Origin: Pleomorphomonas diazotrophica
Lineage (GTDB): Bacteria; Pseudomonadota; Alphaproteobacteria; Rhizobiales; Pleomorphomonadaceae
DNA length: 64,000 nt
Reading direction: 5' to 3'
Assembly (NCBI RefSeq): GCF_002844595.1
Contig: NZ_PJNW01000016.1
Coordinates: 32,827 to 96,826, forward strand
The translations under genes and the position numbers were made by a program. Of the stretch, positions 1 through 64,000 are shown in pieces (the first letter of the stretch is position 1; each line of letters starts with the position of its first letter). The notes beneath the pieces were generated by a model. The model did not search any database, was not told the origin of the DNA, and saw only the letters and a list, made by a program, of their open reading frames with translations.

Positions 1-566
1 AAGCCGCCGCCGCTGATCAGCGACATGCCATGCAGGCGCATGCCGACGTTGATGTGTTCGCGGAGAGCCCTGAAAGTCGCCTCGAAATACTGGTTGTTGG
101 ACGCCTGTGCGATCGCCAGATGGAACGCAAAATCGGCGTCTTCCCGGTGCTGATGGGAGCCCGTCGCCGCGCGCATCAGATCGAGGGCCTGGGCGATCCT
201 GTCGAGCGCCACCTCGTCATGTCGGTCAGCGGCAAGCATGGCTGCCTGCGTTTCGATGGTCAGGCGAAACTCATAGCAGCGCTGGATGTCGGCCAGCGTC
301 TCCACCGGAGAAAACCCGACCGGGGTCGAAATGGCCCCGCGCACATAGCTGCCGGCGCCCTGACGGGAGAGGATCAATCCCTCTTCGCGCAAGCGCTCGA
401 GGGCCGCTCGAAGAACCGGTCTCGAAACGCCGAATTCCTGCGACAGCACGGCCTCCGGCGGCAGCTTCTCGTTCACCTGATACTCGCCGTTGGAGATGCG
501 GCCGAGCAGAGCTTGATAGACGCTGTCTGCCAACGTCGTCCGGCGCCTAGCGCTCTGGTTTGTCAC
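1..566 (-). CDS. GntR/FadR-family transcriptional regulator (C-terminus beyond window)
   Basis: A DNA-binding repressor or activator that probably senses a metabolite of the neighbouring acid-sugar pathway. The 188 visible codons begin with a winged-helix GntR domain (about residues 10-75; recognition region around EFGVSRPVLRAALERLREEG) and continue into an all-helical FCD-type ligand domain (ETQAAMLAADRHDEVAL and AFHLAIAQASNN are typical segments). The start is a GTG at 566; no ATG lies upstream in frame. It follows the acid sugar kinase gene by 88 bp on the same strand and is probably the last gene of that operon. The 3' end lies outside the window, so FCD metal ligands cannot all be checked. 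Family assignment is firm; the effector is unknown. Confidence 0.9.
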   Translation of the reverse strand, partial: MTNQSARRRTTLADSVYQALLGRISNGEYQVNEKLPPEAVLSQEFGVSRPVLRAALERLREEGLILSRQGAGSYVRGAISTPVGFSPVETLADIQRCYEFRLTIETQAAMLAADRHDEVALDRIAQALDLMRAATGSHQHREDADFAFHLAIAQASNNQYFEATFRALREHINVGMRLHGMSLISGGG

Positions 567-654
567 GATCTCTGGCCTCGGGTGATACGGAGGGGGAACC
601 AGAGACAACTAAGCCCAATTTGTAAACTTGTGCAAGCCGATTGGCCGGAAGCGG

Positions 655-1911
655 TCAGGCACTGACACAGCGGGCGTCGATTTCTGTAAGGAGACTGTCA
701 TCGCCGAAGCCGCCGGCTTTCGAAATGAACCATTCGATGCTGCCATCCGGTTGATTGCAGGCTCCGACGACGATACCCGGCAGGATCTCGTCGATGAGAT
801 CGACCGACTCGATGCCCAGGGCTTCGGCAACTGCCATCGATGTGCTGCCGCCGGTCGATACGACCGTCCGGCAAGGCACGAGAGAGCAGATGCTCGCCGT
901 GGCAAGGCCCAGCTTCTCGGCCACCCGCTCGCCATCCTCGCGGGAAATCTTGTCCGGCCGTTCGCCGTCCACCACACGCAACAAAATGTTCGGCTGGCTC
1001 CGGCTGGGATCACTGAGGCGCGTCTCGCAGGCCATGCGGATGTCGGCAGCCGGCGCATCGGAGGAGATATCTATGGTTCGGAACAAGCCGCTCTTGTCAG
1101 CATGTGCGGCCTGGCGGCGAGAGACTTCCGTCAGGCTGCCGACCACCGAGACGATCGGCCGCTGCAACAAGAGCTTGCGCTCTTCGCGGCCCTCCAGCCC
1201 TTCCGGGGCGCAGAGCCGAGCCAACGCTTCGGCCAAACCACCGGCGCCGACCGATAGGAGATCGCCCGCCGCCAGTTGCTGCGCCAGCGCCGCAAGGTGC
1301 CGATCTTCGGTAGCGTCCGCAATGATCAGGCGGATTCCCCGCTCCAGCATGGCAAGAATGGTCCGCCGTAGCGCCGCCTCGCCGGCCTCGATCTCGTTGA
1401 GACCGACGAAGCCGATCGGCAGGTCGGTCTGAAGGCGCAGGAGATCGGCGATACTGGAGCTTGAGAGCGGATGGAAGGGGTCGTGGCCGATATCGCTTTG
1501 ATGCAGCGGAACTCCGTCGAGATAGATCTCCCCGTCGACACAGGTTCGTCCGGTCTTCGGCATGGCGGGGCAGATCAGGGCGGCGGAGAGACCGGTGGCC
1601 GCCAACACGGCTTCGATCTCACTGCCGGGGTTGCCGCGCATTGTGGAGTCGATCTTCTTGAAGATACGGTCGTAACCGGCGGCCCGGCATTGCCGCACCA
1701 TGTCCGACACCACACCCTTCGCCGCGTCGGGATCGAGAAACCGCGTCTCGCTGGTCAGGGCGATATCGATATTATCCCGGCGCTTTCGCGTGAGGGCATC
1801 GATATGAAGTAGAAGCTCCACCTTGCGGCCGAACCTTGCAAAATGAATGCCCGCGTCTCCAGCCCCCGTGTAGTCGTCAGCAATAATTGCGATCTTTTCA
1901 ATTCTTATCAT
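655..1911 (-). CDS. dtnK: four-carbon acid sugar kinase (DUF1537 family, DtnK/OtnK type)
   Basis: An ATP-dependent kinase that phosphorylates C4 sugar acids such as D-threonate, D-erythronate or 3-oxo-tetronate at the 4-hydroxyl. The 418-residue protein has the N-terminal family signature IADDYTGAGDAG (about residues 8-19) and the C-terminal nucleotide-binding segments VVSTGGSTSMAVAEALG and SKAGGFGDDSLL. The ATG at 1911 is preceded by a good AGGAG at 7 bp; the open frame extends 18 codons further without a better start. The companion pdxA2 at the other end of the island is the usual partner, because PdxA2 oxidises and decarboxylates the 4-phospho-tetronate to dihydroxyacetone phosphate. That pairing favours a threonate/erythronate substrate, but the exact isomer is inference. 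Confidence 0.88.
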   Translation of the reverse strand: MIRIEKIAIIADDYTGAGDAGIHFARFGRKVELLLHIDALTRKRRDNIDIALTSETRFLDPDAAKGVVSDMVRQCRAAGYDRIFKKIDSTMRGNPGSEIEAVLAATGLSAALICPAMPKTGRTCVDGEIYLDGVPLHQSDIGHDPFHPLSSSSIADLLRLQTDLPIGFVGLNEIEAGEAALRRTILAMLERGIRLIIADATEDRHLAALAQQLAAGDLLSVGAGGLAEALARLCAPEGLEGREERKLLLQRPIVSVVGSLTEVSRRQAAHADKSGLFRTIDISSDAPAADIRMACETRLSDPSRSQPNILLRVVDGERPDKISREDGERVAEKLGLATASICSLVPCRTVVSTGGSTSMAVAEALGIESVDLIDEILPGIVVGACNQPDGSIEWFISKAGGFGDDSLLTEIDARCVSA

Positions 1912-1954
1912 GACGAGCTCCTGCTCGGATCGGCTTGAGTTCGAGCAAAGACAT

Positions 1955-3028
1955 CTAGGCGGCAAGCGTCACGTGCTTGATGTAATCGCGAAGGTAGGAG
2001 TAGCTGACGTGCACCAGACCATCGTTTGACTGGATAATCGACGGATAGGAGTAGTCGCCGACGAAGGCGCCGCGCTCGTCGTGGGACGAGCGGAGCGTGG
2101 CATCCGCCTCCAGCACCAGATCCTCGCGCCAGGTCAGCCCGAGATCGGTTGAGGTTGCGAGAATGAGGGGATGCCGCGGCACGCCCCAGATGGCGCCGTT
2201 CTCGATGGTCCCGCAGGCGGCAAGGAACGCCTGTCGGTCCTTGATCCAGGGCGGAACGGCACTTTCGCTCGCACGACCGGCGGCGGAGATGTGATTGTAG
2301 ACGATGGCAAGGCGTCCGTCGCTGAGCGAGCGAGCCTGGATGGAAGAGTTGTTGTTGGGCAAGGTAGTGGCCGCCGGTACCGACCAACTCAGCCCGCTAT
2401 CCTCGGAAACACTGCGGAAGATGAAATCGGACTGGCGGCGGCGAAAGAAGGCCACTTGGCAGTTGCCGAGGATGTTCATGTGCACGCATCCCCGGCTGCC
2501 CGGCACCGGCACGATATCCCAGGTGCGCCCACCATCGGCGGACACCTGAACCAAGCTTGAGTCATCACCGAAGGCGTTCCGCATGTCGCTATGCCAGACC
2601 GGCAGGAGCAGCAGGCCGGACGGATTGACCACCGGCGCATGGCGGATGAACGTACCCGGCCGCGCGATGAGATCGACCGTCTTGCTCCACGTCAGCCCGT
2701 TGTCGGCCGACCGCCGCAGGCGGACCACGGCGGTTCCCTGATCTGCCTTGTCCTGCGCGGTATAGAGCAGCCACAGCTCGCCCGCCGGATGCCTGAACAA
2801 CGCCGGATTCTGTTCCGAACGCGTCGCATCGTCCGACATCTTCTCCGGGGCGAGCCAGACATCGCGGCCACGATCGTATCGCGCCATGTAGATGCTGATG
2901 TCGGAAGATCCCTCCATGGAACCGCCGAACCAGACGCAGAGAAGATCGCCGTTGTCGAGCTCCATGAGATTGGAGGCATGATTGCTCACGCAGGGCGTCG
3001 GGATCTTCCTCTCTTGAAGCACTTTCAT
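1955..3028 (-). CDS. sialidase-like (BNR/Asp-box) six-bladed beta-propeller protein
   Basis: A 357-residue protein with four clear Asp-boxes: SADNGLTW, SADGGRTW, SEDSGLSW and STDLGLTW. These mark the blade turns of sialidase-fold propellers (BNR_2-type). It has no signal peptide, so it probably acts in the cytoplasm on an imported substrate. The canonical FRIP motif of GH33 sialidases is not evident, and several lyase and glycosidase families share this fold, so the reaction is not assigned. The start chosen is ATG 3028 (MKVLQERK); an upstream ATG at 3085 would add 19 residues that do not look like family sequence. It sits 43 bp upstream of the acid sugar kinase, in the same operon. Confidence 0.8.
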   Translation of the reverse strand: MKVLQERKIPTPCVSNHASNLMELDNGDLLCVWFGGSMEGSSDISIYMARYDRGRDVWLAPEKMSDDATRSEQNPALFRHPAGELWLLYTAQDKADQGTAVVRLRRSADNGLTWSKTVDLIARPGTFIRHAPVVNPSGLLLLPVWHSDMRNAFGDDSSLVQVSADGGRTWDIVPVPGSRGCVHMNILGNCQVAFFRRRQSDFIFRSVSEDSGLSWSVPAATTLPNNNSSIQARSLSDGRLAIVYNHISAAGRASESAVPPWIKDRQAFLAACGTIENGAIWGVPRHPLILATSTDLGLTWREDLVLEADATLRSSHDERGAFVGDYSYPSIIQSNDGLVHVSYSYLRDYIKHVTLAA

Positions 3029-3196
3029 CGGCGTATTCCCGTTTTCATGTCTTTCAAGTCGCCGCAGCACAACGGTGCTCACCATTTGAGGCGTCGCCGG
3101 AGGGTACTTTTATCAAGCACAGCACTCCTCCCCTCCCGTTCGCCTCTGGCTAGGCTGAACGGGGCGACATCTCGGTCCGGCTGGTCTGTCAGTGGG

Positions 3197-4207
3197 CTAG
3201 GCGGTCTCTTTTTCAATCTCGGCCAGGCGAAGGCAGGCGACCCGATGCCCGCCCCCCTGGTCACTGAGTTCAGGAATCGATTGGGAGCAGATCTCCGTCG
3301 CGTAGGCACAGCGTGGGTGGAACCGGCAACCGGCCGGGGGATCGATGGCGTTCGAAACGTCGCCCTGCAGGATGATGCGCTGGCGCGACCGCTCCAGATC
3401 CGGATCGGCCTCCGGAACGGCCGACAGCAGCGCCTGGGTGTAGGGGTGCATCGGGTGTCCGAACAGGTCATCCTTGGAGGCGATCTCCATGATCTTGCCG
3501 AGATACATCACGGCGACCCGGTCGGAGATGTGCCGAACCACCGCGAGATCGTGGGCGATGAACAGGTAGGTCAGGTTGTATTTTTCCTGGATGTCCATGA
3601 GCAGATTGATGATCTGCGCCTGGATCGACACGTCGAGCGCCGAAATCGGCTCGTCGCAGACAATGAACTCCGGATTGCTGGCCAACGCCCGGGCGATACA
3701 GATACGCTGCCTCTGGCCGCCCGAAAACTCATGCGGATAGCGGTTGGCAACGTTGGGATTGAGGCCGACATCGCGGATCAGCTGGGCGACGCGATGCTGG
3801 ATCTCCTTCTCCTCGCAGATCTTGTGGACCCTCATCGGCTCGGCCAGCGCCTCGCCGATGGTCATGCGCGGATTGAGCGTCGAATAGGGGTCCTGAAAGA
3901 CGATCTGGACCCGCTTGCGCATCGCCCTCAACTGCTTGGTGGGCAGTTGGGCAAGATCGACACCATCGAACTTCACGCTGCCGGAGGTCGCCTTGTGCAA
4001 TTGCAGGAGGGCAAAGCCGGTGGTCGACTTGCCGCATCCCGATTCACCGACAAGGCCCAGCGTTTCGCCCTGATAGATCTCGAAGCTGACGCCGTCGATG
4101 GCGTGAACGACGGCCGACTTGCCGCCAAAGGCCCCGATCTTGACCGGGAAATGCTTGACGAGGTTCTCCACCACGACAAGTGGCTTCTGCTGCGCGCGCG
4201 TGCTCAT
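3197..4207 (-). CDS. Dpp/Opp-type ABC transporter ATP-binding protein (DppF-like)
   Basis: The second ATPase of the importer, energising uptake at the inner face of the cytoplasmic membrane. The 336-residue protein has Walker [10 protein letters not shown], signature SGGQRQR, Walker B FIVCDEP, D-loop SALDVS and H-loop IAHDL. It ends with the oligopeptide-transporter tail carrying the cysteine pattern GCRFHPRCAYATEIC. The start is ATG 4207, which overlaps the stop of the preceding ATPase gene as ATGA, implying translational coupling. Peptides are the classic substrates of this class, but the acid-sugar context suggests an oligosaccharide or sugar-acid conjugate; that is inference. Confidence 0.93.
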   Translation of the reverse strand: MSTRAQQKPLVVVENLVKHFPVKIGAFGGKSAVVHAIDGVSFEIYQGETLGLVGESGCGKSTTGFALLQLHKATSGSVKFDGVDLAQLPTKQLRAMRKRVQIVFQDPYSTLNPRMTIGEALAEPMRVHKICEEKEIQHRVAQLIRDVGLNPNVANRYPHEFSGGQRQRICIARALASNPEFIVCDEPISALDVSIQAQIINLLMDIQEKYNLTYLFIAHDLAVVRHISDRVAVMYLGKIMEIASKDDLFGHPMHPYTQALLSAVPEADPDLERSRQRIILQGDVSNAIDPPAGCRFHPRCAYATEICSQSIPELSDQGGGHRVACLRLAEIEKETA

Positions 4208-5205
4208 TGCTTCACCCCCTTGCCGCGCATGTCGACCCAGCAGGCAACGCGATGCGGCCTTTCCCCCGTCTCGCCCGGAACGGCGGTCAATGCCGGAACT
4301 TCGCTCTGGCAGCGGTCGACCCGATAGGTGCACCGCGGCGCAAAGGGGCAGCCCGTCGGCTGGGAGAACAGGTTGGGCGGCGCGCCGGGGATCGACGGCA
4401 GGCGGCTGCCGGCCTCGGTCTTCAGGCTCGGGATCGATTTCAGGAGACCGATCGTGTAGGGGTGCAGCGGCGACTTGTAGATGTCGTCGAGCACCGCCTC
4501 TTCGACGACGTAACCGCCATACATGACCATGATCCGGTCAACCATGCCCGCCAGCAGGCTGAGGTCATGAGTGATCCAGATGATCGACATGTTGAGCTTT
4601 TCGCGAAGGCTCTTCACCAGCTCGACGATCTGCGCCTGGATGGTCACGTCGAGCGCCGTCGTCGGCTCGTCGGCGATCACCAGGGACGGCTCGTTGAGCA
4701 GCGCCATGGCGATCATCACGCGCTGCCGCATGCCGCCCGACAGTTGGTGGGGATACTCGTTCAGCCGATGCTCGGCGTTGGAAATACCGACCATCTTCAG
4801 ATATTTGGCGGCCTGTTGCAGCGCATCGGCCTTCGTTATCTTCTTGTGATAGACGATGCCCTCGATGAGCTGGTCGCCGATCTTCATGAACGGATTGAGC
4901 GAGGTCATCGGATCCTGGAAGATCATTCCCACCTTGGATCCGCGAATGGCATTGACCCGGCTCACGCTGGCGTGGGTGATGTCCTCCCCGTCAAGCAACA
5001 CTTCGCCTTCGGTGATCTGAGCCGCCGGCGGCAGCAGGCGGATCAGGCTCATCATCGACACGCTCTTGCCGCAGCCCGACTCGCCGACCACGCCAAGCAT
5101 CTCTCCCTTGTCGAGGCTGAACGACACGCCGTTGACGGCATGAAGGTAGCCGTTTCGGACCTTGAAGCGGGTGTGCAGGTTGTTGACTTCCAGGAGCTTG
5201 GCCAC
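4204..5205 (-). CDS. Dpp/Opp-type ABC transporter ATP-binding protein (DppD-like)
   Basis: The first ATPase of the importer (333 residues). It has Walker A GESGCGKS, signature LSGGMRQR, Walker B LVIADEP, D-loop TALDVT, H-loop ITHDL and a cysteine-bearing C-terminal tail ([16 protein letters not shown]). The start is a GTG at 5205 with a strong AGGGAGG ribosome-binding site 5 bp upstream; a longer open frame to 5670 overlaps the permease gene and is not family-like. It should pair with the DppF-like subunit to form the heterodimeric ATPase. The stop overlaps the next gene by four bases. Confidence 0.93.
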
Positions 5206-5237
5206 AGCGCCCTCCCTTGCTTCTTGTTGTTGTGGGC

Positions 5238-6194
5238 TCATTTCCACTGCCGCGGATTGAGGGCGTCGTTCAGGCCGTCGCCGAGGAAGCTGAACGCGAT
5301 GGTGACCACCGCCAGCACCGCCGCCGGCGCCGCAAGGACGTGCGGATAAAGCTGCCAGATGCGCAGGCCATCGCTGATCATGTTGCCCCAGCTCGGAATG
5401 GGCGGGCGCACGCCGACGCCAAGGAAGCTGAAGGAGGATTCCAGCACCATGGCCTCGCCCAGCGCTGCGCTGATGTAGACGATGATCGGACCGATCGCGT
5501 TGGGAATGACGTAGCGCCGGACGATCTTGGAGGTCGGCACACCGAGCGCCTCGGCCGCTACAACATAGTTCTTGTTGCGGATCGACAGGATCTGGCCACG
5601 GATGATGCGAGCCGCCTTCGGCCACTTGATCAGTGCGAGCGAGCCGAACACCAGCACAAAGTCGACCCAAATGGTGTTGCGGTAGAACTCGTTGCCGGTG
5701 GCGACGAACTGGGCGTCCATCCAGTTGACCAGCGGCGGCTTCAGCGACACGTTGATCACGATGACGAGCAGCAGCGACGGGATCGACATGGTGATGTCGA
5801 TCAGCCAGACGATGAAGGCATCGACCTTGCCGCCGAAATATCCGCCGAGCGCGCCCAGGAACAGGCCGATCACCAGACTGAACGATACGGTCGAGAAGCC
5901 GACGATCACCGCGGTCCGCGACCCATAGATGACGCGGCTCAGGATATCGCGCCCGAGGTCGTCGGTGCCGAACCAGTGCTCCCAGGAGGGCGGCTTGTTG
6001 CGCGCCAGGAGATCCTGGCTGAGGAAGTCATAGGGCGTCAGATACGGGCCGAAAATGGCCACGAAGAACAGGAAGACCACAAGCACCATGCCGACGACGG
6101 CCAGGCGGTTGGCAACCAGACGGATGAAGGCGTCCTTGGCCAAGCTGAACTGCTTTTCTTCCTGCGGCAAAAGGAGAGCTTGGTCAGTCATCAT
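5238..6194 (-). CDS. Dpp/Opp-type ABC transporter permease (DppC-like)
   Basis: An inner-membrane permease subunit of 318 residues. An N-terminal OppC_N-type segment and first membrane helix (about residues 30-52) precede the core of five or so further helices. The ATPase-contacting EAA loop reads AAEALGVPTSKIVRRYVIPNA. The start is ATG 6194, immediately followed by a second ATG; GGAGG lies just upstream, inside the end of the preceding permease gene, whose TGA overlaps this start. The gene order SBP-B-C-D-F is the standard importer operon. Confidence 0.93.
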   Translation of the reverse strand: MMTDQALLLPQEEKQFSLAKDAFIRLVANRLAVVGMVLVVFLFFVAIFGPYLTPYDFLSQDLLARNKPPSWEHWFGTDDLGRDILSRVIYGSRTAVIVGFSTVSFSLVIGLFLGALGGYFGGKVDAFIVWLIDITMSIPSLLLVIVINVSLKPPLVNWMDAQFVATGNEFYRNTIWVDFVLVFGSLALIKWPKAARIIRGQILSIRNKNYVVAAEALGVPTSKIVRRYVIPNAIGPIIVYISAALGEAMVLESSFSFLGVGVRPPIPSWGNMISDGLRIWQLYPHVLAAPAAVLAVVTIAFSFLGDGLNDALNPRQWK

Positions 6195-7147
6195 TCATCC
6201 TCCGTCTTCTTCGCGGCGGCGCGGGGATCGAGCAAGGGATAGGAAATGTCCACGAGAAGGTTCGAGGCCATGACTACGACTGAAAAGATCAGAACGATGG
6301 CAAGTATGACCGGGTAGTCCGAAGACTTGATGGCCGTCTCGGTCATGCGCCCAAGACCTGGGAGACCGAACACCTTCTCGATAAGGATCGAATTGTTCAG
6401 CGTGGCGATCACCAGAAGACCGATTTGACTGACGACCGGCGTCAGCACCGGCCGCATGATGTGGCGCATGACCACCTGATAGTTTGGAATGCCTTTGGCC
6501 CTGGCGGTGCGCACATAGTCTTCGCTCAGAACCTCCAGCACACCGGCGCGCGCCTGGCGGATGATCAGCGCCATGGGGTTGAGGCCGATGACGAGAAGCG
6601 GCACGATGACCTTGGGGCTGAACAGGCCGCCCCAGCCGTAAGGGACGTCAAAGTCGAGAACCAAAACGAGAAAGACGGTGATCAGCGGACCGGCGACGAA
6701 CACGGGAATGCCCCAGATGACCAAGGCAAAACCCACGATGAGATTGTCGAGCCACTTGTTCTGGTTGAGGGCCGCGATCACGCCCAGAAGGATTCCGAGC
6801 AGCGACACGAGGACGATCGCCGTGAGGCCGATCTTGAGCGTCACCGGCACTGCCGCGGAAATCATCGCGTTGACCGACCGGCCCGACACCAGCGAATTGC
6901 CGAAATTTCCCTGGGCTACATTCAGAATGTAGTCCCAGAACTGCAAGAGGAACGGCCGGTTGAGGCCGGCCGCCTCGCGAATTGCGTCAACACGTGCCGG
7001 ATCGTAGGCAACATCGCCCGGCGCCTGCAGGAAGATCAGCTTGATGGGGTCGCCTGCACCAAAGAACACCAGTGCATAGACGAGCAGGAGAAGGATGAAA
7101 ACAGATGGTATCCACCTGACAAGTCTATTGATTATATAGCGCCCCAT
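6191..7147 (-). CDS. Dpp/Opp-type ABC transporter permease (DppB-like)
   Basis: An inner-membrane permease subunit of 318 residues from ATG 7147, which has GGAGG 8 bp upstream; an ATG six codons earlier is less well placed. The N-terminus GRYIINRLVRWIPSVFIL with an immediate first membrane helix is typical of DppB. The EAA loop is RTARAKGIPNYQVVMRHIM. It forms the translocation pore with the DppC-like subunit. It lies 193 bp downstream of the binding-protein gene, and the gap contains a stem-loop. Confidence 0.93.
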   Translation of the reverse strand: MGRYIINRLVRWIPSVFILLLLVYALVFFGAGDPIKLIFLQAPGDVAYDPARVDAIREAAGLNRPFLLQFWDYILNVAQGNFGNSLVSGRSVNAMISAAVPVTLKIGLTAIVLVSLLGILLGVIAALNQNKWLDNLIVGFALVIWGIPVFVAGPLITVFLVLVLDFDVPYGWGGLFSPKVIVPLLVIGLNPMALIIRQARAGVLEVLSEDYVRTARAKGIPNYQVVMRHIMRPVLTPVVSQIGLLVIATLNNSILIEKVFGLPGLGRMTETAIKSSDYPVILAIVLIFSVVVMASNLLVDISYPLLDPRAAAKKTEDE

Positions 7148-7168
7148 GGCGTGTTCCTCCGGCAAGTT

Positions 7169-7218
7169 CTGGAGCGTTCGGCTGAACGAAGAGCCGTGCT
7201 GTCAGACAAACGCTCCAG
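7169..7218 (-). promoter_or_regulatory. stem-loop between binding-protein and permease genes
   Basis: A 10-bp inverted repeat (CTGGAGCGTT at 7169-7178 and its complement at 7209-7218) encloses a smaller repeat (CGGCT/AGCCG). No T-run follows on the minus strand, so it is more likely a transcript-stabilising or partial-attenuation hairpin than a full terminator. Such hairpins are common after solute-binding-protein genes, where they leave more binding protein than permease mRNA. Confidence 0.55.
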
Positions 7219-7340
7219 CTTCTTTTTCTTGAGCGACCGCCTTCCGGTCGGGTTGAGCTACCCTAGTCGGCGGACGCTTTGGGCATAGGGGAGCGGGCGA
7301 AGAAATCGCCTCTCAGCCCACCCCCTTTTGGTATTGGTCG

Positions 7341-8951
7341 TTACGGGCGCTTCTCTTCGTCGATGCTGACGTTCCAGGGCTCGATGACCTGCCAGTCGTC
7401 GTTCTTGTCGAAGCTCTGCACCCAGGGCATCGCCCACTTCGACATGACGTCGTAGTAGTAGGGGATATACATCCAGTCCTCGCGGAACAGACGCTGCGCC
7501 TTCTGGGCGTTGCCGATACGGTCCGGGTCGTCGACGCCCTTGACGGAAGCCTCGTCCAGAAGCTTGTCGACCTCGGGGTTCTTGTATCCGCCCATCTTGT
7601 TCAGGGCGTTGCCGGAGCCGGAGTGAATCGAGCCCATCAGGTAGGAGACGGCGTCCGGCACGCGTGTACCGACGTCATCGCGGAAGACCTGAACACTCTT
7701 CTGGTCCGGGCCGGCATAGGTTTCGATGGCCGGCTTCATCTCGGTGCCCTGGATCCCCAGAACCTTGCGCCACTGCTCGGCGATATACTGGGCGGCAGCC
7801 TCGTGGGTCGGCGTCGAGATGCCGACGAACATGATCTTGGGCAGCCGATCGGAGCCCTTGTACTTGGACGCGGCGAGCGCCGCCTTGGCCGCTTCCGGAT
7901 CGTACGTGTACTTGGGATAGTCCGGATCGACGCCGGGCACCTTGTTGAGGATTTGATCGGCGACCGTGAACGGGCCGTCCGGGAAGGCGGCGAGCGCCAG
8001 TTCCTGCGGGTTGACCGACATCGTCAGGGCCTTGCGGACGTTGATGTCGTCCATCGGCGGCTTGGAGGCGTCGAACCAGAACTGCTGGCCCTTGGCGAGC
8101 GCCGGGCCTCCGAGGAAGTCGGCACCGAGATCCTGGATGACCGTCGGCGTAATCAGCTCGGTGGCAGCGTCCATGTCGCCGCGCTGCAGCATCAACGTGG
8201 CGGTGATCGGGTCGGACACCGTGGTGATGACAACCTTCTCGAGCTTGGGTTTCGGCCCGAAGAAGTGGGGGTTCGGCACCAGCGTGACGATGCCCTGGTC
8301 AAGGTCCATGCTCTCGGGCATGAACGGACCGGACACGACGACACCGTTCTCGGGCCGCCACCAGTCGGCCTTCTGTGCGCCGCTCTCGTCCACTGCCTGC
8401 GAAATCTTCACCGGCGGGATCAGCGCGGTGGCAATCTTCTGATCGAAGATCGGATCGGCCGTCGCCAGGGTGACGGTGACGGTCTGATCATCCTTGACGA
8501 CGAGACCTGCCATGTCCTTGGCCTTGCCGACGACCACGTCGTTGAAGCCTTCGACGTCGCCGAGGAACAGGTTGACACGAGCGTGCTTGGTGGCCGGACG
8601 GGCACAGAGATTCCAGGTGCCGACGATGTCCTGCGCCGTGATCTTCGAGCCATCCGAGAAGACGGCCTTGGGGTCAATCGTCAGTGTCCAGGTCTTGAAA
8701 CCTTCGTCATGGGTGGCGCTGGCCAGAACGTAAGGCGTCAGCTTGCCATCCTTGTCGAAATACATCGGCGCCGCCCACCAGAGCGACTGCCAGCGAGCAA
8801 CATGCCCACCACCCTGCAACGGCGACCAGCTCTGCTCGAGGACGGGATGAGCGATGTTCAGCACCTGATCGGCCCACGCGGGCAAACCTGCGGTCGACAA
8901 CGCCGTCGCCGCAAGACCGATCATGAGATATTTCCGGAAGCCCTTCATCAT
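7341..8951 (-). CDS. periplasmic solute-binding protein of Dpp/Opp type (SBP_bac_5)
   Basis: The substrate receptor of the importer, 536 residues. A signal peptide (MMKGFRKYLMIGLAATALST, cleavage probably after AWA at about residue 27) directs it to the periplasm. The body has the features of family-5 binding proteins, for example the ATHDEGFKTWTLTIDPKAVF region and the NVRKALTMSVNPQEL region. The start is the first of two adjacent ATGs at 8951, with GAGGAG 6 bp upstream. It is the first gene behind the sigma-54-type promoter at 9020-9034. The ligand cannot be read from sequence; peptides, nickel and oligosaccharides are all known for this family. Confidence 0.92.
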   Translation of the reverse strand: MMKGFRKYLMIGLAATALSTAGLPAWADQVLNIAHPVLEQSWSPLQGGGHVARWQSLWWAAPMYFDKDGKLTPYVLASATHDEGFKTWTLTIDPKAVFSDGSKITAQDIVGTWNLCARPATKHARVNLFLGDVEGFNDVVVGKAKDMAGLVVKDDQTVTVTLATADPIFDQKIATALIPPVKISQAVDESGAQKADWWRPENGVVVSGPFMPESMDLDQGIVTLVPNPHFFGPKPKLEKVVITTVSDPITATLMLQRGDMDAATELITPTVIQDLGADFLGGPALAKGQQFWFDASKPPMDDINVRKALTMSVNPQELALAAFPDGPFTVADQILNKVPGVDPDYPKYTYDPEAAKAALAASKYKGSDRLPKIMFVGISTPTHEAAAQYIAEQWRKVLGIQGTEMKPAIETYAGPDQKSVQVFRDDVGTRVPDAVSYLMGSIHSGSGNALNKMGGYKNPEVDKLLDEASVKGVDDPDRIGNAQKAQRLFREDWMYIPYYYDVMSKWAMPWVQSFDKNDDWQVIEPWNVSIDEEKRP

Positions 8952-9019
8952 GGATGTCTCCTCTCCACTTGTCATCATCCGTTCCTCAGCGCTCCTCCAG
9001 CGCCTTGGGACTATTAATC

Positions 9020-9034
9020 GCAAACGGCGTGCCA
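9020..9034 (-). promoter_or_regulatory. sigma-54 (-24/-12) promoter of the importer operon
   Basis: Read on the minus strand the sequence is TGGCAC-GCCGT-TTGC, a full match to the TGGCAC-N5-TTGC consensus. It lies 69 bp upstream of the binding-protein start and diverges from a sigma-54 activator gene that carries an intact GAFTGA loop. The combination makes this one of the best-supported regulatory sites in the window. Confidence 0.88.
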
Positions 9035-9039
9035 GACAG

Positions 9040-9089
9040 GTTAAAATACTGAATTTCTTAATCTTTCCCTTGGAGACACGTTAAAACAC
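9040..9089. promoter_or_regulatory. paired direct repeats, candidate enhancer sites for the sigma-54 activator
   Basis: GTTAAAATAC at 9040-9049 and GTTAAAACAC at 9080-9089 are direct repeats exactly 40 bp apart, close to four helical turns. They sit upstream of the -24/-12 promoter and just before the activator gene. The spacing suits two activator dimers on one DNA face. Binding by the neighbouring PrpR-like protein is inference. Confidence 0.5.
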
Positions 9090-9194
9090 GGCATTAGGCG
9101 ATGAAAAATGCCGGCGCGTCCGATGCAATACGCAACAGCGACATCTTGCCTTTCCTTTCAACCGCTCCCATCCTCGACGGTGGGAGGACAATCG

Positions 9195-11072
9195 ATGGCC
9201 ATCGCATTCATTGCGCCGCACGAGCGCATAAGCATCGCTGCCCAGAGCATCGTCGAAGCGACGGGTTATCCTGCCAAGGTCTATCTCGGTGACCTGCAGC
9301 AGGGCGTCAGGGCGGCCCGGCAGGCCCTGGCCGAGGGCGCCAAGATCATCATCAGTCGTGGCGGGACGGCGCGGCTGATCCGCGAGGAACTCGGCGTCGA
9401 GGTCATCGAGGTCGAAGCCTCGGTGCAGCGCACCCTCGCCTATGTCTACAAGGAAACCACGGAAGAAACGAAGATCGCCGTTGCCGGCTTCGAGCCGCTG
9501 ATCAATCTGGTGGCGCCGGTGTGCGATGTCCTCGGCCGCACCTACCGCTCCTTCGAGCTGAAGGAAAAACCCTCCTTCCAGTCGCAGATGGAACAGATTG
9601 CCAAGTGGAACCCGGATGTCGTGATCGGCGACGCCATCGCCTATCACTGGGCTCAGGCAAGGGGCTTTTCCGCCTATCTGATCGAGTCCAGCCTCGAAAC
9701 CCTGCTCGACGCCTTCGAGCGCGCCATGCTGGTCTACAACAATCTCTGTCGTTACATCCTGGCCGAGGAAAAGCTGGCGACGGTGCTCAACTGCTCGCGC
9801 GAAGGCGCCATGCTGGTGAACCGGGAGGGCGTCATCGAGGAGATCAATCGGCAGGGCTGCGACATTCTCTCGCAGTCGAGAGACGAGCTGATCGGCTCCA
9901 CCCTGCCCGAGTATTTCGATAGCGCCGAGCTCATCAAGGCGTTCGGCAAGCACCAGACGGCCCGCAACATGCTGGTCAACTATCGCGAGGAGAAGCTGGC
10001 GCTCGACCACATCACGGTCTCGGCCGGCGACAACGTCAACGGCGCGTCGGTCATCCTGTTCCAGCCCGTCCAGAAGATCCAGGACACCGGCAACGCCATT
10101 CGCCGGAAGCTCGCCGACAGTGGCTTCTATGCCAAGTACACATTCGACGACATCGTCTTTGCCAGCGAGAAGATGCGCCAGTTGGTCGCCGTGGCGAAGC
10201 AATACAGCCAGACCGACAGCAACATCATGATCGTCGGCGAAACCGGCACCGGCAAGGAGCTGTTCGCCCAGTCCATTCACAACGCCGGACCGCTCGCCAA
10301 GGGGCCCTTCGTCGCGGTGAACTGCGCGGCACTGCCCGGCGAACTGCTGGAAAGCGAATTGTTCGGCTATGCGCCGGGCGCCTTCACCGGTGCGTCCCGC
10401 TCGGGCAAGATCGGCCTGTTCGAGCTGGCCCACGAGGGAACGCTGTTTCTCGATGAGCTGACCGAGATGGACTTCTTCCTGCAGTCCAAGTTGCTCCGGG
10501 CGCTGCAAACCCAGGAGATCATGCGCATCGGCGGCAACAGAATCATCCCGATCAAGGTCCGCATCATCGCCACGACCAATAGGAAGCCGCTCGAAGAAAT
10601 CCGCGAGGGGCGCCTGCGCGCCGATCTCTTCTATCGCATCAATACGCTGGACCTGAAGATCCCGCCGCTCCGCGAACGCGAGAGCGATCCCGAAAGGCTG
10701 TTCGAGCTGTTTCTCGCCAAGAAGTGCCAGCGGCGCGGCATTGCCGTTCCCACCGTCCCGGAACAGATCACCTCGCTGCTTCGCCATTACGCGTGGCCGG
10801 GGAACGTCAGAGAGCTCGAAAACTTCGCAGAGAAATACGCGACGCTGCACAGGCTCACGCCCTTCGATGTATCGCTGATCAGCGAGTTCACCGATACTGA
10901 CACGGCGGAGACCGGCGGCGAGGCCGAGGACGGAGCGACGCTCGACGACTTCATCGCCACTAAGGTCAACAAGGTCTTTCGCGCCGAAAACGGCAACGTG
11001 ACACGGACCGCCCAGCGGCTTGGCATCGACCGCAACACCGTCAAGCGCTGGCTGGAAAAGGCGGTGAGCTAA
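9195..11072 (+). CDS. sigma-54-dependent activator with PrpR_N sensor domain
   Basis: A 625-residue enhancer-binding protein. Residues about 1-180 resemble the PrpR N-terminal sensor domain (FIAPHERISIAAQSIVEATG, IISRGGTARLIREELGVEVIE). A PAS-like segment follows (LNCSREGAMLVNREGVIEEINRQG, about 195-225). The AAA+ domain has Walker A GETGTGKE (about 347), the sigma-54-contacting GAFTGA loop (about 395) and Walker B LFLDEL. The C-terminus is a Fis-type helix-turn-helix (NVTRTAQRLGIDRNTVKRWLEK). Start ATG 9195 has GGGAGG 8 bp upstream; an earlier ATG at 9108 gives an unlikely leader. It diverges from the importer operon, whose promoter is of sigma-54 type, so it probably activates that operon in response to a pathway intermediate. 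Confidence 0.93.
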   Translation: MAIAFIAPHERISIAAQSIVEATGYPAKVYLGDLQQGVRAARQALAEGAKIIISRGGTARLIREELGVEVIEVEASVQRTLAYVYKETTEETKIAVAGFEPLINLVAPVCDVLGRTYRSFELKEKPSFQSQMEQIAKWNPDVVIGDAIAYHWAQARGFSAYLIESSLETLLDAFERAMLVYNNLCRYILAEEKLATVLNCSREGAMLVNREGVIEEINRQGCDILSQSRDELIGSTLPEYFDSAELIKAFGKHQTARNMLVNYREEKLALDHITVSAGDNVNGASVILFQPVQKIQDTGNAIRRKLADSGFYAKYTFDDIVFASEKMRQLVAVAKQYSQTDSNIMIVGETGTGKELFAQSIHNAGPLAKGPFVAVNCAALPGELLESELFGYAPGAFTGASRSGKIGLFELAHEGTLFLDELTEMDFFLQSKLLRALQTQEIMRIGGNRIIPIKVRIIATTNRKPLEEIREGRLRADLFYRINTLDLKIPPLRERESDPERLFELFLAKKCQRRGIAVPTVPEQITSLLRHYAWPGNVRELENFAEKYATLHRLTPFDVSLISEFTDTDTAETGGEAEDGATLDDFIATKVNKVFRAENGNVTRTAQRLGIDRNTVKRWLEKAVS

Positions 11073-11162
11073 CGGAAACGGGGACCGGCGCGCCAATCCG
11101 CCCGCCGCTCACCAGGAATCTGGCTGTGGCGGGGGACTGGACGAGATCTGATCAGCCTATCG

Positions 11163-12053
11163 TCAGGCCACGGCCTCGGCGAAGGTCTTCGAGACGAGCG
11201 CCACCTTGTCGTTGACCTCGTCGCTGACGATGGCCGGGCCACGGCTCTTGCCGACCTCCGGCATGGCGAGATAGAGGGCGCGCTTGACCATGGTCGGCGG
11301 GAAGCCATGGGCGTAGAGAGCCTTGCGCAGGTCGCCATAGTGGGCCTGGGCGGCATCCGCGGCGGCTGCATCGCCGGCGACATGGGCGTTCCAGATGGCG
11401 TTCAGCGTCAGCGGGGCGATGTTGCCGAGACCGGAAATGCAGCCGGATGCGCCATTTCTGAGACCATGCAGGATCAAATGGTCCGGGCCGACCAGCACGT
11501 CGAAATTCTTGCGTGACCTGGCAATGGCAAGGAAGCCGTCGAGACTTTCCTCCGAGCCGGCACTGTCCTTGATCCCCACGATATTCGGATGATCAGCCAG
11601 CCGCGCGGCCGTTTCCGGCTCGATCTTGTTCCCAGTGCGAGCAGGTATGTTGTAGAGATACACCGGCACCGACAGCGCATCGGCAACCCGCGTGTAGTGG
11701 GTGATGAGCTCATCCTGCGAGCAGGCGATGAACGAGGGCGCTACCACCGAAACGGCTGCGACACCGAGTTTTTCCACCGCCTTGCCGAGCACGATGGTCT
11801 GATGGGTCGAGATCTCGCCGACGTGGGCGAGCACCGGCACGCGACCGGCGGCGGCCTCGACCGAGGTCTTTGCCACCAGAACCTTCTCCTCGAAGGAGAG
11901 CGTGTAGAACTCGCCGTTGGTGCCGGCGCAGAACACACCGTTGCCGGCGGCCGCCTGCCGCTCGATCTGGCGGGTGAGAGCGGTGACGTTGACCTCCTCG
12001 CGGTCGTCAAACGGCGTGACAATGGCGACGAAGGGGCCCTTGGGGTTGCTCAT
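11163..12053 (-). CDS. DHDPS/N-acetylneuraminate lyase-family aldolase
   Basis: A class I TIM-barrel aldolase of 296 residues. The Schiff-base lysine is K162 in IVGIKDSAGS, the general acid/base tyrosine is Y134 in VYLYNIP, and the carboxylate-binding loop is GTNGEF at 45-50. The family includes dihydrodipicolinate synthase, N-acetylneuraminate lyase and 2-keto-3-deoxy sugar acid aldolases or dehydratases. Given the island, a role in cleaving or dehydrating a 2-keto sugar acid is likelier than lysine synthesis. The start is ATG 12053; the long open frame upstream overlaps the dehydrogenase gene and is a shadow. It is the third gene of the pdxA2 operon, 26 bp after the dehydrogenase. Confidence 0.88.
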   Translation of the reverse strand: MSNPKGPFVAIVTPFDDREEVNVTALTRQIERQAAAGNGVFCAGTNGEFYTLSFEEKVLVAKTSVEAAAGRVPVLAHVGEISTHQTIVLGKAVEKLGVAAVSVVAPSFIACSQDELITHYTRVADALSVPVYLYNIPARTGNKIEPETAARLADHPNIVGIKDSAGSEESLDGFLAIARSRKNFDVLVGPDHLILHGLRNGASGCISGLGNIAPLTLNAIWNAHVAGDAAAADAAQAHYGDLRKALYAHGFPPTMVKRALYLAMPEVGKSRGPAIVSDEVNDKVALVSKTFAEAVA

Positions 12054-12079
12054 GAGGCTTTCCACTTCCGTTGAACGCG

Positions 12080-13222
12080 TCAGAAGGCGGCGCGATAGAT
12101 CGCGAGGATGTCGGCTTCGCCGAGATCGCGCGGGTTGTTGTCGAGAAGGCGCCGGATGGCATGCGCTTCCCTCGCCATGTCGGACAGCGCGCTTTCCGGC
12201 ACACCAAGGGCAGACATGCGCATCTCGCAGCCGAGCTGCACGCACCAATCCCGAGCGGCGGCGAAAACCCTTGCCGGCTCGGAGGAAACGGGCAGACCGA
12301 GGGCCTCCAGTATCGCCGCCGTCCTCTGGGATGTCGCAGGTGCATTGAAGGCAAGCACATGCGGAAAGATCAGCGCGTTGGCCGCACCATGGGCCACATG
12401 GTAGCGCGCACCGAGCGGATAGGACACGGCATGGCCACCGGCCGTATTGACCGGTCCCAGACAATAGCCGCCATAGAGGGACGCCAGCGCCATGCCGGCG
12501 CGGGCCTCTGGATCGTCGAGATCTTGGGCGGCCTTGGCCAGCCAGCGGCCGGCAAGACGAATGCCCTCGAGCGCATAGATGTCGATGAGCGGATGCGCCT
12601 TCTTGTTGGTGAAAGCCTCGACACAGTGTGCGAGCGCGTCGACGCCCGTTGCCACCGTGATCGACCGAGGCATTCCCAGCGCCAGATCGGGGTCGACAAC
12701 GGCCAGATCGGCCAGCATGTGCCGGCTCTGCACCGCACATTTGGCCGCCTTGGCAAGGTCGGTGACCAGCGCCCGCGTCCCCACTTCGCTGCCCGTACCG
12801 GCCGTCGTCGGTACCTGAACGATCGGCAGCTTCTTGCCTGCGACCTTTTCAGGACCGATCACTTCCGAGAAGCTCTGATCGCTCCCCGAGAGAACGCCAA
12901 CCAGCTTGGCAAGATCCATCGAGCTGCCGCCGCCGAAGCCAACCACGGCATCGGCCTTCGCCGCTTCCGCCGCCGCGATGACGCGAGCGAGATCGTCGGT
13001 CGTCGGCTCGCCAGCCAGCTCCCCCCAGACGATCGGATCGCCCGGCAGACCAAGGCTTCCGACGCGGGCGGCATTGAAGGTGTCGGTGACCACCATCGGG
13101 CGGCGGCTGCCGCACTGTTCCAGCCATCGGCCGGCCTCGGCCGCCGTTCCCCGGCCGAAAACCAACCGGGGCGGCTGCATCATGTCGATGGGAGTCGTCA
13201 GCGGGTTCAACGGGGTGATCAC
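12080..13222 (-). CDS. iron-containing alcohol dehydrogenase family protein
   Basis: An NAD(P)-dependent dehydrogenase of 380 residues. The nucleotide-binding glycine loop is VVGFGGGSSMDLAK, followed by VPTTAGTGSEVG. Metal ligands are recognisable in the C-terminal helical domain (VDALAHCVEAFTNKKAHPL and the histidines of NTAGGHAVSYPLG and YHVAHGAANALIFPH). The start is a GTG at 13222 overlapping the pdxA2 TGA as GTGA, indicating translational coupling; an internal ATG pair 13 codons on is the alternative. It may oxidise a hydroxy acid or reduce an aldehyde released by the adjacent aldolase; the substrate is not known. Confidence 0.88.
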   Translation of the reverse strand: MITPLNPLTTPIDMMQPPRLVFGRGTAAEAGRWLEQCGSRRPMVVTDTFNAARVGSLGLPGDPIVWGELAGEPTTDDLARVIAAAEAAKADAVVGFGGGSSMDLAKLVGVLSGSDQSFSEVIGPEKVAGKKLPIVQVPTTAGTGSEVGTRALVTDLAKAAKCAVQSRHMLADLAVVDPDLALGMPRSITVATGVDALAHCVEAFTNKKAHPLIDIYALEGIRLAGRWLAKAAQDLDDPEARAGMALASLYGGYCLGPVNTAGGHAVSYPLGARYHVAHGAANALIFPHVLAFNAPATSQRTAAILEALGLPVSSEPARVFAAARDWCVQLGCEMRMSALGVPESALSDMAREAHAIRRLLDNNPRDLGEADILAIYRAAF

Positions 13223-14265
13223 GATTTGACGCTCCCCTCAAGTCCGGTGATGCGCGTCGCAGCCAGACGTACGGCGTAGTCGATCGCCTCCAGAAGGCTC
13301 AGCTCGTTGGCGATGCCCTTGCCGGCAATGTCGAAGGCCGTGCCATGATCGACCGAGGTGCGGATGATAGGCAGCCCCAGCGTGATGTTGACGCCGGACA
13401 GGGAGTCCCACTTGCCGGTCTTCGGATCGACGTTGAAGCCGAGCAGCTTGACCGGGATATGGCCCTGGTCGTGATACATGGCGATCACCGCGTCGAACTG
13501 GCCGGCATGCAGCTTGACGAACACCGTATCGCCGGGCACCGGTCCAACGACGTCGAGCCCTTCGGCAACGCACTGAGCAATCACCGGCATGCTCACATCG
13601 ATGTCCTGCCGGCCGAAAAGCCCACCCTCGCCGGCATGCGGATTGAGAGCGGCGACGGCTATGCGGCGGCGCGGAAGGCCTAGGCCGGTCAGGGTCTCGG
13701 CCGTGAGGTCGATGACATAACGCAGCCGCTCCGGCGTCAGCTTCTTAGGTACGTCCTCAAGCGCAATGTGCGTGGTGACGTGGCTCACGCGCATATTGCC
13801 GTGGGCCAGCATCATCACCGATCCCTTGGCGCCGGTCAGATGGGCCAGCAGGTCGGTATGTCCGGCGAAGTGGAAGCCGGCCTTGTTCAGCGCTTCCTTG
13901 TTGAGCGGCGCGGTGACGATGCCGTGGATGCGGCCGGCCTTGGCCAATTCGACGGCCTGCTCCACCGCGTGATAGGCGAAGCGGCCGCCATCGGTCGATA
14001 GCACGCCGGGCAGGATGGGCTCCCCTTCGGGGCAGGCCTGAAGTGAGGCAAGCCCCGGCCACTGCCCCATCGCCTGCACGGACGGGATTTCAATTTCGGG
14101 CGCGAAGGTACGGCAGGCCCGGTTGAGCGCATCGTTCGAACCGATGACCAGGAGACGCAGCTCATCCGAATCAAGGCGCGGCTTCAGCGCTTTGCAAGCC
14201 TTGGCGATGATCTCGGGGCCGACGCCGGCCGGGTCGCCCATGGTGATGGCTAGATGTGGGATCAA
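13219..14265 (-). CDS. pdxA2: PdxA2-like 4-phospho-tetronate dehydrogenase
   Basis: A 348-residue member of the PdxA family, which oxidises and decarboxylates 4-phosphorylated C4 acids with NAD. Seen are the N-terminal MGDPAGVGPEI motif and the metal-binding histidines in FHFAGHTDLL and MYHDQGHIPVK. True PdxA serves pyridoxal phosphate synthesis, but association with a DUF1537 kinase marks the PdxA2 branch that makes dihydroxyacetone phosphate from 4-phospho-D-threonate or -erythronate. The start appears to be TTG at 14265 with GAGAGGAG upstream; the next in-frame ATG is within the conserved MGDPAG motif and would truncate the protein. It is the first gene of its operon. Confidence 0.88.
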   Translation of the reverse strand: MIPHLAITMGDPAGVGPEIIAKACKALKPRLDSDELRLLVIGSNDALNRACRTFAPEIEIPSVQAMGQWPGLASLQACPEGEPILPGVLSTDGGRFAYHAVEQAVELAKAGRIHGIVTAPLNKEALNKAGFHFAGHTDLLAHLTGAKGSVMMLAHGNMRVSHVTTHIALEDVPKKLTPERLRYVIDLTAETLTGLGLPRRRIAVAALNPHAGEGGLFGRQDIDVSMPVIAQCVAEGLDVVGPVPGDTVFVKLHAGQFDAVIAMYHDQGHIPVKLLGFNVDPKTGKWDSLSGVNITLGLPIIRTSVDHGTAFDIAGKGIANELSLLEAIDYAVRLAATRITGLEGSVKS

Positions 14266-14756
14266 CGGGTGGCTCCTCTCGTGTCCGGAAAGCGGACGCT
14301 GCCGGTAAACGTCGGAAAGAGAAGGGACGAACTGTCTCGGTTGACGCGCCGCGACGCTTTGCAGCCATCACCGCCCCTCACGCGACGTATCGACTGGCAC
14401 GCCACGGGCCTCTCTCCCAACCCCAGAAGGCGCGCCATTTGGCCACTTGTCAATATGTTGTCACATGATTTGTATTTAAGCGTAGACAGAAGGGCATCAC
14501 GCCCTCATTCACCAACTTATCTATACCAACGATATCAATGCAGTACCCGAACAGCGCCAAATCCACGCTCTGATCTGAATCCAGAGAGACGACGGACACG
14601 CTTTGCCACGTTCGTTTCTGACTATCCAAAATATGGGTTTATCCGTTCATATTCAATTATTTACCAGATTCATCAAACACAGCCTCAGCACGCCGCTATC
14701 GCAAGTTAACAACTTTCATGATGAACTTACAACTTAATGACATATTCTGAACGGTG
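14266..14756. other. 491-bp AT-rich intergenic region with operator-like palindromes
   Basis: I see no gene here. From about 14440 the base composition falls well below the surrounding GC-rich DNA. ATGT-TGTC-ACAT at 14455-14466 contains the GT-N-AC core seen in FadR-subfamily operators and could be the site for the GntR regulator at the left edge, upstream of pdxA2. AAGTT-AAC-AACTT at 14703-14715 is a second inverted repeat, ahead of the broken isomerase gene. No convincing -24/-12 site faces pdxA2. Confidence 0.5.
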
Positions 14757-15114
14757 ATGAAGACGATCAAGGGACCGGCGATCTTTCTCGCCCAGTTCGC
14801 TGACCACGCGGCACTGTTCGCCAGTCTCGTCGATCTTGCCGCTGGGTGACCGCCCTCGGCTACAAGGTTTCCGGTCGCTCGGCGACGGTCAGGTCGACTT
14901 CTCGTCCATGTTCTCCAAGCTCGCTCAATACGGCTTCGACGGCTGGGTGGTGCTGGAATGGGTATGCTGCCTGAAGCACCACGAACAGGGCGCGGCCGAG
15001 GGCGCCCAGTTCATTGCGGATCACATCATCCGTGTGACACAAAAGGTGTTCGACGACTTCGCCGGAACGGGGACCGATCTTGCGGCCAACAAGGCGATCC
15101 TTGGCCTCACATGA
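14757..15114 (+). pseudogene. sugar phosphate isomerase/epimerase, internal-deletion remnant
   Basis: Only the two ends of a TIM-barrel sugar isomerase (normally about 350 residues) remain. The N-terminal piece from ATG 14757 reads MKTIKGPAIFLAQF and continues to a frame break near 14850, where WVTALGYK is visible one frame over. The sequence then jumps, in yet another frame, to the family C-terminus (LGDGQVDFSSMFSKLAQYGF, then EGAQFIADHI and DDFAGTG) ending at 15114. The catalytic middle of roughly 230 residues is gone. The gene ends 10 bp before the Gfo/Idh/MocA gene, its usual operon partner. Confidence 0.8.
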
Positions 15115-15124
15115 AGGAGTTGCC

Positions 15125-16309
15125 ATGACAATCGAAGCATCTAGCACCACCACAGTGAGCCGGCGTTTGCGGCTTGGCATGGTCGGCGGCGGGCGCGGCG
15201 CCTTCATCGGTGCCGTCCACCGCATCGCCGCTCGGCTCGACGACCGCTACGAGCTGGTCGCGGGGGCGCTATCATCCGATCCCGAACGGGCGCGGGCCAG
15301 CGCGGCCGATCTCCACATTGCGCCGGACCGGGCCTACTCCGATTTCAAGGCGATGGCGAAAGCCGAAGCGGCGCGCCCCGATGGTATCGACGTCGTGGCG
15401 ATCGTTACGCCCAACCACATGCACGCCCCCATTGCCACCGCCTTTCTCAACGCCGGAATCCACGTCATCTGCGACAAGCCGATGACGCGCACTGTTGCCG
15501 AAGCGGAAGCGTTGGCGACGCTGGTCGCGGATACCGGGCTGATTTTCGTGCTTACCCACAACTACAGCGGCTATCCGATGATACGGCAGGCCCGGTCCAT
15601 GGTCGCAGCCGGCGAACTCGGACCGATCCGGCTGGTTCAGGTCGAATATCCGCAGGACTGGCTGACCGTCGCCGCCGAGACCATGGGCTCCAAGCAGGCG
15701 GAATGGCGGACCGACCCGGCGCGCTCTGGCTTGGCCGGAAGCGTTGGCGATATTGGCAGCCATGCCATGCAGCTCGCCGAGTATGTATCCGGGCTCCAAT
15801 GCGAAGCGCTGATGGCTGACCTCACCACGTTCGTGCCGGGCCGGCGTCTCGACGACAACGCCGGCATGCTGCTGCGCTTTGCCGGCGGCGCGCGCGGCAT
15901 GCTCTGGTGCAGCCAGGTGGCGCCGGGAAATGCCAACGCCTTACGCCTCAGGATCTACGGTGAGCGCGCAGGCCTCGAATGGGCCCAGGAGACTCCCAAC
16001 GAACTCGCTCTCTCGCCGTTCGGCGAACCGACGCGGACAATCACCCGTTCAGGACCGGGCGCCAACGCCGTTGCTGCCCACGCGAGCCGCATTCCCGGCG
16101 GACACCCGGAGGGCTATCTCGAAGCCTTCGCGCAGATCTACGCTGACGCCGCCGAGCTTATCCTGGCCCGCCTGGAGAGACGTAGTCCCGATCCGGCCGC
16201 GCTGGTGGTACCGACAGTCGGCGATGGCGTACGGGGCGTTCGCTTCATCAACGCAGCGGTCGCATCAAGCCAAGCCAACGCCGCCTGGACGAGGATCGCC
16301 GACGTCTGA
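15125..16309 (+). CDS. Gfo/Idh/MocA-family oxidoreductase
   Basis: An NAD(P)-dependent sugar or inositol dehydrogenase of 394 residues. The Rossmann motif is LGMVGGGRGAFIGAVH; the catalytic-lysine motif is CDKPMTRT; GSVGDIGSHAMQLAEYV corresponds to the conserved GDxGxH substrate-binding segment. The ATG at 15125 has AAGGAG 5 bp upstream. Its former partner, a sugar phosphate isomerase, is now a remnant directly upstream, so the pathway may be non-functional or use another isomerase. The gene itself shows no disruption. It ends before a strong bidirectional terminator. Confidence 0.9.
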   Translation: MTIEASSTTTVSRRLRLGMVGGGRGAFIGAVHRIAARLDDRYELVAGALSSDPERARASAADLHIAPDRAYSDFKAMAKAEAARPDGIDVVAIVTPNHMHAPIATAFLNAGIHVICDKPMTRTVAEAEALATLVADTGLIFVLTHNYSGYPMIRQARSMVAAGELGPIRLVQVEYPQDWLTVAAETMGSKQAEWRTDPARSGLAGSVGDIGSHAMQLAEYVSGLQCEALMADLTTFVPGRRLDDNAGMLLRFAGGARGMLWCSQVAPGNANALRLRIYGERAGLEWAQETPNELALSPFGEPTRTITRSGPGANAVAAHASRIPGGHPEGYLEAFAQIYADAAELILARLERRSPDPAALVVPTVGDGVRGVRFINAAVASSQANAAWTRIADV

Positions 16310-16351
16310 GCTGTTTGTACCTGCGTGCCCGTGAGCTGGCACCGGGCATAT

Positions 16352-16389
16352 AAAAAACCCGTTAAGTCTCTGACTTAACGGGTCTATTT

Positions 16390-16390
<1 letters not shown>
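16352..16390. terminator. bidirectional terminator between the dehydrogenase gene and tRNA-fMet
   Basis: A perfect 12-bp stem (16357-16368 pairing with 16372-16383, 3-base loop) is flanked by an A-run on the left and CTATTTT on the right. It can end the dehydrogenase transcript on the plus strand and the tRNA transcript on the minus strand. Confidence 0.88.
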
Positions 16391-16466
<76 letters not shown>

Positions 16467-16711
16467 TCAAGCGCCGTGTTTGCGGCGACGGGCGGTATAT
16501 AGCGACTTGCCGGCGAAAGGGAAACCCCCGTCAGGCATTTTTTCGACTAAATAGACGGGGCTGTTCAAAAAACTCGGATCGATCGGGAGAAAATCCCGGA
16601 ATTCCGGGATTTTTGTAAGCCGCGCCCCTAGACTTTCTGGTGCGGAAGGCAATCCGGTAGCCTTTTTCCAGCCACCGCCGCAATCGACACTACCGACCTA
16701 GCAGTGGCGCC

Positions 16712-18265
16712 TCAGTCGGTGGCGACGACCTTGTCCTCGCCTGTTTCCTCTCCCATTGGCGCCTTGAACTCGGGGCAGCCGGCGGCCAGCACACCTCGCA
16801 GGGCCGACGCGATCTCGTCAGCGAGCGAGCCGAGGCCGGCGATCCGCCCGGCCTCGCCATGCATCCAGGCGGCAAGCGCCGTCGCCTCGAAGGCGGGACG
16901 GCCGGCCGCCAGCAAGCCGCCGATGATGCCGGCTAGCACATCGCCTGATCCCGCCGTAGCGAGCGCCGCCGTGCCGTTCTCATTGATGACGGCGCGGCCG
17001 TCGGGGTGGGCGATCACCGTATCCGGCCCCTTGAGCAGGACGATGGCGCCCGATCGAGCCGCCGCCGCGCGGGTGCGATCAAGCTTGGAGCCCCCAATAT
17101 CTGGAAAGAGGCGCTGAAACTCGCCCTCGTGCGGAGTGAATACCAAGCCGGCTTGTCGGCGCTTTATGAGCGCGAAGGCTTCCTCAGGTCGGCGCGAGGC
17201 CTGGGTGATGGCATCCGCATCGAGCACCAGAGCCATGTCGCCCTCAAGCGCCGCGCGGATGGCCTGCCAAACATCGTCGCCGAGCCCCAGCCCCGGACCG
17301 AGCACCGCCGCCCGAAGGCGCGGTTCGCCAAGAAGCGTCGCCAGTTCTGCCATGTCGGCGGCCGGCTTGACGACAAGAGCGGCGCGCCAGGCGGCAACGG
17401 TGGCGACTGCGTCGGGCGGTGTCGCCACGGTGACGATGCCGGCGCCGGCCCGAAGCGTCGCCTCCGCAGCAAGGCGGGCCGCTCCACAGGAGGCAAGCGG
17501 TCCCGACGCCACCAGCGCCGCTCCCCGGCTGTATTTGTGGCTGTCGACGGCGGCCTCCGGCCAGCAGTCGGCCCAAAGCGCCGGCCCATTGGCGGCCGTC
17601 ATCGGCGCGATCTCAGTCAGTACGTCTGGAGCGATGCCGATCTGAGCAAGACGCATCCGGCCGCAATGCGTGCGTCCGGGAAGAAGGAGGTGGCCGGGCT
17701 TGCGACGGAAGAAGGTAACCGTTTCGTCGGCGACGATCGCCGTTCCCCGAACCTCACCGGTGCGACCATCGATCCCCGACGGCAGATCAACGGCGTAGAC
17801 CAGTACGCCCCTTCGGCGGGCGGCGTTGACCGCCGCGATCAGCTCGGCATCGCGGCCGGTAACGTCGCGGCTGAGGCCGGCGCCATAGAGCGCATCGACG
17901 ATGACCATCGCGCCATCGAACAGATCGGGCGTTGCCGGCAGCGTCTCGCCGCGCCAGGCCCGCTCGGCACCAGCGGCGTCGCCCTTGAGATCGCGGACGG
18001 TCATACCCTCGGGCAGCGCGAGCGCCACGCGCACAATGAAGCCTCGCTGCTTGAGCACGCGGGCGATGACGAAGCCGTCGCCGCCGTTGTTGCCTGCGCC
18101 GCAGAGCACGACGGCACGGGTTCCCTGACTGAAGCGCGCGCAAATGACGTCGGCGACAGCGTAGCCGGCGTTTTCCATCAAACGTTCACCGGGAATGCCG
18201 CCTGCGATGGTCAGCGCGTCGGCGCGCACCATCTCGGCCGGTGTCAACAACAGTTCGCCGCGCAT
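16712..18265 (-). CDS. nnr: bifunctional NAD(P)H-hydrate epimerase / ADP-dependent dehydratase
   Basis: Repairs hydrated NAD(P)H (NADHX). The 517-residue fusion has the epimerase domain first (about residues 1-215; CGAGNNGGDGFVIARVLKQ is the signature) and the ADP/ATP-dependent dehydratase second (about 230-505; TAGSGDVLAGIIGGLLAAG is the nucleotide-binding and catalytic region). The start is ATG 18265. It diverges from glnB, as in many rhizobial genomes. Confidence 0.93.
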   Translation of the reverse strand: MRGELLLTPAEMVRADALTIAGGIPGERLMENAGYAVADVICARFSQGTRAVVLCGAGNNGGDGFVIARVLKQRGFIVRVALALPEGMTVRDLKGDAAGAERAWRGETLPATPDLFDGAMVIVDALYGAGLSRDVTGRDAELIAAVNAARRRGVLVYAVDLPSGIDGRTGEVRGTAIVADETVTFFRRKPGHLLLPGRTHCGRMRLAQIGIAPDVLTEIAPMTAANGPALWADCWPEAAVDSHKYSRGAALVASGPLASCGAARLAAEATLRAGAGIVTVATPPDAVATVAAWRAALVVKPAADMAELATLLGEPRLRAAVLGPGLGLGDDVWQAIRAALEGDMALVLDADAITQASRRPEEAFALIKRRQAGLVFTPHEGEFQRLFPDIGGSKLDRTRAAAARSGAIVLLKGPDTVIAHPDGRAVINENGTAALATAGSGDVLAGIIGGLLAAGRPAFEATALAAWMHGEAGRIAGLGSLADEIASALRGVLAAGCPEFKAPMGEETGEDKVVATD

Positions 18266-18976
<711 letters not shown>

Positions 18977-19044
18977 CCCCGCGCCCGGTTACGGGCGGCT
19001 GGAGATAGGCGGCACCGCCGCCAGCAAGGACAATCCAGGAAATT

Positions 19045-19086
19045 GGAGCGCCCCGACCGGCCAAACACCTGGCCAGGAAGCGCTCC
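19045..19086 (+). promoter_or_regulatory. nested stem-loop in the glnB-glnA intergenic region
   Basis: GGAGCGC (19045-19051) pairs with GCGCTCC (19080-19086) around an inner GGCCA/TGGCC pair. It ends 32 bases before the glnA ATG. No T-run follows, so it is not a plain terminator; a processing site, stabiliser or attenuator separating glnB and glnA expression is possible. Confidence 0.5.
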
Positions 19087-19118
19087 GGCAAGACCAGAAA
19101 ACCCGAAAGGAAGGGCAA

Positions 19119-20528
19119 ATGACCACTGGTGCTGACGTTCTGAAAATGATCAAGGACAACGACGTCAAGTACGTTGACCTGCGCTTCACCGACCCGAAGG
19201 GCAAGTGGCAGCACGTGACGTTCGACATCGGCCTCGTCGACGAGGACATGTTCGAGAACGGCACCGCCTTCGACGGCTCGTCGATTGCCGGCTGGAAGGC
19301 GATCAACGAATCCGACATGACGCTGATCCTCGATCCGGAAACGGCCTTCATCGATCCGTTCTTCGCTCAGACCACCCTGGTCATCGTTTGCGACATCGTC
19401 GACCCGGTCTCCGGCCAGTCCTACAGCCGCGACCCGCGCTCGATCGCCAAGAAGGCCGAGGCCTACGTCGCCTCGCTCGGTATCGGCGACACCGTCTTCT
19501 TCGGCCCGGAAGCCGAATTCTTCGTGTTCGACGACGTCCGCTTCTCGTCGACGCCCTACAACACCGGCTTCAAGCTCGACATGGTCGAGCTGCCGACCAA
19601 CGGCGACACCGAGTACGAGTCGGGCAACCTCGGCCACCGCGTCCGCACCAAGGGCGGCTATTTCCCGGTTCCGCCGATCGACAGCCTGCAGGACATGCGT
19701 TCCGAGATGCTGTCGGCCATGGCCGAAATGGGCGTCGTCGTCGAGAAGCATCACCACGAAGTGGCCTCTGCCCAGCACGAGCTCGGCATGAAGTTCTCGA
19801 CGCTGACCCGCATGGCCGACCACCTGCAGATCTACAAGTACGCGATCCATCAGGTTGCCCATGCTTATGGCAAGACGGCCACGTTCATGCCGAAGCCGGT
19901 GTTCGGCGACAACGGTTCGGGCATGCACGTTCACCAGTCGATCTGGAAGGACGGCAAGCCGGTGTTCGCCGGCAACCAGTACAACGACCTCAGCGAGACC
20001 TGCCTCTACTACATCGGCGGCATCCTGAAGCACGCCAAGGCGATCAACGCCTTCTCCAACCCGTCGACCAACAGCTACAAGCGTCTGGTGCCGGGCTATG
20101 AGGCGCCGGTTCTGCTCGCCTACTCGGCTCGTAACCGTTCGGCGTCTTGCCGCATCCCCTACACGACGAACCCGAAGGCCAAGCGCGTCGAGACCCGCTT
20201 CCCGGATCCGGCCGCCAACCCCTACCTCTGCTTCGTCGCGCTGCTGATGGCCGGTCTCGATGGTATCAAGAACAAGATCCATCCGGGCGATGCCATGGAC
20301 AAGAACCTCTACGACCTGCCGCCGGAAGAGCTGAAGTCCATCCCGACCGTCTGCGGCTCGCTGCGCGAAGCTCTGGCCTCGCTCGATGCCGACCGCGACT
20401 TCCTGAAGGCCGGTGGCGTCATGGATGACGACTTCATCGACAGCTGGATCGAGCTGAAGATGGAAGAGAACATGCGCTACGAGATGACGCCGCATCCGGT
20501 CGAGTTCGACATGTACTACTCGGTCTGA
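19119..20528 (+). CDS. glnA: glutamine synthetase type I
   Basis: Makes glutamine from glutamate, ammonia and ATP as a cytoplasmic dodecamer. The 469-residue protein has the beta-grasp region ending in [10 protein letters not shown], the metal-site segment [23 protein letters not shown] and [17 protein letters not shown]. The adenylylation tyrosine is Tyr398 in NLYDLPPEE, so GlnE control is expected. The start is ATG 19119 with GGAAGGG upstream; longer upstream frame overlaps glnB and is not coding. Two hairpins follow the gene. Confidence 0.97.
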
Positions 20529-20546
20529 GGCACGTCCTTGGACAGG

Positions 20547-20609
20547 CCGGACGCCGCCAAGGCGTCCGGTTTTGATGAAGCCGCCCGCCGCAAGGCCGGG
20601 CGGCTTTTT
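20547..20609 (+). terminator. tandem terminators after glnA
   Basis: The first hairpin pairs CCGGACGCC (20547-20555) with 20561-20569 and is followed by TTTT. The second pairs GCCGCCCG (20580-20587) with 20597-20604 and is followed by five T. The second is the stronger rho-independent terminator. Confidence 0.85.
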
Positions 20610-20685
20610 CTTGTCGGCGCGGGGGATAGTCATTGCCCACCGCTTTCCGGCGGGAAGCCAAACGCCTATGGTTGTTCGGCTTTCC

Positions 20686-20785
20686 AGAGCATATCTGGCG
20701 AACCCGGGGTCGCCGTCATGCTCTAGCTCTTTGTTTCCGCGCAACTCCGGACGCAAAGCCGGTTCCCACTTTTGCTGGAGTTGCC
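20686..20785. repeat. RIME-like bipartite palindromic intergenic repeat, copy 1
   Basis: A 100-bp element of two palindromes. The first has arms AGAGCAT/ATGCTCT (20686-20692 and 20718-20724) with inner GGCGA/TCGCC. The second has arms GCAACTCC/GGAGTTGC (20741-20748 and 20777-20784). The architecture matches rhizobial intergenic mosaic elements of about 100 bp. A shorter relative lies at 26883-26934. Confidence 0.65.
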
Positions 20786-20803
20786 CCAACGGGAGACCGA
20801 ACC

Positions 20804-21631
20804 ATGCCCGACAAGCCCGCCATCGGTCCGTCGACGAAACTCTGCATGTCCCTGGCCGGCCGGCCAGGAAAGTTCGGCTCACGCTTTCACAACCGGCTCT
20901 ATGAGCTCACCGGGCTCGACTACATCTACAAGGCCTTCACCACCAAGGATCTGCCGGCGGCGATCGGCGGCATCCGGGCGCTGGGCATCCGCGGTTGCGC
21001 CATTTCCATGCCGTTCAAGGAGGCCGTCATCCCGCTTCTCGACCATATCGAGGGATCGGCGGCTGCCATCGACAGCGTCAACACCATCGTCAACGACGAT
21101 GGCTGGCTGACCGGCTACAACACCGACTACAGCGCGGTGCTGGACCTGCTCGATCATGCGGAGATCGCACCTTCCACCCCGTTCCTGCTGGCCGGCTCCG
21201 GCGGCATGGCCAAGGCGGTGACGGCGGCGCTGCGCAACCGCGGCCACCGCTCTGGCGTCATCATTGCCCGCAACGCCGCCACGGGACAGGCGCTCGCCGA
21301 CCTCTACGGCTTCGACTGGGCCAGGTCGTCGCAGGATCTGACGGCGCCGCTGATCATCAACGCCACGCCGGTCGGCATGGCCGGCGGCGCCGAGGCGGAA
21401 ACCCTCGCCTTTCCGGCAATGGCGATCGAGGCAGCGGAGACCGTGTTCGACGTCGTGGCGCTGCCGGTCGAGACACCGCTGATGCGGGCGGCAGCAGCGG
21501 CCGGCCGCAAGCGCATCTCCGGCGCCGACGTTGCCGTGCTGCAGGCGCTCGAGCAGTTCGCACTCTACACCGGCGTCCATCCCAGCGAGGAGCAGGTGAA
21601 GGACGCCGCCATCTTTGCGCGAGATGCCTGA
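20804..21631 (+). CDS. shikimate 5-dehydrogenase-like protein
   Basis: A 275-residue AroE-fold NAD(P)-dependent dehydrogenase. The catalytic lysine is in SMPFKEAV, the substrate-binding aspartate in GYNTDYSAV, and the Rossmann loop is LLAGSGGMAKAVTAAL; INATPVGM is also typical. SMPFKE in place of the canonical IPFKE form suggests a shikimate-dehydrogenase-like paralogue rather than the main AroE of the aromatic pathway. The start is ATG 20804 with GGGAG about 8 bp upstream. It ends 4 bp from the convergent membrane-protein gene. Confidence 0.85.
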   Translation: MPDKPAIGPSTKLCMSLAGRPGKFGSRFHNRLYELTGLDYIYKAFTTKDLPAAIGGIRALGIRGCAISMPFKEAVIPLLDHIEGSAAAIDSVNTIVNDDGWLTGYNTDYSAVLDLLDHAEIAPSTPFLLAGSGGMAKAVTAALRNRGHRSGVIIARNAATGQALADLYGFDWARSSQDLTAPLIINATPVGMAGGAEAETLAFPAMAIEAAETVFDVVALPVETPLMRAAAAAGRKRISGADVAVLQALEQFALYTGVHPSEEQVKDAAIFARDA

Positions 21632-21635
21632 GCGG

Positions 21636-22397
21636 TCAGGCAGCAAAGACTTCAGGCGCATCCCTTTCAATGATGCGGAACATCGTGGTGGAAAGTGCCC
21701 CGGTTACCACGAGGGACATGCCGGTGAAGACGGGGTCCAACACGGCGAGCATCAAGACCTGAGCCGCAATACGGCCAAGACCGAGCATATGCAGAACTGC
21801 GGCAAACAGCAGGCTGATGCAGACCAGGGCGATGAATCCGACAACGGCATAAACAAGCCAGATGCCGAGGAGGCGCCATCGACGCCCTTCGGTCGCCGCC
21901 CAACTCACGTTCATGCTTTCCGATACGCCCAGCCGCCGAAGTGCCAGCGTGGGTACGGCCAATGAGAAGGCAATCCAGAGGAAAATCCCGGGGATGATCA
22001 AGAGGAGCGTGCCGACGATCACGACTAGGCCCATCAGCAGCGCCATTGCCAGACAATCCCAGAACCGATCGGAAGCTATCCAAAGTGTCTGAGCCGCCTG
22101 CAGGGGCCTGCCAGCCAGCCGCATGTCGGCGGCATGGATGGCGGCGTAATGGACGAAGCAGGCCATCACAGAAGTAGCGATCGAGAAGAACACGGCGGCA
22201 AGGCTTGCCGCGAGACCGCCAACACCGAGCCCGTACTGCAATGCAAAGCTCAGCAAGTTCAGGACGCCGGCGAATCCGCTGAACATCATCAACAGAGTGA
22301 TCGACTCCAGTCCCAAAACTTTGGGAAGCAGCCGAAACACACTGTTGATCGTGAGGTCTCCGGTTGCGAGTGCCATCCTGCATCCATTCCGCGCCAT
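21636..22397 (-). CDS. multi-pass membrane protein of unknown function
   Basis: A 253-residue hydrophobic protein with about five or six predicted membrane spans (for example ITLLMMFSGFAGVLNLLSFAL, ALLMGLVVIVGTLLLIIPGI, LLGIWLVYAVVGFIALVCIS). A PGIFLWIAFSLAVPTLALRR segment followed by ESMNVSWAATEG resembles glycerophosphodiesterase-associated or YciC-like membrane domains, but I do not assign a function. The start is uncertain between ATG 22397 and ATG 22376; neither has a strong ribosome-binding site. Confidence 0.72.
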   Translation of the reverse strand: MARNGCRMALATGDLTINSVFRLLPKVLGLESITLLMMFSGFAGVLNLLSFALQYGLGVGGLAASLAAVFFSIATSVMACFVHYAAIHAADMRLAGRPLQAAQTLWIASDRFWDCLAMALLMGLVVIVGTLLLIIPGIFLWIAFSLAVPTLALRRLGVSESMNVSWAATEGRRWRLLGIWLVYAVVGFIALVCISLLFAAVLHMLGLGRIAAQVLMLAVLDPVFTGMSLVVTGALSTTMFRIIERDAPEVFAA

Positions 22398-22510
22398 CCG
22401 TTGTCGCGACGGAAAATAGCAGAAGGCAGCTCAACCCAAAGACGAGAGAAGAGGCCGGACTAACTTTCGCTGGAGATGGTTACCGAAGACACCAAGCCGA
22501 GCGCTGAGGG

Positions 22511-22993
22511 TCAGCTGTAGCAGGCTTGCTCGACCTTGCCGATCGCCGCCGATGAGCCTTTCAAAGTGAAGATCGCGGCCGGCAGGACGCCACTCTTGTC
22601 GGTCACGGTCAGCGGTCCCGCGGATTTCAGGACGCGGACAAGTTCGCTGTCGCGACGTGGCGTCGCCGTCATCGCGCCGTCCATCGCCTCATAGCGAAGG
22701 GTGATCTCGGCATTGAGCGCCCCGCTCGCAAATATGAAGGTCGCGTGATGGTTCATGTCGCCCTTGGGCGGAAAGCCATCACCGGTCATCGGCAGGAAGC
22801 GCAGGCCGATCTTGTCCTCCCCGCCGCAGGTGATCAGCAGGATGTCGTCCGGCCGGCCGGTCGCGCAGATCGACGCGGTCATCATCATTCCGCCCTCGTC
22901 CTGTTCGAGCCCGGCTTTCCACGCTTCACAATCGCCGGCCAGAGCCGGTGTTGCCAGGACGGCGGCAAGTACCGCCATACCGCAGACTCTCAT
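22511..22993 (-). CDS. secreted protein of unknown function
   Basis: A 160-residue protein with a clear signal peptide (MRVCGMAVLAAVLATPALA, cleavage before GDCEAW) and four cysteines in the mature part (DCEAW, SICATG, LITCGG, QACYS) that could form two periplasmic disulfides. I do not recognise the family. It stands alone between a membrane protein and an Hsp70 gene on the same strand. Confidence 0.72.
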   Translation of the reverse strand: MRVCGMAVLAAVLATPALAGDCEAWKAGLEQDEGGMMMTASICATGRPDDILLITCGGEDKIGLRFLPMTGDGFPPKGDMNHHATFIFASGALNAEITLRYEAMDGAMTATPRRDSELVRVLKSAGPLTVTDKSGVLPAAIFTLKGSSAAIGKVEQACYS

Positions 22994-23063
22994 GGGCTCC
23001 CTCCCCGTCAGGTTGCGGCATCAGGCATCCGCATTGCCGCTTCGGCAAGCTCGACCTTCGGCG

Positions 23064-24311
23064 TCAGCCGTAGCGTCGGGCCGCCTCCACCGCGAGCCCC
23101 GTTCCGACCGAGCCGAACACGTTGCCGGTGACGACGCGCGCCTCCGGGACCGAGGCCAGAATGGCGGAGCGTACGTGTTCGAGCCTGGTGGATCCGCCGG
23201 TCAGGAACAGGGCATCGATATCGGCAGCGGCGACGCCGGCCATAGCAAGGCAGGCATCGACGCGGGCACCGATGCGCGTGGCCAGATCGCCGGTGTGCCG
23301 GACAAGGCAGGGATGATCGATATGGGTGGAAAGGCCACGCTCCAGCCAGTCGAAGGGAACGGTGACCGCGCCGGTCTCGGCAACGGCAATCTTGGCGCCC
23401 TCCACTTCGATGGCGAGGGTATGGCCGCGCTCATCGTCGACCACCCGCATCAGGCGATGAATGAGATGCGGCTCGGCGGCGCGCCTTTCCAGATCGACGA
23501 GTTCGCGGTGCACGCGCGGCTCGTAGAGCCGGTTGATCGCCGACCATGTGGCGAGGTCGTGATAGTAGACCGAGGGCACATCGATCTCGCCGCGGGCAAG
23601 CTTGGAGCGGAAGCCGAGGAGCGGCATCACCGTGCCCAAGCTGAGGTGGCGGTCGAAGTCGGTGCCGCCGATACGGACGCCGTCGTTGGCCAGCACGTCG
23701 GAGGCGCGTTCCGCCTTCTTCGCTCGGTCCGGCCCGAGACGAACGATGGAAAAGTCGGACGTGCCGCCGCCGATGTCGGCGATCAATGCCAGTTCCTCAT
23801 GGGAGAGCTGCTGCTCATAGTCGAGGCTGGCGGCGATCGGCTCGTACTGGAAGGAAATTTCCTGAAAGCCGAGGTCGCGGGCAATGGCATGCAGCGTCGC
23901 CTCGGCCAGACGATCGGCTTCCGGGTTGCCATCGACGAAATGTACCGGTCGGCCGTGAACGAGGTGGGTGAGCGGCGCGCCGGACGTCGCCTCGCCGCGC
24001 TTCTTCACTTCCGCGAGGTAGCGCTTCAGCACGTCGCGGAACTTGACGCGGCTCTTGCCGACCAGCGTCGTCTCGTCCATCAGCGCCGAGCCGAGCACGG
24101 ACTTCAGCGCCCGCATCAGGCGGCCGTGCTCGCCGCCGACATAGGCGGCAATGGCGGCGCGGCCGACCGAGATGGAACCGTCCTGGTGGTAGAAGGTGGC
24201 GCTCGGAAGCGTCTCCTCGTCGTTCTCGAGGCGCACCATGTCGGCCCGGCCGCCTGTGACGACGCCGAGCGTTGTGTTGGACGTGCCGAAATCGAGGCCT
24301 GCCGCCGCCAT
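23064..24311 (-). CDS. Hsp70-family protein, YegD-like
   Basis: A 415-residue actin/Hsp70-type ATPase. The phosphate-1 loop is GLDFGTSNTTLGVV, the phosphate-2 loop LIADIGGGTSDFSIVRL, and the adenosine motif LFLTGGSTRLEHVR. It has no DnaK substrate-binding domain or lid, as in YegD, so it may not be a classical foldase. The start is ATG 24311 (MAAAGLDFG). Role and partners are unknown. The 68-residue membrane protein just upstream may be co-transcribed. Confidence 0.88.
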   Translation of the reverse strand: MAAAGLDFGTSNTTLGVVTGGRADMVRLENDEETLPSATFYHQDGSISVGRAAIAAYVGGEHGRLMRALKSVLGSALMDETTLVGKSRVKFRDVLKRYLAEVKKRGEATSGAPLTHLVHGRPVHFVDGNPEADRLAEATLHAIARDLGFQEISFQYEPIAASLDYEQQLSHEELALIADIGGGTSDFSIVRLGPDRAKKAERASDVLANDGVRIGGTDFDRHLSLGTVMPLLGFRSKLARGEIDVPSVYYHDLATWSAINRLYEPRVHRELVDLERRAAEPHLIHRLMRVVDDERGHTLAIEVEGAKIAVAETGAVTVPFDWLERGLSTHIDHPCLVRHTGDLATRIGARVDACLAMAGVAAADIDALFLTGGSTRLEHVRSAILASVPEARVVTGNVFGSVGTGLAVEAARRYG

Positions 24312-24378
24312 GACCGCTCTCCGAATAAATTGGGGGGCGGTTTCCCTAGCGCTTCGCGTCGGCGATTGCCAGTGCAAA

Positions 24379-24585
24379 TCAGGCGAGCAGGATCACCAAT
24401 GCCGTCAAGGACAGCAGCACCAGCAGGGCCGGCAGCGTGAAGAGGCCACCGGTCAGCGGCGGTTCGGCTGCCACCTCCTCTAGATGGCGTCGCATGCCGC
24501 CAAGACGATGGCCGGCAACGAAGGCGCGGGTGTGGACGGCTCCGAGTTCCCGGAGCACGGCATCTTGATACTGGTTTCGACGCAT
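24379..24585 (-). CDS. small tail-anchored membrane protein (68 residues), unknown
   Basis: A soluble basic N-terminal part (MRRNQYQDAVLRELG, GHRLGGMRRHLEEVA) is followed by one C-terminal membrane span (LFTLPALLVLLSLTALVILLA) ending at the stop, so it would be anchored by its tail. It precedes the YegD-like Hsp70 by 67 bp on the same strand. A GGTGG sequence precedes the ATG. Reading-frame length alone is weak evidence; the amphipathic-plus-span layout raises it above chance. Confidence 0.45.
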   Translation of the reverse strand: MRRNQYQDAVLRELGAVHTRAFVAGHRLGGMRRHLEEVAAEPPLTGGLFTLPALLVLLSLTALVILLA

Positions 24586-24807
24586 GACAAACCACCAATG
24601 AACATTCTGGAGCTTGCCGCCTCCACGGTTAAGAACGCCTCAACGGCGTTGACGACACCGGGATCGCCGGTGTACGAGCCGGAACACATGTAGAACGAGA
24701 TTGGCGCTTCCGCCGCCGGCGTGGCAAACTCCGAGGCGCGCGAATCAGCGCTCCCCGGCGGGCGGCGGAAGGCCGGCATCGCCGGCAACGGACGAAGACG
24801 GGAACGC

Positions 24808-26850
<2,043 letters not shown>

Positions 26851-26882
26851 GCTGGAGACCCCGGTCCCTGACGGGCTTCAGG

Positions 26883-26934
26883 TTTTCGCGCAGCTCCCAC
26901 GCAAACTTGGTCCGCACTTTTGCTGAAGTTGCTC
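26883..26934. repeat. RIME-like palindromic repeat, copy 2 (half element)
   Basis: It aligns with the second palindrome of the element at 20686-20785: arms GCAGCTCC (26890-26897) and GAAGTTGC (26925-26932) with the shared core CGCAAA, then CGCACTTTTGCT (here) against CCCACTTTTGCT. The first palindrome is missing or degraded. It lies between parE and the SPFH gene. Confidence 0.6.
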
Positions 26935-27037
26935 TTGAGCCTCCTCCAGGTCTACTGTCCTCACCGCTTAGAAGTTGCGAACCGGGCGTAGGCAGCGCAC
27001 CATGCCGGCAGTCGATTTTCCGAAAGACACTTCCGCA

Positions 27038-27931
27038 ATGACATACATTCGCTTAGCCCTGCTGGGCGTCCTAGTGGTGGCCATTTTGGCGCTTCTGAAC
27101 GGCGGCTGGTACACGGTTCAGGAAACGGAGCGCGGTGTCCTTCTGAGAAATGGCGCCTTCGTCGCGACCGTCGAGCCGGGGCTCCATTTCAAGCTGCCGG
27201 TCTTCGAGAGCGTCGTAAAGATCGACGTGACGCAGCGGGCCTTGAGGTGGGCGAGCGACAACAGTCTCGAGGCCTATAGCCAAGACCAGCAACCGGCCAA
27301 CCTATCGGTCTCCGTGGTCTACCATGTGCCGCCGGTCGACGTGGACAAGGTCTACCGGCAGTTCGCCGGTGTCGAGGGCTTGGAGTCCCGTCTGATCGCC
27401 CGCAAACTGCCACAGGATCTCAAGACGGTATTCGGGCGCTACACCGCTGCGTCGGTCATCCAGAACCGGGGCAAGTTCGTCGCCGACGTCGAGAGCGCCG
27501 TACGGGCGGGCATTGTCGGCCCCCTGGTGGTCGATCAGGTCAACATCGAAGACATTATCTTCTCCGACGCCTACGAGAACTCCGTCGAGCAGCGCATGCT
27601 GGCGGAGATCGAAGTGATGAAGCTGCGCCAGAACGCCGAACGAGAGAAAGTGCAGGCGGAAATCACCGTGACGCAAGCCAAGGCTGCCGCCGACAGCCAG
27701 CTCGCCACCGCCACGGCTGCGGCACAAGCCACCGAAATCCAGGCCAAAGCCGATGCCGAGCGCATCCGCTTGAGGGGTGAAGCGGACGCCGCGGCAATTC
27801 GCGCCCGGGCAGACGCGCTTGGCGTGAACGGCGATGCGATCATCCGTCTGAACAACTCCGAGAAATGGAACGGGCAGTTGCCGGCTACCATGCTGCCGGG
27901 AACGACGTTGCCGTTCGTGGAAATAAAGTAG
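27038..27931 (+). CDS. SPFH/prohibitin-family membrane protein (band 7)
   Basis: A 297-residue protein with one N-terminal membrane span (ALLGVLVVAILALLN) and an SPFH domain (TVQETERGVLLRNGAFVATVEPGLHFKLP) followed by an alanine/glutamate/lysine-rich coiled coil (about residues 195-265) typical of prohibitins and HflC. These form large ring or cage assemblies, often with a membrane protease. No hflK or ftsH neighbours are present. ATG 27038 gives the family-like start; ATG 27002 would add 12 residues, and neither has a strong ribosome-binding site. Confidence 0.88.
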   Translation: MTYIRLALLGVLVVAILALLNGGWYTVQETERGVLLRNGAFVATVEPGLHFKLPVFESVVKIDVTQRALRWASDNSLEAYSQDQQPANLSVSVVYHVPPVDVDKVYRQFAGVEGLESRLIARKLPQDLKTVFGRYTAASVIQNRGKFVADVESAVRAGIVGPLVVDQVNIEDIIFSDAYENSVEQRMLAEIEVMKLRQNAEREKVQAEITVTQAKAAADSQLATATAAAQATEIQAKADAERIRLRGEADAAAIRARADALGVNGDAIIRLNNSEKWNGQLPATMLPGTTLPFVEIK

Positions 27932-28355
27932 ACAGCGCCAGCGGGGGCGTCTGGTCTCGTGCGGCTTTCGCGGCACGAGACGGTGTCGTCGTTGCGCTTC
28001 AGCCACTCTGCCGATCGTTGGCTCGTTTTGCATCGCTCCCCGGCCGCTCGAGGACAGGATGCGTAGATTTGCGCTGGCGGCAAGAAGATCGACCGATGAA
28101 CTGCGGATACCGATGGGATCCTCGCGTTCATCTCAATGGCAGCATCATGCAAATCATGCCGCGAAAGGCCCCGAACTCGCTTCCATGACCTCGGAAGTAA
28201 CAATAAACGCTCAATTCGGCAGGAATTGATTGACATGCGGACGATTCCACATATGGTCTCCCACCATATCCGGATCGTTCCAAGACGGTCCGGACGCGCG
28301 TGGATTCGCCTGCCTCCAGTGTTCGAATCCCCCTATCCAAGAGACCGCACACCAC
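27932..28355. other. 424-bp intergenic region upstream of the RNA helicase gene
   Basis: No gene is evident. A probable promoter (28230-28257) and an inverted repeat ATATGG-N7-CCATAT (28251-28269) lie in its right part. The left part shows nothing I can name. Confidence 0.5.
28230..28257 (+). promoter_or_regulatory. sigma-70-type promoter of the RNA helicase gene
   Basis: TTGACA (28230-28235), 16-bp spacer, TATGGT (28252-28257). The predicted leader is about 90 nt, and a perfect 6-bp inverted repeat (28251-28256 with 28264-28269) covers the -10 box and start region, a possible operator or leader hairpin. Confidence 0.5.
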
Positions 28356-29927
28356 ATGAATTTTTCTGATCTCGGACTGAGCGCCAGCGTAATGGCGGCC
28401 GTTGAAGCGGCCGGCTATACGACTCCGACGCCGATCCAGGCCGAAGCCATCCCGCATGCCGTCGCCGGCCGCGACGTGATCGGCATCGCCCAGACGGGCA
28501 CCGGCAAGACCGCCGCTTTCGTGCTGCCCATGCTGACGCTCCTCGAGAGCGGCCGCGCCCGTGCCCGCATGCCGCGCACGCTGATCCTCGAGCCGACGCG
28601 CGAACTCGCGGCGCAGGTCGAGGAGAACTTCGTCAAGTATTCGATCAACAACAACCTCAACATCGCTCTGTTGATCGGCGGCGTGTCCTTCGACGACCAG
28701 AACCGCAAGCTCGATCGCGGCGCCGACGTACTGATCGCCACGCCCGGGCGACTCCTCGACCACTTCGAGCGTGGCCGGCTGCTTCTGACCGGCGTCGAAA
28801 TTCTTGTCATCGACGAGGCCGACCGCATGCTCGATATGGGTTTCATCCCGGATATCGAGCGCATCTGCAAGCTGGTCACCAAGAACCACCAGACGCTGTT
28901 CTTCTCGGCCACCATGCCGCCGGAGATCCAGGCGCTGACCGAGAACTTCCTGAACAACCCGGTGCAGGTCGAGGTCGCCAAGCCGGCGACCGCCGCGGCG
29001 ACGGTGGCCCAGCGCCTCGTCGTATCCGGCACTGAGGATTATGAGAAGCGCGAAACCTTGCGCGCCCAGATCGCGGCGGCGCAGGATCTCAAGAACGCCA
29101 TCGTGTTCTGCAACCGCAAGCGCGACGTCGCGGTGGTGTTCCGCAGTCTTGTCCGCCATGGCTTCAACGTCGGTGCCCTGCATGGCGACATGGACCAGCG
29201 CGCGCGCATGGCGACGCTCGACGCCTTCAAGAAGGGCACGCTGACACTGCTGGTCGCTTCGGATGTCGCCGCTCGCGGCCTCGACATTCCCGACGTCAGC
29301 CACGTCTTCAATTACGACGTGCCGATCCACGCCGAGGACTATGTCCACCGCATCGGCCGCACCGGTCGCGCCGGTCGGTCGGGGACGGCGGTGATGATCG
29401 TCACCCAGGACGACGAGAAGCATCTCTCGGCCATCGAAAAGCTGATCACCACCGATATCGAGTGGATCGGCGATCCGATCGTCTTCGACCCCGAGGCCCG
29501 CAAGCGGTCGCGCGGTCGCAAGAGCGCTGAGGGCAAGGAGTCGCGCCGATCGCGCGCCAAGGCCGAGGGCGATGAGGCCCGTGCACCGTCACGCTCGCGC
29601 CGCACCCGCCAAAGCACCGAGGCGGTCGAGGCGACCGCCGAGGAGGCGCCGCGCCAGAGCCGCAGCCGCAGTTCCCGTCCGGACCGTGAGGCGAGGCCAG
29701 AGCGCGAGGCAAGGCCGGAACGCGAGCCGAGACAGGATCGTGAGGCAAGACCGGACCGCGAGCCAAGACCCGACCGGTCGGCCGAACGGCAGCCCGTGCG
29801 CGCCGGCGAACGTCCCCGTTCGATGCCGCGCCGCGATGTCGATGACGGTCCCGCCGTGGTCGGCCTCGGAGACCATGTGCCGGCCTTCCTGCTGCGGCCG
29901 GTACGGATCGCCAAATCGGCGAACTGA
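28356..29927 (+). CDS. DEAD-box ATP-dependent RNA helicase, RhlE-like
   Basis: Unwinds RNA duplexes in ribosome assembly or mRNA turnover. The 523-residue protein has the Q motif TPTPIQAEAIP, Walker A AQTGTGKT, motif Ib TPGRLLD, the DEAD box VIDEADRM, SAT in FFSATMPP, and motif VI HRIGRTGRAG. After about residue 375 comes a basic disordered tail of more than 120 residues with five near-exact hexapeptide repeats of the REARPE/REPRPD type (nucleotides about 29690-29780). The start is ATG 28356 (MNFSDLGL). Confidence 0.94.
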   Translation: MNFSDLGLSASVMAAVEAAGYTTPTPIQAEAIPHAVAGRDVIGIAQTGTGKTAAFVLPMLTLLESGRARARMPRTLILEPTRELAAQVEENFVKYSINNNLNIALLIGGVSFDDQNRKLDRGADVLIATPGRLLDHFERGRLLLTGVEILVIDEADRMLDMGFIPDIERICKLVTKNHQTLFFSATMPPEIQALTENFLNNPVQVEVAKPATAAATVAQRLVVSGTEDYEKRETLRAQIAAAQDLKNAIVFCNRKRDVAVVFRSLVRHGFNVGALHGDMDQRARMATLDAFKKGTLTLLVASDVAARGLDIPDVSHVFNYDVPIHAEDYVHRIGRTGRAGRSGTAVMIVTQDDEKHLSAIEKLITTDIEWIGDPIVFDPEARKRSRGRKSAEGKESRRSRAKAEGDEARAPSRSRRTRQSTEAVEATAEEAPRQSRSRSSRPDREARPEREARPEREPRQDREARPDREPRPDRSAERQPVRAGERPRSMPRRDVDDGPAVVGLGDHVPAFLLRPVRIAKSAN

Positions 29928-29950
29928 GTTCTATCCAGCGATACCCTTCA

Positions 29951-29981
29951 AACGGCGGCCCTGCGGCCGCCGTTTTCTTTT
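29951..29981 (+). terminator. terminator after the RNA helicase gene
   Basis: AACGGCGGCC (29951-29960) pairs with GGCCGCCGTT (29965-29974) across a 4-base loop, and the right arm runs into a T-rich stretch (TTTTCTTTT). Confidence 0.88.
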
Positions 29982-30147
29982 GGCGTGCGTGGCAAATCGC
30001 TTCGCAGGACCGGAAAAAACGTCCGCCCGCCGTTTGGCGGACGGCGGAAAGCTCAAGCTTTACTGATGCTGTGCACCATTGCTTAACGCTCAATTCATGC
30101 CTGCGGTCTATCAAGAGTGAGGGCAAGCTGGGCAATGGGCGGAGACC

Positions 30148-31200
30148 ATGACGAACCGGGAAGAGTTTCTGCGGACAATCGGCTATGGTGAAGCGGCCGT
30201 GGCGCAACTCAGGCGCAACGAGAACGCGGCCTACCCCCGCAACTACGAACTCTGGTACAATTACTGCGCCGGTTTCAATCACGCCCTCAATCGCGCGGTG
30301 AATGACATCCTGCGCGCCAAGGGCCGCATCGAGACGGCCGAACTCCAAGCCATCTACAATCAGTTCATCTCGCCATCGCGCCTCTCCGACCGCATCGAGG
30401 ACGTCGGCGGCCGCATCTCCGGCGAGATCGATGGCGTCATGGCGGCAATGAGCAAGACGATCACCGCCAATGCCTCCTACGCCGGCACCCTGTCCGAGGC
30501 GTCAACGGAGCTGAGCGCGGGCCCGGACCTGTCGCGACTGCGCGGCATCGTGGGAGAGCTTCTGGTCGCCACGGAAGAGACGGAGAAGATCAATCGGGAA
30601 CTCGAGGGGCAGCTTGCCGACAGCCACAGGCAGATTTCCGAGCTCAAGGAGAGCCTCGAGTCGCTGCGCTTCGAGACCCTCACCGACGAACTGACCACGC
30701 TGGCCAACCGCAAGCATTTCGACCAATCACTGGAACGAGCGGTCGCCAACGCGGCCGAAACGGACAGCGTTCTGTCGCTGCTCATCACCGACATCGACAA
30801 CTTCAAATCGTTCAACGACAGTTTTGGCCATCAGACGGGCGACCAGGTGCTGCGTCTGGTTGCCCTCTCGGTCAAGCAGGCGATCAAGGGGCATCACCTC
30901 GCCTGCCGCTATGGTGGCGAGGAGTTCGCCATCATCATGCCGAAGACCAGCCTGTCGCGGGCCGAGACGCTGGCGGAACGCATCCGCACGAGCGTCAAGG
31001 AGAAGGAACTCAAGAAGCGGTCCACCGGTGAAACGCTGGGCTTTGTCACCGTTTCGGTGGGCGTCGCTACCTACCATAGAGGCGATACTGCCATCTCTCT
31101 GATCGAGCGGGCTGACACCGCGCTTTATCTTGCCAAACGGGCCGGTCGCAACCGCGTCTGCACGGAAGCGATGCTCGCCGCTACCGCGGAAGATGCATAG
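30148..31200 (+). CDS. diguanylate cyclase (GGDEF domain)
   Basis: Makes cyclic di-GMP from two GTP. The 350-residue protein is cytoplasmic: an N-terminal helical region (about 1-125; PRNYELWYNYCAGFNHAL), a coiled coil (about 130-175), then the GGDEF domain with LTDELTTLANRKHFD, DIDNFKSFNDSFGHQTGD and the active-site motif GGEEF. The positions upstream of GGEEF read KGHHLACRY, so the RxxD product-inhibition site is absent. The start is ATG 30148 with GGCGGAG upstream. Its stop is 2 bp from that of the convergent comEC gene. Confidence 0.92.
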   Translation: MTNREEFLRTIGYGEAAVAQLRRNENAAYPRNYELWYNYCAGFNHALNRAVNDILRAKGRIETAELQAIYNQFISPSRLSDRIEDVGGRISGEIDGVMAAMSKTITANASYAGTLSEASTELSAGPDLSRLRGIVGELLVATEETEKINRELEGQLADSHRQISELKESLESLRFETLTDELTTLANRKHFDQSLERAVANAAETDSVLSLLITDIDNFKSFNDSFGHQTGDQVLRLVALSVKQAIKGHHLACRYGGEEFAIIMPKTSLSRAETLAERIRTSVKEKELKKRSTGETLGFVTVSVGVATYHRGDTAISLIERADTALYLAKRAGRNRVCTEAMLAATAEDA

Positions 31201-31202
31201 CA

Positions 31203-33377
31203 TCACCGCATCGGGGGGAACCACGGCCGACGGGGAAGGCCGAGCACCCTGCCGGTCTCCCGCAGGTGGACGCGACCATCCACATCGGTCTGCATTTCGT
31301 AGGTGAGCGTACCGGTCAGGGCGAGCCGGCGTCCGTCGATGAGTGCGCCAGCGGGCCGGCACCATGGCGGCGCTTCCAAGCCGGACACCACAATGGAAAT
31401 GGTCGCGCAGTCATCGCCGAAGGCGAGCGGCCGGCTGGTGACCGAGACCGACGGGCGGCCTGCCGCTGCCTCCAGAAGGCATGCGTCGGCGTCGCAGGGC
31501 GAGTTGCGACCCGGCAAAAGAAGTTCGGCCGGATCGACTCCCAGGGCCGCCATCCAAACGTCGAGCGTAAAGCCGCCTTTGGGTCCGATCTTGTACCAGG
31601 CTCCGCTTTCCTCACGAACCAGGACGAGCGAGCCATCACCAGCGACGACCAGGCCTGGCGGCGCTCCAGCCCCGATGAAGGCGAGCCCCAAAAACACGGC
31701 AACAAGTCCCAGCCATCGCTTGCGGCCCCGCCACAGGCATATCCAGAGCCCCCCGGCGGCAACGACGAGCATCGTCCAGCCCGGAGGCCGGCCATAGAGC
31801 CCGCCGCCCGGCGTCCAGTCGGCGACGACGCGCGCCACCGCGATCATCGCGTCGATGCCGGCGCCCATGATGGCAAGCGGCGCGCCTTCGAGGCCGAGCG
31901 GCATCGTCAGCGCCGCAAGGAGCGCCATCGGCATGATCAACAAGGACACCAACGGTTCTGTAACGAGATTGGCGATCATGCCGAGCGGCGCCAGACGACC
32001 GAAATGGTAAAGCGCCATCGGCAAGGTGGCGAGACCGGCTACCACCGTCGCGGCAAGCGCCGCCACGAACCAGAGGGCGAACCGCCGCACCATACGGGCC
32101 AGGAAACTGACGTCGCCGCCATCGTTCACCTCGTCGCGCCCGGCACGCCATGCCTCCAGCCCGGCCATCAGGGCCACCACGGCGGCGAAGGACATTTGTG
32201 CACCGGGCTCCATCACCGCCTCGGGTGACAGCGCCAGCGTGACGAGGGCCGCCACCGCGATCACCCTCAGCGACAGGGCGCGGCGATCGATCAGCACCGC
32301 GAGAAGCGACACCGCCACCATGATCATGGAACGCTCCGCCGGCACGTCCATGCCAGAGACGACGAAATAGGCGCCGGTGCCCAGCATCGACAGCGCCGCG
32401 GCGATCTTCTTGATCGGCAGGTTGAGTGCCAGTGGTGGTACCAGCGCCAGAATGAGGCGGATGCCGCCGAACAGGAAGGCGGCGACCAAGCTCATGTGCA
32501 TGCCGGAGATCGACAGCACGTGGGAGACGCCAGCAATGCGCATCGCCTCGTTGGTCGCATCGGATATGCCGGCGCGGTCGCCGACGATCAGCGCCGCCGC
32601 GATGGCGCCGGTGTCGCCGGGAAGCGCGGCGCGGATGCGGCCGGCCGCCTTGGTTCGCACCGTCTCAATGCTGCTCAGGGCAGTCAGCCAGATGCCGGGC
32701 GGGGGTGCTTCCGGCCAGGGTTTGACCGCGCCATAGGTGAAGCCGCTGGCGCCGATCCCGGTGAACCATGCGACGCGGGCAAAGTCATAGCCCCCCGGCA
32801 GCGGCGGCGGTGGCGGGGGAGCCAGGCGGGCAAGCATGACAACCGCCTCTCCCGGCGCCGGCACCACTCCACGGGTCGTCACGCGGATGCGCGGCGGCAG
32901 GCCGTCCCTCGAAGGCGGATCCATCTCTGCCGGCCTGACGAGCAGGCGCGCCGCGCCCTTGCCGCGATCCTCGACAGCCACGACATGGCCGCGCAGCGTC
33001 ACGGTCCGCTCGAAAGGAAAGACCGGGTGGGCGGCAAGGTATGTCACCAACGCGGCGTGCAGGAAGCCGAGGCAGACCAGACCGGCAAGAATCGCCGGGA
33101 ACTGCCAGACCGAGGAGCGGCGAAGGACCAGCGTCAATGACGCGATCATCCCGAGGCCGGCGACCGCCAGCGCGATGACCGGGGGCTCGCTTGTCGGGGC
33201 AAAGTAGAAGGCCGCACCGACGGCGACAGCCACCGGCCACCAGAGAAAACCCCGGCCGTCGTCGAGATCGCGGGCAAAGGATTTCCGGAGATCGAAAAGG
33301 CGGCGGCGCCATCCGTCTCCGTCGGTCCGGCGCCCATATGGAGCGCTTTCGATACTGGTATCCGTTCGGACCGTCAC
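31203..33377 (-). CDS. comEC: ComEC/Rec2-family membrane protein
   Basis: The inner-membrane channel family used for DNA uptake in competent bacteria. The 724-residue protein has N-terminal spans, a DUF4131-like soluble segment (about 115-200) and the competence domain with [20 protein letters not shown], followed by many spans. After the last span (about residue 570) there is a short region starting [18 protein letters not shown], but the HxHxDH motif of the metallo-beta-lactamase nuclease domain is missing. The start is GTG 33377. Competence itself cannot be inferred. Confidence 0.88.
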
Positions 33378-33535
33378 AGTCGGCGCCTATTTCGGTTGCT
33401 TACCCGGCCCATGCCGCGATCTTATTTTGCGAAACGCACGGCTTTCCTGTAAGACGCCGTCCACGCAATGGTCCAGCCGACGACGATCCGCCGTCCTGTC
33501 CGGGCCAACCCTGGTATTTTTCGGAACTATCGTCG

Positions 33536-34960
33536 ATGTCCACGCCTGTCGTCACGCGTTTTGCGCCGTCTCCCACTGGTTTTCTGCACATCGGAGGCGC
33601 GCGGACGGCGCTCTTCAACTGGCTCTACGCCAAGCGGCACGGCGGCAAGATGCTGCTCCGCATCGAGGATACCGACCGCGAGCGCTCGACGCAGGCGGCG
33701 GTGGACGCCATCATCGACGGGCTCTCCTGGCTGGGCCTCTCCTGGGAGGGGGAGCCGATCTCCCAGTTCCAGCGGGCCGACCGCCATGCCGACGTGGCGC
33801 GCGCGCTCGTCGCGGCGGGCAAGGCCTACTACTGCTACTGCACGCCGGACGAGCTGAACGAGATGCGCGAGACCGCCAAGGCCAACGGCCTGCCGCCGCG
33901 CTACGACGGCCGCTGGCGCGACCGCGACCCGTCGGAGGCGCCGGCCGGCGTCAAGCCGTCGGTGCGCATCAAGGCGCCGCTCGATGGCGAGACGGTGATC
34001 GAGGATGCGGTTCAGGGCACCGTCACCTTCCCCAACAAGGACCTCGACGACTTCATCATCCTTCGGTCCGACGGCACGCCCACCTACATGCATGCCGTGG
34101 TGGTCGACGACCACGACATGGGCGTCACCCAGATCATTCGCGGCGACGACCACCTTACCAATACGGCACGTCAGAAGATCATCTACGATGCCCTCGGCTG
34201 GGACATGCCAAAGGTGGCCCACATTCCGCTAATCCATGGACCGGATGGCGCCAAGCTCTCGAAGCGGCACGGCGCGCTGGGCGTCGAGGCCTATCGCGCC
34301 ATGGGCTACCTGCCGGTGGCGCTTCGCAACTATCTCGTCCGCCTCGGCTGGGCACATGGCGACGCGGAAATCCTGTCCACCGATGAGATGATCGCCCTGT
34401 TCGACCTCGAGGGGATCGGCCGCTCGCCGTCGCGCTTCGACTTCGGCAAGCTCGAGAACCTCAACGGACACTACATTCGCCAGACGCCGGATGACGAACT
34501 GGTGGGCCACGTTGTCGCCCTCCTCGATCACATCCCCGAGGGAGCCTCGCTGAAGGCGAAGCTCGACGAGCACAAGAAGGCGCAGCTCGCCGCCGCCATG
34601 CCGGGCCTCAAGGAGCGCGCCAAGACGCTGCTCGAGCTGATCGACAATGCCGGCTTCCTGTTTGCCAGCCGGCCGCTGGCCCCGGACGAGAAGGCCGCTG
34701 CGCTGCTTGATGACGCCGGCAAGACGGCGCTCGGCGACCTGTTGCCGCGCCTCACCGCGCTGGCCGAGTGGACTGCGGCCTCCACTGAGGAAGTGGTACG
34801 CGCCTATGCCGCCGAGACCAGCCTCAAGCTCGGCAAGGTGGCCCAGCCGCTTCGCGCTGCCGCCACCGGACGCACTACGTCGCCGCCGATTTTCGACGTG
34901 CTCGCCGTGCTCGGCCGCGACGAGGCGCTGGGGCGCATCAAGGATGCGCTGGCCGGCTAA
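33536..34960 (+). CDS. gltX: glutamyl-tRNA synthetase
   Basis: Charges tRNA-Glu (and, in some alphaproteobacteria, tRNA-Gln before amidation). The 474-residue class I enzyme has the HIGH-type motif [14 protein letters not shown] near the N-terminus and KLSKRHGA as the KMSKS-type motif. The start is ATG 33536 ([15 protein letters not shown]); the upstream frame overlaps the divergent comEC start and is not coding. It is followed by a terminator and then gltA. Confidence 0.96.
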
Positions 34961-34987
34961 AAGGCCAAGAACTTTCGGAAAATTGCA

Positions 34988-35020
34988 AACCCCGCCCGGT
35001 TCGACCGCGGCGGGGTTTTC
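34988..35020 (+). terminator. terminator after gltX
   Basis: AACCCCGCC (34988-34996) pairs with GGCGGGGTT (35009-35017), followed by T residues. Confidence 0.85.
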
Positions 35021-35248
35021 ACTTCCTTGCGAGGGCCATGTGGCGAGACAGGAAAGCCTGCTGCCCAGCCGGTTCAGAGATATGAACTCTATCGGCAAAA
35101 AGCCCAGCGGAACAATAACTCGCGCCTCATGGTCCGGTTCCCGGTCTCCACCGAAATGGCAAGGCTGACCACCAATTCGACGGCTTGCCGGAGTAGGGAT
35201 TTTCCGCTACGTGAAGATCGACATGCGACTGGGAGGTTGGTCGGCAGT

Positions 35249-35262
35249 TTACGTAAACGTAA
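35249..35262. promoter_or_regulatory. TTACGT-N2-ACGTAA palindrome upstream of gltA
   Basis: A perfect inverted repeat with 6-bp arms and AA centre, 61 bp before the gltA ATG; a 12-bp perfect palindrome (GTTTACGTAAAC) overlaps it at 35247-35258. The form resembles MerR-family LiuR-type sites of branched-chain amino acid regulons, from memory; the regulator is inference. Confidence 0.5.
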
Positions 35263-35323
35263 TCGCTTTATCCTTCCCCTCATTGGCCTGGTCCACCCGA
35301 TCACCTCTTGGAGATCCGACCGA

Positions 35324-36616
35324 ATGACCACGAAGAACGCGACCGTCACCATCGATGACAAGACCTATGAGTTCCCGCTCAAGGACGCAAGCATCGGCCC
35401 GAGCGTGATGGACATCTCCACCTTCTATGGCAAGACCGGCCACTTCACCTACGATCCGGGCTTCACGTCGACCGGCGCCTGCGAATCCAAGATCACCTAT
35501 ATCGACGGCGACAAGGGCGTGCTGCTCTATCGCGGCTACCCGATCGAGCAGTTGACGCTCGACGGCGACTATCTCGAAACCTGCTACCTGCTGCTTTACG
35601 GCGAACTGCCGACCAAGGCGCAGAAGCAGCAGTTCGATCGGCATATCACCCGCCACACCATGATCCACGAGCAGATGACCCGCTTCTTCCAGGGGTATCG
35701 CCGCGACGCCCATCCGATGGCGGTCATGGTCGGCACGGTCGGCGCGCTGTCGGCCTTCTACCATGACTCGATCGACATCTCGGACCCGCATCAGCGGATG
35801 ATCGCCTCGCACCGGATGATCGCCAAGATGCCGACGATCGCCGCCATGGCCTACAAGTATTCGATCGGCCAGCCGTTCATCTTCCCGAAGAACGACCTCG
35901 ATTACGCGGCGAACTTCCTGCACATGTGCTTCGCCGTGCCGGCCGAGGAGTACAAGGTCAATCCGATCCTTGCCCGCGCCATGGACCGCATCTTCACCCT
36001 GCACGCCGATCATGAGCAGAACGCCTCGACCTCGACGGTGCGCCTTGCCGGCTCGTCGGGCGCCAATCCGTTTGCCTGCATTGCCGCCGGCATCGCCTGC
36101 CTCTGGGGTCCGGCGCATGGCGGCGCCAACGAGGCGGCGCTCAACATGCTGGCCGAAATCGGCACGGTCGACCGCATCCCCGAGTATATCGCCCGCGCCA
36201 AGGACAAGAACGATCCGTTCCGTCTGATGGGCTTCGGTCACCGCGTCTACAAGAACTACGACCCGCGCGCCAAGATCATGCAGCAGACCTGCCACGAGGT
36301 GCTGCAGACGCTCGGCATCAAGGACGACCCGCTGCTCGACGTGGCGGTCGAGCTGGAGCGGATCGCGCTCAGCGACGAGTATTTCATCGAGAAGAAGCTC
36401 TACCCGAACATCGACTTCTATTCGGGCATCACGCTGAAGGCGATGGGCTTCCCGACGTCGATGTTCACCGTGCTGTTCGCCGTCGCCCGCACCGTCGGCT
36501 GGATCGCCCAGTGGAAGGAAATGGTCGAGGATCCGAGCCAGAAGATCGGCCGTCCGCGCCAGCTCTACATCGGCGCGCCGCAGCGCGACTACGTGTCGCT
36601 CGACAAGCGCGGCTGA
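35324..36616 (+). CDS. gltA: citrate synthase (type II)
   Basis: Condenses acetyl-CoA and oxaloacetate at the entry of the TCA cycle. At 430 residues it matches the hexameric, NADH-regulated Gram-negative type. Active-site segments are [32 protein letters not shown] and [15 protein letters not shown]. The start is ATG 35324 ([11 protein letters not shown]) with GGAG upstream. The long leader frame from 35027 crosses the gltX terminator and is not coding. Confidence 0.96.
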
Positions 36617-36644
36617 GCCGAGCCCCACCTGACAAGACGAAGCG

Positions 36645-36676
36645 GACCTCCGGTGGCAACGCCGGGGGTCTTTTCT
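36645..36676 (+). terminator. terminator after gltA
   Basis: GACCTCCGG (36645-36653) pairs with CCGGGGGTC (36662-36670) with one G-T pair and is followed by TTTTCTT. It lies before the convergent lpxB stop. Confidence 0.8.
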
Positions 36677-36695
36677 TGTCGCTTGGCAGAGCGGA

Positions 36696-37883
36696 TCAGC
36701 GTCCGGCGAGCCGCAGGACCACGGCGGCGGCGGTATCGGCGGCGGGGCGGCCGTCCGGCAGCGCCATCACGTCCCTGAGGCGGGCGAAGGCGGCGACTTG
36801 GGCCGCACGGGCTGGTGTGTCGGAGAGGAGTGGCGCGAGGGCATCGGCCAGCCGTTCCGGCGCGAGATCGGGGTCGAGAAACTCAGGGCTCGCCTTCTCG
36901 CCGAGTATGATGTTGGCAAGGCCGAACATGCTGATGTTCACCAGTCCCGGAACGCGGCGGGCGACCTCCGAGATGACCCGGAACAGCGGGTCACGAGCGT
37001 AGGCGATCACGCTGGGAACGCCGGCGAGCGCCAGCTCCAGCGTCACCGTTCCCGAGGTGGCGAGCGCCGCGTGTCCCGACCGAAAAGCTGCCCACTTCTC
37101 GGCCTCGCCGGTAACGATGACGGGGCGTACAGACCAGCCGGCCGTTTCCCTCTCGATGCGCTCCCTGAGCCGTTCGACGGCCGGAAGCACCGGTCGAACG
37201 GCAAGGCCGCGTACCGACAGGACATCCAGCACGCGCCCGTAGAGCGCCAGCATGCGGTCGATCTCACCGGATCGGCTGCCCGGCAGCACCAGCAGCGTCG
37301 GCGGGACGCCCCCGCCCAGCGGTGGACGCTCGCCGGGCGCCGGCGTCAACTGCTCGGGTCGATCGATCAGCGGATGACCGACATAGGTTGCGTCAGGGCC
37401 CTTCAGACGGGCCAGGACGGCCGGCTCGAATGGCAGCAGCGTCAGCACATGATCGACGTAGGCGGCCATCCTGCGGGCTCTGCTGGGCCGCCAGGCCCAA
37501 ACGGACGGGCAGACGTAGTCAACGACCGGCAGGTCCGGCAGCGCCGCCCTGACATCACGCGCCACACGGTGGGTGAAGTCGGGGCTGTCTATGATCACCA
37601 GCACGTCCGGGCGCCAAGCGATGACAGCGCCGGTGGTCTCGGCGGTGCGGAGCTGGATGAGCGGCAAACGCTTCACCACCGGGCCGAAGCCCATGACGGC
37701 GATGTCGTGAAGGGAGAAGAGGCTCGGCATTCCCTCGGCGGCCATGCGATCGCCGCCGACGCCGAAAAACGCGATGGGCCGCGCCGACAGCCTCTTGAGC
37801 GCCGCCATCAGCCGCGCGCCGAGCTGGTCGCCGGATTCCTCGCCGACGACAAGGGCGACGCGGAGCGGCGACGGCTCGCTCAT
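36696..37883 (-). CDS. lpxB: lipid-A-disaccharide synthase
   Basis: A GT19 glycosyltransferase that joins UDP-diacylglucosamine and lipid X to make the lipid A disaccharide at the inner membrane. The 395-residue protein has the N-terminal VVGEESGDQLGARLM motif, DYVCPSVWAWRPSRARRM and VLPGSRSGEIDRML. The start ATG 37883 overlaps the lpxI stop as ATGA. It is the last gene of the lpxD-fabZ-lpxA-lpxI-lpxB operon. Confidence 0.95.
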   Translation of the reverse strand: MSEPSPLRVALVVGEESGDQLGARLMAALKRLSARPIAFFGVGGDRMAAEGMPSLFSLHDIAVMGFGPVVKRLPLIQLRTAETTGAVIAWRPDVLVIIDSPDFTHRVARDVRAALPDLPVVDYVCPSVWAWRPSRARRMAAYVDHVLTLLPFEPAVLARLKGPDATYVGHPLIDRPEQLTPAPGERPPLGGGVPPTLLVLPGSRSGEIDRMLALYGRVLDVLSVRGLAVRPVLPAVERLRERIERETAGWSVRPVIVTGEAEKWAAFRSGHAALATSGTVTLELALAGVPSVIAYARDPLFRVISEVARRVPGLVNISMFGLANIILGEKASPEFLDPDLAPERLADALAPLLSDTPARAAQVAAFARLRDVMALPDGRPAADTAAAVVLRLAGR

Positions 37884-38740
37884 GATGCGCCATCCGGGAA
37901 CGACCGAACCTGCAGGAACAGTCGGGCGGCATCGGCGGCCGCGATGGTGGCGGGACGATCGACGATCATCACCCGCCCGGATTCCACGGCGATGCCGGCC
38001 AGACCGGCGGCCACCGCCATCTCGATCGTGCGGGGGCCGATGGTCGGCAGGTCGACGCGCAGGTCCTGCTGCGGCTTGGCCGCCTTCACCAGCACGCCGG
38101 AGCGATGCGCCGCCTTGAGGCGCCCGCGCTTTCTGAGATCGGCGACCCGCTGCAAGAGCTCGTCGGTGCCCTCAATGCCCTCGACCGCGACGACGCGGCC
38201 AGAGATCGCCACCACGGCCTGGCCGATATCGAGGCGGCCCAGCGTCAGCGACGCCTCGACGCCCTTGACGATATCCGCCTCGGCGTCGTCAGTGGGCTTG
38301 ATCCGGCCGAGGTTGCCGCTGCCGCCGACCAATCCGGGCGCCACCTCGTGGGCGCCCACCACGCGATAACCGCGATCTTCGAGGAAGCGGACGACGTTCT
38401 TCAGCACCGTGTCGTCGCCGCCGACCATCAGAGACAGGATCTTCGGCAGGCTCAGCACAGCGCCCAGATCGACGCGGATCGCCGAGAAGTCCGGACGGTT
38501 GACGGCGCCGCAGATCACCACCTCACCGACGCGCTCGCGGGCCAGAAGATCGAACAGCCGGCCGATCTCGCCCCAGCGCAGCCAGTGATGATGAAAGGCT
38601 TCGATATCCAGATCGGCTTCGCCGACGATGCCGAACAGCACCACCGGCCGCCCCACCTCTTCGGCCGCCCGCGCCACGATGAGGGGCACGCTGCCGCCAC
38701 CGGCGATGATGCCAAGGGTCGGACGGTCGGGCGCGGTCAT
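37880..38740 (-). CDS. lpxI: UDP-2,3-diacylglucosamine diphosphatase LpxI
   Basis: Hydrolyses UDP-2,3-diacylglucosamine to lipid X and UMP in lipid A synthesis. Alphaproteobacteria use LpxI where enterobacteria use LpxH. The 286-residue length is right; characteristic segments are LGIIAGGGSVPLIVARAA, ICGAVNRPDF, GRIKPTDDAEADI and RVDLPTIGPRTIEMA. The start overlaps the end of lpxA by ATGA, and the stop overlaps lpxB in the same way. Confidence 0.94.
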   Translation of the reverse strand: MTAPDRPTLGIIAGGGSVPLIVARAAEEVGRPVVLFGIVGEADLDIEAFHHHWLRWGEIGRLFDLLARERVGEVVICGAVNRPDFSAIRVDLGAVLSLPKILSLMVGGDDTVLKNVVRFLEDRGYRVVGAHEVAPGLVGGSGNLGRIKPTDDAEADIVKGVEASLTLGRLDIGQAVVAISGRVVAVEGIEGTDELLQRVADLRKRGRLKAAHRSGVLVKAAKPQQDLRVDLPTIGPRTIEMAVAAGLAGIAVESGRVMIVDRPATIAAADAARLFLQVRSFPDGAS

Positions 38741-39543
38741 TCGGCCTCGCCGTCCCGGCTGCGTGGCGTGCAGATGGCGCGGTCGCCGCCGGCTCGGATG
38801 AACTCGACCATGCGATCGACCAGCGGGCTACCGCCGTAGGTTTCCACGACGCGGTCGATGCGAACCGACAGAGGATCGTCGCCCTCGAAGAGCAGCTTGT
38901 AGGCGTTGCGCAGGGCGTGGATGTCGTCCCGCGGATAGTTGGCACGCCGAAGGCCGACCAGGTTCAGGCCGCCGAGACGGGCGCGGTTGCCGGTCACCAT
39001 GCCGAAGGGGATGACGTCGTTCTCGACGCCGGTCATGCCGCCGACCATCACGCCCTCGCCAACGCGAACCCACTGGTGCACGGCGCTGAGACCCCCGAGA
39101 ATGGCGTTGTCGCCGATGTGGACATGGCCGCCGAGCGTGGCGCAGTTGACCAGGATGACGTTGTTGCCGACCACGCAGTCATGGGCGACATGGGCATTGG
39201 CCATCAGGAGACAGCCGGCGCCGACGCGCGTCAGCATGCCGCCGCCCTCCGTGCCGAGATGCAGCGTCACGCATTCGCGGATCACCGTCCGCTCGCCAAC
39301 CTCGAGCCGGCTCGGTTCGCCCCGGTACTTGAGGTCCTGCGGCACCATGCCGACAGTGGCGTGCGGAAACACCGTGACGCCGGCGCCCAGCGTCGTGCGG
39401 CCATCCACCACGGTGTGGGCATGCAGCACCACGCCATCGCCAAGCCGGACATGCGGACCGACGACGCTGAAGGGGCCGATGCTGACGCCTTCGCCGATCT
39501 CGGCAGCCGGATCGACGACGGCGGTGGGATGAATGCTACGCAT
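38737..39543 (-). CDS. lpxA: UDP-N-acetylglucosamine acyltransferase
   Basis: The first committed step of lipid A synthesis, adding a 3-hydroxyacyl chain to UDP-GlcNAc. The 268-residue protein has a left-handed beta-helix of hexapeptide repeats (for example IGEGVSIGPFSVVGPHVRLG) and the catalytic-histidine region NAHVAHDCVVGNNVI. The start is ATG 39543 (MRSIHPTAVVDP); the frame extends 26 codons upstream without family similarity. Confidence 0.95.
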   Translation of the reverse strand: MRSIHPTAVVDPAAEIGEGVSIGPFSVVGPHVRLGDGVVLHAHTVVDGRTTLGAGVTVFPHATVGMVPQDLKYRGEPSRLEVGERTVIRECVTLHLGTEGGGMLTRVGAGCLLMANAHVAHDCVVGNNVILVNCATLGGHVHIGDNAILGGLSAVHQWVRVGEGVMVGGMTGVENDVIPFGMVTGNRARLGGLNLVGLRRANYPRDDIHALRNAYKLLFEGDDPLSVRIDRVVETYGGSPLVDRMVEFIRAGGDRAICTPRSRDGEAE

Positions 39544-39666
39544 GCGGATGATTCCTCGGCGGCGAGGCGGCCGGTGGCCGCTCATTTCCCTATAGCTTCC
39601 GTTGCCGGCGAAGGGCCGCAATTTATGTTTCAGCGTGTTACGGCAGACCGATGCGGCGACCGACCG

Positions 39667-40164
39667 TCAGGCGTTCACCAGCATGGCGCTGAGTTCGGCC
39701 TCGGCGACCTTGGTGCCACCGACGATGGCCGTAGCCTCATACCACCACATGTTGGCGCGCTTCTTGAGCTTGCGGACGTGGTATTCGACAACGTCGCCGG
39801 GGCCGACCGGCTTCCTGAACTTCACCTTGTCGATGGTCATGAAATAGACCAGCTTCGGCGCAGCGCCGTCCGTCGAGTTGACGCAGATGGCGCCGGCCGT
39901 CTGGGCCATGCCCTCGATCATCAACACGCCGGGCATCACCGGCGCGTCGGGGAAATGCCCCTGGAACTGCGGCTCGTTGATGGTGACGTTCTTGATGCCG
40001 ATGGCCGAGTTGTCGCCGTCGATCTCGATGATCCGGTCGATCATCATGAAGGGGAAGCGGTGCGGCAACGCCTTCAGGAGCGCCTGGATATCCATGACCC
40101 CCAAGGTGCCCTTGACCGGCGCCCCGGTTTCGGCCGGTGCCGTTGCGGTATCGGTTTCGCTCAC
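39667..40164 (-). CDS. fabZ: 3-hydroxyacyl-ACP dehydratase FabZ
   Basis: Dehydrates 3-hydroxyacyl-ACP in fatty acid elongation and competes with LpxA/LpxD for the hydroxyacyl pool, which explains its place in the lpx operon. The 165-residue hot-dog protein has [13 protein letters not shown] (catalytic His) and [20 protein letters not shown] (catalytic Glu). The start is GTG 40164, with GGAAGGG upstream, overlapping the lpxD TGA as GTGA. It has about 20 extra N-terminal residues before the conserved start of the fold. Confidence 0.95.
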
Positions 40165-41207
40165 GTTTCGTCCCTTCCCGTCGCCTGCGCGGCCCGCTTG
40201 AGGGCCATCTGTTCCCTGGTCCACTCGCGGATCGGCTTCGCCGGACTACCGACGTAGCGCGCCCCCGCGGGAATGCTGTCCTTCACCATGGCGCCGCCCG
40301 AGATCTGAGCGCCCATGCCGACGCGAATATGTCCGGCAAGACCGGTGTGTCCACCGATGGCCACGAAATCCTCAAGCTGCGTCGAGCCGGAAATGCCAAC
40401 CTGCGCCACCAGGACGCAGTGGCGGCCGATCTCCACATTGTGGCCGATCTGTACGCCGTTATCGATCTTGGTACCTTCGCCGATGACCGTGTCACGGTTT
40501 GAGCCGCGGTCGATCGTGACGTTGGCGCCGATCTCCACGTCGTCCTGAATCACCACCCGGCCGATCTGCGGCACCTTGAGATGGCCGCGCGGCCCCATGG
40601 CAAAGCCGAAACCGTCCTGGCCGATGCGGGCGCCCGGATGGATGATGACCCGGTTGCCGATGAGCGCGTACTGCAGCGTAACCCCGGCGCCAATGTAACC
40701 GTCGCGGCCGAAGCGCACGCCCCGCCCAACCACGGCATTGGCCGACACCACGGTACCCGCGCCGATCTCCGCCCCCGCGCCGATGACCGCTCCCGGTTCC
40801 ACAGTCACGCCATCCTCCAGGCGCGCCGTGGGATGCACGCTGGCAGCCGGCGAGACGCCGGGTTCGCCGAACGGGCCTTTCAGGCGGAAGGCATCCGGGA
40901 ACAGCGCTTGCATGATCAGCGCCATCGCCCGGTAAGGCTGTTGGGTCACCACGACGGCCGCGCCCTCGGGAGCATCGGCAGCATGAGCGGCGGAACAGAT
41001 GACCACCGATGCCCGCGTTTCCCGAAAGGCTGCGATGTAGTGGGGATTGTCGAGGAAGGAGAGATCGCCCGGCCCAGCCTGATCGAGGGGAGCGACGCGC
41101 CCGATGGCAACGTCTTCGTCGCCCCGCACCACTTCGCCGCCGGCGATGCGAGCCACCTCGGCAAGGGCGAGCCGGCCGGCGGGCGCGAAGAATACTGGAT
41201 CGGTCAT
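40161..41207 (-). CDS. lpxD: UDP-3-O-(3-hydroxyacyl)glucosamine N-acyltransferase
   Basis: Adds the second hydroxyacyl chain in lipid A synthesis. The 348-residue trimeric protein has an N-terminal uridine-binding domain (about 1-100) and a left-handed beta-helix with many hexapeptide repeats; [21 protein letters not shown] and [20 protein letters not shown] are the catalytic region. The start is ATG 41207 ([19 protein letters not shown]). A promoter whose -10 box covers an upstream ATG at 41357 argues against the longer frame. Confidence 0.94.
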
Positions 41208-41346
41208 GACAACACTCGCCCGCCCTTCCCCGGTCACGAACCGCGCCGGACGCGCGCCTTCCATCTTCGTTTCGGCTGAAGCACCGCAGGCTCTGCGACC
41301 GCCCGGGTTCCCCTCGCGGCCGGCTGCGTTCTTCCCGGAACGGAAG

Positions 41347-41376
41347 GCATTAGCCATTGCTCCGGGCCGGTGTCAA
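41347..41376 (-). promoter_or_regulatory. sigma-70-type promoter of the lpxD operon
   Basis: On the minus strand TTGACA (41376-41371), 18-bp spacer, TAATGC (41352-41347), about 140 bp upstream of the lpxD start. Confidence 0.6.
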
Positions 41377-41478
41377 CCGATGCAACGCAGCAAGCGACGG
41401 CCAAGGCGAGTTGTCCAGCGATCCCGGCCCATCGGAGCCCGAATTGGCCGGCCCATGAGGCCGAATGGCTCTGATGGA

Positions 41479-41546
41479 GAGGACGCACGAAGCGTCCTCG
41501 AAGTGATGCGTCAAAACAGAACCGCCGCGCTTGGGGGCGCGGCGGT
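41479..41546 (-). terminator. terminators after bamA
   Basis: Nearest bamA, ACCGCCGCGC and its complement (41521-41530 with 41537-41546) form a 10-bp stem followed on the minus strand by TCTGTTTTG. A second 8-bp stem (GAGGACGC at 41479-41486 with 41492-41499) lies beyond it. Confidence 0.75.
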
Positions 41547-41569
41547 CGGATGCATTCCGGAACAACCGA

Positions 41570-43900
41570 TCAGAACTTGGTACCGCCAGAGAAGCGGAAG
41601 ACCTGGGTCCGGTCGGTGTCTTCTTTCATGACCGGGTAGGCGAAGTCGGCGCGGAGCAGACCGAAAGGCGACTGCCACATCAGGCCGGCACCAACCGAGG
41701 CGCGCAGGGCGAGGCTGTTGTCGGTGCCGGCGGTGGGAGCGTCGGTCGACCACAGCGTACCGGCATCCGCGAACAGCGATCCCCAGAAGCCATATTCCTG
41801 CGGAATGAACGGAACCGGGAAGATCGTCTCGGCGCTCGCGGCCACATAGTACTTGCCGCCGAAAGCGTAGCCGGTGGCCGGATCACGCGGACCGATGCCA
41901 TTGGCATCGAAGCCGCGAATGATCGAACCGCCCACCTGGAACTGGTCGATGCTGGCAAGATCGCCGTCCATGCCGAACATGGCACCGCCCTTGGCGCCGA
42001 CGTGACCGATCAGATCCCAGTCCTCGACGAGTTCCTTGTAGTACTCGGCACGAGCCGTGGTGCGCAGGAAGGTCGCGTCGCCACCGACGCCGGCGAACTC
42101 CTGCTTGACCTGCGCATAGACGCCGTTCCGCGGGAAAGCGAAGTCGTCGATCGTGTTGTAGGTCAGGCTGGCGCCGACGATGGAGATGAAGCGGTTCTCC
42201 GTCTCCACGAACTGACCATAGGGCGACTGGACATCGGAAATCTTCTGCCGATAGCCCTCGTAGAACAGGCCGAGCGTCGTGTTGTCGTCGAGCGGCACAC
42301 CGAAGCGGATTTTGCCGCCGGTGGTCTTCTCGTCATAGGGATGAACGCCATCATCGCCATCGGTGTAGTTCCGCTGGTAGATGTCGAAGCCACCCTCAAG
42401 ACGACGATCGAACAGGTAAGGTTCGGTGAAGGACAGCTCGTAGGACGAGTCGCCCGCCTTGCCGTCGGTGGTGATGCCTCTCGACACCGAAGCGCGCACA
42501 TACTGGCCACGGCCGAGGAAGTTCTTCTCGGTCAAGGAGAGTTCGGCCAGGATGCCGTTCGACGTGGAGTAGCCGGCGCCAATGCTGACTTCGCCGGTCG
42601 GCTTGTCATCGACCTGCACGTTGACGATGACCTTGTCGACCGACGAGCCCTGCTCCGACCAGATGCGAACATTGCGGAAGTAGCCAAGGTTCTTAAGCCG
42701 GCGCTCGGCCTTCTCGATCAGCACCTGATTGTAGGCATCGCCCTCGCCGATATCGAACTCGCGGCGGATGACATAGTCACGGGTACGGTCGTTGCCGATG
42801 ATGTTGATGCGCTCGATATAGGCACGCGTGCCCTCATCGACGAAATAGGTGACGGCGATGGTGCGATTGGCATAGTCACGATCGCCGCGCGGCCGCACCT
42901 GCACGAAGGCATAGCCCTTGGCGGCAACGGCCGTGGTGATCGCTTCGAGCGACTTGTCCACGTCGGCGGCCGAATAGGTATCGCCGGGACGGGTCAGCGC
43001 CAGCGACTTGAGATCGTCCGGATTGACGTCGGACAGGGTCGTCTCGACCTTGACGTCACCGTACTTGTAGCGCTCGCCCTCATCGACCGTGAAGGTCAGG
43101 AAGAAGGAGTTCTGCTGGCGATCGAAATCGGCGGTGGCCGAAACCACGCGGAAGTCGGCGTAGCCGTGATTGTAATAGAAGCGACGCAACGCTTCCTGGT
43201 CGGCCGTCAGCTTCTCGGGGCTGTAATTGTCCGACGACTTGAACCAGCCGAACAGACCGGACTCCTTGGTGGAGATGACGTTGGACAGCCGGTAGTTGGA
43301 GAACGCCTTGTTGCCGACGAAGGTGATCTGGCTGACCTCGGTGCGCGGCCCCTCATTGATCTGGTAGATGAGGTCGACACGGCCCTTGCCGAGATCGACC
43401 TGCTTGGGCTCGACGGTCGCATCGTAGCGACCGCTGCGACGATAGAGCTCAAGAATGCGCTGGGTGTCCGACTCGACCTTGCCCTGCGTCAACACCGAGC
43501 GCGGCTGCAGCTCGACGGCGCCTTTCAGCATTTCGTCGGACTGAACGTCGTTGCCCTCGAAGGCGACGCGAGCGATCACCGGATTTTCGACAACCTTCAC
43601 GGTGACATGCCCGCCGGACTGGCTGATCTGCACGTCCGAGAACATGCCGGTGGCGAACAGGGCCTTGACCGATTCGTCGACCTCGGCTGCACTGAGCGAG
43701 CGGCCCGGCGTGCCCTTGATGTAAGCGGCGACTGTCTCGGCCTCGACACGCGTGTTTCCGACCACGGTTACCCGACCGACGGTTGCCGCCTCGGCCGAGA
43801 GTACGCCCAATTCAGGGACAAATCCGCCCCACAAAGGTGCCGCGACGAGCAAGGCAGCGGAAGCGGCGACGACTTTCGTCCATTCTCTGAATGAGCGCAT
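41570..43900 (-). CDS. bamA: outer membrane protein assembly factor BamA
   Basis: The essential insertase for outer-membrane beta-barrels. The 776-residue protein has a signal peptide (about residues 1-36), five POTRA domains (the first starting VGRVTVVGNTRVEAETVAAYI; about 36-420) and a C-terminal 16-strand barrel ending with the aromatic signature FRFSGGTKF. RGFDANGIGPRD is the conserved loop 6 region (the VRGF/IRGF motif). It follows rseP by 162 bp and ends in strong terminators. Confidence 0.96.
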   Translation of the reverse strand: MRSFREWTKVVAASAALLVAAPLWGGFVPELGVLSAEAATVGRVTVVGNTRVEAETVAAYIKGTPGRSLSAAEVDESVKALFATGMFSDVQISQSGGHVTVKVVENPVIARVAFEGNDVQSDEMLKGAVELQPRSVLTQGKVESDTQRILELYRRSGRYDATVEPKQVDLGKGRVDLIYQINEGPRTEVSQITFVGNKAFSNYRLSNVISTKESGLFGWFKSSDNYSPEKLTADQEALRRFYYNHGYADFRVVSATADFDRQQNSFFLTFTVDEGERYKYGDVKVETTLSDVNPDDLKSLALTRPGDTYSAADVDKSLEAITTAVAAKGYAFVQVRPRGDRDYANRTIAVTYFVDEGTRAYIERINIIGNDRTRDYVIRREFDIGEGDAYNQVLIEKAERRLKNLGYFRNVRIWSEQGSSVDKVIVNVQVDDKPTGEVSIGAGYSTSNGILAELSLTEKNFLGRGQYVRASVSRGITTDGKAGDSSYELSFTEPYLFDRRLEGGFDIYQRNYTDGDDGVHPYDEKTTGGKIRFGVPLDDNTTLGLFYEGYRQKISDVQSPYGQFVETENRFISIVGASLTYNTIDDFAFPRNGVYAQVKQEFAGVGGDATFLRTTARAEYYKELVEDWDLIGHVGAKGGAMFGMDGDLASIDQFQVGGSIIRGFDANGIGPRDPATGYAFGGKYYVAASAETIFPVPFIPQEYGFWGSLFADAGTLWSTDAPTAGTDNSLALRASVGAGLMWQSPFGLLRADFAYPVMKEDTDRTQVFRFSGGTKF

Positions 43901-44062
43901 TTAATCACGTACCCGAATTTCTGCGGCCAAGGCCGATTGGGAACCCTTGTTACAGATTCCGATCAAGAGGTTTTTACAGTCTTTGCCACGATGCGCAAGC
44001 GACCTTGCCATAAGTGGTGCCGTTTTCCATGTCTTGCGTGACCCGAAGGTCACGAGCCGAGC

Positions 44063-45172
44063 CTAACCCGATGCAATCTTGGCGATATCGTTCAGCACGC
44101 CAAAGGCCATCAGGCCCAAAACGATAGCGAAACCGATACCGAAGCCGATCTCCTGAGCCCGTTCGGGCAGCGGCCGCCCGCGCAGCGCTTCAACCGCGTA
44201 GAATGCCAGATGTCCACCGTCCAGCATGGGGATTGGAAAGAGGTTAATGAGACCGATAGAAATCGACAGAATGGCCGCAAGGTTAATAAGTGGTATCAGG
44301 CCCAGCGCCGCTACCTGACCACTGACCCTGGCGATGCCGATCGGACCGCTGATCTGCGTCGTCGAGGTGCGTCCGGAGAACATGCCGGCCACCGAGGACA
44401 GCGTGCTGTCGACGATCGACCAGGTCTCGCCGACCGCCTCGCGCACGGCACCAACCGCCCCGAAGCTGCGCAATTCGACGGTAGGATTGATCTGCCTCAG
44501 GCCAAGGACCGGCACGATCTGCTTCTCGCCGAAACCGTCGACGATCTCGCGTGAGCGCGGCGTGGCGTGCAAAGTCAGTCGATTGCCCGACCGATCGACG
44601 TCGATGGCCAGCTCGACCCCATTCTGCAGCATGACGACGCGCTGAATGTCGGCAAAACTCTCGATCAGGCGACCGTCAATGGCGAGAATCCGGTCCCCCG
44701 GCAAAAATCCCGCTTCCGCAGCCGGACTGTCCGGCTCGATCGCGCCGGCAACCGGAGCGATCATCGGCTTGCCGAAGGCATAGAACAGAACCGTCAGCAC
44801 GGCGATCGCGAACAGGAAGTTGGCGGCAGGGCCTGCGGCCACCACGGCAGCGCGGGCGCCAAGGCCCTTCGACTGGAAGGCGCCCGGGTCGGAGGACTTC
44901 TGGCCGGGCTGGCTGGCCGCGTTGGCGTCATCAATGAAGCGCACATAGCCGCCAAGCGGAATGGCCGACAGTTTCCAGCGTGTCCCCTTGCGGTCGGTCC
45001 GTCCCATGAGCTCAGGCCCGAAACCGATGGAAAAGACGCTGACGGCGACACCGGCCCGGCGTGCCACCCAAAAATGTCCGAGTTCGTGGACAAAGACCAC
45101 GACGGTCAGCACGACAAGAAACGGAACCACCGTTCCCATCAGCGTGCCACCGGTTGCCGCGAGAAAATCCAA
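44063..45172 (-). CDS. rseP: RIP metalloprotease RseP
   Basis: A site-2 intramembrane protease that cleaves anti-sigma factors and signal-peptide remnants in the inner membrane. The zinc motif is HELGH (VVVFVHELGHFWVARRAG), a PDZ domain lies in the middle (EAGFLPGDRILAIDGRLIES), and the second metal-ligand motif is LINLFPIPMLDGGH. The 369-residue reading starts at TTG 45172 with GAGAGG upstream; ATG 45139 (MGTVVPFL) is a fair alternative that keeps the first membrane span. Confidence 0.92.
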   Translation of the reverse strand: MDFLAATGGTLMGTVVPFLVVLTVVVFVHELGHFWVARRAGVAVSVFSIGFGPELMGRTDRKGTRWKLSAIPLGGYVRFIDDANAASQPGQKSSDPGAFQSKGLGARAAVVAAGPAANFLFAIAVLTVLFYAFGKPMIAPVAGAIEPDSPAAEAGFLPGDRILAIDGRLIESFADIQRVVMLQNGVELAIDVDRSGNRLTLHATPRSREIVDGFGEKQIVPVLGLRQINPTVELRSFGAVGAVREAVGETWSIVDSTLSSVAGMFSGRTSTTQISGPIGIARVSGQVAALGLIPLINLAAILSISIGLINLFPIPMLDGGHLAFYAVEALRGRPLPERAQEIGFGIGFAIVLGLMAFGVLNDIAKIASG

Positions 45173-45306
45173 TGCTTCATCCTCTCGTGATCCTGCCCGC
45201 CTCCGTCGCCGGCGGCCTCACGCCCCTGGTTTCCCTCGCCCCATTCGCGACGCCTTCGGCGTCCGAAACCGCAACACGGCGTCGAAAGGTGCTTCGCCCC
45301 TTCTCA

Positions 45307-46521
45307 CTATAGGCAGGCCGAAGCGATCTTGCGAGCCCAACCGTCAAGATCGGTCGCCGCAGCCAGCGATTCCGGCTCCGCTAGGCCACCCTCCCGGTCA
45401 ATTCTGGCAAGGGACGTCTCTACGACGCGGGGAATATCCAGGAAGCCGATTCGGCCGGCAAGGAAGGCCTCGACCGCAATCTCATTGGCGGCATTGAGCA
45501 CGCAGGGCGCTCCCTCTCCCCGGCGCATAGCGGCTTCCGCAAGCGGCAGGCAGGGAAAACGGTCCCGATCGGGCGCCTCGAAGGTCATCGTTCCCACCGC
45601 TGCGAGATCGAGCGGCTTTACCGTGGTCGGCCTGCGCTCGGGCCAGGCAAGACAATAGCCGATCGGAGTGCGCATGTCGGGCACCCCAAGTTCGGCCAGC
45701 AGCGAGCCGTCCTTGTAGCGGACGAGGCCGTGCACCACCGATTGCGGGTGAACAAGAACAGACAGCTGGTCCACCGACACCGGGTAGAGCCGGTAGGCCT
45801 CGATCAGCTCCAGGCCCTTGTTCATCAGCGTTGCCGAATCGATGGTGATCTTCGGTCCCATGCTCCACTTGGGGTGCTTCAACGCCATCTCCCGCGTGAC
45901 GGCGGCGAGCTCGGACTTCGGTGTCCTCAGAAAGGGACCGCCGGATGCTGTGATGATCACCTCGGAAACATTGGCGGCGTTGCCAGTCTCAAACACCTGG
46001 AAGATGGCGTTGTGCTCACTATCGACCGGCAGGATGCGCGTGCCAGCGCGACGCGCCGTGGCCAGGAAGAGTGGGCCGGCCGAGACCAGCGTCTCCTTGT
46101 TGGCAAGCGCGAGGATTCGCGTCGCACCGAGCGCGGCGAGGCTGGGTGCCAGGCCAGCAAAGCCGACGATCGCCGATACCACGATGTCGGTCGGCCGGGC
46201 GGCGGCGGCGGAGACCGCCTCTGGACCGGCTGCCGCTTCGATGCCGGTACCGACGAGGCACTCGCGAAGCTCTCCGTAAGCGTCGGGGTCGGCAACCACC
46301 GCCGTCCGGGCCGAGAAGCGAATGGCAAGCGCGGCGAGTTCACGCGCGTTGCGACCGGCGGTCAGCGCCTCGATCTCGAATCGCCCGGGTTCCGCCGCAA
46401 CCAGGTCCAGGACATTGAGGCCGATCGATCCGGTCGCGCCGAGAATGGACAGACGCCGCGGCGTGTTCCCGCCCGATACGCTGGCGCCAGCCCCCGTTCC
46501 CGCGCTCACTGCCATGACCAT
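45307..46521 (-). CDS. dxr: 1-deoxy-D-xylulose 5-phosphate reductoisomerase
   Basis: Second step of the MEP isoprenoid pathway, making 2-C-methylerythritol 4-phosphate with NADPH. The 404-residue protein has the NADPH loop LSILGATGSIGLNVLDLV, ALANKETLVSAG, LPVDSEHNAIFQ (metal-binding) and ASGGPFLRTPKSEL, then MGPKITIDSATLMNKGLELIEA. The start ATG 46521 overlaps the cdsA stop (TGATG). A longer upstream frame to 47715 overlaps cdsA and uppS and is a shadow. Confidence 0.95.
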   Translation of the reverse strand: MVMAVSAGTGAGASVSGGNTPRRLSILGATGSIGLNVLDLVAAEPGRFEIEALTAGRNARELAALAIRFSARTAVVADPDAYGELRECLVGTGIEAAAGPEAVSAAAARPTDIVVSAIVGFAGLAPSLAALGATRILALANKETLVSAGPLFLATARRAGTRILPVDSEHNAIFQVFETGNAANVSEVIITASGGPFLRTPKSELAAVTREMALKHPKWSMGPKITIDSATLMNKGLELIEAYRLYPVSVDQLSVLVHPQSVVHGLVRYKDGSLLAELGVPDMRTPIGYCLAWPERRPTTVKPLDLAAVGTMTFEAPDRDRFPCLPLAEAAMRRGEGAPCVLNAANEIAVEAFLAGRIGFLDIPRVVETSLARIDREGGLAEPESLAAATDLDGWARKIASACL

Positions 46522-47378
46522 CACCAGACGAGAAGGCCGGCAGCGACGCCGCCGCCCGACAACCAATCTCGCCCAAAGCCGATCGCCATCGCAAGGGCGA
46601 GCGCCGCCACGAGGCCATCGACGCGATCCATGATCCCGCCATGGCCGGGGATGAGGACGCCTGAGTCCTTCACGCCAAAATGCCGCTTCATGGCCGATTC
46701 GACGAGATCGCCCACCTGTCCCACAATCGACAGCAACAGCGCGATCAGCATCAGCGGAAGGCTCACCTCGATGCCAGCTGCGACCGCCACCAGACAACCA
46801 ACGATCACACCGGACGCCGCTCCCCCGAGAGCGCCTGACCAGGTTTTCTTCGGCGAGAAGCGTGGCGCCAGCTTCGGTCCGCCGATCAACCGGCCGAAGA
46901 AATAGGCGGCCGTATCGGTTGCCCAGACTATGGCGAGGATAAAAATCACCGCGACGGCTCCGGTCGAGGCGAAGGTGAACATGTCCGCGCCGCGCAGTGC
47001 CACGGCGGCGATCGCCGGGAGGCCGGCATAGAGGACGCCGGTCGACAGCCAGGCGACACGCGGCTCGGTGACCCGTGCCAGAAGGAGCGCCGCCGCCACA
47101 AGCACGGTGAAGCCCAGGGATTGCAGCGGTTCGTCGCGCGCCGTCATCGCGGTGACGGCAACGAAGGCCATCAAGGCCCAAGGCGCGGCTCGGAATGAAA
47201 ACGGCCCGCTCATCGCCATCCATTCGCGCAGGATCAGCACGGCGGCGACCGCCGCGAGCGCTGCGAAGACCCAACCGCCAGCCCAAAGCGCCGCGACGGT
47301 CACCGCTGCCAGAACGACGGCGGACAGCAGGCGCAGAACGAGTTCGGAGCCGGGCTTGCCGGCGCTTGGCGGGGTCAT
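46521..47378 (-). CDS. cdsA: phosphatidate cytidylyltransferase
   Basis: Makes CDP-diacylglycerol for phospholipid synthesis in the inner membrane. The 285-residue protein has about seven membrane spans and the CDS signature near its C-terminus ([25 protein letters not shown]). [20 protein letters not shown] is also typical. The start overlaps the uppS stop as ATGA. Confidence 0.94.
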
Positions 47379-48136
47379 CGAGCCTCGTCCTTCTGCGGCA
47401 AGCCGCCGAAACGGCGCTCACGGCCGAGATATTCGGTGATCGCCCGATCGAAGACGGCTCCATCGAAATCCGGCCAGTAATCCGGCACGAAGACGAACTC
47501 GGCGTAAGCGGCCTGCCACAGCAGAAAGTTGGAAAGCCGCTGCTCGCCGCTGGTACGGATGATGAGATCGGGATCGGGCATCCCGGCGGTGTCGAGCCTT
47601 GCAGCAATGAGGTCGGGGGTAATCCGGTCCGCGCTGAGCCGACCCGCCGCGACCTCGCCGGCAATAGCCCGCGTCGCGCGTGCGATCTCGTCGCGGCTGC
47701 CGTAGTTGAAGGCAATGACCAGGTTGAGGCCGGTATTGCCGACCGTCTTCTCTTCGGCCTCGAGCAGCAGCCCTGCTATGTCGCCGGAAAGGTTATCGCG
47801 TCCGCCGATGACCCGGACGCGGACGTTCCCGCGCGTCAACTCGGCAAGATCACGACGGATGAACAGCTTCAGGAGCCCCATCAGCTCACTGACCTCATCG
47901 GCCGGCCGCGACCAGTTCTCGGACGAGAAGCCAAAGACCGTCAGCCATTCCAGACCGATGGTCTGGGCATGCCTGACGACGTCGCGGATCGACTGCACGC
48001 CGCGCCTGTGGCCTTCGGCCCTCGGCAGACCGCGCGAGCGTGCCCACCGGCCGTTGCCGTCCATGATGATGGCAACATGGCGCGGCAGACCCGCCTTGGG
48101 GGCGTTTTCCGCCGGCACCGCTCCGAGCCGCATCAT
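47375..48136 (-). CDS. uppS: undecaprenyl diphosphate synthase
   Basis: A cis-prenyltransferase that makes the C55 lipid carrier for peptidoglycan and O-antigen. The 253-residue protein has the pyrophosphate-binding [35 protein letters not shown] and [20 protein letters not shown]-type segments. The start is the first of two ATGs at 48136 with a GGGGAGGGG stretch upstream. Confidence 0.95.
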
Positions 48137-48189
48137 GTCCGACCTGCCCCTCCCCTAACGTCCCGATGATCCGCGATCGCCCTTTCAGG

Positions 48190-48753
48190 TCAGACCTGCA
48201 TGATCTCCTGCTCCTTGGCCGCCAGCATCCGGTCCGCCTCGGCGATCGCCTCATCGGTGATCTTCTGCACGCGGTCGGAATAGACGCGGAGCGAATCCTC
48301 GGAGATCAGGCCTTCCTTTTCGAGATCCTTCAGCTCGTCGAGACCATCACGGCGCACGTGGCGGATGGCCACCTTGGTCGCCTCCACATACTTGTGGGCG
48401 ATCTTCACCAGTTCCTTGCGGCGCTCGGTGTTGAGCTCGGGGATCGGCAGGCGCAGAAGCGTCCCCTCGATGATCGGATTGAGGCCGAGGTTCGATTCGC
48501 GGATCGCCTTGTCGACCGCGTGGACCATGCCCTTGTCCCAGACCTGAACGGACAGCATGCGCGGCTCGGGCACGGACACCGTCGCCACTTGGTTGAGCGG
48601 CATGGTGCTACCATAGGCCGCAACGACGATGGGATCGAGAAGGCTCGCGCTGGCGCGGCCGGTGCGGAGGCCGGCGAGATCGTTCTTGAACACGCTGAGC
48701 GCGCCCTGCATGCGGCGCTTCAGGTCGTTGATGTCATAGTCTTCATCGGCCAT
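48190..48753 (-). CDS. frr: ribosome recycling factor
   Basis: Splits post-termination ribosomes together with EF-G. The 187-residue length and the segments [33 protein letters not shown] and [19 protein letters not shown] are diagnostic. The start is ATG 48753 ([15 protein letters not shown]). It lies between pyrH and uppS in the classic rpsB-tsf-pyrH-frr order. Confidence 0.96.
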
Positions 48754-48834
48754 CTTGCGAACCTTCCAGAACTGACCGGCGCCGTGCCGCTCCTTCGCCA
48801 CTTGCGGGCGGCGGGCGGCCGGCGCTCGCTGTTG

Positions 48835-49551
48835 TTACCCGTCGATGACGGTGCAGAGACCCTTGCCCTTCAGAACATTGACGAAAGCGCCATGCTCATG
48901 AACCGAGAACACCACTACCGGAATCTTGTTGTCGCGGGCAAGCGCAATTGCCGCCGCGTCCATGACCTGCAGGTTCCTTGACAGCACCTCCTGGTGCGTC
49001 AGCCGCTCATAGCGGCGCGCAGTGGGATCCTTCTTGGGATCGGCGGTATAGACGCCATCAACCTGCGTGCCCTTGAGCAAGGCGTCGCAGTCCATTTCGG
49101 CGGCGCGCAGCGCGGCACCCGAGTCGGTGGTGAAGAAGGGATTGCCGGTGCCGGCGGCGAAGACGATCACCTTGTTGGCTGCGAAGTGACGAAGCGCCTC
49201 GCGCTGGGTGAAGGTCTCGCACAGGGCGGGAATTGCGATGGCCGACAGCACGACGGCCGGCGCCCCCAGCCGCTCGATCGCCGAGCGCATGGCGAGCGCA
49301 TTCATCACCGTGCCGAGCATGCCGAGATAGTCGCCGGTCGTCCGGTCGCCGCCGTCGGCCGCCACCGACACGCCGCGGAAGATGTTGCCGCCACCGACCA
49401 CCACGCCGACCTGAATGCCCAGCCGATGCGCCTCGACGATCTCGCCAGCCAGGCGGTCGACCACCTTGGGGTCGATGCCGAAGCCACGATCGCCCATCAG
49501 GGCCTCACCCGACAGCTTGAGCAGGACACGGCGATACTTGAGCTCGGTCAT
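48835..49551 (-). CDS. pyrH: uridylate kinase
   Basis: Phosphorylates UMP to UDP; a bacterial-type amino-acid-kinase-fold hexamer. The 238-residue protein has RVLLKLSGEALMGDRGFGID, VVVGGGNIFRGV and AAGTGNPFFTTDSGAALRA. The start is ATG 49551 (MTELKYRR). Confidence 0.96.
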   Translation of the reverse strand: MTELKYRRVLLKLSGEALMGDRGFGIDPKVVDRLAGEIVEAHRLGIQVGVVVGGGNIFRGVSVAADGGDRTTGDYLGMLGTVMNALAMRSAIERLGAPAVVLSAIAIPALCETFTQREALRHFAANKVIVFAAGTGNPFFTTDSGAALRAAEMDCDALLKGTQVDGVYTADPKKDPTARRYERLTHQEVLSRNLQVMDAAAIALARDNKIPVVVFSVHEHGAFVNVLKGKGLCTVIDG

Positions 49552-49736
49552 GGGCAAAACTCCAATTTTCGAGAGAAAGCGATTCCGGAAAGGCAATCCG
49601 TTCCAACTAACCCGCATCCGAGCCGTTGGAAACCCCCATGAGGCGCATAATCACCGCAGCGGCCATGCGGGTGGGCAGACATGACAAGGGCGCCGAACCA
49701 GTCGACGCCCTCATCGCAATCAGACGGGAAAGACGC

Positions 49737-50663
49737 TCAGCCCTGACCGGCGGCAGCAGCCACTTCGGCGGCGAAATCGCTCTCGCCCTTGTCGATGCCT
49801 TCGCCGAGAGCAAAGCGCACGAAGCCGGTGACCTTGATCGGCGCGCCGACGGTCGCCTCGGCGGCCTTCACGGCAGCTTCGACGGTGAGGTCGGGGTTGA
49901 TCACGAAGGCCTGCTTCAGGAGCGTCGACTCCTCGTAGAACTTGCGGATGCGACCCTCGACCATCTTCTCGATGACGGCGGCCGGCTTGCCGGATTCCTT
50001 GGCCTGCTCGATGAAGATGGCGCGCTCGCGCTCGACGACATCGGCGGAGATCTCCTCGGCGGACAGCGCCAGCGGCGAGGTGGCGGCGACATGCATGGCG
50101 ATCTGGCGGCCGAGCTTGATCAGCTCGTCGACGTTGCCGGTCGACTCGAGAGCGACGAGCACGCCGATCTTGCCGAGGCCGTCGGCAATGGCGGAATGGA
50201 TGTAGCTCGCGACAGCACCGGCCGACACCTTGAGGGCGGCGGCCCGACGGAAGCCCATGTTCTCGCCGATGGTGGCGATCAGCTCCTTGACCTCGGCCTC
50301 GACCGAATGCGCCTTGCCCGGATAGGTCGCGGCGGCAATGGCGGCGGCATCGCCGGCCTTATCCACGGCCACGGCGGCCACGGCGCGCACCAGCGCCTGG
50401 AAGGCGTCGTTGCGGGCGACGAAGTCGGTTTCCGAGTTCACTTCGACGACGGCGGCCGTCTTGTCGCCGGTGGCAACGCCAACCAGGCCTTCGGCGGCAA
50501 CGCGGCCGGCCTTCTTGGCGGCCTTGGAAAGGCCCTTGGCGCGCAGCCAGTCGATGGCGGCTTCGATGTCGCCGTTGTTCTCGGCCAGAGCGTGCTTACA
50601 GTCCATCATGCCGGCGCCGGTCTTCTCGCGGAGATCCTTCACCTGTGCGGCGGAAATGTTCAT
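49737..50663 (-). CDS. tsf: translation elongation factor Ts
   Basis: The GDP/GTP exchange factor of EF-Tu. In the 308-residue protein the N-terminal UBA-like domain ([21 protein letters not shown]), the EF-Tu-contacting TDFVARN and the C-terminal core with two alpha/beta subdomains are all present. It follows rpsB by 222 bp. Confidence 0.96.
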
Positions 50664-50795
50664 GTGACCCTCGTCTTTTGTCGTGAAACCTCGAACGCCC
50701 GCAGCCGGCTTGATAGCGGCCCGTCCTGACGGGTCGATGAATGTCGGAGCGCCTAATCGGCCACCCCGATGCCAGCTGGCATTTTCGGCTCAAAT

Positions 50796-50852
50796 GCCCA
50801 CCGACCGGTGGGCTTGCTAACAGGTCGGGCGGACCCTCAGAGGACCCGCCCG
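50796..50852 (-). promoter_or_regulatory. two hairpins in the rpsB-tsf intergenic region
   Basis: On the minus strand the first stem pairs CGGGCGG/CCGCCCG (50826-50832 with 50846-50852) just after rpsB, and the second GCCCACC/GGTGGGC (50796-50802 with 50807-50813) is followed by a short T-run. They may form a partial terminator that sets the S2 to EF-Ts ratio. Confidence 0.5.
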
Positions 50853-50885
50853 AAAAGCATTGGCAAGATCACGCCGAAGCGTGGA

Positions 50886-51671
50886 TCAGGCGTTGGCCTC
50901 GGCGGCGGCCGCATCGTCGGCGAGCGCCGGCTCTTCGATCGGCTGCTCGGCTTCACCGAGGTCGACGCCCATGGCGCCAGCCGAACGGGACAGGCCGTCG
51001 ATGGCAGCACGGGAGATCAGGTCGCAGTAGAGCGAGATGGCGCGGCCGGCGTCGTCATTGCCCGGCACCGGGAAGGTGATGCCGTCCGGATCGCTGTTGG
51101 AGTCCAGGATAGCGGCGACCGGAATGCCGAGGCGACGAGCCTCGTCAATCGCGTTCTTTTCCTTGTTGGTGTCGATGACGACGATCAGGTCGGGCGTACC
51201 GCCCATGTCCTTGATGCCGCCGAGCGCGCGCTCCAGCTTGTCGCGCTCGCGGGTCATCACCAGACGTTCCTTCTTGGTGAGACGGGCCGACTGCTCGGAG
51301 TTGAGCGTCTCGTCGAGCTTGCGCAGGCGCTGGATCGAGCCGGAAATGGTCTTCCAGTTGGTCAGCATGCCGCCGAGCCAGCGGCTGTTGACATAATACT
51401 GGGCCGAACGATGCGCCGCCTCGGCGATCTCTTCCTGGGCCTGACGCTTGGTGCCGACCAGCAACACGCGGCCGCCGCGAGCGACGGTGTCGGACACCGC
51501 CTTCAGCGCCTGGTGCAGCAGGGGAACGGTCTGCGCAAGATCGAGGATGTGAACATTGGCGCGCGAGCCGAAGATGTAGGACTTCATCTTCGGGTTCCAG
51601 CGGTGGGTCTGGTGACCGAAGTGGACACCAGCCTCAAGGAGCTGGCGCATGGTGAACTCGGGAAGAGCCAT
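50886..51671 (-). CDS. rpsB: 30S ribosomal protein S2
   Basis: A small-subunit ribosomal protein of 261 residues. [34 protein letters not shown] and [19 protein letters not shown] are diagnostic. An acidic, alanine-rich tail of about 30 residues ends the protein. The start is ATG 51671 ([12 protein letters not shown]); the frame upstream overlaps the promoter and is not coding. Confidence 0.97.
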
Positions 51672-52014
51672 AGAAGTAGTACCTTTTTCCGGTTTAGCCT
51701 CCGCGGGAGGAATCAGCCAAGGCAATCTTGCCAGGACCGACCGGAGGGAACGCCAAAGCGCACCCGCGGCTCCCGCGTGTGGAATGGCGCGGGATATAGG
51801 GGAAACGGCGATGTATGGCAAGTACCAACGATGACTGTGCCGCGCGGAAACGCGCCCTTGACGTCCAGCCCGCTCCCACAAAAAACGCGCCAGCCATGAC
51901 GGAAAGACTGCGGTGGCCCGTTTATCCTCAACCAGGCCCGATCTCTTGTGACGCCTTCATCACACTGCCGGTCTCCATCGCCGGGCCGGCGCGACGCCCT
52001 TCGGCCTTCCAAGC
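51672..52014. other. 343-bp intergenic region: rpsB promoter and leader
   Basis: It contains the rpsB promoter and a leader of about 115 nt with GC-rich inverted segments, a plausible place for S2 autoregulation. No gene is seen. Confidence 0.5.
51793..51821 (-). promoter_or_regulatory. sigma-70-type promoter of rpsB-tsf
   Basis: On the minus strand TTGCCA (51821-51816), 17-bp spacer, TATATC (51798-51793), about 120 bp before the rpsB ATG. Confidence 0.6.
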
Positions 52015-52620
52015 TCAGGAGGCCTCCACCTCAGCCTGACCGCCCGCCAGGAGCGCCTTAGCCTGACCGACCCAATCCTCGCGCTCGATGCGGCCCGGGA
52101 AGGCCAGATAGGCGCCAACCCAGCGCGTCTCGATTGGCGTCCAGGCCGCAATCTGATCAAGGTGATAGATGCCGAGGGCGTTGAGCCGGGCCGCATTCTG
52201 CGGACCGATACCCTTGATGCGCCGGAGGTCGTCGGCGCCGCTCGCCCGCGGCGCCGGCAAAGCCGGCGGCCGCTCTCCGACCCGGTCCGCGGCGGCGATG
52301 CGGTCAAGCCCCGCCGACACCTCGGCTGCCGGGCTGGTCAACCCTTCCGCAGCCACCAGCTCCACGATCGGCGGCGGCGCAACCTCGGCGGACATGCTCG
52401 CCGTCGGCTCCAGCACCGATGGAGACAGATCGGGCCTCACCTCAGCCTCGCCAGCTGCCGCGCTGGCTTCCGCAGCCTCGGCGGCGGCCATCGCCTCCGT
52501 CAGGCGTTCGCTCCCAACGGTGCGGCGGCCGAACCATTGCTTGACGAGAATGCCGACCAACACGCCGGCACCGACAGCAAGTGCTGTCAGGATGAAGGCT
52601 TCGATGATCAGGATGGTCAT
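52015..52620 (-). CDS. membrane-anchored helix-hairpin-helix protein, unknown
   Basis: A 201-residue protein with one N-terminal membrane span (IIEAFILTALAVGAGVLVGIL), a long alanine/glutamate/proline-rich linker (about 40-130) and a C-terminal helix-hairpin-helix domain (DDLRRIKGIGPQNAARLNAL followed by GIYHLDQIAAWT). The C-terminal domain is often labelled 'flap endonuclease-like' or L21-like, but no nuclease residues are visible, so protein or nucleic-acid binding is safer. The start is ATG 52620. It is the third gene after the BON/OmpA protein, 37 bp beyond the 32-residue gene. Confidence 0.82.
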   Translation of the reverse strand: MTILIIEAFILTALAVGAGVLVGILVKQWFGRRTVGSERLTEAMAAAEAAEASAAAGEAEVRPDLSPSVLEPTASMSAEVAPPPIVELVAAEGLTSPAAEVSAGLDRIAAADRVGERPPALPAPRASGADDLRRIKGIGPQNAARLNALGIYHLDQIAAWTPIETRWVGAYLAFPGRIEREDWVGQAKALLAGGQAEVEAS

Positions 52621-52657
52621 GATGAACCCCGAGGAAGAGAGGCAAACGATCGACCGA

Positions 52658-52756
52658 TCAGGCCTCGATACGGTCAGAGCCGAACCAACCGATGACCAGA
52701 CCGGCGGCAAAGGCAATCAGCAGATAGGGCCAGAGCATGATTGCGAGATAGAGCAT
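52658..52756 (-). CDS. 32-residue single-span membrane protein, unknown
   Basis: MLYLAIMLWPYLLIAFAAGL opens a protein that is almost entirely one membrane span and ends GWFGSDRIEA. The ATG at 52756 has a strong GGAGGCGG ribosome-binding site, nearly the same as that of the large gene upstream. It starts 12 bp after the BON/OmpA gene and precedes the HHH gene by 37 bp, so translation within one operon is likely. I know no function. Confidence 0.7.
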   Translation of the reverse strand: MLYLAIMLWPYLLIAFAAGLVIGWFGSDRIEA

Positions 52757-52768
52757 CACCGCCTCCGA

Positions 52769-55201
52769 TCAGGGCACAGCCAGAGTGATGGAGAACACGT
52801 CAGCGTCTCCGTGGAGACCCTTCGTTGCTAACCGGGCCGGGTCGACCCCGGCTTCCGCCAAGGCACCAGCCACGGTGCGGGCGCGCGCTTCGCCGAGCGC
52901 CTGGGATTGCGCAGCGTCAACGCCCGGCACCGTTGCCGCCAACACAAGCTGAGCAGCGGGGCAGCGGAGCGCCAGCGCACTGAGCCGATCGATCACACCC
53001 CGACTGTCGGGAGCGACGGCCGCCGCCCCCTCGTCGAAGCGGATGGGATTGCGGGCGAGAACGGTGGCAATGGCTTCGCCGCAGGCAGCCGCCTCAAGGG
53101 GAGGTTCGGTTGGCATGGCACCAACGGCAATTTGAAGCGTGTAGCCGGGCGGAACCGTCGCCGAGAGTTCGGATGGCAGGCGCGCAGCACCAGCGGCGGT
53201 GAAAGCGCTTCCCGTCACTCTGACCGCTCCCTCCTCGACGCTGACGCTGCCCTTGGCGAGAAGCGACGCCGCCCGAACGGCAAACAACGCAACCTCGCGG
53301 GCGTCCCCCGGTACGCTGGCTGCCACCTCGGAGGAATCGAGAATGTCAGCCTTGCCAAAGGCCCTTTCCGCAGCGGCCCGGAGCGCCTTGCGCATGGCCT
53401 CGTCGGCAAGATCACCGTCTAGGGTCACCGTGTCGAGACCACGCTCGATAAAGAAGTGGTATGCGACCGGCGCCGAAACTTCGACGCTTCCCTTGATAAT
53501 AGCGTCCGGCAGGTCGTCGAGCTCCCTGTCGATCGCCGCACGCCCTTCGCCTGTCACGGCCTTGCCAGTCACGGACAGGGCGTTGCCGACGAGCCGCACC
53601 TCGCCAAGTTCGAGATGAGCCAGAATGGCAGCCGCCTTGCGGGCGACTGCGACCAGATCGACGGCCGGGTCGAGACCGGCGCCGAGTCCCGACCGATCAA
53701 CGAGACCAAGATCGTTCGACGTGCCGTCAATGACGGCGCGGATGGCGGCGCGAACAGCTTCCGACGGAGCCGAGCCATTGATGGTCAGCTGTTCGGCATC
53801 CTTGGTCATGGACCAGACGTATGGCGATACGACCGGTGGCGTGACGCCGTTGCCGACCTGATAGCCGGCAGGCGGGTTGGCGATGGCCGCCTCCAGTTCG
53901 AGAAGGTCACCCGACGTCGACGCGGCGCCCGACAAAGTCAAATGCGTGCCCGACAGAAGAGCTGTGCCCTCATCAAGCTTGGCGAGAAGCTCCACGGCAA
54001 AGACCGCGGCAGCACCGAAATCCTCCGGCGCCCCATCGGCAAGCGTGGTTTCGATCACCGGCTCGCCATCGCCGGCGATGGCACGCGCCGCCGCGGCAAC
54101 GTCATTCCGCACCTCTTCGGTCGGCAAGAAGCCCGTGACGGTGACACGGCCCCGGCTCTTCGAGACGGTCAGCGTGAATGGTTCGACGATCGGCAGGGCG
54201 ATGGATTTCTGAAGAGTGAAGCCGGACGGGTTCCAGGTCTCCAGATACGCGTTGAGCGTGCGATAAGCCTCTGGGCTTCCCGCACGGCCGGACACCACCA
54301 GTCGCCGGTCATTCAGCGAGATATGCGCCGAGGCCAGGAGATCGACATAGTCTGCGGCCGCCTCGGCAACCTCGGCAAAGCCATCCGGCGCGCCCGATGC
54401 ATAATCGAGATTGTCGAACACGTTGCGCGGGCCAACGGCCTGTCTCACCACGGCGAGCAGGCTGTCGCGCGTTGCCGGATCCGGGACGAAACCTGATATC
54501 GTGATGCCGTTGTCGTCCCTATCGATGGACCAAACGAAGGGCGAAGCCAGCGGACGCGACACGTTTACGGGCTCCATGCCGTAGCCTTCCGGCAGCATCG
54601 GCGAAAAGGCCTTCAGCCGATCGTAGGCGGCATTGCTGGCGGCCTCGCCCTCGATGATCACGGTTCGATCGGTCAACGTCACCTGACCGTGCGCAAGCAA
54701 GGCCGGCACGCTATAAAGCGTCCGCAGAGCATCGAAATACCGGTCGTCGGCTTTGCCGCGTGCCAAAAGGCTATGATCGACGACGCCGAGATCCGGCGCA
54801 CTGGCCGCCAACGCGCCGAGAATGCGCGCCCTGTCCGGCAGCGAGGGTACTGCTCCAGTCAGAGCGATGGTATCGCCGCTGCGCTCAAATCTCGTGACGT
54901 AGGGATGAACCTCCGGCAACAATCCGGCCTCCGAGGCGTCGACCGCGCGAACGCCATAAAGCCGACTCAACCGCTCCACCGCCAGTTGGCGCTGCTCTTC
55001 CGACGGCGCGTCGCCCCGCAAAACGACATCGCGTCCGTGAATATCGACGGAGGCCCAGCTGGTCGCCTCGCCGGCCAACACCTGTCCGGCGCGCGTTCCG
55101 AGGTCGACAGCGATGTCCGTCGATCTGGTGATGAGAGCCGCCGCCGTGACGGCAACTGCCGCCGTCACGCCCAGTATCGCCGAGATCTGCCAGCGAACCA
55201 T
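52769..55201 (-). CDS. inner-membrane-anchored BON-repeat / OmpA-like protein
   Basis: An 810-residue envelope protein. One membrane span (SAILGVTAAVAVTAAALIT, residues about 7-26) is followed by five tandem units of roughly 110-130 residues, each starting with a motif like PYVTRFERSGDTIALTGAVP, PFVWSIDRDDNGITISGFVP or PYVWSMTKDAEQLTINGSAP and containing BON-like folds. The C-terminus (about 690-810) is OmpA-like: NPIRFDEGAAAVAPDSRG and ALGEARARTVAGALAEAGVD. The usual GHTD segment for peptidoglycan binding is replaced by ATVPGVDAA. The ATG at 55201 has GGAGGCGGG directly upstream. A role between inner membrane and cell wall is inferred; the closest analogy is ArfA-type proteins. Confidence 0.82.
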   Translation of the reverse strand: MVRWQISAILGVTAAVAVTAAALITRSTDIAVDLGTRAGQVLAGEATSWASVDIHGRDVVLRGDAPSEEQRQLAVERLSRLYGVRAVDASEAGLLPEVHPYVTRFERSGDTIALTGAVPSLPDRARILGALAASAPDLGVVDHSLLARGKADDRYFDALRTLYSVPALLAHGQVTLTDRTVIIEGEAASNAAYDRLKAFSPMLPEGYGMEPVNVSRPLASPFVWSIDRDDNGITISGFVPDPATRDSLLAVVRQAVGPRNVFDNLDYASGAPDGFAEVAEAAADYVDLLASAHISLNDRRLVVSGRAGSPEAYRTLNAYLETWNPSGFTLQKSIALPIVEPFTLTVSKSRGRVTVTGFLPTEEVRNDVAAAARAIAGDGEPVIETTLADGAPEDFGAAAVFAVELLAKLDEGTALLSGTHLTLSGAASTSGDLLELEAAIANPPAGYQVGNGVTPPVVSPYVWSMTKDAEQLTINGSAPSEAVRAAIRAVIDGTSNDLGLVDRSGLGAGLDPAVDLVAVARKAAAILAHLELGEVRLVGNALSVTGKAVTGEGRAAIDRELDDLPDAIIKGSVEVSAPVAYHFFIERGLDTVTLDGDLADEAMRKALRAAAERAFGKADILDSSEVAASVPGDAREVALFAVRAASLLAKGSVSVEEGAVRVTGSAFTAAGAARLPSELSATVPPGYTLQIAVGAMPTEPPLEAAACGEAIATVLARNPIRFDEGAAAVAPDSRGVIDRLSALALRCPAAQLVLAATVPGVDAAQSQALGEARARTVAGALAEAGVDPARLATKGLHGDADVFSITLAVP

Positions 55202-55362
55202 CTCCCGCCTCCGACCGCCCGGACGTTCACCCATCCGCTCACGGAACCGAGAATACGAAACGGCATTTGCGGAAAGCAATTACCGGCGGAACACACTCGT
55301 CAAACAAATGACAAGCAAGGCAAAAATGTCGTCGTGCCCGGATGCTGGCATCAGCGGTCGCG

Positions 55363-55396
55363 AAAATAGAAAAGGCCCGGACGAACCGGGCCTTTC
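55363..55396 (-). terminator. terminator after the porin gene
   Basis: AAGGCCCGG (55372-55380) pairs with CCGGGCCTT (55386-55394); on the minus strand it is followed by TTTTCTATTTT. Confidence 0.9.
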
Positions 55397-55421
55397 CCTC
55401 AATCCCTGGAAGGGATCGATA

Positions 55422-56438
55422 TTACCAGTTACGGGTCAGCTTCAGCATGGCCGACCAAGAGTCGTCAGCCGGGGTGTTGATGCCGCCGTCGGTGGTGTAG
55501 TTGCCTTCGGCCGTCAGGATGAGATCCGGGGTGAAGGAGTAGTCGGCACCGATCTGAGCGGTGACGACTTCGTCGGCGTCGTCCCAGAAGGTGGCGCCAA
55601 CACCGGCGTAGACGGCCAGGGCATCGGTCGCCTGGTACTTCAGAGCACCGGCAATACCGGCCATGCTGTCGTCACCCGGGAAGCCACCATCTTCATAGGC
55701 AGCCGACAGGCGAGCGGTCAGCTTGTCGATCAGCTTGAGATCGGCAGTGGCCTTGACGCCCCAAGTGTCGGCGTCGTTACCGTCAACGGCAACATACACG
55801 GCCGACAGGTCGAAGGAGCCCCAGGATTGGCCGTTGATACCGACAGCCGCAGCAGCGGTATACTCAGCCTGCGAACCGGTTTCCCAGATCACGGAGTTGG
55901 CCTCAGCACCATGGATGCCGGCACCAACGTAGAAGCCACCGCCGAGATTGTCGACGAGGATCTGGGCGCCCGAACCACCACGGTCGAACAGGCTCCAGAT
56001 GACGTCGGCGTCGCCGTAGAACGAACCGCCGTTGGCGATGTCACCGAACTTACCGACGGTCAGATAACCAACCTGAATGAAGGCATCGCCGAGGGTGATG
56101 TCGCCGCCATCCGTTCCGCCGAGATCGGTCTCGAAGAACGAGCGAACGGTGCCGAGATCGGAAGCCGTGCGAGCGTCGAACTGGATGCGACCGTCGGTCT
56201 TGAAGCGAACGAGGTCGGCATCGCCTTCGCTCTCATAGACAACACGGGCGCGGACGCGGCCGGAGATGTCCAGGCAGGTCTCGGTGCCGGGGATGTAGAA
56301 GAAGCCGGCGCCGTAGGCGTCGCAAACCTTCACGTAGTCAACAGCGGCCGGAGCAGCTTCGCCCGGCAGGTCGGCGGCGTAAGCACCCGTGGCGACCATC
56401 AGGCCGGCGGCGGTGCCGAGCAGCGTCTTCATGTTCAT
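55422..56438 (-). CDS. alphaproteobacterial porin (Porin_2 family)
   Basis: A trimeric outer-membrane diffusion channel of 338 residues. The signal peptide MNMKTLLGTAAGLMVATGAYA is cleaved before ADLP. The mature start VDYVKVCDAYGAGFFYIPGTETCLDISGRVR, with its two cysteines, is the hallmark of Rhizobiales porins, and the protein ends in an aromatic residue (LTRNW). The start is ATG 56438 with GGAGG upstream; the longer frame is not coding. It has a strong terminator and a long untranslated upstream region, as expected for an abundant regulated protein. Confidence 0.94.
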   Translation of the reverse strand: MNMKTLLGTAAGLMVATGAYAADLPGEAAPAAVDYVKVCDAYGAGFFYIPGTETCLDISGRVRARVVYESEGDADLVRFKTDGRIQFDARTASDLGTVRSFFETDLGGTDGGDITLGDAFIQVGYLTVGKFGDIANGGSFYGDADVIWSLFDRGGSGAQILVDNLGGGFYVGAGIHGAEANSVIWETGSQAEYTAAAAVGINGQSWGSFDLSAVYVAVDGNDADTWGVKATADLKLIDKLTARLSAAYEDGGFPGDDSMAGIAGALKYQATDALAVYAGVGATFWDDADEVVTAQIGADYSFTPDLILTAEGNYTTDGGINTPADDSWSAMLKLTRNW

Positions 56439-57098
56439 TTCCTGACCTCCAAAGTCATCTAGAGAAGGAACCCTTCCTTGCCTGACAACAAACGGCCTGA
56501 CCGTCATCATCGCTGGCGTGGAACCGGTTCCGGTTCTTTGCCGCCTTGCTCCGCCGCCTAACCACCCCAGGCAGATCGACTTCACTTGGCGGTGAGTTCC
56601 GTCTCCCGAAATCTCACGGTGATAGTGATGGCCGATCCTGAGCCGGTCTTCAACGGGAAAGACGCCGCCAATCCGCCCGGTATGGCTAATCGAAAATCCA
56701 TGTTGCAGTTTTGTCACTCCCCTCCCCACCCCCGGGAGCAGAAGGATTAATGAGAGATTAAGGCCCTGCTTCAAAAGGAAATTGTCGGTTTCCAACCCAT
56801 TAGCATCCGAGGATTTTCCACAGGCCTCAGGGAACCTACTCATAACCAAACGGCTAGCGTCGGCCGGTTCTTTCAACAGCCGCGCCCATGCACAACCGAC
56901 CCGACGACGGCGAATCTCTCCCGGCAGAGTCGTCATGTCGGGACGAGGCAGGCGAGCCAAGTCACAGCCGCTTCCCAACAAGGCCATCCGATGATCGTCC
57001 GGCAGCAAGTCGCGTCGTTCGCAAGCCACCCCTTGCTGCGCCGTCGCCTTTCGGATTGGATGGTGGCGCCTTTCTTAATGTCTTTCCGGAACTGACAA
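56439..57098. other. 660-bp divergent region upstream of the porin and BenE-type genes
   Basis: No convincing gene is seen; open frames here lack coding character. It must contain the porin promoter and possibly regulatory RNA or operators, but I could not pick a clear -35/-10 pair. An AT-richer stretch lies at about 56690-56780. Confidence 0.5.
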
Positions 57099-58262
57099 AT
57101 GACCTCCCGTCCCTCGCCGCAGGCCATCGCGGCCGGCCTCATTGCAGCCTTCGTCGGATTCGGCGGCGCGTTTACCGTCGTCGTGCGTGGCCTCTCGGCG
57201 GCCGGCGCCTCGCCGGCCGAGGTCGCCTCCGGACTGATGGCCGTCACCATTGCCATGGGATTTTCGGGCATCCTGCTCAGCCTCAGATTCAGGATGCCTA
57301 TCTCGGTGGCCTGGTCGACGCCGGGTGCGGCGCTGCTCGCCTCTTCCGGCGCGGTGGCCGGCGGCTATTCCTACGCGGTTGGTGCGTTCCTTATTACCGG
57401 TGCACTTCTGATGCTCTCCGGCGTGATCAAGCCGCTTGGCCGCGCCGTGGCCGCCATCCCGACGCCGATTGCTTCGGCGATGCTGGCCGGCGTGCTCCTG
57501 ACGCTCTGTCTCGCGCCGGTGAAGGCGGTGGCCATCTCGCCGCTCGCCGGCCTCGCGGTGGTCTTGACCTGGCTGATCGTCGGCCTGTGGCGCAAGGTGC
57601 TGGCCGTGCCGGCCGCGGTAATCGTCGCCGCCGTCATCATTGCCGCAACGACGCCGATTCCATCGGCGGTGAGCGAAGGCCTCGTGCCGGCTCCCGTTCT
57701 CATCGCGCCGCATTTCAGCCTCGCGGCGCTGATCGGCACGGCACTGCCGCTTTATGTCGTCACGATGGCAGCACAGAACATTCCTGGCATGGCCGTCCTG
57801 AACGCCAACGACTACCGACCGGAGTTCGGACCGATTCTTCGCAACACCGGTGCCTTCACCCTTCTCGCCGCGCCGTTCGGCGGACACGCCGTCAACCTCG
57901 CGGCCATCACCGCCGCCCTTTGCGCCGGCCCCGACGCCGATCCCGACAAGGACAACCGCTATTGGGCGGCGGTGGTCTGCGGCGTTGCTTATGTGCTGGT
58001 CGGCCTGATCTCAGGCGCCGCCACTGCCTTCATCGCGGCGGCGCCGCCCGTCCTCATCGAGGCTGTGGCGGGGCTGGCGTTGCTCGGTGCGTTCGGGGCC
58101 TCGACCTCGACAGCGTTATCGGCTCCCGACACACGCGAGGCGGCCGTCGTCACCTTTCTGGTCACGGCGTCCGGCGTCGGCTTTCTCGGCATCCCCGGTG
58201 CCTTCTGGGGGCTGATTGCCGGCATTGCCTTCCATCTCATCAACCGTGCAAGAGTTGCCTGA
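57099..58262 (+). CDS. BenE-type benzoate/H+ symporter family protein
   Basis: An inner-membrane transporter of 387 residues with about eleven or twelve hydrophobic spans. VAWSTPGAALLASSGAVAGGY and TMAAQNIPGMAVLNANDYRP are family signatures. Benzoate is the type substrate, but many members with no benzoate genes nearby exist, as here, so the ligand is open. The start is ATG 57099. A phosphatase gene follows after 21 bp. Confidence 0.9.
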   Translation: MTSRPSPQAIAAGLIAAFVGFGGAFTVVVRGLSAAGASPAEVASGLMAVTIAMGFSGILLSLRFRMPISVAWSTPGAALLASSGAVAGGYSYAVGAFLITGALLMLSGVIKPLGRAVAAIPTPIASAMLAGVLLTLCLAPVKAVAISPLAGLAVVLTWLIVGLWRKVLAVPAAVIVAAVIIAATTPIPSAVSEGLVPAPVLIAPHFSLAALIGTALPLYVVTMAAQNIPGMAVLNANDYRPEFGPILRNTGAFTLLAAPFGGHAVNLAAITAALCAGPDADPDKDNRYWAAVVCGVAYVLVGLISGAATAFIAAAPPVLIEAVAGLALLGAFGASTSTALSAPDTREAAVVTFLVTASGVGFLGIPGAFWGLIAGIAFHLINRARVA

Positions 58263-58283
58263 GCCCTCCAGCGGATCCACCGA

Positions 58284-58856
58284 ATGCTCTATCTCATACG
58301 CCATGGACAAACGCTCTGGAACACGGAAGCCCGGTTCCAGGGCCAGTTCGATTCGCCGCTCACCGATCTCGGCCGCGATCAAGCGACGCGTATCGGCCGC
58401 GCCCTTGCCGCCGAGATCGGTCCGCGCGCCGAACCGATCCGCGCCTATGTCAGTCCGCTTGGCCGCACCCGCACGACAGCCGACCTCATCGGCCGTTCGT
58501 TGCCGATGAGCATCGTGGAAGAACCGAAGCTGATGGAAGTGCATTTCGGCGATTGGGAGGGCCTGACGCGCGACGACATTCTCTCCCGCTTTGGCAGCGA
58601 CCAGTCCATCCGGCCGCTCGACTGGCAGTTCCAGGCGCCGGGAGGCGAAACGCTGGACGTCGTACTCGCCCGCGTCAGCGCCTGGTATGAGACGGCTGAG
58701 AGCCCGGCCGTCGTCATCACCCATGGCATCATCAGCCGCCTGGTGCGCGGCCTCCATGCCGCCCTTCGGCATGAAGACATGCTGACGCTGCCCGTATCCC
58801 AGGATGGTTACTTCCGGCTCGATGGCGGGCAGATCGAGTTCGTGCCGGCGCCTTGA
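58284..58856 (+). CDS. histidine phosphatase family protein
   Basis: A 190-residue phosphoglycerate-mutase-like phosphatase. The catalytic motif is LIRHGQTLWNTEARFQG with the phosphohistidine at residue 7; the acid residue is in VHFGDWEGLT and the second histidine in VVITHGIISR. The substrate is unknown; cobalamin-5-phosphate and sugar phosphates are common for relatives. It lies 21 bp after the BenE-type gene. Confidence 0.92.
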   Translation: MLYLIRHGQTLWNTEARFQGQFDSPLTDLGRDQATRIGRALAAEIGPRAEPIRAYVSPLGRTRTTADLIGRSLPMSIVEEPKLMEVHFGDWEGLTRDDILSRFGSDQSIRPLDWQFQAPGGETLDVVLARVSAWYETAESPAVVITHGIISRLVRGLHAALRHEDMLTLPVSQDGYFRLDGGQIEFVPAP

Positions 58857-58967
58857 GCTGGCACGGCCAGGTTTCATTGACCGAACCGGTCAAATCCTGG
58901 TGTGAATGGCGTGATCGGCCGCCTCCGGGCTCGCCAGGGTAGCGATAATGCCTTATGGTTTCTCATC

Positions 58968-59666
58968 ATGACCTTCTGGCAGCAATTTTCCGCCGTCATT
59001 GCCCGCATTCCCGATGCGGTCACCTGCGTTTTTCAGTGCGTCGTCGACGTGCTGAGAGAAACCTTATCGCCGGAAGCACGGCGCGAGGTTGCTTTCACCT
59101 CTGCCATGATTGCGCTTTCCGCCAAGATGGCGAAGGCCGACGGCGTCGTCACGGCTGACGAGGTGGCTGTGGTCGAGCGGCTTTTCCAGGTGCCGCCGGA
59201 AGAAAAGCGCCACGTCGCCCGCCTGTTCAACCTCGCCAAGCAGGATACAGCCGGCTACGAGTATTATGCCGAGCGCATCCGCGCGCTCTATGAAACCGAC
59301 ATGGAAACGCTCGAGGACATTCTCGATGGCCTGTTCGTGATCGCCACCGCCGATGGCAGCCTGCATGACGACGAACTCATCTTCCTCGAAACCGTGGCCG
59401 CTATCTTCCGCGTGCCTCAGGCAGCCTTCCACCGCGTCTTCGCCCGCCATGTCGGGGAAGATGCCCGCTGCCCCTATGCCGTGCTCGGACTTCCGCCCGG
59501 CGCCGACGACGCGGCGGTGAAGAAGGCGTGGCGGCGTCTCGTTGCCGAGCACCACCCGGACCGCCTGCAGGCGCGCGGCCTGCCAGCCGATTTCATTCGG
59601 GTGGCAACGGAGCGGATGGCGACCATCAACGCCGCCTACAGCGCCATCACGCGGCAGGCGGCGTAA
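58968..59666 (+). CDS. DjlA-like co-chaperone (TerB + DnaJ domains)
   Basis: A 232-residue protein with a helical TerB-like domain (about 35-150; ADGVVTADEVAVVERLF and ATADGSLHDDELIFLETVA, two acidic metal-site-like motifs) and a C-terminal J-domain (YAVLGLPPGADDAAVKKAW with HPD in EHHPDRL). It would stimulate DnaK. Unlike enterobacterial DjlA it has no clear N-terminal membrane span. The start is ATG 58968; ribosome-binding site is weak. Confidence 0.9.
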   Translation: MTFWQQFSAVIARIPDAVTCVFQCVVDVLRETLSPEARREVAFTSAMIALSAKMAKADGVVTADEVAVVERLFQVPPEEKRHVARLFNLAKQDTAGYEYYAERIRALYETDMETLEDILDGLFVIATADGSLHDDELIFLETVAAIFRVPQAAFHRVFARHVGEDARCPYAVLGLPPGADDAAVKKAWRRLVAEHHPDRLQARGLPADFIRVATERMATINAAYSAITRQAA

Positions 59667-59720
59667 GAGCTGGGCGAGTCCCTTCCGACGGACGCCGGCA
59701 TCGGCTAAACACGTCGGACC

Positions 59721-60356
59721 ATGACCGAAACGCCCTTCCTCCCCGACGGCTATCACGCCCTCGCGCCCGGCAAGCTCGCCAATCTCGTCACCTTCCTGGA
59801 GATGACCGAACGGCCCGACCGTCCCCGCCGGCCGGCGCCGGCTGGCTACTCACTCGAACCCGTCAGCCACTGGGATACAGATGTCTTTCTCGCGCTCTAC
59901 AGGGAGATTGGCTGGGAATGGCTGTGGAGTTCCCGCCTGCTCATGCCCCGCGAGAGGCTCGAAGCCAAGCTCGACGCGCCGCACATGCGATCCTGGTGCC
60001 CGGTGAAGAACGGCCGACGCATGGGACTGGTCGAGATGAACCTCTCCAAGCCGGGCGAAACGGAAATCTCGTTCTTCGGTCTGGTTCCGGACGCCGTTGG
60101 CGGCGGCATCGGCGGCTGGATGATGCGCGAAGCCATAGAGCTTGCCTTCGCCAGACCGGGTGTGACACGCCTCTGGCTGCACACCTGTCATTTCGACAGT
60201 CCGCAGGCCCTGCCCTTCTATATGCGCATGGGCTTTGTGCCCTATGCCCGCGCGGTCGAGGTACATGATGACCCCCGCCTCATCGGACGGCTGGACGAAA
60301 GCGCGGGGCCACATATCCCGATGATCCGGAACGGCCGTTCGCCCGATCTTGGATAA
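59721..60356 (+). CDS. GNAT-family N-acetyltransferase
   Basis: A 211-residue acetyl-CoA-dependent transferase. The CoA-binding loop corresponds to FFGLVPDAVGGGIGGWMM, followed by WLHTCHFDSPQALPFYMRMGF, the usual beta5/alpha4 region. The substrate is unknown. It lies 54 bp after the DjlA-like gene and may share its transcript. Confidence 0.9.
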   Translation: MTETPFLPDGYHALAPGKLANLVTFLEMTERPDRPRRPAPAGYSLEPVSHWDTDVFLALYREIGWEWLWSSRLLMPRERLEAKLDAPHMRSWCPVKNGRRMGLVEMNLSKPGETEISFFGLVPDAVGGGIGGWMMREAIELAFARPGVTRLWLHTCHFDSPQALPFYMRMGFVPYARAVEVHDDPRLIGRLDESAGPHIPMIRNGRSPDLG

Positions 60357-60482
60357 GCCTCAGGCGAGGTCGAACCTCCCGCGAACAAACGGGACTGGCT
60401 TCGCCGTCATCTTGTGGTATTGACCTTGCGGTACCAGCCCGAGGGTGAACAGCCTGACGGGCACGTACCGCAAGAGACCGAC

Positions 60483-61982
60483 ATGATCGCATCCGAGCGC
60501 CCGGCTCCCGTTTTCATCGATAGTCCCCCTCGCCTGCCCATGACCAGCTTCCGTGACGCGGAAGCCGCCGTCGACCGCCTGATCGAGATCTACGCCCGCA
60601 ATACGGCCTTCCTCCGTTCCTCCTTCGAGGCGGTGGTGCAGGGCGCCGTTCCCGAGGGACGCATCCGCGCCTATTACCCGCTGATCCGGGTCTCCACCGA
60701 CACCCATGGCCGCGCCGATTCGCGCCTTTCCTACGGCCAGTTCAGCGGCCCCGGCATCTACGAGACCACGGTGTCGCGGCCGGAACTGTTCCGTACCTAT
60801 CTCGTCGACCAGTTGTCGGTGATCATCCGCAACTATGACGCGCCGATCGAGATCGGCGAGAGCTCGCTGCCGATACCCTTGCATTTCGCCTTCTTTGAAG
60901 GCGCCTATGTCGAGGGCGCCCTGATGGACACGTTGCCGCGCCCGTTGCGCGACATGTTCGACGTGCCCGACCTCGCCGTCACCGACGACGCCATCGTCAA
61001 CGGCACGCTCGATCCCAAGATCGGCGATCCGCTGCCGCTCGCCCCGTTCACGGCGCCGCGCGTCGACTACTCGCTGCATCGGTTGCAGCACTACACGGCG
61101 ACCTCGCCGCGGTTCTTCCAGAATTTCGTGCTGTTCACCAACTATCAGTTCTACGTCGACGAGTTCGCCGCCCGCGCCCGCGAGATGATGGCCTCGGGCG
61201 AGAGCGACTATGTCGCCTTCGTCGAGCCGGGTAACCAGGTGACACCGCTCGGCGAGGCGGCACCGGTCGAGGGCGAGGAGCTTCAGCGCCTGCCGCAGAT
61301 GCCGGCCTACCACCTCGTGCGCGGGGATCATTCCGGCATTACCCTGGTCAATATCGGAGTCGGCCCCTCCAATGCCAAGACGATCACCGACCACGTCGCC
61401 GTTCTCCGGCCGCATGCCTGGGTAATGCTCGGCCACTGTGCCGGTCTCAGGAGCAGCCAGCAGCTTGGCGATTACGTCCTGGCCCACGGTTATGTGCGCG
61501 ACGACCATGTGCTCGATGCCGATCTGCCGCTGTGGATTCCCATTCCGCCGCTGGCCGAGATCCAGGTGGCGCTCGAAGGCTCGGTCGCCGAGGTCACTGG
61601 CCTCAAGGACCTCGAGCTGAAGCGCATCATGCGCACCGGCACCGTCGCCACCATCGACAATCGCAACTGGGAACTGCGCGACCAGCGCGAGCCGGTGCAG
61701 CGCTTTTCCCAGTCGCGCGCCATCGGGCTCGACATGGAATCGGCGACCATTGCCGCCAATGGTTTCCGCTTCCGCGTGCCCTACGGAACACTGCTCTGCG
61801 TCTCCGACAAGCCGCTGCATGGCGAGCTGAAGCTGCCGGGTATGGCGAGCGCCTTTTACCGGCGGCAGGTCAGCCAGCATCTGACCATCGGCATACGTGC
61901 CATGGAAAAGCTGCGTGAAATGGCGCCGGAGCGGCTGCATTCGCGCAAGCTGCGCTCCTTCATGGAAACGGCGTTCCAATAG
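60483..61982 (+). CDS. amn: AMP nucleosidase
   Basis: Cleaves AMP to adenine and ribose 5-phosphate. The 499-residue protein has the N-terminal regulatory domain (about 1-180; YYPLIRVSTDTHGRADSRLSYG) and a nucleoside phosphorylase-type catalytic domain (VNIGVGPSNAKTITDHVAVLRPHAWVMLGHCAGLR; IGLDMESATIAANGFRFRVP with the catalytic acidic residues). The start is ATG 60483 (MIASERPAPVFID); the frame extends upstream without similarity. Confidence 0.95.
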   Translation: MIASERPAPVFIDSPPRLPMTSFRDAEAAVDRLIEIYARNTAFLRSSFEAVVQGAVPEGRIRAYYPLIRVSTDTHGRADSRLSYGQFSGPGIYETTVSRPELFRTYLVDQLSVIIRNYDAPIEIGESSLPIPLHFAFFEGAYVEGALMDTLPRPLRDMFDVPDLAVTDDAIVNGTLDPKIGDPLPLAPFTAPRVDYSLHRLQHYTATSPRFFQNFVLFTNYQFYVDEFAARAREMMASGESDYVAFVEPGNQVTPLGEAAPVEGEELQRLPQMPAYHLVRGDHSGITLVNIGVGPSNAKTITDHVAVLRPHAWVMLGHCAGLRSSQQLGDYVLAHGYVRDDHVLDADLPLWIPIPPLAEIQVALEGSVAEVTGLKDLELKRIMRTGTVATIDNRNWELRDQREPVQRFSQSRAIGLDMESATIAANGFRFRVPYGTLLCVSDKPLHGELKLPGMASAFYRRQVSQHLTIGIRAMEKLREMAPERLHSRKLRSFMETAFQ

Positions 61983-62024
61983 GATTCGCCGTTTTCACCC
62001 CGCCCATCGAACCCGGATTGTCTC

Positions 62025-62702
62025 ATGCTCACCATTTTCGACTGCGACGGCGTGCTCATCGATTCCGAGATCATTTCCTCGGCAGTTACCGCGGAAGTGC
62101 TCAACGATGAAGGCTTCGCCATCACGGCCGAGGAAGTAACATCCCGCTTCGCGGGTCTTGCCAGCGGCGAAATGGAAGCCATCCTTTCCGAGGAGACCGG
62201 TTTGCCGGTCAGCGGCCGCATCAAGGACCTGATACAGGCGGAGTTCGACCGGCGCATCGTCCACGTGAAAGCGGTGCCCGGCATCGCCGAACTGCTCGAT
62301 GCGCTCGACGGTCCGCGCTGCGTCGGTTCCAATGCAGATTCGGCCTATCTCAAGCGGGCGCTCACCAGCGCCGGCCTCTACGACCGCTTCAAGCCCTATG
62401 TGTTCTCGGCGGGCGAGGTGGGAACTCGCCAGGGCAAACCCGATCCAAACGTCTTCCTGCACGCCGCCCGCGAGTTCGGGGTCGATCCGGCCGAGGCGAT
62501 CGTCATCGAGGACTCGTTCGCCGGTGTTACGGCTGCCGTCCGGGCCGGCATGCGGGCCATCGGCTTCACCGGTGGCGCCCATTCGTGGCCGGGGCATGCC
62601 GAGGCACTGATGGAAGCGGGCGCCGAAACGGTCGTCCGCCGCCACGCCGACATTGTCGCGGTGATCGAAGCCTTTCGCGGCTGGGATGGTCGAGGCGTCT
62701 GA
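62025..62702 (+). CDS. HAD-superfamily sugar phosphatase or phosphomutase-like hydrolase
   Basis: A 225-residue subfamily IA hydrolase. The nucleophile motif is IFDCDGVLIDSE (Asp6, Asp8), motif II is CVGSNADS, and the lysine and acidic motifs are in RQGKPDPNVFLHAA and IVIEDSFAGVTAA. The helical cap is of the beta-phosphoglucomutase/YniC type. The substrate is unknown. It follows amn by 42 bp. Confidence 0.9.
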   Translation: MLTIFDCDGVLIDSEIISSAVTAEVLNDEGFAITAEEVTSRFAGLASGEMEAILSEETGLPVSGRIKDLIQAEFDRRIVHVKAVPGIAELLDALDGPRCVGSNADSAYLKRALTSAGLYDRFKPYVFSAGEVGTRQGKPDPNVFLHAAREFGVDPAEAIVIEDSFAGVTAAVRAGMRAIGFTGGAHSWPGHAEALMEAGAETVVRRHADIVAVIEAFRGWDGRGV

Positions 62703-62726
62703 CGCGGCCGTTCCTAGGTGGCAATC

Positions 62727-63254
62727 TCAGTTGGCGATGATTGCCTTCAGCGTCTCGACGAGCGAGTAGCGGTCGTCGTCGTCACCTGAGACGACATCGG
62801 CGATCACCGGTCGGCCGCTTTCCGAAACCACCAGGAAATGCACTTCCGAGAGGGCGTTGCGCTCTTCCTCGGATGAGCCTTCCATGCAGGCGAAACGCTT
62901 GAAGCGAGCGACCACGTCCGTTGCCGATCCGTCTTTTCCTGCCGGCTCGATGGTCAGCTCCTCCAGCGGACAGCCATCCTGCCCGAGGATGATCGGATCG
63001 TAGTCGAACGGACTGCCGGTTCCGTCTTCGGTGTCGAAGGCTGGATGCTTGGTCGCCTCGGCATAGAGGGCGCGCAGGTCCTTGCTGAAGTTGCCGATGT
63101 GCGTTTCGTCGAAGTAATCGCCCGCCTCGCCATCGGCACTCGACCAGAGAGCCGACGCAACGTCCATGATGGCCCGAACCGGCGTCACGGCATCGGCGGC
63201 AGCGGCAGGATTGGCTAGGGCAAGCGAAACGGTGACGAGAAGATACTTCAGCAT
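62727..63254 (-). CDS. secreted protein of unknown function
   Basis: A 175-residue protein with signal peptide MLKYLLVTVSLALANPAAA before ADAVTPV. The mature part is acidic (GDYFDETHIGNFSKDLRALY, DGTGSPFDYDPIILGQDGCP) and has two cysteines. It resembles the widespread DUF3828-like secreted proteins in layout, but I do not assign a family. The start is ATG 63254; the frame upstream is unlikely. Confidence 0.75.
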   Translation of the reverse strand: MLKYLLVTVSLALANPAAAADAVTPVRAIMDVASALWSSADGEAGDYFDETHIGNFSKDLRALYAEATKHPAFDTEDGTGSPFDYDPIILGQDGCPLEELTIEPAGKDGSATDVVARFKRFACMEGSSEEERNALSEVHFLVVSESGRPVIADVVSGDDDDRYSLVETLKAIIAN

Positions 63255-63367
63255 CGGAAACTTCGTCCTGACATCAACAGAGAGGGCAACTCTAGGCGTT
63301 GAGAGTTGGCCGCGCAATCAGTCCGCTCGCGAACGTTCGGACGAGGCTTCACGGCCCTGCGAAACGG

Positions 63368-63628
63368 TCAGGCCTTCTTCGCGGCCCGCAAAACGGCGGC
63401 GATCACCGATGCCACCGCCTTGTAGAGATCGACTGGGATCGTCTCGTCGAGTTTCAGCGTCGACAGCGCGTCGGCAAGCGCCGGGTTCTCCTCGATGGGC
63501 ACGCCGGCTTCCCGCGCCTTGTCAATGATCGCCTCGGCGACGGCGCCTTTACCGGTGGCGACCACCTTCGGTGCGTCCGGTGCGGCATACTGCAATGCCA
63601 CCGCCTTGCGGATGTCCTTGTCGCTCAT
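63368..63628 (-). CDS. FlhB C-terminal-domain-like protein (EscU/YscU/HrcU family)
   Basis: An 86-residue protein that corresponds to the cytoplasmic C-terminal part of the flagellar export switch protein FlhB: ALQYAAPDAPKVVATGKGAV and GVPIEENPALADALSTLKLDETIPVDLYKAVASV. The membrane domain and the NPTH autocleavage site are absent, as in FlhX-like stand-alone proteins that can substitute for the cleaved FlhB tail. The start ATG 63628 overlaps the upstream FliK-like stop as ATGA. Confidence 0.88.
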   Translation of the reverse strand: MSDKDIRKAVALQYAAPDAPKVVATGKGAVAEAIIDKAREAGVPIEENPALADALSTLKLDETIPVDLYKAVASVIAAVLRAAKKA

Positions 63629-64000
63629 AGTTGCAGATCCAGGCGGTGATTGGCCGCGACGGTTGTCTCGTCCCGGGTTTCGGGCGGATGACCGCGATGC
63701 AAGTCGACACCCGCGACGACCATGCCTTCCTGCTCGAGACCCAGCACGATGTTCTCTCGTTCCGCCTCCATGCGGACCAGACCGTCGTCGCTCTCGCACC
63801 AGACGCCGACGGCCACGCGCCGCCCCTCCATCAACCCCACACGCACGGCGACAGGGCCGAGGGGGGCGACGTCGAAGGCGATGTCCACTTGGAACACCCG
63901 CCGCGGCGGCGCGCCCGGCTCGCTTGGCGCGTGATCATCGCGCTCGATACGAAGCTGGGCGACGGAGGTGCCGTTCGGTCCGGCGATGGGGATCTCGAAG
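63625..64000 (-). CDS. FliK-like hook-length control protein, C-terminal part
   Basis: The last 125 codons of a gene entering from the right edge. The visible part (FQVDIAFDVAPLGPVAVRVG, then LEQEGMVVAGVDLHRGHPPE) matches the C-terminal domain of FliK, which contacts FlhB to switch export specificity. It is translationally coupled to the FlhB-like gene, so the two probably act together. The N-terminus is outside the window; no other flagellar gene is visible here. Confidence 0.72.
   Translation of the reverse strand, partial: FEIPIAGPNGTSVAQLRIERDDHAPSEPGAPPRRVFQVDIAFDVAPLGPVAVRVGLMEGRRVAVGVWCESDDGLVRMEAERENIVLGLEQEGMVVAGVDLHRGHPPETRDETTVAANHRLDLQL

Follow-up and report, generated by a model that had tools for sequence, protein, structure and literature searches.

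The DNA analysed here, called the window, is a stretch of 64,000 nucleotides from the soil bacterium Pleomorphomonas diazotrophica. Besides a Dpp-type importer and two regulators, a PrpR_N/sigma-54 activator and a GntR/FCD protein, its positions 1-14265 encode PdxA2, an iron-containing alcohol dehydrogenase (Fe-ADH), an aldolase resembling DapA, a propeller protein of sialidase fold and a DUF1537 kinase. All of these are open frames that match the expected families, which bears out the gene set that a sequence-only reading had placed in this region. Two blocks of genes lie on the minus strand, pdxA2-feADH-dapA and the run from the solute-binding protein (SBP) through DppBCDF, propeller and kinase to the GntR/FCD regulator; the activator gene lies between them on the plus strand.

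Close relatives whose sequences span the cluster keep gene order and strand, and pdxA2-feADH-dapA is also kept in the relative locus L236. Moreover, the propeller and DUF1537 genes are either jointly present or jointly absent in 7 of 7 genomes of the genus. Together, these observations argue that the genes do not lie together merely by chance; the gene set is a real unit, which recurs reshuffled in other lineages. The genome encodes a second, housekeeping-like PdxA (C1:67978) and three genes of the DHDPS family (on contigs C8, C11 and C22), two of which score better than the cluster copy, so that the cluster copies look accessory. The GC content of the cluster (0.60-0.64) differs little from that of the next 15 kb (0.62-0.66), and base composition gave no clear foreign mark in this comparison. 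The functions of the cluster genes discussed below, including every catalytic step and the regulation, are predictions from sequence.

The importer comprises an SBP of family 5 (7341..8951, minus strand; SBP_bac_5, PF00496, 191 bits) with a signal peptide recognised by eye, a DppB-type permease (6191..7147, minus; PF00528, BPD_transp_1), a DppC-type permease (5238..6194, minus; PF00528 and PF12911, OppC_N), and ABC ATPases of the DppD (4204..5205, minus) and DppF (3197..4207, minus) types. Both ATPases match PF00005 and PF08352 (oligo_HPY), and the DppF-type protein scores 410.9 against a PRK11308 cut-off of 408. The SBP is 89-96% identical in four relatives and 81-83% in the genus g73, which belongs to another family. 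That the system takes up peptides and adjoins an acid-sugar operon by chance is a view to which we give hardly any credence. It draws on the protein families themselves (a family 5 SBP and Dpp/Opp ATPases) and on S. meliloti smb20141/smb20142, which by our estimate belong to this cluster type and are discussed as Dpp-like in a passage of PMC2651895. However, in L003, L004, L006, L008 and four g73 loci the importer genes form a single same-strand run with those of propeller and kinase; the importer also adjoins the same enzymes on R. johnstonii pRL9 and, with identities of 50-65%, lies beside Fe-ADH and kinase on an Anaerolineae contig. The window SBP scores far under the DppA model (NF043070; 34 bits, cut-off 1005). 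The earlier proposal of a dedicated Dpp-type importer holds for this lineage, in which the importer is complete and belongs to the cluster, but not for other lineages that pair the enzymes with CitMHS or SSF carriers, which places the importer type outside the cluster core.

The activator gene (9108..11072, plus strand) encodes a PrpR_N domain (PF06506, 108 bits), a PAS-like region and a sigma-54 AAA+ domain (PF00158, 213 bits), with GAFTGA in its translation. Upstream of the SBP operon lies a -24/-12 (sigma-54 type) promoter-like site, TGGCACGCCGTTTGCG (9019..9034, minus strand), whose GG and GC are kept in the window and four relatives as well as in all four fetched genomes of genus g73. It should be noted that the window holds no excess of the sigma-54 pattern (25 matches versus 24.8 expected, allowing up to two mismatches), so the support for the site comes from its position and conservation and not from the pattern itself. 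With its AAA+ interaction domain and a predicted -24/-12 target promoter, the protein has the features of a sigma-54 activator and may drive the importer operon from that promoter. No sigma-54 site was found before pdxA2, either in window positions 14250-14900 or, in the orientation required, ahead of this gene in L236 (locus L237 ends short of the region). As far as sequence can tell, sigma-54 control, which had been proposed for the island as a whole, is retained for the importer operon and not for the pdxA2 operon. The GntR/FCD protein (3..608, minus strand; PF00392, 69.5 bits; PF07729, 54.5 bits), cut by the left edge of the window and complete in the flank (263 aa, L002:14644-15435), is a probable second regulator; homologues occur in 11 of the 20 fetched Rhizobiales propeller loci, and in L113 a GntR/FCD gene comes after the kinase gene.

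Both domains of the DUF1537 kinase (655..1911, minus strand), the N-terminal sugar-binding PF07005 (186.8 bits) and the C-terminal nucleotide-binding PF17042 (61.9 bits), score above cut-off. The best NCBIfam model is the D-threonate kinase DtnK (NF047819), at 232 bits versus an equivalog cut-off of 450, followed by 3-oxo-tetronate kinase (155). Cluster kinases elsewhere reach 329 (L212), 224 (L036) and 209 bits (L113) with the DtnK model, and no NCBIfam model matched the L131 kinase at E 1e-30. PdxA2 (13219..14265, minus strand; PF04166, 342 bits) passes the PdxA superfamily cut-off (TIGR00557, 351 vs 290) and stays below that of D-threonate 4-phosphate dehydrogenase (NF002891, 292 vs 583), as do four other cluster PdxA2 proteins scanned (304-382), whereas the Pantoea one passes (668). 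D-threonate is a known DUF1537 substrate, and the kinase DtnK and PdxA2 are said to form the D-threonate pathway of Zhang et al. in 2016.

That pathway is cited in a passage of PMC10971088, which also mentions a DUF1537 kinase acting on 4-hydroxythreonine. The latter observation, together with the DUF1537-PdxA2 pairs that are common in Bacilli loci with no recognised aldolase or propeller gene nearby, speaks for another explanation, in which kinase and PdxA2 serve threonate or erythronate use or vitamin B6 (4-hydroxythreonine) salvage and the aldolase, Fe-ADH and propeller are unrelated. We consider this highly improbable, because neutral proximity leaves unexplained the association of five genes in reshuffled orders in several lineages.

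The DapA-like class I aldolase (11163..12053, minus strand; motifs GTNGE, YNIPART and GIKDS) had been read as a DHDPS/NanA-type enzyme. Its family is upheld (PF00701, 196 bits), but it misses the curated cut-offs of both DapA (TIGR00674, 196.3 vs 206) and NanA (PRK04147, 130.5 vs 281). Across loci the cluster aldolases fall into at least three subfamilies and only some of these enzymes keep the Arg of YNIPART, which limits how widely an argument from the active site can be applied. We rejected the idea that this Arg marks, in every lineage, an aldehyde product that bears a carboxyl group; it is absent from four Opitutales aldolases, the R. johnstonii-type Rhizobiales ones and two of the three g73 ones aligned. 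In the case of the Fe-ADH (12080..13222, minus strand; PF00465 and PF25137), every NCBIfam model stays under its cut-off, the best being ErcA (230.9 of 550).

The propeller protein (1955..3028, minus strand) matches BNR_2 (PF13088, 211 bits), has the sialidase propeller fold typical of GH33 and shows no visible signal peptide. Invariant residues in a 25-member alignment include H18, E40, D44, R130, R197, R199, R286, Y329 and R348; the catalytic set of GH33-type sialidases consists of an Arg triad, an Asp and a Tyr/Glu pair. Sequence matches to sialidases are only local. No match to PF24067, the GH143 propeller family, was found in the window genome; in the profile search of the propeller the match to 5MQR was just local (19.9 bits), and GH143 is not among the 50 matches listed for the propeller model, which does not speak against a likeness to GH143. 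The activity of this protein is the weakest step of the pathway that we propose.

The fold, the NanA-like aldolase family, the exo-alpha-sialidase annotation of propeller homologues in public records, a NanE gene elsewhere in the genome and a YhcH gene adjacent to the Pantoea cluster would all suit catabolism of sialic acid or Kdo, with the propeller acting as a sialidase and the cluster aldolase as NanA or a Kdo aldolase. Against this stand the aldolase score of 130 bits, well below the NanA cut-off, and the location of NanE on contig C6, apart from the three DHDPS-family genes, although the copy on C22 could be a NanA. Furthermore, the sugar left once pyruvate is split off is arabinose for Kdo and ManNAc for Neu5Ac, neither of which calls for a C4 acid kinase and PdxA2, and we regard this interpretation as very unlikely. 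A missing NanE was dropped as an argument against sialic acid, as the window genome has one.

The sequence-only reading had named a comparison of gene neighbourhoods as a check, and this revealed that the set recurs, with its genes reshuffled, in Rhizobiales, in Paenibacillus relatives and in Pantoea, where no kinase was present in the 23 kb fetched. Among 297 Rhizobiales genomes, 33 bear the propeller, and a DUF1537 gene lies at most 11 kb from it in 21 of the 23 that were checked. All four enzymes are present in 9 of 20 fetched Rhizobiales propeller loci and at least three in 13, with only two in 5 and none in 2. Plasmids of R. johnstonii 3841 and S. meliloti 1021 carry the set. Among the matches listed, plasmid-borne propeller homologues are mostly from Rhizobium, Sinorhizobium, Pantoea and Agrobacterium, which are plant-associated genera, though records of Klebsiella pneumoniae and Enterococcus are also included.

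A link to pectin emerged from GH143, a family created for the enzyme that cleaves Dha from RG-II, as stated in a passage of PMC6811678. The same four enzymes adjoin GH143-like genes in five of 40 fetched PF24067 neighbourhoods: L113, from the family of a Paenibacillus genome, and L130-L133, from the order of an Ereboglobus genome (with a partial kinase match in L132). The full set is absent from the other 35, including 22 of the 27 strong and all 13 weaker ones, some of these contigs being shorter than 10 kb; in L043 (Ereboglobus) the four enzymes also lie beside a GH143-like gene. Over its full length, the GH143-like protein of L113 is homologous to the N-terminal half of BT1020 (5MQR 28-611, 425 bits), and the C-terminal (GH142) half is a separate gene in L131 (538 bits). 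Other neighbours include GH95, two GH78 and alpha-L-fucosidase genes next to the enzymes in L015, and an oligogalacturonate lyase gene next to the propeller in L103. In the Paenibacillus family, aldolases beside GH143 (L113, L106, L104) and beside the propeller (L212, L229) are 58-66% identical, and no signal peptide was seen by eye in either GH143 (L113, L104, L103) or the propeller; given the shared aldolase subfamily and the lack of signal peptides, the two proteins seem to stand in for each other in this family. Of its 104 genomes, 30 have both the aldolase subfamily and a propeller or GH143, 2 the aldolase alone, 3 GH143 alone and 69 neither (Fisher p 2e-20, with cut-offs picked after inspection and relatedness ignored).

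This shared subfamily and the plant-associated hosts of the plasmids listed (Klebsiella and Enterococcus apart) speak against the possibility that the same logic serves a different diacid, 3-deoxy-ulosaric or related, such as one derived from surface polysaccharides of algae or bacteria, whose glycoside the propeller would cut. In favour of this possibility, the window carries a sialidase-fold protein and not GH143, aldolase subfamilies differ between loci, and a propeller homologue occurs in Sinorhizobium sp. RAC02, an isolate from an algal phycosphere. Weighing these points, we think another diacid unlikely.

Based on our current knowledge, the cluster probably serves the uptake and breakdown of Dha (3-deoxy-D-lyxo-hept-2-ulosaric acid), a rare acidic sugar of side chain D of pectin RG-II, with a small Dha glycoside as the likeliest form. 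The Dpp-type importer would take up this compound, and the propeller, acting in the cytosol, would cut the ketosidic bond to free Dha. Cleavage of Dha by the aldolase is predicted to yield pyruvate and threuronate (2,3-dihydroxy-4-oxobutanoate), a C4 aldehyde acid that the Fe-ADH would reduce at its aldehyde to give D-threonate. The DUF1537 kinase would then form D-threonate 4-phosphate, and PdxA2 would oxidise and decarboxylate this to dihydroxyacetone phosphate and CO2. When the stereochemistry is followed by hand, C5 and C6 of Dha become C3 and C2 of D-threonate, in exactly the D-threonate configuration. Loci L212 and L235 retain the propeller beside a CitMHS and an SSF carrier, respectively, which fits less well with an imported glycoside.

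The sequence-only reading, which is upheld in part, had proposed that propeller and aldolase act on an imported acidic glycoside ahead of a C4 branch, and the repeated co-clustering in several bacterial lineages supports this core. It had singled out no substrate; the sialic acids and uronic-acid oligomers that it listed leave the C4 kinase/PdxA2 pair unexplained, and we have sharpened the substrate to Dha of RG-II. Its statement that no described pathway has exactly this set agrees with our literature searches, limited in scope, which found no published description of this pathway in the open-access literature searched. We see an even chance that this is the first complete post-release Dha catabolic pathway (in rhizobia, Paenibacillus, Pantoea and Opitutales) and the natural source of D-threonate, and that the cytosolic rhizobial "exo-alpha-sialidase" is a new Dha-ketoside glycosidase family replacing GH143. 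If so, one order of reactions would answer both where natural D-threonate originates and how bacteria use the Dha freed by GH143, and the exo-alpha-sialidase annotation on many rhizobial plasmids would be corrected. It would also provide enzymes and a sensor for Dha, which according to a passage of PMC12168206 lacks standards and, like Kdo, is known in plants only from RG-II.

Compared with known systems, the cluster shares with the D-threonate pathway the kinase and PdxA2 families and the predicted conversion of D-threonate to dihydroxyacetone phosphate. It differs in that its proteins score under the curated models of that pathway and in that importer, propeller, aldolase and Fe-ADH are added upstream, by which D-threonate would be derived from a C7 diacid. 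The PrpR and PrdR activators resemble the window protein in their PrpR_N sensor, AAA+ domain, divergent position and -24/-12 site; however, the latter stays under both cut-offs (TIGR02329, 294.9 vs 499.2 bits for PrpR; 335.6 vs 795 for PrdR), and the cluster has no propionate genes. With sialic acid (nan) catabolism it has in common the logic of a sialidase-fold ketosidase followed by a DHDPS/NAL class I aldolase yielding pyruvate, whereas for the second product of the aldolase we predict a C4 aldehyde acid and not ManNAc, and NanE and NanK are absent from the cluster's genes. Finally, BT1020 (GH143-GH142) of Bacteroides thetaiotaomicron reportedly acts in the degradation of RG-II side chain D and accounts for Dha release only. 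The predicted substrate is the same, and elsewhere among bacteria homologues of both of its halves lie beside the catabolic enzymes discussed here, but the window has a protein of another family in place of GH143, together with the predicted steps that would follow release.

The acid-sugar gene set that the sequence-only reading had placed at window positions 1-14265 was confirmed: it comprises three units of the expected families, namely a pdxA2-feADH-dapA unit on the minus strand, the PrpR_N/sigma-54 activator on the plus strand, and a minus-strand unit encoding the solute-binding protein (SBP), DppBCDF, the sialidase-fold propeller, the DUF1537 kinase and GntR. Between the activator and gntR, gene order and orientation are preserved in the related loci L003, L004, L006 and L008, and in L236 pdxA2-feADH-dapA lies in front; judged by their equal lengths, L236 and L237 appear identical to the L006 and L008 contigs, and are therefore non-independent. 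In the contig of G474 (L237 2176-9287), the stretch from the aldolase gene to the SBP gene is ~7 kb versus ~2.2 kb in L236, and an insertion of ~5 kb seems to lie between them. The six closest matches of the window kinase (77-85%) are in four records named Pleomorphomonas and two named Proteobacteria bacterium MAG, in keeping with a Pleomorphomonas-type alphaproteobacterium as the source. The cluster copies of PdxA and of the DHDPS family look accessory, since the genome encodes a second PdxA and two DHDPS-family proteins that score better. A NanE gene (G000:C6:202021-202587, L238) lies near a sugar-type ABC importer, as judged by eye; contig C6, which bears it, has no DHDPS-family gene.

Several other genes surround the cluster. 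A Gfo/Idh/MocA-type oxidoreductase (15125-16306, plus strand) is divergent from pdxA2, and no homologue of it is reported beside the fetched clusters. Some genomes of the genus lack the cluster, and a tRNA-Met gene (16390-16466, minus strand), 2 kb beyond the cluster end, could therefore mark an insertion edge. On the left flank (L002 5078-13702), inspection by eye suggested more sugar-type ABC importers, a LacI-type regulator and an NAD-dependent epimerase-like gene resembling uronate dehydrogenase.

Within the genus, the three propeller-positive genomes out of seven (G000, G454 and G474) have one DUF1537 gene each, and the four propeller-negative ones (G431, G494, G528 and G543) have none. 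Among the six genomes in which PdxA was counted (G474 was left out), those four have one copy each, and G000 and G454 two. The names used here for the three larger genome sets are our own: Rhizobiales for the order of G000, Paenibacillus family for the family of G004, which holds a contig named Paenibacillus sp. Root444D2, and Opitutales for the order of G010, which holds an Ereboglobus contig. A propeller homologue is present in 33 of 297 Rhizobiales genomes, and in 21 of the 23 of these that were checked (56 DUF1537 copies in total) a DUF1537 copy lies at most 11 kb from it. When enzymes were scored by tblastn (E 1e-10) in 20 fetched propeller neighbourhoods, all four (kinase, PdxA2, Fe-ADH and DapA-like aldolase) were detected in nine, at least three in 13, two in five and none in two. 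Gene orders and carriers vary among these neighbourhoods, which argues for selection keeping the enzymes together; the cluster is one unit.

The set also occurs on plasmids. It was annotated gene by gene on pRL9 of R. johnstonii and pAt of A. fabrum, and located, unannotated, on pSymB of S. meliloti; propeller homologues are present on 298 of 72,556 plasmid records, chiefly of Rhizobium, Sinorhizobium, Pantoea and Agrobacterium. A Pantoea plasmid carries Fe-ADH, aldolase, propeller and PdxA2 together with an SSF symporter and YhcH, and no kinase was found within the 23 kb fetched. Its YhcH/YjgK/YiaL gene (PF04074; L235 12091-12561) follows the propeller gene. This family includes sialic acid anomerases of the NanQ type, and it is possible that the Pantoea protein performs an extra step on Dha (3-deoxy-D-lyxo-hept-2-ulosaric acid). 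A passage of PMC2651895, on a transcriptome at acid pH, assigns the Dpp-like genes smb20141/smb20142 of S. meliloti 1021 to its cluster G; from the gene numbering, we estimate that they belong to the pSymB cluster (L233).

Evidence on the substrate came from loci encoding GH143-like proteins, recognized by the BT1020 N-terminal propeller model PF24067. We take the N-terminal half of BT1020 to be GH143 and its C-terminal half GH142. Counting weak matches, PF24067 is found in 3 of the 18 genomes handled, 21 of 132 Opitutales and 19 of 104 Paenibacillus-family genomes. Forty neighbourhoods were fetched (27 with a strong and 13 with a weaker match, several on contigs <10 kb), five of which, all strong, contain all four enzymes (L113, L130, L131, L132 and L133); L103, L104, L106, L108 and L139 have the aldolase, L104 with Fe-ADH as well. 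Distant loci found via the kinase (L015, L034, L036 and L043) also hold the four enzymes together; L043 likewise has PF24067, and the L034 propeller matches it weakly (29.4 bits, cut-off 27). Against BT1020 (5MQR), the L113 protein aligns over residues 28-611 with 425 bits, and that of L043 scores 168 bits. L131 encodes, as separate genes, the BT1020 C-terminal half (538 bits), a GH143 homologue, an SSF symporter and the four enzymes. According to a passage of PMC6811678, GH143 was founded on a Dha-cleaving enzyme acting on pectin RG-II, in which, as part of PMC12282258 describes, Dha is in side chain D, ending in beta-1,5-Araf, and Kdo in side chain C.

The aldolases link these loci to the propeller loci, since in the Paenibacillus family those beside GH143 (L113, L106 and L104) and those beside the propeller (L212 and L229) are 58-66% identical. 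In 104 Paenibacillus-family genomes, the aldolase subfamily (>250 bits) was detected in 32, a strong propeller (>200 bits) in 27 and a strong GH143 in 13. Thirty genomes have the aldolase with propeller or GH143, two the aldolase alone, three GH143 alone and 69 neither; one aldolase-alone genome, G226, has a propeller match in two sub-cut-off pieces. The p value of this association is descriptive only, given the relatedness of the genomes and cut-offs that were chosen after the data were seen. The aldolase is present in every one of the 27 strong-propeller genomes, and in 26 of the 32 genomes with the aldolase a propeller or GH143 gene lies no more than 40 kb away. The window aldolase is 35-40% identical to the Paenibacillus-family ones and 52-72% to those of further propeller loci (L196, L205 and Pantoea); those of Opitutales and R. 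johnstonii are more distant (22-32%), and at least three subfamilies thus occupy the aldolase slot. As no signal peptide was seen by eye in GH143 of L113, L104 and L103, or in propeller homologues with a judgeable start, either protein could act in the cytosol; GH143 of the Opitutales loci L131 and L133 looks secreted. A GH95-propeller-propeller run recurs in Paenibacillus-family loci (L213-L222, L230 and L231); its two propellers, of different subtypes, are separated by a few kb, and its distance to the aldolase is 11-17 kb in most of the genomes.

The structure of Dha is HOOC-CO-CH2-CHOH-CHOH-CHOH-COOH. Cleavage at C3-C4 by a class I pyruvate aldolase would yield pyruvate and OHC-CHOH-CHOH-COOH, whose aldehyde group would be reduced to leave threonate or erythronate. 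Derived by hand, D-lyxo places C4 and C5 left and C6 right in the Fischer projection; turning the fragment so that C7 becomes C1 gives C2 left and C3 right, and the product would thus be D-threonate, (2S,3R). In the known D-threonate pathway, PdxA2 completes the route to dihydroxyacetone phosphate. The DUF1537 family is known to include a D-threonate kinase, DtnK (described in part of PMC10971088). D-threonate kinase is the best NCBIfam model, scoring under its cut-off, for the kinases of the window, L212, L113 and L036; no NCBIfam model matched the L131 kinase. Of the five cluster PdxA2 proteins scanned together, that of Pantoea exceeds the cut-off for D-threonate-4-phosphate dehydrogenase and the other four fall below it. 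The earlier interpretation, that a larger acidic glycoside is imported and processed by propeller and aldolase before a C4 branch, is partly supported and sharpened: the propeller/aldolase/C4 enzyme set recurs, and the predicted substrate is now specified as Dha.

On the minus strand, 68 bases separate the end of a sigma-54-type (-24/-12) site, TGGCACGCCGTTTGCG (window 9034-9019), from the start codon of the SBP gene. The window and four relatives share the GG and GC of this site, and in all four genomes fetched of g73, a genus in another family, the sites upstream of the SBP gene match 10-11 of 11 consensus bases. No comparable site was found before pdxA2, either in window 14250-14900 or on the appropriate strand in L236. 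Judging from these sites, the most likely target of the PrpR_N activator is the importer-propeller-kinase operon. A different promoter, perhaps controlled by GntR, probably serves the pdxA2 operon. On the sequence evidence, the proposed sigma-54 control would hold for the importer operon only.

Related gene sets differ in their completeness. Many DUF1537-PdxA2 pairs in L010-L031 (mostly Bacilli) have an activator homologue upstream (22-26% over most of its length); no aldolase or propeller match was found within their reach, and these pairs are a simpler C4-acid module. A rumen Aeromonadales MAG (L036 9998-18454) has kinase-PdxA2-aldolase-Fe-ADH and, as judged by eye, genes resembling those of a 2-hydroxyacid dehydrogenase and of TctA/TctC carriers, with no propeller match in that stretch. 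Locus L212 (kinase-PdxA2-Fe-ADH-propeller-CitMHS carrier-aldolase-PrpR_N activator) has a set like that of the window but differs in its carrier, CitMHS. The pathway and substrate of the cluster are a prediction and, as assembled, are undescribed in the literature as far as searched, built from enzyme families that are already known.
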